From positions 1 through 25,176 of IMG/VR virus record IMGVR_UViG_3300005511_000078: a stretch of DNA of 25,176 nucleotides. The stretch is one strand, 5' to 3'. Shown one piece after another: positions 1-25,176 of the stretch; position 1 is the stretch's first letter; each line of letters begins with the position of its first letter. A program made the translations under genes and the position numbers. The stretch is from a virus. Below the pieces are notes generated by a model that saw only the letters and a program-made list of their open reading frames with translations, had not been told where the DNA came from and searched no databases.

Positions 1-13
1 TACCAAACAATCC

Positions 14-26
14 ACAAATTTGTCAA
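14..26. promoter_or_regulatory. Putative repressor operator, site 1
   Basis: This is the 13-mer ACAAATTTGTCAA, with the perfect 10-base palindrome ACAAATTTGT at 14-23. It is one of six copies in the window and lies just past the stop codon of the repressor gene. On the minus strand it reads TTGACA at its left end, so it could cover the -35 of a leftward promoter whose -10 lies outside the window. Binding by the neighbouring repressor is inferred from repetition and placement, not shown. Confidence 0.6.
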
Positions 27-39
27 GCGTCAATTTTTG

Positions 40-651
40 TCACCCGGCAGAAATCCGCTCAGAAAGGACGATGACATGCACAGCCTCAACGTCTCGAATT
101 GTCATCTCCTTGCCGCCGGCCTCGATGATAGCTTGCGCATCGGCCAGCGTAACCAGCCGACCCAGCCAGGCGACGCCGCCCTTGGCGTGCACCAGAACTT
201 CATTGCCGGGCTTCGGCCAGATCGCCGGATCCAGCCAAGCTTTTGTGCCAACCAGCAGCGCCGGCTCCATGACCTTAGTGTCTATGAGAATGGCGTATCG
301 GCCTTCCGGTATGCGCTTGCGGCCCTGGTTGAACGCTTCGAACGCATACTTGCCGGTCTTGCGGTCTGTCACCTTGCCGTAAACGCGCGCCGAGCCGTAA
401 GCCGCGGCAAGCTTGGTGTTGCCGGTCGACTGGCTTGCCTCATCGACGAGCTCCGCCACCATATCGGTGCTGATGTTCAGAAACTTGGCGATCGACGCAA
501 ACATGTGCTGTCGCGGCGCGCTGCCGTTCTTCCACCGGCTGAACGTTTGCTGCAGCCAATCGTATTTCGCGGCCACTTCGCGATCGGTCATGCCCTGTTT
601 GGTTTGCTCGTTCGCCAGCATCTGCGCGAATCTTGATTTAGAGGGGGGCAT
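40..651 (-). CDS. CI/C2-like phage repressor with degenerate S24 domain
   Basis: This is a 203-residue protein. The N-terminus (about residues 20-60) reads as a helix-turn-helix of the XRE/Cro type, and the C-terminus (about 118-168) has the layout of a LexA/CI S24 domain, with I-D-T-K-V-M-E-P followed by a P-G-N-E-V-L-V strand. In active S24 peptidases a Ser precedes M-x-P and a Lys lies in the later V-K-R-L motif. Here those positions are Val127 and Gly164, so self-cleavage is unlikely. It should bind operator DNA and maintain lysogeny by repressing early promoters. The start is uncertain: ATG at 651 has an AGGTAGG Shine-Dalgarno at good distance, while GTG at 657 is the longer alternative with poor spacing. 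It is the only clear leftward gene. Confidence 0.85.
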   Translation of the reverse strand: MPPSKSRFAQMLANEQTKQGMTDREVAAKYDWLQQTFSRWKNGSAPRQHMFASIAKFLNISTDMVAELVDEASQSTGNTKLAAAYGSARVYGKVTDRKTGKYAFEAFNQGRKRIPEGRYAILIDTKVMEPALLVGTKAWLDPAIWPKPGNEVLVHAKGGVAWLGRLVTLADAQAIIEAGGKEMTIRDVEAVHVIVLSERISAG

Positions 652-676
652 ATTCACCTACCTGCCCGCGTCGGGC

Positions 677-729
677 TTGCCACGTTAGGCATGTTTACAC
701 TACACATTCGGTTATTACAAATTTGTCAA
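677..729. promoter_or_regulatory. Divergent control region with operator site 2
   Basis: This lies between the repressor gene and the first rightward gene. The operator 13-mer ACAAATTTGTCAA is at 717-729. Rightward, TTTACA (694-699) and TACAAA (716-721) are 16 bases apart, so the operator would cover the -10. Leftward, the complement gives TTGACA (729-724) with a weak TGTGTA 17 bases further on, so the same operator would cover the -35 of the repressor promoter. This predicts that one site controls both early transcription and autoregulation. The operator match is exact; the promoter hexamers are only moderate. Confidence 0.55.
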
Positions 730-779
730 GGCGTCAACCGCGCTTTGGCGAGTGCCACCACCACCAAGAGGAGACCACG

Positions 780-1241
780 ATGAGCCAAGCGGCAATCGTC
801 ACATATAAGCACATCGCGAGAGTACGCCAGCTTCTAGGCGAGTTTGCCGTGGAGATGATCAGGCGCGGAGACGTGCATGATGCATCGAAGTTCGACCCTA
901 TCGAGATGGGGCCGCTTGAGGAGATGCAAAAGGTCGTCGACACAGAAGGCCAAGCGCCGTTCGGATCCGACGAATACAAGCGGCGCACCGACATGCTAGG
1001 GCCGATGATTGAGCACCATCGAGCCAACAATAGCCACCATCCGGAATTCTACGCCGACGGCGTCGCCGGGATGGACCTTTTCGATGTCGTCGAAATGTTT
1101 TTCGATTGGCGGGCAGCCAGCGAGCGCGGCGAAGAGTCTGCGATGAACCTCAACTTCGCCTGCGACAAATACAAAATCGACGGCGAGCTACGCGGCATCC
1201 TTTTTAACACGGCGGCTCGGCTCGGCTACGCCACCAAGTAA
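780..1241 (+). CDS. DUF5662 family protein
   Basis: This is a 153-residue protein. It matches the DUF5662 pattern as I know it: an N-terminal helix with H-x-x-x-V-R-x-L-L-G, then V-H-D-A-S-K-F, a P-F-G-S-D-E-Y segment, E-H-H-R-A-N-N-S-H-H-P-E, and a closing M-D-L-F-D-V-V-E-M-F-F-D-W-x-A-A block. The ordered His and Asp residues suggest a metal-binding, HD-like helical fold, but no activity is established for the family. The ATG at 780 has a GGAG six bases upstream inside the repeated CA-rich leader; an in-frame TTG at 723 lies inside the operator and is rejected. It is the first gene of the rightward transcript, so it should be expressed immediately on derepression. Confidence 0.75.
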   Translation: MSQAAIVTYKHIARVRQLLGEFAVEMIRRGDVHDASKFDPIEMGPLEEMQKVVDTEGQAPFGSDEYKRRTDMLGPMIEHHRANNSHHPEFYADGVAGMDLFDVVEMFFDWRAASERGEESAMNLNFACDKYKIDGELRGILFNTAARLGYATK

Positions 1242-1274
1242 TCACCCACCACACCACCACCAAGAGGAGACCAC
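1242..1274 (+). repeat. Start-associated CA-rich leader (example of a repeated element)
   Basis: This is the clearest copy of a leader found before many genes. It is a C/A-only tract of CCACCAC units followed by AAGAGGAGACCAC and the start codon. Related copies end just before the starts at 780, 3387, 5005, 5670, 6263, 8597, 10936, 11478, 13919, 20138 and 20771, with a weaker one before 21066. The conserved part is (A)GAGGAGA, giving a strong Shine-Dalgarno 4-8 bases from the start; the CA tract is probably unstructured RNA. Genes without it are mostly those overlapping the previous stop codon. Confidence 0.7.
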
Positions 1275-1625
1275 ATGGACAATTGCATTCAGACCGCCAG
1301 CGTTGACGAAATCACCAGAGCGCTCAGAGAAGAAGGTCTTTCACTTCGCCAGATCGGCGAACGCCTTGGCCTCAGCCATCAGGCCGTTTACTTCCGGCTC
1401 GGCGGCAAGCGCACGCCGCTCCGCACCAATCCCCCTCCCGCAGCCAACGACAACAAGACTATCAAGATGATGCCGCACAACGGCGGCTATTCTACCGTCT
1501 CCGGCATGATGCCCGTTTCGCTGCGGCGCATCCCCACCATGGACGTTGCAGAAGTCGCGCCGTCGGCCCGTGAACTGCAGGTCTCCGGTCTTGGTGACGA
1601 TATCGGCTTCGGGGTGGCGGCATGA
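1275..1625 (+). CDS. Small helix-turn-helix protein
   Basis: This is a 116-residue protein. Residues 10-42 form a homeodomain-like or sigma-region-4-like helix-turn-helix (E-I-T-R-A-L-R-E-E-G-L-S-L-R-Q-I-G-E-R-L-x-L-S...), the pattern seen in resolvase C-termini and small phage DNA-binding proteins. The rest is low-complexity, has a P-A-A-N-D-N tract and no recognisable domain. It is preceded by the repeated leader with GGAG five bases from the ATG. Its position second in the early transcript makes a regulator of early genes plausible, but its target is unknown. The stop overlaps the next start (ATGA). Confidence 0.6.
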   Translation: MDNCIQTASVDEITRALREEGLSLRQIGERLGLSHQAVYFRLGGKRTPLRTNPPPAANDNKTIKMMPHNGGYSTVSGMMPVSLRRIPTMDVAEVAPSARELQVSGLGDDIGFGVAA

Positions 1626-1930
1626 GCGACACCACAGAGCACTGCGATTGCGAATACTTCTCCGAAGGTGACTGGGTCGAATCCAAGCTGAATTCCAATG
1701 TCTTCGGCATTGTCGTCGGAGAGGCTGACTTCGGTCGCTTCTACCACGTCCAGCTTACCAACACCCTGGAAGTGCGGCCGCTTCATGCCGTAACGCTGCG
1801 GCACATGGCCATTCAGCAGGACGAACCGCCTACGGCCGCCAAGCAGCCCGTGGACGACAACGTCATCCCGGTCGACTTCACCAAAGGGCGCAAGCTGCGT
1901 CCGGATACCACCACGGAAGGAGCAGCGTGA
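1622..1930 (+). CDS. Hypothetical protein, SH3/KOW-like core
   Basis: This is a 102-residue protein that starts inside the previous stop (ATGA), suggesting translational coupling. Residues 12-60 read as a small beta-barrel: E-G-D-W-V-E-S, then F-G-I-V-V-G, then a hydrophobic strand and V-R-P-L-H-A-V-T-L-R-H. This is the same general build as the G-D-x-V modules of the next gene. The C-terminal 40 residues are polar and probably disordered. I do not recognise a named family. The similarity to its neighbour suggests an origin by duplication of an SH3-like module. Confidence 0.5.
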   Translation: MSDTTEHCDCEYFSEGDWVESKLNSNVFGIVVGEADFGRFYHVQLTNTLEVRPLHAVTLRHMAIQQDEPPTAAKQPVDDNVIPVDFTKGRKLRPDTTTEGAA

Positions 1931-3321
1931 TGGGGAAGTTTAAGGTCGGCGACAAGGTGCGCCTGACGGAAGACTATTCAAAATGGGTCGCCGGAACTGA
2001 GAGCGTGATCGAACAAATCCTGGCTGGCGATTCCGGTGATGATGATCTGATCTATACCGACACAGTGAGGGGGGCGTTCGCTCGCCGATTCGAGCTGGTG
2101 CCGGTCTGGCAGCCGAAGGTCGGCGACCGGGTGTTGATGAAGCCCGATAGCGCTTGGGCCTGTGATGCGACCGTAGGGCCTGGAACCGTTTTTCCGGCAG
2201 AAAAAGAGGGACGTTTCATCGTAAAGTTCGACGTGGATAATGGCTTTCCGTGGAATGTAAGCGTAACCGACATCGAACCGCTGCCCGTTGCCACAGAAGC
2301 GCAACTGGCGCCGCTTGCGGAAGCGCCTGCTTGGACGCCTAAGGTCGGCGATCGGGTGCGACTGGTAAAGGACGGGCGCTCAACGACCGGCGCTGTCGGC
2401 AAAACAGCGACGATCAGTTCATGGGTCGGAGGAGTGCTGGTCGATACTGACGAATATCTGCTCGATATCGATCCGCCGGTTGATTACAAGACTGCAGCCG
2501 CCACCGAGAACTTTACTCGTGCAACGATCGACTGCTTCGAACCGCTGCTGGCCGCCTCCACACCCACACCCCTCACCATTACTGCCGGCCGCTACTACAA
2601 GACGCGCGATGGTCGGAAGGTCGGGCCGGTAGTTATCGGCAAAGACACGGCATGGGGCGAGACTTCCGACGGATCTGCTTGGGTGTTCACGGCGACAGGT
2701 CGCGCGAACTACGAAGGCGAGCACCCAGACGACTATGTCGCCGAATGGGTCGACGAACCAGCAGAACAGCCAGCCGTTGCAGTTGCGACCAGCAACGACA
2801 ACGCGGCGCCGGCCAAGTTCAAGGTGGGTGATAGGGTAAAAATCACCGCCACGGACTGGCCTGAATACATCAGCATTGGCGAGGTTCTGAAGGTCGTCAA
2901 GGTTGATGATGACGGCTTCTATCCGCTGTCGAGGGATGGGCACGACTGGCTATACTTTTATTTCAGTGAAGGCGTACTGGCTGGATCACATCCCCCCACC
3001 GCCATCGTTGCCCTGATCGAAAACGGCCAGCCGAAGCCATCTGTTCTGCCGCATGTCCACGCGACTGAAGCGGCGGCAGCCAAGGAAGCGGAGCGCCTCG
3101 CCTCTGTCCACAAGGGCCAGCAATTCGGCGTCTATGTCCTGACGACCACCAGCCAGGAGCCGGCACCGACCTACGGCCACGAATGGCAGCGGCTTGCCGT
3201 CGCCGGTCGCAGAATCGACGCCATCAAGGAGCTGCGTTCCGTTACTGGGATGCAGCTGAAGCCAGCCAAGGACGTCGTCGAGCACTTCGTCAACTACCCG
3301 TACGGGCAGCTCGCCGCCTAA
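1930..3321 (+). CDS. Multi-module SH3/KOW-repeat protein with L7/L12-like C-terminus
   Basis: This is a 463-residue protein. Four modules begin with F/P-K-V-G-D-[KR]-V, near residues 4, 61, 136 and 297, each followed by alternating strands, as in SH3/KOW barrels. Between the third and fourth lies a different module beginning I-T-A-G-R-Y-Y-K-T-R-D-G. Near residue 375 comes V-H-A-T-E-A-A-A-A-K-E-A-E-R-L-A, and at 427-451 a segment R-R-I-D-A-I-K-E-L-R-S-V-T-G, then L-K-P-A-K-D-V-V-E. That last segment follows the ribosomal L7/L12 C-terminal pattern (K-x-x-x-I-K-x-x-R-x-x-T-G-x-x-L-x-x-A-K-x-x-V-E). Function is unknown; binding to the translation or transcription machinery is a guess. ATG at 1930 is preferred over GTG at 1927 because AGGAG (1918-1922) sits seven bases upstream. 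It overlaps the previous stop. Confidence 0.65.
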   Translation: MGKFKVGDKVRLTEDYSKWVAGTESVIEQILAGDSGDDDLIYTDTVRGAFARRFELVPVWQPKVGDRVLMKPDSAWACDATVGPGTVFPAEKEGRFIVKFDVDNGFPWNVSVTDIEPLPVATEAQLAPLAEAPAWTPKVGDRVRLVKDGRSTTGAVGKTATISSWVGGVLVDTDEYLLDIDPPVDYKTAAATENFTRATIDCFEPLLAASTPTPLTITAGRYYKTRDGRKVGPVVIGKDTAWGETSDGSAWVFTATGRANYEGEHPDDYVAEWVDEPAEQPAVAVATSNDNAAPAKFKVGDRVKITATDWPEYISIGEVLKVVKVDDDGFYPLSRDGHDWLYFYFSEGVLAGSHPPTAIVALIENGQPKPSVLPHVHATEAAAAKEAERLASVHKGQQFGVYVLTTTSQEPAPTYGHEWQRLAVAGRRIDAIKELRSVTGMQLKPAKDVVEHFVNYPYGQLAA

Positions 3322-3386
3322 CACCACCACCAAAACCACCACAGCAACGCCGTGCGCCCACCAAGCGCACGGCTGAGAGGAGACTT

Positions 3387-3695
3387 ATGACCAAAGCATT
3401 CAAACAGGCGCTGGCCGATCACCACGCCAACGACTTCAAACTCGGCATGCCATCGACGGACGAGGGCCACTTCGCCAGACGTATGATCCTGATGGAACGC
3501 CTCACCGGCGGCAAGGGCTTTCGGTCGCCGGCCAAGGAGCCAGCACCGCGCGGCAGCGGCAAGACGCGCGGCGAGATGAAGCGTGAGGCACGCGAGCGCG
3601 CAAATGCAGCCGTTAGCGAAATCCGACCGTTCCAGCACATGCACAGCGCGGCACGCCGTCGGGTTCTTGCCGCAGAAGTGGCGGCCGTCGCATGA
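3387..3695 (+). CDS. Hypothetical basic protein
   Basis: This is a 102-residue protein I do not recognise. It is rich in Arg, Lys and Ala, largely helical by composition, with a central G-S-G-K-T-R-G-E-M stretch that resembles part of a P-loop but lacks the preceding hydrophobic strand, so no ATPase is claimed. The start at 3387 is set by a GAGAGGAGA Shine-Dalgarno in the repeated leader; the same frame is open far upstream inside the previous gene, which is not used. Its stop overlaps the next gene by ATGA. Confidence 0.5.
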   Translation: MTKAFKQALADHHANDFKLGMPSTDEGHFARRMILMERLTGGKGFRSPAKEPAPRGSGKTRGEMKREARERANAAVSEIRPFQHMHSAARRRVLAAEVAAVA

Positions 3696-3952
3696 CCAAC
3701 ATCATGCCACCACTCACCGGCACGCCGCTGGATTACGTGCCGATCGACGCTCCGGTCGGTAAGGCCGCACCGCCCACCCGCTTCCATGCGCCCATCATCC
3801 GCCGTGCCGCAATCGCTGCGGCCGCACTCGGCGGTGCCGTGGCCGCTCTGCTCTTCATCCCGGTCGCGACCATCGCAATCATCGTGATGGTCGGCTCGGT
3901 ATGGGGCGCCGACAAGGCAATCAAGAGGTTCCAGCAATATGACGAAACCTGA
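3692..3952 (+). CDS. Small membrane protein
   Basis: This is an 86-residue protein with a hydrophobic stretch at about residues 39-72 (Ala-rich, then L-L-F-I-P-V-A-T-I-A-I-I-V-M-V), long enough for one long or two closely packed membrane segments with a short turn at the Pro. The N-terminus is proline-rich and the C-terminus is charged. It is coupled to the previous gene by ATGA and overlaps the next tiny membrane gene by 14 bases. It has no recognised family. Small early phage membrane proteins often act in superinfection exclusion or in altering the host envelope; that is only a possibility here. Confidence 0.55.
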   Translation: MTNIMPPLTGTPLDYVPIDAPVGKAAPPTRFHAPIIRRAAIAAAALGGAVAALLFIPVATIAIIVMVGSVWGADKAIKRFQQYDET

Positions 3953-4070
3953 CGCGGCCGGCATGTGGCCGCCCAATCCGTTCAGCTGGTGGCCCGTCAT
4001 CGTGGCCGTCTGCATCTTCATCGCAGTTTGCTTTTTCCCAGGAGGAAAGCATGGCAATCTCGCTTGGTAG
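3939..4070 (+). CDS. Tiny single-span membrane protein
   Basis: This is a 43-residue ORF. The N-terminal 18 residues contain M-T-K-P-D and a W-P-P-N-P-F-S-W-W motif, followed by a hydrophobic helix at 19-33 (P-V-I-V-A-V-C-I-F-I-A-V-C-F-F) and a short tail. It starts before the stop of the upstream membrane gene and ends 20 bases inside the ATPase gene, so all three would be translated as a chain. An AGAGG at 3924-3928 is ten bases upstream of the ATG. It occupies the only stretch between the two clear genes, which supports it; there is no homology evidence. Confidence 0.45.
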   Translation: MTKPDAAGMWPPNPFSWWPVIVAVCIFIAVCFFPGGKHGNLAW

Positions 4071-4830
4071 CTTGAACAGCACCAAAAACAACAAGCCGCC
4101 GATCGGCGTGCTCTATGGTGTCCACGGCGTCGGCAAGACGCAACTGGCATCAGAGTTCCCCGATCCCTACTACCTGCCGACCATGGGCGAGGAGCCGCCA
4201 GATGGCGTCGACATGCCGTCGCCAGGTGTCGCCGAAAGCCTCGAAGACATCCTTGATGTCATTGGTTGGCTGCTCACCAATGAGCACGACCGCAAGACCT
4301 TCATCCTCGATTCGGTCGACGGCGCAGAAAATCTGGTGTGGCGCGCCACCTGCGCTCGCCTCGGCCTCAATAGCATCGAGGATGCTGGCTTCGGCAAGGG
4401 CTATGTCGAGGCGGATACCGAGTGGCGCGAACTGCTCAGCGGCCTGCAGGCTCTTCGCGATGCCGGCATTGCCGTGGTGCTCCTTGCCCACACTGAAATC
4501 ACGCGGTTCGACAGCCCGACCAGCGACCCATACAGCCGCTACGGCATCAAGCTCCACAAGCGAGCCTCGGCACTGGTGCAGGAAACAGCGCAGTTTGTCG
4601 GCTTCGTCAACTACCGTCATTCCCTGAAGGAGAAGGAAGTCGGGTTCAACAAGAAGGTGGCGCACGCCGAAGGCAGCGGAGAGCGGCAGATCCACCTCGA
4701 GGAGCGTCCCGGCTTTCTCGCCAAGTCTCGCTATTCGACGCCGGCAGCCATCACCTACAAGAAGGGGAAGGGCTGGGACGAGCTTTCGAAATACATGCCG
4801 GCACCAGCTGGGTTGCAGGAGGCGGCCTGA
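4051..4830 (+). CDS. Sak4-like RecA-fold ATPase (AAA_24), recombination
   Basis: This is a 259-residue protein. It has Walker A G-V-H-G-V-G-K-T at residues 23-30, a Walker B strand T-F-I-L-D-S-V-D-G with Asp87, and a later strand I-A-V-V-L-L-A-H-T-E. This is the layout of the phage AAA_24/Sak4 family, compact RecA relatives that promote single-strand annealing or strand exchange with a partner SSB. The next functional gene encodes a DUF669 ssDNA-binding-type protein, consistent with such a pair. A near-consensus AGGAGG lies just before the ATG at 4051. It is probably cytoplasmic and acts in phage recombination and repair. The ATPase call is solid; Sak4 is the best fit. Confidence 0.85.
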   Translation: MAISLGSLNSTKNNKPPIGVLYGVHGVGKTQLASEFPDPYYLPTMGEEPPDGVDMPSPGVAESLEDILDVIGWLLTNEHDRKTFILDSVDGAENLVWRATCARLGLNSIEDAGFGKGYVEADTEWRELLSGLQALRDAGIAVVLLAHTEITRFDSPTSDPYSRYGIKLHKRASALVQETAQFVGFVNYRHSLKEKEVGFNKKVAHAEGSGERQIHLEERPGFLAKSRYSTPAAITYKKGKGWDELSKYMPAPAGLQEAA

Positions 4831-5004
4831 TGTTCCGCGGAGAATCTTGGTTTGCCTGGCCCTGTACTAGCCCGCACGCGCGGCGGCATCATGCGGTGGG
4901 TCTATACAAGCGTCTGGCGAGACCAGACCACGACGCAATACGGTAGCGGGCCGTACCGCTACTACCTGCTCTAACCAACCACCACACCACAGAAGGAGAC
5001 TAGC
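4831..5004 (+). other. Gap with two candidate micro-ORFs and an inverted repeat
   Basis: No clear gene is present. A 38-codon ORF (4830-4946) starts by ATGA coupling to the ATPase stop. A second frame has ATG at 4891 and ends at 4974 (27 residues, ending G-P-Y-R-Y-Y-L-L), or begins at TTG 4852; its aromatic-rich content looks slightly more protein-like. Neither has a convincing Shine-Dalgarno. GTCTGG (4912-4917) and CCAGAC (4923-4928) form an inverted repeat with a 5-base loop, matching six bases of the heptamer clustered near 19.9 kb. The last 27 bases are the CA-rich leader of the next gene. Confidence 0.35.
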
Positions 5005-5613
5005 ATGGCCAGACTTGGCGCATCAGTACAGGTTACCGAAGAGGCTCTGAAACAGCCGGAATTCGGCAATATCCCCAATGGCATCTACGAGCTGGAAATC
5101 ACGGCGTCTGACGTGATCGAAAAGAACAAGGACACGCCGCAGCATTCCATCACGGTCAAGACGACCATGGACGTCATTGCTCCGGAAGAATATCGCGGCC
5201 GGAAGATTTTCTCGAATTACAATATCCAGCATCCGAACAGCGACACGCAGCGCATTGGCAATCAGCAGTTCCAGGCGCTGCTTGCAGCTCTCAAAATCTA
5301 CGAGCTCAGCGAAGACGCCGATACGCAGGAGCTGCACCTGATCTCGTTCCGTGCTCGCATCGGCATGGGCAAGGACAGCAAGGAGAAGAACGCGGACGGC
5401 TCGCCGAAGTATGCCGCTCGCAATGAAATCAAGGCTTACTTCTTCCCTGAAGATCCACAGGGAAAGCCTCTTCCGGATGTTGGTATCGATGCCAACCAGC
5501 CAGCCGCCGCGAAGCCAGCGGCTGCGAACGACAATCGCGCTCCGGCCGGACGTCCTGCACCTGCTGCGACAGGCGGGGCGCCGGCTGCTCGTAGGCCGTG
5601 GGGCCAGAAGTAA
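5005..5613 (+). CDS. DUF669 family ssDNA-binding-type protein
   Basis: This is a 202-residue protein. Residues 1-150 follow the DUF669 pattern: G-N-I-P-N-G-I-Y-E-L-E-I, a beta-rich core with Y-R-G-R-K-I-F-S-N-Y-N-I, a helix Q-R-I-G-N-Q-Q-F-Q-A-L-L-A-A-L, then a second beta region with a N-E-I-K-A-Y-F strand. The last 45 residues are Pro/Ala-rich with A-A-N-D-N and end in R-R-P-W-G-Q-K, like the flexible tail of an SSB. DUF669 proteins sit in phage recombination cassettes and are thought to coat ssDNA. Its position directly after the Sak4-like gene supports that role. The start has the repeated leader with GGAG six bases upstream. Confidence 0.75.
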   Translation: MARLGASVQVTEEALKQPEFGNIPNGIYELEITASDVIEKNKDTPQHSITVKTTMDVIAPEEYRGRKIFSNYNIQHPNSDTQRIGNQQFQALLAALKIYELSEDADTQELHLISFRARIGMGKDSKEKNADGSPKYAARNEIKAYFFPEDPQGKPLPDVGIDANQPAAAKPAAANDNRAPAGRPAPAATGGAPAARRPWGQK

Positions 5614-5669
5614 CATTTGGCGGGTCGTCACCAACGGCCCGCCGTATCACCACAACTGAGGAGACCAAC

Positions 5670-6203
5670 ATGCGCGATCTTATGATCGATATCGAGACGC
5701 TCGGCACTGCACCGGGTAGCGTCATTTTGAGCATCGGCGCTGTGGCGTTTGACGCTGAAACGGGAGAATTCGGCGAAGAGTACTATGCAGCCATCGACCC
5801 GCAATCTTGCATAGACCTCGGGCTTTCGGTGGACATGTCCACACTGAAATGGTGGATGGCGCAGTCTGAAGAGGCTCGATCTGCCGCCTTCGCCGGCTCC
5901 GACTACCTGTCCAAGGCGCTGTACGATCTGCATCAGTTCGTCGCCAACGCTGAGCCGTCGCGCGTCTGGGCAAAGCCACCATCGTTCGATCTGGTGCTGT
6001 TGGAATCGGCGTATCGAGCATGCGCCATCGATATCCCTTTCCACTACAGGACGAATCGAGACTGCCGGACATTGTTCGACATTACCGGCGCGGTTCAGCC
6101 CGATGTTGGCACGACTCACAATGCGCTTGATGACGCAAAGTCTCAGGCGCTCGGCGTCATTGATGCTTACCGTATCCTCGCCACTCGCCAGCTCGCCGCC
6201 TAA
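5670..6203 (+). CDS. DEDDh 3'-5' exonuclease
   Basis: This is a 177-residue protein. ExoI motif is M-I-D-I-E-T with Asp7 and Glu9; ExoII Asp is probably Asp107 (P-S-F-D-L-V-L); ExoIII is H-N-A-L-D-D with His150 and Asp155. Together these make a DEDDh exonuclease. The D-P-Q-S-C-I-D-L-G-L and L-K-W-W-M segments match the RNase T/Rv2179c-like phage group (DUF5051). It should remove nucleotides from 3' ends of DNA or RNA. It is too small to be a polymerase proofreading domain with extra parts, and no polymerase is encoded nearby. It sits between the SSB-like protein and the sliding clamp. The start is fixed by the leader before 5670. Confidence 0.85.
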   Translation: MRDLMIDIETLGTAPGSVILSIGAVAFDAETGEFGEEYYAAIDPQSCIDLGLSVDMSTLKWWMAQSEEARSAAFAGSDYLSKALYDLHQFVANAEPSRVWAKPPSFDLVLLESAYRACAIDIPFHYRTNRDCRTLFDITGAVQPDVGTTHNALDDAKSQALGVIDAYRILATRQLAA

Positions 6204-6262
6204 CACCACACCGCCGCATAGCCACCACCATGCGGCATCCACCACAAGAGGAGATTACCAGC

Positions 6263-7333
6263 GTGAAGCTATCCATAGCCCGCCAAGACCTCGCGCGCGT
6301 GCTGACCAACGTCGGCCGCGTCGTCGAGGCTCGCACAACCATTCCTATTCTTTCCAACGTCAAGCTGTCCGCCGTTACGGGGCAGTTTCGCCTGACAGGC
6401 ACCGACCTTGAAATCGTTGCAACCGACGTCGCGCCGGCGGACGTCACCGAGGAAGGCGACATCTGCGTCGACGCGAAACTGTTGGCCGATATCGCAAAGA
6501 AGGCCGGCGGCGACATTTCCATCAGCCTGGAGGCGGATCGCCTTGTTGTAAAATCAGGCCGCAGTGTGTTTAAGCTCTCCGTGCTCGATGCTGGCGACTT
6601 TCCAGATCTGAGTCAGGGCAAGTATGACGCGATCTTCGATGTCGATCTGGCCGCGATTGTCGCCCCCACGGCATTCGCGATCTCCACGGAGGAGACGCGC
6701 TATTACCTGAATGGCGTCTTCCTGCACCTTTACGAAGACGGCATTCAGGTGCTGCGCGCCGTGTCGACCGACGGTCACCGCCTTTCGCGCCACCAAGTCG
6801 CATATCCTGGCGAAGACGCATTCAAAGGCGTGATCGTTCCGCGCAAGACGGTCGGCATGCTTCCCAAGGGAACGGTCAATGTGTCAGTCGGCGAGGCGAA
6901 AATCCGCATCGCCAGCGGCGACTTCGTCCTCACCAGCAAGCTCATCGACGGCACGTTCCCTGACTATGAGCGCGTCATTCCGCGCGCCAACGAGAACATT
7001 GTCACAGTCGATCGCGATGCATTCATGAAGGCTGCAGACCGCGTCGCGACTGTCAGCAGTGAGCGCGGCAAGGCCGTCAAGCTCAGCATCGCCCCCGGCT
7101 CGGTCGGCTTCACGGTAAACAATGCGGACGCTGCAGCCACGGACGAGATCGAGGCGGAATACAGCGGCGAGCCGCTCGAGATCGGCTTCAATGCGGCGTA
7201 TCTGCGAGATCTGTTTAGCGTGCTTCCGTCTGGGCCTGTCACCATTGCGCTCGCCGATGGCGGCTCGCCTGGTTTGTTCAAGTCTGCGGCTTTCGAGGGG
7301 CTGGTGCTCGTCGGCATGCCTATGCGGGTATAG
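6263..7333 (+). CDS. dnaN: DNA polymerase III beta subunit (sliding clamp)
   Basis: This is a 356-residue protein, close to bacterial DnaN. The N-terminus (M-K-L-S-I-A-R-Q-D-L, then T-T-I-P-I-L-S-N-V-K-L), the central D-A-G-D-F-P-D-L, the Y-L-N-G-V-F-L and S-T-D-G-H-R-L-S blocks, and the C-terminal V-L-V-G-M-P-M-R-V are all typical of the three-domain clamp. It should form a ring on DNA and tether polymerase and other clamp-binding proteins. No phage replicative polymerase is visible, so it may recruit host Pol III or other factors. The start is GTG at 6263, with GAGGAG in the repeated leader; the in-frame ATG at 6230 lacks a Shine-Dalgarno. It ends with no terminator before the next gene. 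Confidence 0.95.
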   Translation: MKLSIARQDLARVLTNVGRVVEARTTIPILSNVKLSAVTGQFRLTGTDLEIVATDVAPADVTEEGDICVDAKLLADIAKKAGGDISISLEADRLVVKSGRSVFKLSVLDAGDFPDLSQGKYDAIFDVDLAAIVAPTAFAISTEETRYYLNGVFLHLYEDGIQVLRAVSTDGHRLSRHQVAYPGEDAFKGVIVPRKTVGMLPKGTVNVSVGEAKIRIASGDFVLTSKLIDGTFPDYERVIPRANENIVTVDRDAFMKAADRVATVSSERGKAVKLSIAPGSVGFTVNNADAAATDEIEAEYSGEPLEIGFNAAYLRDLFSVLPSGPVTIALADGGSPGLFKSAAFEGLVLVGMPMRV

Positions 7334-7335
7334 AC

Positions 7336-7635
7336 ATGAAGCGGCCACCCAAAGCAACGCACTATGATGTCTATGGTAACGGTGATCTCGATTGCCCGCA
7401 CTGCGGCGCCAGCATGTGGGAAACCAAGATTTCTCTAGGCCATCTTGTTATCGGGTGGCCGCATGGAGGCTTTATCCACACGCGCCGTGACGGCTACGCC
7501 CACTCAGGCGACTACCTTGAGGTTGATTGCCTTGAGTGCTGCAAGCCATCGGCTGTCAGTTTCGATAGTAGCGGCTCGTTGACGCTCATCGCGGCAAGAA
7601 CTGATGCGGACGAGCGACTTGTGGGTGTCGAGTAA
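7336..7635 (+). CDS. Small zinc-ribbon-like protein
   Basis: This is a 99-residue protein with two cysteine pairs, C-P-H-C at 20-23 and C-L-E-C-C at 65-69, spaced by about 40 residues as in a zinc ribbon. Between them are aromatic and Gly/His-rich segments (G-W-P-H-G-G-F-I-H-T). No family is recognised. It starts two bases after the clamp stop with no strong Shine-Dalgarno, so it is probably translated by coupling, and its stop overlaps the next start (TAATG). A structural or nucleic-acid-binding role for the ribbon is inference. Confidence 0.6.
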   Translation: MKRPPKATHYDVYGNGDLDCPHCGASMWETKISLGHLVIGWPHGGFIHTRRDGYAHSGDYLEVDCLECCKPSAVSFDSSGSLTLIAARTDADERLVGVE

Positions 7636-8570
7636 TGGCACCCATCCCCAAGCCTACGCCAAGCACGCTCCGCGCCATCCATGAAGCCCTTGTCGCTGAC
7701 TACGACGAATGGGAATCCGTCGGCGTGCCTGCCGGCGATATCGGCGTGGAGTGCGACAGGGCAATCTGGCTTTCCTTCCGGCGCGCATCTGCGCCGGAAG
7801 AGATAACCTGGCAAAAGCGCCGCATCTTCGAGCGAGGCAACATAGAGGAAGAGCGCCTGCTTGATCTGCTGCGCATGGTCGGCGTGACCGTCTGGGGCGA
7901 GCAGGACCGCGTCAGGGCGGCCGGTGGGCATCTGCGCGGAAAGATCGACGGCCGCGCTCTTGGGCTGCTTGAGGCCGCCAAGACCGAGCACATCGTCGAG
8001 TGCAAGAGCGCAAAGCAGGAGGTGTTCGCCAAGGTCAAAAAGCACGGCGTGAAGAAGGGCAAACCGGAGCACTACGCGACGTTCCAGTTTTATATGCACG
8101 GCCTCGGTGTCGATCGCGTCGTCTATATGATGACAAACAAGAACGATGAAGAGGTGCACATGGAGCGCGTCGGGCATGACGCGGAATTCGCCATGCGGCA
8201 GGTGGCCCGCATCGAGCGCATCATCAATATGGCGGAGCCACCCGGTCGGTTGTGCAACAAGCGCGACGACTTCCGCGGCATGTTCTGCCGCCAGGCAGAA
8301 GTATGCTGGGGTGAGGTTCGCGCCAGGGTTCACTGCCGATCTTGCCTTCACGCCACGCCACTGATGGATGGCAACGCCGGCTGGGATTGCGCCAGGTGGA
8401 GCAAGCCACTGTCTTTGGACGAGCAAGACGCTGGCTGCCCGGCTCATTTGTTCATTCCTGCACTGCTCGTCGGCTACGAGCAAATTGACTGCGACCCGGC
8501 CGCAGAGACCATAACCTATAAATCACCGACCGGTGACATTTATGTGGACGGCGCTACCAACGCCGACTGA
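7635..8570 (+). CDS. Cas4-like PD-(D/E)XK nuclease
   Basis: This is a 311-residue protein. The R-G-N-I-E-E-E segment (about 67-73), G-K-I-D-G with Asp105, V-E-C-K-S with Glu122 and Lys124, and F-Q-F-Y with Gln151 form a PD-(D/E)XK core of the Cas4/AddB/RecB-nuclease type. Cys40 (E-C-D-R-A-I-W) upstream and a C-terminal cysteine group (F-C-R-Q-A-E-V-C, then H-C-R-S-C, W-D-C, G-C-P) recall the iron-sulfur clasp of Cas4-like exonucleases. There are more cysteines than one cluster needs, so a second metal site is possible. It probably processes DNA ends for recombination or replication. There is no CRISPR array in the window, so no adaptation role is suggested. Confidence 0.8.
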   Translation: MAPIPKPTPSTLRAIHEALVADYDEWESVGVPAGDIGVECDRAIWLSFRRASAPEEITWQKRRIFERGNIEEERLLDLLRMVGVTVWGEQDRVRAAGGHLRGKIDGRALGLLEAAKTEHIVECKSAKQEVFAKVKKHGVKKGKPEHYATFQFYMHGLGVDRVVYMMTNKNDEEVHMERVGHDAEFAMRQVARIERIINMAEPPGRLCNKRDDFRGMFCRQAEVCWGEVRARVHCRSCLHATPLMDGNAGWDCARWSKPLSLDEQDAGCPAHLFIPALLVGYEQIDCDPAAETITYKSPTGDIYVDGATNAD

Positions 8571-8596
8571 CCACCACCACAAGAGGAGACAACACC

Positions 8597-9118
8597 ATGG
8601 CCCACGCCACCACTGCGCCCGCCGATACGCGCCCCGTCGAGTTTGACGCGAGGCTCATGAACTACTACCCGCACCTCATGCGCCTATCCGGCAGGTTGTC
8701 CAACAACAAGACCGAGCAGGAAGACCTATTCCAAGACAGCATCGCCTACATCTTGGCGCATTGGACGTCGTTCCGACCGGATGGCGGATTCTATAACTGG
8801 ATCACCCTATGCATGCGCCATGTCGCGCAGAACGGCCGGCGCAAGTCGCGCGTCAGATCACGGCATATGCCTACCGTGTCCGACGAGCGCGCAATGGCTG
8901 CTGTGATGGTATCGCCGAACCAAACGGACTCCGTGTCGCTCAATGAAACGCTGGCGGCGCTTGATCCTGGCCGATCCGGCGAGATCGTCATGATGCGCGC
9001 CATGGGCGAGACGCTTGAAACCATCGGCGCCAAGTACGGCATCGGCAAGGAGCGCGTGCGCCAGATCGAAGAGAAAGAGCGCAAGCGGCTGAAGCTGGGG
9101 AGGCCGCTTGATGCTTGA
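8597..9118 (+). CDS. Small sigma-70-family (ECF-like) factor
   Basis: This is a 173-residue protein. Residues 18-85 resemble sigma region 2 (L-F-Q-D-S-I-A-Y-I-L-A-H-W, then G-G-F-Y-N-W-I-T-L-C-M-R-H-V-A-Q-N), and 115-166 resemble region 4, with the helix-turn-helix L-E-T-I-G-A-K-Y-G-I-G-K-E-R-V-R-Q-I-E matching sigma region 4.2. Regions 1 and 3 are absent, as in ECF factors. It could direct host RNA polymerase to a subset of phage promoters; no anti-sigma gene is seen. The start at 8597 has the repeated leader. It overlaps the helicase start by 8 bases, so the two are coupled. A sigma-derived regulator without promoter recognition is an alternative. Confidence 0.75.
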   Translation: MAHATTAPADTRPVEFDARLMNYYPHLMRLSGRLSNNKTEQEDLFQDSIAYILAHWTSFRPDGGFYNWITLCMRHVAQNGRRKSRVRSRHMPTVSDERAMAAVMVSPNQTDSVSLNETLAALDPGRSGEIVMMRAMGETLETIGAKYGIGKERVRQIEEKERKRLKLGRPLDA

Positions 9119-10847
9119 GCTCCGCCACTACCAGCGATCGGCCATTGACGCGCTCTACTCCTATTGGGCGGAAGGCGGCGGCAATGGCCTGATCGTGCTT
9201 CCGACTGGCGCCGGAAAGGCGCTGGTGATCGCCAAGCTGATCGAGGAGCTGCTTGCCGATTATCCCGACATGCGAATCCTCAATGTCACGCATTCTGCGC
9301 CCTTGGTCGGGCAGAACTACCAAGAATTCCTTGGGCTATTGCCGTTCGCGCCGGCGGGAATCTATTCCGCAGGGCTGAATCGGCGTGATGCCAAGGCGCA
9401 GGTGCTGTTCTGTGGCATTCAGTCCGTCTGGAACAAGGTTGAGCAGATCGGCGATATCGATCTCGTCATCGTCGACGAGGCGCACGCCATCTCGCGCAAC
9501 GCCAACACACAATACGGTAAGTTCTTCAAGGACGTGCGCGAGCGCAATCCGGATAGCCGGACATGCGGCACGACCGCGACCGACTACCGCATGGATTCCG
9601 GACGGCTGACCGACGATCTCGACGATGACGACGCGACAGCTGTGGACGGCACGCCAGTCAAGTTCAAGCTCTTCGACGATGTCGTCTATGAAATCGGCAT
9701 CGGCGAGCTCATCGAGCAAGGCTTTCTCACGCGCCTGACCAGCCAAAAAACCACCAGCAAGATCGACCTAAAGGGAATCGGGAGCCGTGGCGGCGAATAC
9801 ATCCCAGGCCAGGTGTCGGAAGCTGCGGAGCGCATCATCGAGGCGGCCGTGGCCGAAGACATGGTGCTGTCCGAAGGGCGGCGCGCCGGCTTGTTCTTCA
9901 GCACCAGCAAGGAGAACGCCAATCACGTCGCCGAAGCCGTCCGACGGCACGGCCGGACGTGTGCCGTCCTGACCAGCGACAACTCCCACCAGACCAAGGA
10001 AATCTTCGAAGGCTTTCGCGCTGGCAAGTATTGGGCGATCAGTTCGGTGAGCATGATCACGACCGGGACTAATTTTCCGTTTGTGGATTTCATATCGTTA
10101 ATCCTCAGCACAAAAAGCCCCGGCAAGCTGGTGCAGATCCTGGGCCGCGGCACACGCAATTGCGCCGGCAAAGACGATTGCCTCATCGCAGACCACGGCC
10201 GGAACCTTGCCTATCACGGGCCGATCGACCAGATACGCCCACGCGAGCCCGGCAAGGGCCTCGGAGAGCAGCCAAAGAAGCTCTGCCCGCAAGACATGAC
10301 GGACGTTAATGGCAATTGCGGCTGCGGCGAGCTCATCCCGATCTCGATCATGACATGCCAGTGCTGCGGCTACGTCTTCCCGCCCAACGAGGAGGAGAAG
10401 ATCACGGCGCAGGCCGACACAACGCCAGTGCTGTCGACGGAAAAGCCTTGGTTTCCTGTTTCGTCGCGGACGTTCCGACACCACCCAGGAAAAGAGGGAA
10501 AGCCGGACTCCGTCAAGTGCACCTACATGGTGTCCATGAAGGCGATCAACGAATGGATATGCTGCGCGCATTCTGGATACGCCAAGACGAAGGCCGATCG
10601 CTGGTGGCTAGCCCATGGCGGCCAGAGGCCGTTCCCCAAGACCGTGCTGGAATTTCTTGAGCGGCAGCACGAGCTGGCCGGTACTGCTGAAGTGCAACTC
10701 GATTATGCGCGCAACGCCAAGTACCCTGATGTCATGGCGCATCGCGTTGGCGAGCGTCAAGCAGCCAACGACAACGCGCCTGCGGCGGCGAATGACAACC
10801 GCGGCTACGCTGAGCGTTGGGAATTAGACGACTACATCCCCTTCTGA
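9111..10847 (+). CDS. Superfamily 2 DEAD/DEAH helicase
   Basis: This is a 578-residue protein. Motif I is L-P-T-G-A-G-K-A (Lys36), motif II is D-E-A-H (122-125), and motif VI is Q-I-L-G-R-G-T-R (342-349), which gives a two-domain SF2 helicase. Motif I ends in Ala37 where Thr or Ser normally binds Mg2+, which may weaken ATP hydrolysis. After the helicase core there is a Cys-rich insert (N-C-G-C-G-E-L, C-Q-C-C-G-Y), probably a zinc ribbon, then a C-terminal domain with W-W-L-A-H-G-G and A-A-N-D-N tracts. A replication or recombination role fits its neighbours. ATG 9111 is preferred to TTG 9108 because of GGGGAGG at 9097-9103. Confidence 0.85.
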   Translation: MLELRHYQRSAIDALYSYWAEGGGNGLIVLPTGAGKALVIAKLIEELLADYPDMRILNVTHSAPLVGQNYQEFLGLLPFAPAGIYSAGLNRRDAKAQVLFCGIQSVWNKVEQIGDIDLVIVDEAHAISRNANTQYGKFFKDVRERNPDSRTCGTTATDYRMDSGRLTDDLDDDDATAVDGTPVKFKLFDDVVYEIGIGELIEQGFLTRLTSQKTTSKIDLKGIGSRGGEYIPGQVSEAAERIIEAAVAEDMVLSEGRRAGLFFSTSKENANHVAEAVRRHGRTCAVLTSDNSHQTKEIFEGFRAGKYWAISSVSMITTGTNFPFVDFISLILSTKSPGKLVQILGRGTRNCAGKDDCLIADHGRNLAYHGPIDQIRPREPGKGLGEQPKKLCPQDMTDVNGNCGCGELIPISIMTCQCCGYVFPPNEEEKITAQADTTPVLSTEKPWFPVSSRTFRHHPGKEGKPDSVKCTYMVSMKAINEWICCAHSGYAKTKADRWWLAHGGQRPFPKTVLEFLERQHELAGTAEVQLDYARNAKYPDVMAHRVGERQAANDNAPAAANDNRGYAERWELDDYIPF

Positions 10848-10851
10848 CGCG

Positions 10852-10888
10852 TTGACAAATTTGTATGTTTACACCAAGGTGTGACAAT
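10852..10888 (+). promoter_or_regulatory. Operator site 3 with possible promoter
   Basis: The operator 13-mer lies in reverse orientation at 10852-10864, five bases after the helicase stop codon. On the plus strand it starts with TTGACA. TTGTAT (10861-10866) and GACAAT (10883-10888), 16 bases apart, could form a rightward promoter for the metallophosphoesterase and the genes after it. The promoter hexamers are moderate; the operator match is exact. Confidence 0.5.
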
Positions 10889-10935
10889 CACCAGCGCCCA
10901 CCAAGCGCGAATGCACACCACGAAGAGGAGACGAC

Positions 10936-11436
10936 ATGACCACGCGCGACGTTTGGTTCATTAGCGACACCCATTTTGGCCACAACAATATCATCACGTA
11001 TTGCCGGCCTCAGTTCTCCTCTGTTGAGGAGATGGAAGATTCCATCATCACCAAATGGAACGAAAAGGTTAAGCCGCAGGATCTGGTCTATCACCTCGGC
11101 GATTTTGCATGGAAAACGTCAGATGCGATGCGCGTTCGGCCACTTCTGAACGGTGCCATCCGACTCATCGTCGGAAATCATGACGACATACCGTCACTTG
11201 CAGCGGCCGGCCTATTCCAGCGCTTCTATCTCTGGAAGCAATTCCGCGAAGAGGGCTTCACGGCCTCACACATTCCGATGCGGTTTGATCAATTGCGGCA
11301 TGGTGCGAAGAACCTCCATGGACACGTTCACGGCAATCTCAACGGTCTGGAAGACTTCCATCGCGATATGTCTGTGGAAAGCATCGGCTTCGCACCTGTT
11401 CATTTCGACGATATCGCCCTTTGGGCAAAGTCTTAA
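10936..11436 (+). CDS. Calcineurin-like metallophosphoesterase
   Basis: This is a 166-residue protein with the full motif set: D-T-H-F-G-H (Asp11, His13, His16), L-G-D-F (Asp56), G-N-H-D (Asn81, His82), His112, and G-H-V-H-G (His130, His132). It should hydrolyse a phosphoester using two metal ions. Small phage members of this family act on nucleotides, nucleic acid ends or proteins; the substrate here cannot be read from sequence. It is the first gene after operator site 3, so it probably begins a separate repressor-controlled unit. The start has the repeated leader. Confidence 0.9.
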   Translation: MTTRDVWFISDTHFGHNNIITYCRPQFSSVEEMEDSIITKWNEKVKPQDLVYHLGDFAWKTSDAMRVRPLLNGAIRLIVGNHDDIPSLAAAGLFQRFYLWKQFREEGFTASHIPMRFDQLRHGAKNLHGHVHGNLNGLEDFHRDMSVESIGFAPVHFDDIALWAKS

Positions 11437-11477
11437 GCGCCAACCTGCGCAACCACCACACCACGAAGAGGAGATTG

Positions 11478-11825
11478 ATGATGGGCGAGAGAAGAGCCGA
11501 GGATGGCTTAATTTCAGTTGCCATGAATGACGGCAAGTACACCATTCAGCAGACGGCACCCGGCAAGTGGGAAGCCTTGCGCTACGGCGAGGAGTGGCCG
11601 GCATTCCGCGATAACGGCCCTGACAATCTTCATGTCGCGCTTGCGTATGAGGTTGCCGCGTTGCGCGCCGAAGTTTCCAGCCTGAAGGCCGAGGCGCAGT
11701 TCCTGCTCGATCGGCTCGACGACATCGAGCTCGACGACGACACGGACGAACTTATCCGTGACTGGAATGGCCACGTTGAGCCGTCGATTGCGCGTCTGCG
11801 CCAGCTTGTGCAGGTGTCAGCATGA
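11478..11825 (+). CDS. Hypothetical protein with coiled coil
   Basis: This is a 115-residue protein. The N-terminal 60 residues look like a small beta domain (K-Y-T-I-Q-Q, then K-W-E-A-L-R-Y-G-E-E-W), and residues 60-95 form a heptad-patterned helix (V-A-A-L-R-A-E-V-S-S-L-K-A-E-A-Q-F-L-L-D-R-L), probably a dimerising coiled coil. No family is recognised. Two adjacent ATG codons (11478, 11481) fit the leader; GGAG lies four or seven bases upstream respectively, so the true start may be the second. Its stop overlaps the next gene (ATGA). Confidence 0.5.
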   Translation: MMGERRAEDGLISVAMNDGKYTIQQTAPGKWEALRYGEEWPAFRDNGPDNLHVALAYEVAALRAEVSSLKAEAQFLLDRLDDIELDDDTDELIRDWNGHVEPSIARLRQLVQVSA

Positions 11826-12580
11826 AGCCCGCCAACTCTGTAGCCGCCGTGCCCGGCGTATTCGACCCAACCGCCATAGCCACCATCGGCCACAACCAAC
11901 CACCAGCATCGCCCTTCGACGCCGTCCGACAGGAAATCGAAGACCTCTTCGAAGAAGCAAAGCATTGGGCTGACGGCGACCCAATCGACAGCCAGGAAAT
12001 GCACGACGCGATCGAGAAACTGCGAGACGGTATTCACGAAGCCGGCAAGCGCGCCGATGCGCTGCGCGTCGAGGAGAAGAAGCCGCTAGACGATCAGGTC
12101 AAGGCCATTCAGGACCGCTACAACGTCTACATCCAGCCTAAGCGCGGCAAGGTCGATCTGGCCAAGTCTACGCTCGACACATTGCTCACCCCCTGGCGCA
12201 CCGCCAAGGCCGCCGCAGCCGCCGCAGAGGCCGCACGCGTGGCTGCAGCCGCAGAGGCGGCTAGGGTGGCCGCCGTCGCCGCTATTCAAGCGTCCAGCGG
12301 CAACCTCGCGTCTCGTGAAGAGGCGGAAGAGTTGCTGGCCGATGCCAAGCGGCTGGAGAAAACGGCCAAGCGGGCGGACAAGGCGGCGACGACGGGCACG
12401 GGGCTTAGGACTGTGTGGCGAGCTGAACTCGTAGACGAAGAAGCTGCCATGGAGTGGACGTGGGCGCGCGCCAAGGAAGAGGTGCTTACCGTGGCGCAGA
12501 GGAATGCCGATGAGGTGGTGCGTGGTGGTGCGCGGCAGGTGCCTGGGTTCCGGGTTGTCGAGAGCAAGGTGGCGAGTTGA
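11822..12580 (+). CDS. Coiled-coil phage protein with I-G-H-N-x-P-P motif
   Basis: This is a 252-residue protein. I-G-H-N-Q-P-P at residues 22-28 is a short motif common in alphaproteobacterial phage proteins. A long charged, Ala-rich helical region follows (about 35-190), interrupted by P-L-D-D-Q-V-K-A and P-K-R-G-K-V. A C-terminal module begins G-L-R-T-V-W-R-A-E-L and ends V-R-G-G-A-R-Q-V-P-G-F-R-V-V-E. Similar proteins occur in phage recombination regions beside nucleases or annealing proteins, but their activity is not known to me. DNA in 12200-12270 is a short imperfect GCC/GCA repeat encoding poly-Ala. It is coupled to both neighbours by overlapping stop and start codons. Confidence 0.6.
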   Translation: MKPANSVAAVPGVFDPTAIATIGHNQPPASPFDAVRQEIEDLFEEAKHWADGDPIDSQEMHDAIEKLRDGIHEAGKRADALRVEEKKPLDDQVKAIQDRYNVYIQPKRGKVDLAKSTLDTLLTPWRTAKAAAAAAEAARVAAAAEAARVAAVAAIQASSGNLASREEAEELLADAKRLEKTAKRADKAATTGTGLRTVWRAELVDEEAAMEWTWARAKEEVLTVAQRNADEVVRGGARQVPGFRVVESKVAS

Positions 12581-12825
12581 TGACAGACCTAACCGAAGAA
12601 GACTTCGCCAAAATCGAACTGGCAGCCAGCAAGGCTATGCGTGAATGGGAGCGTGACTACTTCTGCCAAGACATCAACGTTCGCCACCACATCTCGTGGT
12701 GGATAATGCAGGAGGCCTACGCACGTGGGCGGCAAGACGTCCTGGATGCCATCACCTACACGGACAGCGAAGGCGGTATTTTCAACTCCAAACTCGATCA
12801 CGTCGACCTGCGGGAGTTTCTGTGA
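12580..12825 (+). CDS. Hypothetical small protein
   Basis: This is an 81-residue acidic protein, predicted mostly helical, with a W-W-I-M-Q-E-A-Y-A-R-G-R-Q-D-V-L-D-A-I core. The E-A-Y-x-R-G-x-x-D motif is often seen in short phage proteins of unknown role. It starts at ATG 12580 in a TGATG overlap with the previous stop; TTG 12577 is a less likely start. Its own stop overlaps the Lar-like gene, so it belongs to a tightly packed run of five small genes at 12580-13814. Confidence 0.45.
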   Translation: MTDLTEEDFAKIELAASKAMREWERDYFCQDINVRHHISWWIMQEAYARGRQDVLDAITYTDSEGGIFNSKLDHVDLREFL

Positions 12826-13148
12826 TGGAATACATGGAAGCCAGAATGCAGGATAGGTACGACGCATTCGACAAAGAAATGCAAGCCGCCCTCATTGCAG
12901 ACGGCGAGAAACTGGCCGCGCTCACAGGCGAGGATCATGGGCCGCATTTCGTTGAAGGCCTCCTCCCGTGCCCTTTCTGCGGAGGCAAACCGGTTCATCA
13001 AGATATTGAATACGACACAATGGGCGCAGTGCCAGATGATCCAAACTATGGCGGCAGTTTCATAGAATGCGACGATTGCGGTGCATGCAGCCGGCTAGAA
13101 TTCGGCTTCAAGGAAAACCTTGTGTCGTCGTGGAATCGGAGAACGTAA
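12825..13148 (+). CDS. Lar-like restriction alleviation protein
   Basis: This is a 107-residue protein. The C-terminal 60 residues match the Lar family: L-L-P-C-P-F-C-G-G (Cys49, Cys52), a middle strand, E-C-D-D-C-G-A (Cys82, Cys85), and the closing V-S-S-W-N-R-R. The four cysteines make a zinc ribbon. Lar of the Rac prophage lowers type I restriction, by modulating methylation, and so protects incoming phage DNA. The N-terminal 45 residues are an extra helical extension not needed for the family. GGGAG lies eight bases before the ATG, which overlaps the previous stop. Many Lar-like phage proteins have no tested activity, so antirestriction is likely rather than shown. Confidence 0.8.
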   Translation: MEYMEARMQDRYDAFDKEMQAALIADGEKLAALTGEDHGPHFVEGLLPCPFCGGKPVHQDIEYDTMGAVPDDPNYGGSFIECDDCGACSRLEFGFKENLVSSWNRRT

Positions 13149-13306
13149 TGGATCCAGAGAAGCTGCGGCAAGCTATAAACCGCGCCGCCACTCGGTGGTG
13201 CGGCGAAAAGGATCGCGAAACATTCATGGCCGACATCATCTATTTCAAGAGCAACTGGTCGAGCCTGCCTGGCCTCAAGAAATACGTAGAGGAGGAACTG
13301 ACATGA
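13148..13306 (+). CDS. Hypothetical 52-residue protein
   Basis: This short protein has K-L-R-Q-A-I-N-R-A-A at the N-terminus, G-E-K-D-R-E-T-F-M in the middle, and an acidic end. The region upstream in the same frame is open but has no start signal; the ATG at 13148 overlaps the Lar stop (TAATG), so it is the best start. No family is recognised. Its place in a chain of overlapping genes supports it being translated. Confidence 0.4.
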   Translation: MDPEKLRQAINRAATRWCGEKDRETFMADIIYFKSNWSSLPGLKKYVEEELT

Positions 13307-13518
13307 GCAGCAGCCACCTAATCATCATTGCTAGAAATGACGAGACCGGCGAAATCCAGTTGCCGCTCGAGAACATGACGCTCTACGGCATGGGTATCGT
13401 AGACGGCGAGTACGAGGAGGAGAGTGTCGTTCGCACCTGCGCGGCAAGCTATGGGCCTGAATGGACGCTGACGCTCTACGGGCCGCTTGGCGCCAGTTAT
13501 TATGGGAGCAGGAAGTGA
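13303..13518 (+). CDS. Hypothetical 71-residue protein
   Basis: This is a beta-rich small protein with L-I-I-I-A-R-N-D-E-T-G-E-I at the start and Y-G-P-E-W-T-L-T-L-Y-G-P-L near the end, likely one compact sheet. GGAGGA (13290-13295) sits seven bases upstream and the start overlaps the previous stop by ATGA. No known family is recognised. Confidence 0.45.
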   Translation: MSSSHLIIIARNDETGEIQLPLENMTLYGMGIVDGEYEEESVVRTCAASYGPEWTLTLYGPLGASYYGSRK

Positions 13519-13814
13519 TGCGGTCCCTGACCAGCCAGATGATCGATGGCGTATTCCCGACGAAGGCAAAGGCCGTCGGCGAACTGTCCAAACTTTGTGC
13601 ACGATCTTCGGACAAGAGAACCACCGCCAACGCCTACTATCTCGCCGCCCAATGGCACGACAAACAAGCCGCAGACTGTGATGTCATGGCGAGAGACGAA
13701 CCGCGCCTTGGTCCTGAGATCCGCCAGCGCGCGGCCGCAAATGCCGTTCATCATCGCGCAAGCGCGGCAGGCTTACGGCTTTCCGCTACCGGCTTGCTGC
13801 GGGCCAACCTGTAA
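13518..13814 (+). CDS. Hypothetical helical protein
   Basis: This is a 98-residue, Ala-rich, probably all-helical protein (A-Y-Y-L-A-A-Q-W-H-D-K-Q-A, then R-Q-R-A-A-A-N-A-V-H-H-R-A). It starts at ATG 13518, overlapping the previous stop, with AGGAAG just upstream. It is the last gene of the coupled small-gene run; a hairpin follows seven bases after the stop. No family or function is recognised. Confidence 0.45.
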   Translation: MRSLTSQMIDGVFPTKAKAVGELSKLCARSSDKRTTANAYYLAAQWHDKQAADCDVMARDEPRLGPEIRQRAAANAVHHRASAAGLRLSATGLLRANL

Positions 13815-13820
13815 CCTTCA

Positions 13821-13847
13821 CGCGTCATAGATGGCCCATATGACGCG
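13821..13847 (+). terminator. 9-bp hairpin after small-gene run, weak terminator or processing site
   Basis: CGCGTCATA (13821-13829) pairs perfectly with TATGACGCG (13839-13847) across a 9-base loop. It sits between the end of the small-gene run and the leader of the adenine methylase. No U-tract follows directly, so factor-independent termination would be weak; a processing site or a protein-binding palindrome is equally possible. Confidence 0.35.
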
Positions 13848-13918
13848 CCAACGTATCATTTATGAACCCTATCGCGCCACCAACGCGCGGGACTGCACCA
13901 CAAGAGGAGATAGAATTG

Positions 13919-14722
13919 ATGCGGATAGAACGCATTGGCGACGCCGTGCTTTACAACGGCGATTGCCTTGAGGTTATGGCGACCTTAGCCACTGTCGATC
14001 ACGTTATCGGCGATCCCCCGTATGAAAAGGAAGCACACAAAACGGGCAGGAGAACGCAGGCAAGCGTCAAGCACGGCGTGAATGCCGACTTGGACTTCGC
14101 CGCCATATCGGAGACGTTGCGAGACGATGTTTCAGCCGCTGCCCACCGTCTATCACGAGGGTGGGTTTTGTGGTTTTGCCAAGCTGAAGCCGTCGGCGAC
14201 TGGCGGGATTCGCTGGAATTGGCTGGCAGCAAATACAAGCGCGCCATGATCTGGGTTAAGCCTGACAGCACGCCGCAGCTGAACGGACAGATGCCAGCGC
14301 CCGGTTACGAGTCCATGCCGCTGGCTTGGTCCGGTGAAGGCCACAGCCGCTGGAATGCTGGCGGAAAGCGTGGCGTCTATACCCATCTGACCAACCAGCG
14401 TGACCGCGACGGCCGCCACCCCACCGAGAAGCCGATCCCGCTGATGCGCGAGCTTCTCCAGGACTTCACCAACCCTGGCCAGACCATCCTAGATCCGTTC
14501 ATGGGCAGCGGCACGACTGGCGTTGCATGCGCCAAGATGGGTCGGCGCTTTATTGGTGTCGAACTGGATCCAAAATACTTCGACGTCGCATGTGAGCGCA
14601 TCGCGAAGGCCTACGCGCAGGGCGATATGTTCGTCGAGGCGCCGCGGCGCAAAGAAAAGCCAGCCGATATGTTTGCTGCCAATGACAATTCACCGGCTGG
14701 TGACGTGGCAGGTGCAGCATGA
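13919..14722 (+). CDS. Orphan DNA adenine methyltransferase (DPPY type)
   Basis: This is a 267-residue protein. The catalytic motif IV D-P-P-Y is at 32-35 and the S-adenosylmethionine motif I (D-P-F-M-G-S-G-T-T) at 192-200. Catalytic motif first and SAM motif second is the beta class, as in CcrM and HinfI methylases. D-P-P-Y favours N6-adenine. The recognition sequence cannot be read. No restriction endonuclease partner lies beside it, so it probably protects phage DNA or alters gene expression. ATG 13919 has GGAG nine bases upstream; TTG 13916 is closer to optimal spacing and is a real alternative. It is coupled to the next gene by ATGA. Confidence 0.9.
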   Translation: MRIERIGDAVLYNGDCLEVMATLATVDHVIGDPPYEKEAHKTGRRTQASVKHGVNADLDFAAISETLRDDVSAAAHRLSRGWVLWFCQAEAVGDWRDSLELAGSKYKRAMIWVKPDSTPQLNGQMPAPGYESMPLAWSGEGHSRWNAGGKRGVYTHLTNQRDRDGRHPTEKPIPLMRELLQDFTNPGQTILDPFMGSGTTGVACAKMGRRFIGVELDPKYFDVACERIAKAYAQGDMFVEAPRRKEKPADMFAANDNSPAGDVAGAA

Positions 14723-15291
14723 GCACTCCAACGCTGGCATATCTGCGCGAATGCTTCTCATATGATTCCGTCACCGGAATTCTGTCTTGGCTGGCTAGGC
14801 CGGATAGCCACTTCAAATCCAAGAGGGCGGCAAACGCCTTCAATGGAAGGTATTTCGGCAAGCCCGCCGGCACAGTGACTGATGAAGGCTACCTTCGCGT
14901 CGGAATCAACCGAGCCTATTTTCTGGTCCATCGGATCATATGGGCGATGGCAAATGACATTGAGATGGCCGATCTTCCTGAAGAGGTTGACCATGAAGAC
15001 CTGAACCGCCTCAACAATAGACTTAGCAATCTTCGACCTGCTACGCACTACCAGAACATGCATAACGTTGCAGTGAAGAGCACAAACACATCTGGTTACA
15101 AAGGCGTAAATTGGAACGTCGGTGCGAATAAGTGGCTGGCTCGCATATGCATAAACGGCAAGAGAGTTTCCCTTGGATATTTCGACGACATTAAAGATGC
15201 TGCCGCCGCCAGAGCTGCCGCGCAACATCTTCATGGCGATTTCGCCAGGTTAACTGCCAACGACTATGCGCGCGAGATGGTGGCGGCATGA
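14719..15291 (+). CDS. HNH endonuclease with AP2 DNA-binding domain
   Basis: This is a 190-residue protein. The HNH part has H-R-I-I-W-A-M (His71), V-D-H-E-D (Asp91, His92) and N-R-L-N-N-R-L-S-N-L-R (Asn99/100). Residues 126-175 form an AP2 domain (S-G-Y-K-G-V-x-W, then K-W-L-A-R-I, then L-G-Y-F-D-D-I-K-D-A-A-A-A-R). This pairing is typical of free-standing homing endonucleases that spread between phages. It overlaps the methylase stop by four bases, so it was added without breaking its neighbours. It probably cuts a site in related phages that lack the gene. Confidence 0.9.
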   Translation: MSTPTLAYLRECFSYDSVTGILSWLARPDSHFKSKRAANAFNGRYFGKPAGTVTDEGYLRVGINRAYFLVHRIIWAMANDIEMADLPEEVDHEDLNRLNNRLSNLRPATHYQNMHNVAVKSTNTSGYKGVNWNVGANKWLARICINGKRVSLGYFDDIKDAAAARAAAQHLHGDFARLTANDYAREMVAA

Positions 15292-15665
15292 CAAAACTCC
15301 CCACCGGAAAATCCGTAACTCCCTTCACCCCAACCGTCGACGCCATAGGCGATCCCACCTGCTGCTTTGCCTGCGGCATGCGTGCCGTTGCGCTCGGCAT
15401 CAACCACAAACCAGGCGACCCGCAATATCTGTGCCGGAGGTGCATCGTGGCGATCGACGATTACAAGAAAATCCGCCGGCTCGACGAGTTTGAGCTCGCC
15501 GCCTTGGATGCTGGCGTGGACGCGGTCGGCGAATACATCAACGAACGCGGTCTGGGGCCCGACCTGTCGCTCTACGACGAGCTCGACCAGCGGATGTTGG
15601 TAAAAGCTGCGTGGGAAGGGTGCGCGCGCGGGCTGAGGGCTGCTTTGAAGGAGGCGCCGTTTTGA
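15288..15665 (+). CDS. DUF6511 family protein with zinc ribbon
   Basis: This is a 125-residue protein. A four-cysteine zinc ribbon is visible (C-C-F-A-C at 25-29 and C-R-R-C at 49-52). The rest matches the DUF6511 pattern: D-E-F-E-L-A-A-L-D-A-G, then G-E-Y-I-N-E-R-G, and a final helix A-W-E-G-C-A-R-G-L-R-A-A-L. No activity is known for the family. It is coupled to the HNH gene (ATGA) and to the cytosine methylase, whose TTG start lies inside its last codons. Confidence 0.7.
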   Translation: MTKLPTGKSVTPFTPTVDAIGDPTCCFACGMRAVALGINHKPGDPQYLCRRCIVAIDDYKKIRRLDEFELAALDAGVDAVGEYINERGLGPDLSLYDELDQRMLVKAAWEGCARGLRAALKEAPF

Positions 15666-16921
15666 TCCGCGTCCTAGACCTGTTCAGCGCGGCAGCCGGC
15701 GGCTGGTCGCTAGGCATGCATCGTGCTGGCTACCGCACCATCGCCGCATGCGAAGTCATTGACTGGCGGCGCGCCCTATATTCCGAGAACAATCCGGGAG
15801 TTCCTGTTTATGACGATGTCGCCACCCTTACAGCAGACAGACTTATTCGGGATGGTGTTGGACTTCCCGATATCGTCGTCGGCAGCCCACCGTGCCAGGA
15901 CATCAGCAGCGCCAACACCAAAGGCAAAGGCGTCGACGGAGAGCGTTCAAGCCTCTACTTCGAAGCCGTCCGCATCATCGACGAATGCAGACCTCGTTGG
16001 TTCGCTCTTGAAAATAGCGCTAATCTCCGAACTAGAGGCGCAGACCGGGTTATCGATGCACTGGCGGCAATCGGCTACACCTGCTGGCCATTCGTGGTTA
16101 GTGCTGGAGACGTCGGTGCCAACCACGAACGCAAGCGAAGCTGGCTTGTCGGGTTCAATCTTTCACACGCCGACGACCAAGGCCAATTTCGCCGCGCTGA
16201 GTATGCAGAAATGGAAATCGTGCGGACCTTGGCGAGCACTCCTGGCGACGCCACGCAAGACGGACGCGGACAGGGGTGGGAGAGGGGACGTGCTGAGCCA
16301 ACTGAGGGGCTACCCGTCGAAGCATGCGGGGATGCCCCGCTATCTTCCGACGCCAGTGGCGAACGACGGGAAACTGGAGCCGTGGTCGGAAGCTTATGCG
16401 CGCCGACGGTCTCCGAAACTGGACGCACTAATGGACGGGGCGATGCGTTTGGAAACCCTGCCAACTCCAACGAAGCGCGACAAGCGGATGGACGGGTGGA
16501 GCCCGGCTTACGACAAGCGCAAGAGCCCGACGATGGACGCGGTGATGGATGGAGCGATGACGGGGAGAGCTTCGGACAAATGGGCAGGGGCGCGTGCCCT
16601 AGCTCAACTCCTGCAGAGCCATGGGCTGACTGGAACGGCGGCCTTGCCCATCACTTACGGGTGGATGATGGGCTATCCGGCTGGGTGGCTCAGTCGCGCA
16701 TTGCGGTTGGCGGTCCAAGGGGGACGGTTGCAGCTAGCCTTATCGTCGAAGCGTTCGGCGACGCCGTCTGCCCGCAAATCCCCGAAGCCATCGGCAGAGC
16801 CATTATAAGGGTGGAGCGCGCACTTGCCGCCATCACCCAAAACGAAAAACCCGCCGCTGCCAATAATAATGACAACGACGGGGTGCGTGATGAAAACAAT
16901 ACTAAAAATGCTGCCGCTTAA
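15662..16921 (+). CDS. Cytosine-C5 DNA methyltransferase, unusual recognition region
   Basis: This is a 419-residue protein. Motif I is D-L-F-S-A-A-A-G-G (6-14), the catalytic loop is G-S-P-P-C-Q (Cys78), motif VI is E-N-S (117-119), motif VIII is N-H-E-R-K-R-S-W, and a motif X-like F-G-D-A-V-C-P-Q-I-P-E-A-I-G lies near the end. It should methylate cytosine at C5 in a specific site. TTG 15662 is the start because AAGGAGG lies seven bases upstream. The middle (about 16164-16700) is low-complexity in this frame, whereas the +1 frame, open from 15723 to 16808, reads like the recognition region of related phage methylases (T-P-T-T-K-A-N, L-P-T-P, W-M-M-G-Y-P-A-G-W). Compensating frameshifts or alternative-frame use are possible. 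There is no restriction partner. Confidence 0.8.
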   Translation: MIRVLDLFSAAAGGWSLGMHRAGYRTIAACEVIDWRRALYSENNPGVPVYDDVATLTADRLIRDGVGLPDIVVGSPPCQDISSANTKGKGVDGERSSLYFEAVRIIDECRPRWFALENSANLRTRGADRVIDALAAIGYTCWPFVVSAGDVGANHERKRSWLVGFNLSHADDQGQFRRAEYAEMEIVRTLASTPGDATQDGRGQGWERGRAEPTEGLPVEACGDAPLSSDASGERRETGAVVGSLCAPTVSETGRTNGRGDAFGNPANSNEARQADGRVEPGLRQAQEPDDGRGDGWSDDGESFGQMGRGACPSSTPAEPWADWNGGLAHHLRVDDGLSGWVAQSRIAVGGPRGTVAASLIVEAFGDAVCPQIPEAIGRAIIRVERALAAITQNEKPAAANNNDNDGVRDENNTKNAAA

Positions 16922-16966
16922 CTTCCTTGGTAGCGTTCTAACCCGTAAACGCACTACTGTCAATAT

Positions 16967-16979
16967 ACAAATTTGTCAA
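16967..16979. promoter_or_regulatory. Putative repressor operator, site 4
   Basis: This is the 13-mer ACAAATTTGTCAA, ending six bases before the GAGGAG Shine-Dalgarno of the GIY-YIG gene. A TATACA hexamer (16964-16969) overlaps its left end and could be a -10, but no good -35 stands at the right distance. The repressor bound here would block initiation or elongation into the primase module. Confidence 0.5.
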
Positions 16980-16995
16980 GAAATGAGGAGTGCTG

Positions 16996-17628
16996 ATGCA
17001 GCCGCTTGAACGACCACCGAGCATAGAAATTATGGAAGCCAACGTGATTGAGGATCAGACTGGCAGCACTTTAGTCATGTGCGCAGATGACGAAGGTCAG
17101 ATTCTGCGGATGGAGGTTCGCGTCCTCGATAACGACTACCAGAGAAATTTGCGTGGTCAGAGCGCGCTGCATTATCTGCTCGGTGAACTCGGCATGATGC
17201 ATATCGATCGACCAGAGGATCTAGTATCAAAAAGATTGCACCGATGGGCGTGGGAAAAGGTTGCATCGATCGCGACACCGAAAACAACGCCTGCAGATGT
17301 GCAGCCAATCCAGATATCACCGCGGAGTGACAAGCCTAGTGATGGTCGGTTTGTCTACGTGATTTCATGCGAAGGTAGTGATCCGCCGCTGTGTAAGATC
17401 GGCATCGCCGGATCACCAGAGAAGCGCGTCAGACAGCTTTCGACGTCTAGCCCACATCATCTCAGGCTTGAAATGGCCAGGTACTCAGACCGAGCGCGCG
17501 CAGTGGAAGCTGCCGCGCATTCGCATTTTTCGCACGCGCGACGGAACGGCGAGTGGTTCGAAGTATGCGCAACCGAGGCGATCAGCTTCGTCAACTGTGA
17601 AATTACTCAGATGCGGAAAGCAGCATAA
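16996..17628 (+). CDS. GIY-YIG / T5orf172-like protein
   Basis: This is a 210-residue protein. Residues 117-190 match the T5orf172/MUG113 branch of GIY-YIG nucleases: G-R-F-V-Y-V-I, then C-K-I-G-I-A-G-S-P-E-K-R-V-R-Q-L, then R-A-V-E-A-A-A-H-S-H-F, then N-G-E-W-F-E-V. The N-terminal 110 residues form a separate domain of unknown type. It could be a DNA nicking or cleaving enzyme. ATG 16996 is chosen because GAGGAG ends five bases upstream; GTG 16990 overlaps that signal. It is coupled to the primase by TAATG, and both are downstream of operator site 4. Confidence 0.75.
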   Translation: MQPLERPPSIEIMEANVIEDQTGSTLVMCADDEGQILRMEVRVLDNDYQRNLRGQSALHYLLGELGMMHIDRPEDLVSKRLHRWAWEKVASIATPKTTPADVQPIQISPRSDKPSDGRFVYVISCEGSDPPLCKIGIAGSPEKRVRQLSTSSPHHLRLEMARYSDRARAVEAAAHSHFSHARRNGEWFEVCATEAISFVNCEITQMRKAA

Positions 17629-19787
17629 TGGCCAAGCTAAACTTCAAGGTTCCGCCGATCTCGCTCAATCGTGCGCCGATAGACGTCGCTCTGTCCTACG
17701 TATCCGCCGGGATACCCGTTTTCCCGTGCCGCGAGGAGCCGTCGGAAGGAATCGATTACTCCACCGGTGAAGTGATCGAGTTTGCGGAGAAGGCTCCGTA
17801 CACATCGGACGGCCTTCGCGGCGCGACTACGTCCACTCGCATCGTAAATATCCTGTTTGGCGAACGGCATACGGGCGCTGCAATTGGTGTGCCCACTGGC
17901 GAGAAGCTCGGCGGATGGGTTCTAGATCTGGATCGACACGGCGACCGAGACGGCCACGAATGGCTGAAGGAGATGGAGGCTATTCATGGCGAGTTGCCGG
18001 AAACCCCGAGGGCGAAGACAGCCAACGGTGGCACCCACATCTTCTTCAGGCATGTTCCCGGCATCCGAAACCGAGCGGCCATAGCGCCTGGGGTCGATAC
18101 GAGGGGTGACGGCGGGTACATTCTGAGTCCTGGCTCTGTGATGGCAGACGGTCGGCGTTACGAATGGCTGGACTGGCAGGGCGATGGGGTCCCAGAGTTC
18201 GCCGAGGCACCGGCATGGCTCGTCGACATGGTTATCACCAAGGCGCCACCACCGGCTGAGACCAAACCACGGGAATACACTTACCAACCAGAAGATGACG
18301 GGGCGGCTAGATACTTCTCTCGGGCGTTCGAACTGGAGCTATCAGCACTCGCTAGTCAGCCGACTGGCGGTCGCGGTCAAAAGCTGTTCGCCAGCGCGTG
18401 CTCTATCGGCGAGATCGTCGCAACCGGTAATATCTCGCGGTCTGACGCAGAGGAAGGCCTTATCGATGCCGCCCGTGCCAATGGCCTGGTAGCGAAGGAC
18501 GGTGAGCGGCAATGCTGGGACAAGATCAAGCGCGGCCTCGACAAGACGGCCAATTCACCGCGGCAACTGCCAGAGCGAGAATACGAAAACGACAATACGC
18601 CGGTGGACTCCGAGGGGATCAGCCGCATGGCTAAGAACACCATGGAGCGGAAGCGGCGAGAGGAGGCGGGAGATGCGTCGCCAGTAGAAGAACAGCCAAG
18701 CCGAGAGCAGCCGGCGCCAACCGAATCAACGGCGCCAAAAAAGCGTGAGCGTTTCGAACTGACATGGTTCGACGCGATCGAGGAGGGCCGACCGAAAGAG
18801 ACGATCCTGAAGGGCTGGCTGGGCGTCGGTGAATTCACCACCATCTCTGGCCTTCCTGGCACGGGCAAGAGTGTCGTGACCACCGATCTGGCGTGCCACA
18901 TCGCGGCTGGCATGGATTGGCACGGCATCAGGGTTCAGCAAGGCCTCGTCGTCTATGTCGCAGCAGAGCGCAAGAAACTGACCGAGCGGCGCATGATGGC
19001 CTTCCGTAAGCATCATGAAGTGAAAGATGTTCCACTGCTCGTCGTGGGCGGCATGCTTGACTTCACCCGCGACCAGAAGGACGCGGAGGAGATAGTCAAG
19101 GTTATCAAGGATGCCGAGACTATCACCGGTCACAAGTGTGTATGGGTGATTATCGACACCCTTACACGTGTCTTCGGTGCCGGCGACCAGAACGCATCAA
19201 AGGATATGGTGAAATTCGTCAGGTCTTGCGATTTCATCCTGACGGAGACGAAAGCGCACGTTACGGCCATTCACCACAGCGCCTGGAACGGCGAGCGAGG
19301 GAAGGGAGCCATCGACTTGGACGGTGCCGTGGACGCCTCGTTCATGGTCAAGAAGGATGGCAACAAGCATAGGCTAGTCTGCGACGGCACCAACGACGGC
19401 GAAGACGGGGATGTACTGACATTCACAATGAAGTCGATACAGATCGGTATGGACGAGGAGGGCGAGCCAACCACGGCGCCTGTCGTGGTGCCTGCCGACA
19501 TGATGGGCCCAGGCGAGCGTTTGACCGAGAGCATCAAAGGACACAGCGCCAGGGCGCTAGAAATCCTGCATGATCTAATCGGCTCCGTAGGCATTCCTCC
19601 CGAAGGCCCGCACTTCCCTGATAGCGTGCTCGTAGTCAAGGAGGAGACATGGCGTCAGGCGTTCTATGCCGACGACACCAAGGGCACAAAACAGGACACG
19701 CTGAGGGCTCGTTTCAAGCGAGCTCATGCATCGCTAGTGGAGACAAGGAAAGTGTCTCAGGTGGGTGAATGGGTGTTCCCGAGTTAG
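17628..19787 (+). CDS. Primase-polymerase / RepA-like helicase fusion
   Basis: This is a 719-residue protein. The N-terminal 190 residues are a bifunctional primase-polymerase (Prim-Pol) domain: G-I-P-V-F-P-C, K-A-P-Y, catalytic V-L-D-L-D (Asp100, Asp102), T-A-N-G-G-T-H, and G-V-D-T-R-G-D-G-G-Y-I. After a charged linker (about 320-375) comes a RecA-like helicase domain with Walker A G-L-P-G-T-G-K-S (408-415), Walker B I-I-D-T (Asp510) and the H-V-T-A-I-H-H-S sensor segment. It should prime and unwind phage DNA at initiation. A dense heptamer cluster starts immediately after its stop, a natural origin for this protein to act on. It is coupled to the GIY-YIG gene. Confidence 0.9.
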   Translation: MAKLNFKVPPISLNRAPIDVALSYVSAGIPVFPCREEPSEGIDYSTGEVIEFAEKAPYTSDGLRGATTSTRIVNILFGERHTGAAIGVPTGEKLGGWVLDLDRHGDRDGHEWLKEMEAIHGELPETPRAKTANGGTHIFFRHVPGIRNRAAIAPGVDTRGDGGYILSPGSVMADGRRYEWLDWQGDGVPEFAEAPAWLVDMVITKAPPPAETKPREYTYQPEDDGAARYFSRAFELELSALASQPTGGRGQKLFASACSIGEIVATGNISRSDAEEGLIDAARANGLVAKDGERQCWDKIKRGLDKTANSPRQLPEREYENDNTPVDSEGISRMAKNTMERKRREEAGDASPVEEQPSREQPAPTESTAPKKRERFELTWFDAIEEGRPKETILKGWLGVGEFTTISGLPGTGKSVVTTDLACHIAAGMDWHGIRVQQGLVVYVAAERKKLTERRMMAFRKHHEVKDVPLLVVGGMLDFTRDQKDAEEIVKVIKDAETITGHKCVWVIIDTLTRVFGAGDQNASKDMVKFVRSCDFILTETKAHVTAIHHSAWNGERGKGAIDLDGAVDASFMVKKDGNKHRLVCDGTNDGEDGDVLTFTMKSIQIGMDEEGEPTTAPVVVPADMMGPGERLTESIKGHSARALEILHDLIGSVGIPPEGPHFPDSVLVVKEETWRQAFYADDTKGTKQDTLRARFKRAHASLVETRKVSQVGEWVFPS

Positions 19788-19788
19788 G

Positions 19789-20024
19789 CCAGACAGACCA
19801 GACAAAGCCAGACATGTCTGGGTATGTCTGGCCAGACAATTCGATGTCGCTAATATACACAAATGTCTGGCCTAAATGTCTGGCCTAAACCCCAGAAACG
19901 ACAGGCCAGACATACCCAGACAAAACAGAAATGTCTGGGTCTAGTCTAATAAAAACAACAGCTTAGCGGATACCCAGACATTTAGCGTTTTCTTATATTG
20001 TCTGGTGAGCATCCTACCCAGACA
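19789..20024. repeat. 14-copy CCAGACA heptamer cluster, candidate replication origin
   Basis: CCAGACA or its complement TGTCTGG occurs 14 times in 236 bases. Forward copies start at 19789, 19798, 19808, 19832, 19906, 19916, 19974 and 20018. Reverse copies start at 19815, 19825, 19864, 19877, 19932 and 19999. Two pairs abut as 14-base perfect palindromes (19808-19821 and 19825-19838), and 19861-19886 is a 13-base tandem duplication (AAATGTCTGGCCT twice). AT-rich stretches lie between copies (around 19845-19865, 19945-19960 and 19980-20000). Placement directly behind the primase-helicase suggests an iteron-type origin; a regulator-binding array is the alternative. Confidence 0.75.
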
Positions 20025-20030
20025 TCATTC

Positions 20031-20050
20031 CCCCTTTCTTTAGAAAGGGG
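20031..20050 (+). terminator. 8-bp hairpin after heptamer cluster
   Basis: CCCCTTTC (20031-20038) pairs perfectly with GAAAGGGG (20043-20050) across the loop TTTA. Flanking sequence GACAT/ATGTC extends the stem imperfectly. No U-tract follows, so it may be a weak terminator, an origin hairpin or an RNA-stability element. The remaining sequence up to 20137 holds no gene, only the leader of the VRR-NUC gene. Confidence 0.4.
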
Positions 20051-20137
20051 ATGAATGTCGGGGTGCTTGTCGGGCTTTTGAAGAGAAGAAAAAATCTGGC
20101 CTCACCAGCCGCTACCAACCACCACAGGAGACCAACG

Positions 20138-20683
20138 ATGGCCAAGACCACCACCAAGACAACAGCCAAGAAAAAGCGCACCATTCAGACGACCCGCATC
20201 AATGGTGCCAAGGTTCGCCTGGTCACCGGAGTAGACGGTAAGATCACGGTCAAGCCGGCACCGATCGACGAATGGATTTTGCAGGCGGCTGCGGTTCGTG
20301 CTCTGAAGTCAATGCCGGAATACGCTGACGAGGCACTCGCGGTTGCCGATAACGACAATGCTGGGTGCCCGAGCTTCACTATAGCAGGCGACATGAACGG
20401 CGACTATCGAAGCATGCGAGCAGCGGTGAAGGCGCAGGCGACCGGCATTGCAGCAGGTGATCCCGATTTGCGAGTTTACCTGCCTGGCGGCGTGCTGCGC
20501 CTTATCGAGTACAAGAACGCGGAAGGCACGTTTACGGCAAGCCAGAAGAAGCGCCACCCGCTACTCATGGCTCTGGGGCATCCTGTCGTGACGGTGAAGA
20601 TCGCTACAGAGGAAGAAGCCGCAGCGCGAACCGTAGAGCTCGTACGTGGGTGGCTTGCTGAAGCTAGCGACAAAGCCGCTTGA
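20138..20683 (+). CDS. VRR-NUC domain nuclease
   Basis: This is a 181-residue protein. Residues 95-160 match the VRR-NUC fold, a PD-(D/E)XK variant: A-G-D-P-D (Asp108, Asp110), R-L-I-E-Y-K (Glu124, Lys126), Q136 in T-A-S-Q-K-K, and a closing A-L-G-H-P-V-V-T-V. Stand-alone phage VRR-NUC proteins are candidate Holliday-junction or flap nucleases. The N-terminal 20 residues are Lys/Thr-rich and probably bind DNA non-specifically; residues 25-95 form an unrecognised domain. ATG 20138 is fixed by the leader with AGGAG. Its TGA stop codon lies inside operator site 5. Confidence 0.85.
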   Translation: MAKTTTKTTAKKKRTIQTTRINGAKVRLVTGVDGKITVKPAPIDEWILQAAAVRALKSMPEYADEALAVADNDNAGCPSFTIAGDMNGDYRSMRAAVKAQATGIAAGDPDLRVYLPGGVLRLIEYKNAEGTFTASQKKRHPLLMALGHPVVTVKIATEEEAAARTVELVRGWLAEASDKAA

Positions 20684-20716
20684 CAAATTTGTAGAATGCA
20701 CGTAGAAAGCTAATAT
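20680..20716 (+). promoter_or_regulatory. Operator site 5 with promoter
   Basis: The reverse-oriented 13-mer is at 20680-20692. Two promoter readings overlap it: TTGACA (20680-20685) with TAGAAA (20703-20708), spacer 17; or TTGTAG (20689-20694) with TAATAT (20711-20716), spacer 16. In both the operator covers the -35. The promoter would drive the small secreted protein gene. Confidence 0.6.
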
Positions 20717-20770
20717 ACGCATTCCACAGCAACCAGCCGCCTAGCGGCCCACCACACAGAGGAGACCAAC

Positions 20771-21001
20771 ATGATCCGCATCCTTATCGCAGCAGCACTA
20801 ATCGCCATTCCGTTCAGCGCCAACGCCCAGGCCGTCGTCAGCAACGACTGCCAGCTGTCGCGCTTCATCGAAGCCTACGCATGGCAGGCCGTTGACGACG
20901 CAGAGCGCAACAACGTCTCTGCGTCACTCAAGAACGGCCTGCGTGTCTATCTGCGAACCGTCCAGCAGCAGACGAAGAAGGTTTGCCGCACGCAAGCTTG
21001 A
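20771..21001 (+). CDS. Small secreted protein with two cysteines
   Basis: This is a 76-residue protein. Residues 1-19 are a signal peptide with a hydrophobic core (I-L-I-A-A-A-L-I-A-I-P-F) and an A-N-A signal peptidase I site before Gln20. The mature part, about 57 residues, is helical by composition and has Cys27 and Cys72, one near each end, which could form a disulfide in the periplasm. No family is recognised. It has its own promoter and operator upstream and another operator that begins in its stop codon, so it is a repressor-controlled single gene. A role at the envelope, such as blocking another phage or changing adsorption, is possible but unsupported. Confidence 0.65.
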   Translation: MIRILIAAALIAIPFSANAQAVVSNDCQLSRFIEAYAWQAVDDAERNNVSASLKNGLRVYLRTVQQQTKKVCRTQA

Positions 21002-21035
21002 CAAATTTGTCATTTGTCGTTGAAAACCTTATATA
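20998..21035 (+). promoter_or_regulatory. Operator site 6 with strong promoter
   Basis: The reverse-oriented 13-mer is at 20998-21010. TTGTCA (21007-21012) and TATATA (21030-21035) are exactly 17 bases apart, one of the best promoter-like pairs in the window, with the operator overlapping the -35. The promoter would serve the gene at 21066. The stop codon of the upstream gene (20999-21001) lies within the operator. Confidence 0.65.
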
Positions 21036-21065
21036 CCTGTCACCACCACGTGCGGGAGACAGGGC

Positions 21066-21968
21066 ATGGCAAGACACGCATCACTTGCGGAGCAATTAGA
21101 GGCTTTTCGCAAATACGCCACCGAGCCGGATCACGAGCCGGAGGCAATGCAGACGAATTGGTCGGTTGTGCAGGCCAACGACAACAATCCGGAAGAGGTC
21201 GCCGACTTTGGCCACGAGCGGTTTCTTCGCATTTCTCCAAGCTTGGAGGAAATCATGCGCAGCGTTCTCGGCCATGAGCCTGAACGAAATGCAGCTGGCC
21301 AGATCATCAAGTGGGGTTCGCTGCGATTCAGCGACGGCGCGCAAACCGAGCGTTGCGTCATGTACGGTATCGACGGCAAGGCCATAAATGGCGAAATCAC
21401 CATGCCAGCCGGAGCCATGCTTCGATGCCGCGACGAGATGGAAGCAAATCTCGGAGCATCCGGCAAGACCGCAAAATATATCGAGCTGAGCAACGCGTGG
21501 TTCGGCGAGACGCTTGGCACGGTACCGCACCGCTTCATCAAGGCTAGCAAAAAGCGCAAGGGCAGGAACTACAGCAGGGACGAGGCGATCGCCATGCTTG
21601 AAGAGGCAAAGGCAAACACCGCTGTTATGCCGCCAGTGACCGTTTATCCGACCGGGCTGCCATGCGGCATGAAGATGGTAGCTGACGCCTTTGTCGGAAT
21701 GAAGAAGGGCAAGAAGGGCGAGACTGGCTCGATGGCCTGGCAGGATTTTGCGACGCTTAAGTCTGGGCGAGAGGCATGGCGAGATGCGCTTCGGGCCATC
21801 CCGTCTGAAACGAAGGAAGTCCTGGATACCTCGATGCGCGCAAAGAACATGCAGGAGATCGGCATGTCGCTCGGCTTCAGCGGCAAGCATGCTGAACGCA
21901 TGGGCAAGCAGGCTCTGATTGCTGCGAACGACAACGCGGCAAGCGTCATCTCGGCTTATGCAGCGTGA
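21066..21968 (+). CDS. Hypothetical protein with C-terminal HTH, possible late regulator
   Basis: This is a 300-residue protein. The first 150 residues have no recognised domain. Around 155-220 it is Lys/Arg-rich (K-K-R-K-G-R-N-Y, then K-K-G-K-K-G-E). Residues 245-290 (L-R-A-I-P-S-E-T-K-E-V-L-D, then I-G-M-S-L-G-F-S-G-K-H-A-E-R-M-G-K) look like a sigma-region-4 or similar helix-turn-helix. It is the last early gene, alone behind a repressor-controlled promoter, and lies upstream of the terminator and the packaging genes. That is where phages such as lambda place the late activator, so the role is proposed from position only. An A-A-N-D-N tract is near the C-terminus. Confidence 0.5.
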   Translation: MARHASLAEQLEAFRKYATEPDHEPEAMQTNWSVVQANDNNPEEVADFGHERFLRISPSLEEIMRSVLGHEPERNAAGQIIKWGSLRFSDGAQTERCVMYGIDGKAINGEITMPAGAMLRCRDEMEANLGASGKTAKYIELSNAWFGETLGTVPHRFIKASKKRKGRNYSRDEAIAMLEEAKANTAVMPPVTVYPTGLPCGMKMVADAFVGMKKGKKGETGSMAWQDFATLKSGREAWRDALRAIPSETKEVLDTSMRAKNMQEIGMSLGFSGKHAERMGKQALIAANDNAASVISAYAA

Positions 21969-22360
21969 TGTCCCTTTTTATGAAGTTCATCGGAGTACAG
22001 TGAAGGGGTTCTTTTGAGTCCCGCTTTGTCCCGTGCGCAAGAGCGACGGACCCATCGCCATGCTGCACCTCGTTGCAGCCGCTGAGCTTTGGGTAACTAT
22101 TTGCGGAACCGGCTTTGTAAACCGGTTACCGTCGGGGATGGACCAGCAGCGCTAACGCCCCACGTAGCGGACTGTTGGCCATCCTCATTTATTCGAGAAC
22201 ACGAAGATGCCCGCGGCCCAGTGATGGTGTCCGTCTTGGCTAGCATCCATGGATTTGGAGGCTCTGCTAGCAGCATGCCGGGACGCGTTCCAATCCGCTA
22301 TCCCCATCTTCGTTACCCAATCGCCATGGCGCTGCCTCCTCTCAGCGACGTGACGATCCT
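21969..22360. other. 392-base region with no convincing gene
   Basis: No ORF here has both a start signal and protein-like content; a 114-codon frame from TTG 22089 runs through the terminator and the tRNA and is rejected. Two hairpins are visible: GCTGCA/TGCAGC (22062-22067, 22074-22079) and AACCGG/CCGGTT (22107-22112, 22122-22127), the second with loop CTTTGTAAA, superficially like an anticodon arm. The arms needed for a tRNA are missing. It may be a long 3' untranslated region, a small noncoding RNA, or the remains of deleted genes. Confidence 0.5.
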
Positions 22361-22406
22361 GCGCCAGGTTGAGCCTTGTTACAAGGCTCCCTGGCGCTTT
22401 CGTTTT
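22361..22406 (+). terminator. Strong Rho-independent terminator
   Basis: GCGCCAGG (22361-22368) pairs with CCTGGCGC (22390-22397), and inside it GAGCCTTG (22371-22378) pairs with CAAGGCTC (22382-22389) around a TTA loop. The result is a 16-base-pair stem interrupted only by TT on one side. TTTCGTTTT follows. This should end the early transcript, separating it from the packaging genes. Confidence 0.9.
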
Positions 22407-22410
22407 CTGC

Positions 22411-22487
22411 CTGTGTGTAGCGCAGACTGGTAGCGTACCTGACTTGGATTCAGGGGGTCGCAGGTTCGAACCCTGCCACACAGACCA
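22411..22487 (+). tRNA. tRNA-Pro (anticodon UGG)
   Basis: This folds as a full cloverleaf of 77 bases: acceptor CTGTGTG/CACACAG with all seven pairs, D-arm GCGC/GCGT, anticodon stem CCTGA/TCAGG with loop CTTGGAT (anticodon TGG), T-arm GCAGG/CCTGC with loop TTCGAAC, discriminator A and an encoded CCA. The TAGCGCAG and GGGGTCG segments are typical of proline tRNAs. It decodes CCA and, by wobble, other CCN codons. It begins four bases after the terminator U-tract, so it depends on read-through, RNA processing or an unseen promoter. Confidence 0.95.
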
Positions 22488-22500
22488 ACCACGGTGATGC

Positions 22501-22785
22501 ATGGCCAACAAGAGTGCATGGCATCACCTATACCAGACAGCCGCATGGAAGCGCCTGCGTGAGGCGCAGCTTAGCGCCGAGCCACTGTGTCGATACTGCC
22601 TAGAGGCAGAGGATGTAACCGCGGCTACCATATGCGACCACATCACCCCACACAAAGGTAACGTGGAACTGTTCTGGTCTGGCCCCTTCCAGTCGCTATG
22701 CAAAGCGCATCACGATGGAGTGAAGCAGCGCATCGACAAAGGGCAGAATGTGGTCCGATATGGTGCGGATGGATGGCCGATATGA
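22501..22785 (+). CDS. HNH endonuclease (packaging-associated)
   Basis: This is a 94-residue protein. It has C-R-Y-C (Cys30, Cys33), I-C-D-H-I-T-P (Asp46, His47), G-N (Asn54) and L-C-K-A-H-H-D-G-V-K (Cys67, His70), the HNH fold with a structural zinc. Small HNH proteins next to the terminase genes, as in HK97-like phages, help terminase cut concatemeric DNA during packaging. Its place just upstream of TerS supports that role rather than homing. It starts 13 bases after the tRNA and has no strong Shine-Dalgarno, so it may be translated from a processed transcript. Confidence 0.9.
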   Translation: MANKSAWHHLYQTAAWKRLREAQLSAEPLCRYCLEAEDVTAATICDHITPHKGNVELFWSGPFQSLCKAHHDGVKQRIDKGQNVVRYGADGWPI

Positions 22786-22796
22786 CATTGTCATTG

Positions 22797-22855
22797 CATA
22801 TCAATGCATTGATGTCGACATATCAACAAATACGCAAGAACATTCCGATATATCG
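22797..22855. promoter_or_regulatory. AT-rich region with three palindromes upstream of late promoter
   Basis: ATCAATGCATTGAT (22800-22813) and ATGTCGACAT (22812-22821) are adjacent perfect palindromes, and CGATATATCG (22846-22855) is a third. CATATCAA also occurs as a direct repeat at 22797 and 22819, spaced 22 bases, about two helical turns. The block is markedly AT-richer than the genes around it and lies 33-91 bases upstream of a promoter, which suggests binding sites for a late regulator. It is unrelated to the ACAAATTTGT operators. Confidence 0.5.
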
Positions 22856-22887
22856 TTGGTAAAGCAATATTATTTCGAATTTAGTGC

Positions 22888-22916
22888 TTGACTACCGCAT
22901 CCATAGATGATACAAT
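22888..22916 (+). promoter_or_regulatory. Sigma70-type promoter for packaging genes
   Basis: TTGACT (22888-22893) and TACAAT (22911-22916) are separated by exactly 17 bases, a five-of-six match in each box. Transcription would start near 22923, about 105 bases before TerS. The leader contains the GC-rich palindrome GGCCGCGCGGCC. No repressor operator overlaps this promoter. Confidence 0.7.
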
Positions 22917-23027
22917 GGAAGGTTGCCCTGGGGAGGGGGTGGTCCAATGTCTAGGGCCGCGCGGCCTGGGTACCGGCGTCGGGCATTCGCGCACATTTTT
23001 CCAATTCAAAAGTTGAGGGTATGAACC

Positions 23028-23408
23028 ATGGCGAGGCCGAGGACGCCGAAGGCAAAGGCCGCGGTGACCGGGCAAGCTACGGTTCGCCGAAAGAAATTCG
23101 AAGAGCGCACCGAGCCGACCGTCAGCGATGATCTAGGCGAGCCGCCGGCATGGATGCCGGAAAATCAACAGAAGGCCTGGCGCGTTATCGCTGCGGAAAT
23201 TCCGTGGCTGAATGCATCGCATCGCGCGCTGGTCGAGATCGCAAGTTATGTGCGCGGAAGGCTAATGGCCAACGAGGACGTTGGTGTCCAGGCTTTGAAC
23301 CTGCTCAGGCAATGTCTGGGGCAGATGGGCGCGACACCCGCGGACGCATCGAAGGCGGGAGCTAAGCCAGGTGGCGAAGAAGAAGACCCCGCCGACAAGT
23401 ATTTCTGA
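23028..23408 (+). CDS. terS: Terminase small subunit (P27-like)
   Basis: This is a 126-residue protein. It has a basic N-terminus (M-A-R-P-R-T-P-K-A-K), then P-P-A-W-M, then A-W-R-V-I-A-A-E-I-P-W-L, then the helix H-R-A-L-V-E-I-A-S-Y and an acidic end D-P-A-D-K-Y-F. This is the pattern of the P27-type phage terminase small subunit, which recognises the packaging site and loads TerL. GAGGG lies eight bases before the ATG. It overlaps TerL by 38 bases in another frame, which is usual for translational coupling of the two subunits. Confidence 0.85.
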   Translation: MARPRTPKAKAAVTGQATVRRKKFEERTEPTVSDDLGEPPAWMPENQQKAWRVIAAEIPWLNASHRALVEIASYVRGRLMANEDVGVQALNLLRQCLGQMGATPADASKAGAKPGGEEEDPADKYF

Positions 23409-25176
23409 TCCAACGACGGCATACGCAAAAGCGGTTGTTTCCGGCGAGATTGTCGCTGGCCCACACGTTCGCAACGCATGCCGTCGCCATCTCGACGATC
23501 TGCGTGACGCCAAGCAGCGCGGCTTGATCTGGGATCCAGCTGGCGCCGCTAGGTTCATCGGATATTGCCGCGACGTACTGCGCCTCAACGGCGGCCAGTT
23601 CGAAGGCAAGCCGTTCATCCTCCAGCCGAGCCAGGCATTCATCGCCGGCTCGCTGTTCGGATGGAAGCGAACCAACGAGAACGGCAAAGTAGTGCGGCGT
23701 TTTCGGCGCGCTTACATTGAGCAGGCAAAAGGGCAGGGCAAGTCGCCATTCGCTGGTGCGGTCGGCCTCTACTGCATGACCGCTGACGGCGAAGCCGCTG
23801 CTGAGATCTATGCGGCCGGCAAGGACAAGGCGCAGGCGTTTGTTCTATTTCGTGACTCGGTCGCAATGTATGAGCAGTCGCCTAAGCTCAAGCGGGAATT
23901 GACGCCTTCGGGTGGCAATCCGGTTTGGAACCTGGCTCACATCAAGTCGCGTTCGTTCTTTCGGCCGATCTCTCGTGAGCAGGCACACAGCGGCCCTCGT
24001 CCATATGTCGCCCTCTGCGACGAAATACACGAGCATCCGAACGGCCACACGCTTGAGATGCTTGAGCGCGGCTTCAAGTTCCGCGACCAACCGCTACTGC
24101 TCATGATCACGAACAGTGGAAGTGACAGGAACTCGGTTTGTTGGGCAGAGCATCAGTGGGCCGTCAAGGTTGCGGCAGGCACCGAAACGCCCGATGAGGA
24201 TTTCACCTATGTCGGTGAGGTGTTCGGCACCAGTGACGAGTGCTTTTCTTATGTTTGCGCCCTCGATAAGGACGATGATCCATTCACGGATCCTTCCTGC
24301 TGGGTGAAGGCGAACCCGCTTCTCGGAGTCACGCTAAAATACGAATATATCGAAGGCGTTGTTGCGCAGGCTAGGGACATCCCGTCAAAGCGCAACAACA
24401 TTCTGCGTCTTCACTTCTGCGTCTGGACCGAATCTGACACAGCATGGATACCGCGACCGATCCTTGAAAAGGTGATGGTCGATTTCGATCCGTATGAGGA
24501 GCATGCCGGCAAGCCTATTACCGCGGCCGGGCTCGATCTGTCCGGCTCGAAGGATTTGACTGCCGCTGCCTTCGTAATCGAGACAGGCACGAAGCGCGTC
24601 ACCAAGGCCGACGGTAGCGAGGCTGATCTTCCGACATTCGACTTGTGGATCGAGGCTTTCACGCCGCGCGACACGATGGATGAGCGATCAAAGGTCGACC
24701 ACGTGCCTTACCGCCTCTGGTTCGACCAGGGATACATCAATGCGCCAGAAGGCGCGCGCATTCGGTACGACCATGTTGCTGCACTATTCGCTCGTCTCAA
24801 TACCGAGCATGGCATCGGAGTTCTGGCTTTCGACCGTTATGCGTTCGATAAGTTCGAAACTGAGCTCGATGAGTACGGTGTCGACGTCAAAACCGTAGCT
24901 CACCCGCAGGGCGGCAAGAAACGCGCAAAGCCAGACGACGATAAAGTGCAGGCGGCGAAAGATGCCGGCCTAGAGCCTCCTTTAGGGCTTTGGATGCCTG
25001 GCAGCGTTGCTGCGTTCGAAGAGTTGATCCTTGAGGAACGCATCAGATTGCGTCGCTCGCCGGTTCTGCTTGGTGCCTTGATGGGTGTGGCGATCGAAAC
25101 TGATCCACTCATGGGCAATCAGTGGTTTTCGAAGAAGAAATCCACGGTTCGCATCGACCCTGCTGTTGCTGCTGCG
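23371..25176 (+). CDS. terL: Terminase large subunit, partial
   Basis: 602 residues are visible and the frame stays open to the window edge. The ATPase part has a Walker A variant A-K-G-Q-G-K-S (119-125), Walker B V-A-L-C-D-E (Asp217, Glu218) and the coupling segment I-T-N-S-G (246-250). The nuclease part begins A-G-L-D-L-S-G-S-K-D (Asp389) and has V-L-A-F-D-R-Y. This is the packaging motor and headful or cos cleavage enzyme. The start is GTG 23371, nine bases after GGGAG, inside the end of the small subunit gene. Only a short C-terminus is expected to be missing. Confidence 0.9.
   Translation, partial: MAKKKTPPTSISDPTTAYAKAVVSGEIVAGPHVRNACRRHLDDLRDAKQRGLIWDPAGAARFIGYCRDVLRLNGGQFEGKPFILQPSQAFIAGSLFGWKRTNENGKVVRRFRRAYIEQAKGQGKSPFAGAVGLYCMTADGEAAAEIYAAGKDKAQAFVLFRDSVAMYEQSPKLKRELTPSGGNPVWNLAHIKSRSFFRPISREQAHSGPRPYVALCDEIHEHPNGHTLEMLERGFKFRDQPLLLMITNSGSDRNSVCWAEHQWAVKVAAGTETPDEDFTYVGEVFGTSDECFSYVCALDKDDDPFTDPSCWVKANPLLGVTLKYEYIEGVVAQARDIPSKRNNILRLHFCVWTESDTAWIPRPILEKVMVDFDPYEEHAGKPITAAGLDLSGSKDLTAAAFVIETGTKRVTKADGSEADLPTFDLWIEAFTPRDTMDERSKVDHVPYRLWFDQGYINAPEGARIRYDHVAALFARLNTEHGIGVLAFDRYAFDKFETELDEYGVDVKTVAHPQGGKKRAKPDDDKVQAAKDAGLEPPLGLWMPGSVAAFEELILEERIRLRRSPVLLGALMGVAIETDPLMGNQWFSKKKSTVRIDPAVAAA

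Follow-up and report, generated by a model that had tools for sequence, protein, structure and literature searches.

Dispersed palindromes as putative operators of a p070-like repressor in a rhizobial phage of the 16-3 family

Six exact copies of a 13-bp motif, scattered over a fragment of phage DNA, are in our estimate (probability of about 0.85) the operators that a single repressor recognises in a phage of the 16-3 family; the repressor would be the p070-like product of the gene at 40-657. Judged from sequence, this protein would be paralogous to the immunity repressor C but cleavage-dead, and would read half-sites at a shorter spacing and govern a regulon of its own that includes a structured RNA. 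A literature search covering work other than the 16-3 primary papers found no description of a second repressor with a genome-wide regulon beside C. Work on rhizobial phages has for decades used 16-3 as a model, and the pair would amount to a natural experiment in which two paralogous repressors with a common ACAA half-site are apparently separated by spacing, 2 versus 4 or 6.

The motif in the window and in related genomes

The window analysed here, a virus fragment, spans an entire IMG/VR record (25,176 bp). It groups in both DNA and protein comparisons with the Rhizobium phages RHph_TM3_3_14B, RHph_X2_25 and 16-3, and thus represents part of a temperate rhizobial phage belonging to the 16-3 family. 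The helix-turn-helix (HTH) gene at 40-657 shares 82% identity with its counterpart in TM3_3_14B, 60% with that in X2_25 and 55-56% with that in 16-3. The 16-3 counterpart is p070, a gene with no function annotated in the 16-3 record, which adjoins the immunity gene c and does not encode repressor C itself. Contig L017, which overlaps the window by 5,805 bp with 0 mismatches, reaches 1,262 bp further left; on it gene c starts about 700 bp past the repressor stop codon, so the left end of the window falls just short of c.

The original prediction listed six exact copies of the 13-mer ACAAATTTGTCAA, all of whose coordinates and strands were confirmed, and the 25,176-bp window holds no further exact copy. 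Under a first-order Markov model of the window, the 13-mer is expected 0.0004 times and its 10-bp core 0.012 times, against six seen in each case. The copies had been placed in non-coding junctions or at stop codons and described as having a palindromic core; all six indeed lie in gene junctions and carry ACAA-AT-TTGT, with a half-site spacing of 2.

In the form TTGACAAATTTGT, the motif is scattered through each of the five annotated relatives and occurs in 22 of the 22 further records and genomes searched, for which a reversed control pattern gave a single match; 16-3 itself has about eight dispersed copies, one-mismatch copies included. Random positions in the host chromosome had been named as an outcome unfavourable to the operator reading, and the copies are not random but cluster mainly with a p070-like gene. 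All seven copies in R. esperanzae fall inside one 48-kb stretch with such a gene, and copies likewise cluster on a stretch with a p070-like gene in R. leguminosarum (9 of 10), R. leucaenae (5 of 7), Shinella (6 of 7) and Agrobacterium (3 of 3), with one or two copies outside the main cluster in each of R. leguminosarum, R. leucaenae and Shinella. In Ensifer sp., nine of ten copies lie on one contig and the p070-like gene at the end of another. As the copies are found mainly within prophages, a host regulator is unlikely to be the binder.

Promoter anatomy and the six sites

Promoter statistics were drawn from 111 non-redundant motif sites. Around the fixed 13-mer the informative columns are a C before and A[AG]A after, and information peaks again at positions 24, 25 and 29 (T, A and T), which corresponds to TANNNT 17 bp past TTGACA. 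This -10 element is present at spacer 17 in 27 of the 111 sites, hence in only about a quarter of them, some sites having no clear -10; shuffled sequences gave a mean of 1.3 and a maximum of 6, and any other spacer at most 7 sites. The suggestion that the extension of the palindrome doubles as a -35 hexamer, TTGACA, thus gains statistical support. A gene starts on the same strand within 180 bp downstream at 78 of 107 sites (22% of random positions), 71 of these 107 coincide with the end of an open frame (21% at random positions), and the TGA of TTGACA is itself a stop codon in 21 sites. The -10 signal, the downstream gene starts and the frames ending at the sites together indicate that the motif is very probably a sigma-70 promoter placed at gene ends, with the palindrome in its -35 and a 17-bp spacer.

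Operator and promoter come apart in a clade of Agrobacterium phages that was recovered by a pattern search for the downstream RNA. The RNA promoter of this clade reads TTGACA-ATTCCTACAAATTTGTG-TAGGA, and the palindrome ACAAATTTGT lies inside its 17-bp spacer, clear of the -35 and lacking the TCAA tail. Because the palindrome is uncoupled from the -35 in these phages, the conserved core would be the 10-bp palindrome, as the operator proper, and TCAA the -35 of an overlapping promoter. The extension by TCAA, originally described as invariant, is so in the window and is lost in some relatives.

The position of the motif in promoters, together with a phage sigma factor gene (8597-9118 in the window) that many relatives also encode, would be compatible with the motif being a -35 element for this sigma factor and not an operator. 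We regard this as highly improbable and rejected the sigma factor as reader of the motif, on account of the separability of operator and -35 and of five motif-bearing records in which the sigma gene was not found (G002 and G003, with four to five motif copies each, and G012, G014 and G015, with one each). Moreover, the core is palindromic and may occupy the spacer instead of the -35, and TTGACA is the ordinary host consensus.

In the proposed mechanism, the promoter is of the host sigma-70 type, CTTGACAAATTTGT-N10-TANNNT with a 17-bp spacer, and shares its -35 with the palindrome; by virtue of this overlap a bound repressor would block RNA polymerase. The p070-like protein might instead activate these promoters: activation from a position close to the -35 occurs with some HTH proteins, and nowhere does the sequence speak outright against activation. 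We consider this unlikely, however, since the operator covers the -35 and the upstream spacer, a position suited to steric block, and can also sit wholly within the spacer. Repression is accordingly the direction that we infer for all the sites described below.

Site 1 (14-26, plus strand) carries ACAAATTTGT overlapping a -35 that is read as TTGACA on the minus strand, and its promoter points left, out of the window, into a conserved structured RNA. The repressor would by this site silence an RNA that is encoded on the same strand as c and whose transcription leads away from the repressor gene. Between the repressor gene (40-657, minus strand) and the divergent genes lies site 2 (717-729, plus strand), within the upstream control region of the former, where autoregulation of the repressor is proposed. 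Sites 2, 3 and 4 have weak -10 elements.

Sites 3, 5 and 6, all on the minus strand, have promoters that point right and through which the repressor would silence the next transcription units. Site 3 (10852-10864) lies just past the helicase gene, the stop codon before it beginning 7 bp ahead of the site, and precedes a phosphoesterase gene at 10936; a copy after the helicase gene is also found in 16-3, TM3_3_14B, X2_25, AP-16-3 and NV1.1.1. Site 5 (20680-20692), with TTGACA-N17-TAGAAA, provides in its TGA the stop codon of the gene at 20138-20683 and would drive the gene at 20771-21001, whose own stop codon is the TGA of site 6 (20998-21010). The latter, with TTGACA-N17-TGAAAA or TTGTCA-N17-TATATA, would drive the gene at 21066-21968, and its palindrome extends further out, as TGACAAATTTGTCA. 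This arrangement supports the earlier idea of an early region split into separately controlled units.

Site 4 (16967-16979, plus strand) differs in that its leftward -35 is directed at the 3' end of a methyltransferase gene; a second TTGACA-N17-TAGAAC stands beside it. In two relatives, L068 and L088, leader-like sequence comes after the same element, and for this reason the copy in the window looks like an orphan from mosaic exchange.

Several phages offer precedents for dispersed control. In Streptomyces phage phiC31 one repressor acts at many dispersed inverted repeats in the early region, a likeness by description to the present case. The original prediction had compared the sites with the stoperators of phage L5, a cluster A phage, in which a 13-bp site recurs in promoters and short gaps between genes, with a total of more than 20 copies. 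Those stoperators, which are also intergenic, are asymmetric, are thought to be bound by a monomer and stop elongation (PMC9283540). Dispersed sites at stop codons, mostly in one orientation relative to genes, would suit an L5-like repressor blocking elongation and not initiation. This is nevertheless very improbable here and was rejected, because the sites bear a promoter signature at fixed spacing and join a palindromic core to a protein with a CI/LexA-like fold, whereas L5 combines an asymmetric site with a monomeric two-domain repressor. The likeness to L5 was therefore not supported: most sites are promoters into the next gene, and what asymmetry they have is that of the overlapping -35, a feature that the Agrobacterium clade lacks at its RNA promoter.

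By analogy, the dispersed sites seem to work like the operators of phage P1 and not like L5 stoperators. In P1 one repressor, C1, acts at 22 operators dispersed over the genome (PMC8546580). Copy number, spread and overlap with promoters are all seen in the present phages, and binding by a single protein is predicted. The P1 operators differ in being 17 bp long, asymmetric and unrelated in sequence, and the C1 protein was compared by description only.

The p070-like protein and repressor C

The motif is closely linked to p070-like genes. An exact copy lies upstream of the gene in 27 of the 27 loci recovered with a p070 profile, at 36-100% identity, and most of these loci have a second copy downstream. 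A search with the C-terminal half of the protein listed nine loci, one of them overlapping the first set, and eight of these have an exact upstream copy, that of locus L109 having a mismatch. In another 43 contigs, which were retrieved through the motif only, a p070-like gene is present in 10 of 12 with at least three copies and in 2 of 31 with one or two (Fisher p 2e-6). The view that a single repressor acts at many single, dispersed sites, already put forward from the window sequence, is supported by this linkage and would designate the p070-like protein as the repressor. An association of motif and gene could in principle also reflect a co-inherited control region.

The N-terminal part of the protein is an XRE-type HTH (HTH_3, above the curated cut-off) that aligns to the 434 repressor, with LQQTFSRWK as recognition helix; 25 of 26 homologues retain QQ[TA], the remaining one having KQA. 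The C-terminal domain is LexA/CI-like, the best PDB matches of an AlphaFold model (26 sequences, pLDDT 84) being lambda CI and LexA, and profile comparison with 16-3 C revealed homology over nearly the full length. The catalytic Ser is replaced by Val or Ile, and the Lys by Gly, in all 23 members with residues at these positions. With both residues of the self-cleavage site replaced, RecA-driven self-cleavage is not expected, and the protein is most plausibly a paralogue of C that has lost this capacity.

The operators of the 434 repressor carry ACAA half-sites, at a spacing of 6. By extension, a dimer of the 434-like HTH would read, with Gln36-Gln37, the half-site ACAA in ACAA-AT-TTGT. The resemblance to the 434 and lambda CI repressors, in the HTH with its QQ helix and in the LexA/CI-like C-terminal fold, is accompanied by differences, namely the replaced catalytic Ser and Lys, single dispersed sites in place of clustered ones, and half-sites separated by 2 bp compared with 6 in 434. 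The arrangement ACAA-N2-TTGT, with half-sites 6 bp apart when the half-site itself is counted, is tighter than in the operators of either 434 or 16-3 C, a point that counts against the proposed binding.

A rival binder would be C itself, encoded in the same phage family as p070; the dispersed sites would then be C operators of a third spacing. The 16-3 C protein recognises the same ACAA half-site at spacings 4 and 6, in operators annotated in the 16-3 record, and the C of the window phage also has a QQ helix. However, the C of TM3_3_14B has the helix SQPSISD and no ACAA..TTGT at c, yet the dispersed motif is kept in this phage. On this ground C was rejected as general binder, its specificity changing while the motif stays. 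Furthermore, the 16-3 record annotates for C only OL1, OL2, OR1 and OR2, clustered at PL/PR; the forms ACAA-N4-TTGT and ACAA-N6-TTGT are not those of the six window copies, which all have spacing 2 with the C operators located elsewhere; and the motif flanks p070, not c. Binding of the dispersed sites by C is thus quite unlikely, and in the reading preferred here, with the p070-like protein as repressor, C would keep its separate, clustered operators. The original prediction did not distinguish a repressor of dispersed sites from the immunity repressor with its own operators.

A structured RNA at site 1 and the mRNA leaders

The members of the family share a conserved non-coding stretch, some 150 nt long, which follows the repressor gene downstream and is read on the same strand as c. 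The first GUGGUG loop of this RNA falls outside the window, roughly 30 bp past its left end, on L017. The RNA comprises a hairpin with the loop UGUGGUG, a second stem with a loop holding GUCUCCUC, and, within a terminator-like hairpin, a GUGGUG loop. In an alignment of 14 sequences with a hand-drawn structure, 87.5% of cells are paired, a figure inflated by the structure having been drawn from one of the 14. In the same sequences 19 of 30 pairs show changes on both sides, and the covariation score is 0.402, compared with 0.178 for shuffled and 0.06-0.12 for slid alignments. With the first alignment (A3), in which the terminator stems are poorly aligned, RNAalifold predicted 12 consensus pairs, a weak result.

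A pattern scan for this RNA retrieved 38 viral contigs, several of them the same as in the protein search, and 37 of the 38 have a p070-like gene directly upstream. Rfam gave no match for the RNA in the six sources scanned, and a literature search found no rhizobiophage small RNA. The region was also considered as a gene leader on the opposite strand, a reading rejected for want of a conserved start codon.

The invariant segments of the RNA are complementary to a phage-specific leader, CACCAC..GAGGAGAC. In the window this leader takes the form CACCAC-n-AGGAGAC-n-ATG, first at 756-782 on the plus strand, with others beginning at 1247, 4980, 5648, 8572, 10916, 20120 and 20750 on the same strand. 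The pattern CACCAC-n-[G]AGGAGAC-n-ATG has 13 matches on the plus strand, overlapping starts counted, which amount to eight leaders; shuffles of CACCAC..AGGAGAC gave 0 matches. Complementarity of the anti-Shine-Dalgarno kind is by itself easily obtained, and the energies of short duplexes are no proof of action in trans.

Phage P1 has an immunity antisense RNA, c4. For the present phages a switch in two layers can be proposed tentatively, at slightly less than even odds for the two layers taken jointly: the p070-like repressor would silence the scattered promoters, that of the structured RNA among them, and once this promoter is open the RNA would pair with the CACCAC..GAGGAGAC leaders and control their translation as a group. 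The segments that we infer to pair with the leaders are the two GUGGUG loops and the invariant GUCUCCU segment. If this holds, the RNA would exert a phage-wide post-transcriptional control, directly testable in S. meliloti. Its complement is a leader common to many phage mRNAs and nearly absent elsewhere in host genomes: in four of these, 11 of 12, 11 of 12, 6 of 6 and 2 of 3 occurrences of CACCAC..GAGGAGAC lie on the prophage contig.

Structured RNA and immunity repressor

A conserved structured RNA (L017:5803-5960, + strand, on a contig that overlaps the window and extends it leftwards) lies left of window position 14, between the p070-like repressor gene and the immunity repressor gene c. 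It displays strong covariation and keeps the segments UGUGGUG, GUCUCCU and GGUGGUGCC, and Rfam returned no match for it in the six sources scanned. Rfam identified a phage tRNA gene at window 22411-22484 (RF00005, 64 bits) and, near the p070-like gene of an Ensifer sp., the alphaproteobacterial sRNA ar35 (L040:4383-4482). The recognition helix of the C protein changes between close relatives (SQPSISD versus TQQAVNN; L009:6678-7418, L017:6465-7067), a sequence difference which suggests that they may belong to different immunity groups.

Operator arrangement in relatives

Whereas the window carries single sites, several relatives present tandem operator pairs, 30-35 bp apart (L046:1802-1848, L071:1556-1603 and L079:1568 onward). 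A more distant phage (L059, G013:2995-4747) groups several copies close together, some of them being perfect 16-bp palindromes, TTGACAAATTTGTCAA.

Leaders, repeats and a mosaic junction

The mRNA leader CACCAC-n-AGGAGAC-n-ATG recurs at window 756, 1247, 4980, 5648, 8572, 10916, 20120 and 20750, and in host genomes is found almost only within these 16-3-family prophages. Short CCAGACA / TGTCTGG repeats, possibly iterons of a replication origin, cluster at window 19785-20050, immediately after the primase-helicase gene. Window 16880-17100 is a mosaic junction: the gene after the methyltransferase encodes a GIY-YIG (T5orf172/MUG113) domain, and a further promoter, TTGACA-N17-TAGAAC, which is also conserved, is oriented antisense into the methyltransferase 3' end.

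Follow-up and report, generated by a model that had tools for sequence, protein, structure and literature searches.

A heptamer array and hairpin behind the PrimPol-helicase gene as the probable replication origin of phages related to Rhizobium phage 16-3

The stretch of DNA analyzed here, i.e., the whole of a 25-kb virus record (25,176 nucleotides; "the window"), represents part of the genome of a temperate phage that is related to Rhizobium phage 16-3. The gene order of the window partly matches that of 16-3, the matched order comprising a Sak4-like annealing protein, sliding clamp, Cas4-like exonuclease, sigma-like factor, DEAD helicase, methylases, PrimPol, VRR-NUC and terminase. Both the DnaN-like sliding clamp (6230-7333, assigned by similarity to the 16-3 annotation) and the sigma-70-like factor (8597-9118) have annotated counterparts in 16-3. 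The primase-helicase of the window is 69% identical to p101 of phage 16-3 and 73% identical to its counterpart in RHph_X2_25, and matches the Pfam families Prim-Pol (2e-28) and AAA_25 (6.8e-34). Its closest solved relative by sequence is RSF1010 RepA (1g8y; E 1.2e-5, profile positions 395-548). A gene with a T5orf172/MUG113 nuclease domain lies immediately 5' of the PrimPol gene, at 16990-17628; in the origin-directed nuclease Odn of ICP1, a T5orf172 domain is joined to an initiator-like DNA-binding domain (PMC8263062). A complete tRNA-Pro (TGG) gene is located at 22411-22487, just 5' of the HNH and terminase genes, and may be a phage-borne tRNA or the remnant of an attachment site. The features discussed below are collected in Table 1.

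Table 1. Features at and around the heptamer array, in window coordinates.
Feature	Position	Strand	Basis
PrimPol - AAA_25 (RepA/RecA-like helicase) - C-terminal winged helix, 719 aa; proposed initiator	17628..19787	+	Pfam
Predicted C-terminal winged-helix domain, residues about 638-719	19539..19784	+	AlphaFold2 model and fold matches
Putative recognition helix, residues 689-705	19692..19742	+	Covariation tests (mutual information, tree-based, held-out); helix in model
Covarying codons R693, A694 and R698	19704-19706, 19707-19709, 19719-19721	+	Mutual information, tree-based and held-out tests
Heptamer array (iterons), 14 CCAGACA/TGTCTGG in both orientations	19789..20024	.	Counts; conserved slot and layout in relatives
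Imperfect palindrome: GAGCATCC, repeat, stem-loop (core 20031-20050), degenerate repeat, GGTGCTT	20007..20068	.	Fold and recurrence
Two degenerate copies TGTCGGG (20056, 20068), one mismatch each, on the far side of the hairpin	20056..20074	-	Exact repeats there in many relatives
VRR-NUC-like nuclease gene, bounding the element	20138..20683	+	Weak PHROG nuclease matches; orthologues in 16-3 and RHph_X2_25 annotated VRR-NUC

Starting 2 bases past the stop codon of the primase-helicase gene, the window carries eight copies of CCAGACA and six of TGTCTGG, all exact, within 236 bases. The former start at 19789, 19798, 19808, 19832, 19906, 19916, 19974 and 20018, and the latter at 19815, 19825, 19864, 19877, 19932 and 19999, which gives the orientation string >>><<><<>><><>. 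The initial annotation had described this locus as a cluster of fourteen heptamers far above chance, with AT-rich gaps and enclosed by the primase-helicase and VRR-NUC genes, and exact counts, shuffles and gene coordinates bear out each of these points. The heptamer occurs 16 times in the whole window, i.e., only twice outside the array, compared with 2.8 on average and at most 9 in shuffles, and no other 7-mer of the window clusters as densely (14 per 260 bp vs at most 8 in 20 dinucleotide shuffles). Two perfect 14-base palindromes, CCAGACATGTCTGG at 19808-19821 and TGTCTGGCCAGACA at 19825-19838, and a 13-base tandem duplication of AAATGTCTGGCCT (19861-19873 and 19874-19886) are likewise present as described. 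The AT content of the window peaks in the array region, and that of the 16-3 genome likewise peaks at its array. GC skew, which had been put forward as a check on the locus, leaves the site unmarked, with no minimum or switch at the array either in the window or in 16-3. The VRR-NUC-like gene begins beyond the end of the array; it is not part of the element, because the array was also found in contexts without that gene.

The initial annotation had read the cluster as a candidate origin, a reading that relatives with the same primase-helicase could speak for or against. There the cluster proved to be present: the slot directly 3' of the PrimPol-AAA_25 gene holds an array in 16-3, in RHph_X2_25 and in about 14 other phage or prophage relatives, and this recurrence strengthens the reading. 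The window heptamer itself is not conserved in these relatives. The word differs, being GCGTGACA, CGGGACA, CCATACA or CCGGACA in 16-3, RHph_X2_25 and other near relatives. Extending the set to prophages and more distant helicases brought the total to 52 loci and 15 words, almost all of which fit NNNN-ACA. The mean copy number of a locus's own word is 9.1, compared with 0.065 for the words of other loci, and in 42 of the 52 no other 7-mer cluster of the locus is as strong as the array. The array sits downstream of the helicase gene in every genome, whether that of a phage, a small element or a plasmid, and despite differences in the rest of the gene content.

The manner in which the word changes can be followed among the window, L055, X2_25, 16-3 and L015, in which the order, orientation and spacing of the repeats are largely kept while the heptamers are replaced throughout; the copies therefore changed together, in place or as a cassette. 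A few arrays behind the helicase are mixed (CCATACA with CCAGACA in L014, CCGGACA with CCAGACA in L025) and look like intermediates of a word change. The contig L009 (8169 ff and 10813-12031) encodes two helicases, each with its own array and a different word (CGGGACA and CGTTACA), and may represent one element with two replication specificities, or an element nested in another.

The array of the window is followed by a GC-rich hairpin, CCCCTTTCT-TT-AGAAAGGGG, at 20031-20050. A flanking hairpin had been noted before, although its stem measures at least 9 bp rather than 8 bp, and the end coordinate given for the cluster at that time, 20050, is the end of the hairpin; the array itself ends at 20024. 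The single-strand DNA fold of the palindrome region has a z of -4.15. By loose criteria, a hairpin with inward-facing repeats on both sides was found in 52/52 loci; by strict criteria, a repeat-flanked hairpin was found in 36/52, compared with 0.83 expected from shuffles. The arm sequences vary among loci, so that arms from different loci pair far worse than arms of the same locus, an advantage which partly follows from how the hairpins were selected. A search of Rfam returned no family at threshold, and the sub-threshold hits, animal microRNA families and a leader, were taken as chance.

A GC-rich stem-loop with such a fold directly 3' of an operon gene might also be an intrinsic terminator or an RNA structure, the repeats being mere by-products. 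We consider this explanation very improbable. Six loci, which represent at least three lineages, have their repeats and hairpin embedded in the helicase reading frame, up to about 300 bases 5' of the stop, and a terminator is disfavored because of this position. Purifying selection on the coding tail past the hairpin was unsupported for L030/L065 (4 synonymous and 14 non-synonymous codon differences), so that only the open frame serves as evidence here. The repeats are, furthermore, found on both strands and up to about 240 bp away from the hairpin, no Rfam family was matched at threshold, and the covariation with a protein helix reported below is not expected of a terminator.

Conservation among the PrimPol-helicases is high as far as about residue 620, beyond which the proteins vary strongly. 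An AlphaFold2 model of the variable C-terminal domain predicts the order helix-strand-helix-helix-strand-strand with a mean pLDDT of 77.5 (in domain numbering: helix 21-36, strand 51-53, helices 54-64 and 71-87, strands 91-94 and 97-100); one phage-record row was omitted from the input of the structure job. A full-length model agrees with the domain model, with pLDDT mostly 79-93 across the C-terminal domain. Winged-helix proteins are among the matches of the modeled domain both in Foldseek (best E 0.036, CRP family) and in VIA-align 2 (Z up to 8.8, middling values). The matches to CRP-like, ORC and MukF winged-helix structures are support for the predicted fold only, and not for kinship.

We compared every variable column of the helicase and C-terminus with the bases of the motif by mutual information (41 non-redundant proteins, 247 columns). 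In window numbering, residue 694 had the highest rank of the 247 columns for bases 3 and 4 (z 8.1 and 8.4; z 11.1 for the pair) and its neighbor 693 the highest for base 2 (z 11.0); both belong to the predicted recognition helix. In the helicase domain, whose columns share phylogenetic signal with the C-terminus, the scores were far lower, with z of at most 4.7 for bases 3 and 4. Kinship was further controlled with a tree built from helicase-domain columns only (52 rows), on which the word requires 31 changes. In pairs sharing no branch, the residue class tracked the base in 8.4/9, 7/7 and 7.1/9 of cases, and in the opposite direction in 0.

The rules drawn from these loci were written down first; a distant-family query then retrieved new loci, which provided a held-out set of 32 unseen recognition helices with an NNNN-ACA array. 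Words with GG came with Lys or Arg in 14/14 cases, and Lys or Arg occurred in 1/18 of the others; TG or CG came with Gln in 8/9, and Gln in none otherwise. A G at the second base was accompanied by Lys or Arg at residue 693 in 25/25 cases, compared with 0/7 when that G was absent, and a G at the fourth base by Lys, Arg or Gln in 22/23, compared with 1/9 without G. The held-out loci are related to each other, and tests collapsed to 17 residue-word combinations are weaker (p 4e-4 for GG, 8e-5 for the second base, 0.005 for the fourth base and 0.12 for Gln). The exceptions in this set were L146 (Thr with CGTGACA) and L197 (Lys with CCGTACA); the window itself, with Ala and CCAG, is an exception to a simple rule pairing G with Lys, Arg or Gln. 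Two bacterial plasmids checked afterwards, Xanthobacter L206 (Lys, CGGGACA) and Pseudorhodobacter L210 (Thr, CGTCACA), fit the rules. Residue 698 is a near-invariant Arg, and where it is replaced the ACA end of the word differs too, i.e., Lys with CGTTCCC (six loci), Ala or Ser with CGTTACC, Asp with CGGGAGA or CGGGGGA, and Asn with CGGGAAA; this rule was derived from the held-out data themselves and was not pre-registered.

As a negative control, we used 17 loci which share the PrimPol domain but have a different C-terminus. Heptamer arrays were mostly absent behind these 17 primases, most of the higher counts being simple repeats, and the array therefore goes with the winged helix and not with the primase domain. 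An exception among the control loci is L090, with eight copies of GGTGGAA. From the covariation and the blind predictions we infer that the C-terminal domain of the helicase recognizes the repeats.

The window encodes a CI-like repressor, and lineage-specific words resemble immunity types; the array could thus be imagined as a set of operators to which a phage repressor or activator binds, the heptamer having diversified to mark immunity groups. There is little to recommend this view, given that no other column tested tracks the word as well as the recognition helix of the helicase does, that the array trails the helicase gene across many genomic contexts, and that the known operators of the 16-3 C repressor lie elsewhere, at 35.6-36.5 kb. 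Clusters of short repeats also mark partition (parS-like), packaging and recombination sites. Such a function is equally hard to credit here: 16-3 has its cos site at the ends of the genome and its attP at 30.5-30.8 kb, its annotation is without a ParA or ParB gene, and the protein that covariation points to as the reader is the primase-helicase.

We propose that the array and hairpin are the replication origin of the phage, and that the PrimPol-helicase encoded immediately upstream is its self-loading initiator, an interpretation that we hold with considerable confidence. Origin activity is suggested by the anatomy of the locus and by analogy with P4, SaPI, pRN1 and RSF1010, and physical binding of the winged helix to the repeats by the covariation. 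According to this model, the C-terminal winged helix would dock on each heptamer, and several copies of the protein, in both orientations and often 8-13 bp apart, would bring the RecA-like helicase onto the AT-rich array. Once melted, the array would expose the GC-rich hairpin bracketed by inward-facing repeats, where, by the same analogy, the helicase could be loaded and the N-terminal PrimPol domain could prime. Within the family the word switches often and array-wide, and residues 693, 694 and 698 of the predicted recognition helix switch along, which would give rise to many replication-specificity groups.

A different role for the same protein-DNA contact would be that of a control site, in which the winged helix binds the array to limit replication or its own expression, as at the crr of P4 or at an incompatibility locus, the true origin being elsewhere. 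Covariation shows only which protein reads the repeats, and sequence-specific binding would fit autoregulation or copy control as well; the array is, moreover, downstream of the gene in all genomes, and in P4 the origin and the control region both carry the same repeats. We nevertheless regard a control site as unlikely. The complete 16-3 genome shows one such array only, and the element adjoins the helicase in phages, small elements and plasmids of otherwise different gene content. The AT peak and the hairpin suit initiation, and the initiators of SaPIs and SCCmec have a known or putative origin directly 3' (PMC7581432).

With this proposal the 16-3 group, classic temperate phages with a long history of study, gains a probable origin and initiator. 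The 16-3 paper, searched in full, mentions neither iterons nor a replication origin, and neither was found for 16-3 in the open-access literature as far as searched. Initiator helicases with an origin directly 3' are already known. New within the open-access literature, as far as searched, are the 16-3-group array, the finding that whole arrays frequently switch to another word, and the predictive residue-to-base pattern. On balance, we favor a broader view in which three helix residues specify most of the seven-base origin word in a large family of phage and plasmid initiator-helicases, with frequent array-wide switching generating many mutually incompatible specificity groups and with the selective pressure plausibly coming from elements that share the host cell or from nucleases that target origins. 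The collection now spans more than 70 natural pairings of helix and word, including near-identical helicases with different words and mixed-word arrays, which makes the evolution of initiator-origin specificity directly testable. If the code is true, the specificity of an unknown origin could be predicted from protein sequence alone, the origins of many uncharacterized phages, satellites and plasmids from sequence, and replicon compatibility from a few residues.

Several known systems resemble the one described here. The Rep proteins of SaPIs and Cch2 of SCCmec are self-loading initiator helicases with iterons directly 3' of their own gene (PMC7581432), and the origins of E. coli PICIs belong to the same comparison group (PMC6092414). 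SaPI Rep/Cch2 and the phage protein, as interpreted here, are alike in combining an initiator helicase, a C-terminal DNA-binding domain (predicted in the phage protein) and an iteron origin (putative in the phages) just 3' of the gene, and the 52 loci, with repeats directly 3' of the helicase gene, would fall in the same functional class. They differ in that SaPI Rep/Cch2 have a DUF927 or D5-like helicase and often a separate primase, whereas the phage helicase is of the AAA_25 type. The parts of the two sources available report no recognition-helix code for the SaPI Rep/Cch2 type (PMC7581432, PMC6092414). Classical iteron origins have tandem direct repeats of one orientation, in contrast to the mixed orientations found here.

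Like the phage protein, in which the winged helix is predicted, P4 alpha fuses a primase, a helicase and a C-terminal winged helix in one polypeptide. Its helicase belongs to superfamily 3, and the two proteins differ in family, with Toprim and superfamily 3 domains in P4 as opposed to PrimPol (AEP) and a RepA/RecA-like helicase here. P4 alpha, with its Toprim-type primase, binds origin repeats, unwinds and primes (PMC4234260). In the archaeal plasmid pRN1, ORF904 is a PrimPol-helicase-winged helix protein with a 100-bp stem-loop origin 3' of its gene, and its authors suggested binding to motifs that were still to be identified (PMC4234260). The N-terminal PrimPol, the C-terminal winged helix, predicted in the phage protein, and the stem-loop immediately downstream are common to both, but pRN1 has a superfamily 3 helicase, a longer stem-loop and no iterons, whereas the phage has AAA_25 and 14 repeats. 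RSF1010 replicates with RepA, RepB' and RepC from iterons and from ssi hairpins where the primase starts (PMC4234260). Its RepA is the nearest solved relative of the phage helicase domain, and iterons and hairpins occur in both systems; in this IncQ plasmid, however, the iteron binder RepC, the primase RepB' and RepA are separate proteins, compared with one fused polypeptide in the phage.

Comparable layouts were also observed behind other proteins. A Caenibius plasmid with a terminase gene (L208, 4041-4300) encodes a helicase that ends in a different C-terminus; behind this gene lie 12 TGCGGAA copies and a hairpin, and other reader domains may therefore share the layout. In a circular 35-kb Methylobacterium plasmid (L207, 4101-4300), a Toprim primase and an AAA helicase are followed by eight copies of CGCAACA and a CAACCCTATAGGGTTG hairpin.

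Matching of initiator and origin has been described in Vibrio PLEs, where the RepA initiator domain and the origin covary, only cognate pairs replicate, and two origin groups exist; the authors argue that an origin-directed nuclease drives this covariation (PMC8263062). Initiator-iteron specificity is also known for geminivirus Rep (PMC12548392). In PLE RepA, geminivirus Rep and the phage helicase alike, the DNA-binding domain, predicted as such in the last, and the origin repeats, putative in the phages, differ together among relatives. The PLE and geminivirus initiators belong to other protein families, and the phage family has at least 15 words and a residue-to-base pattern.
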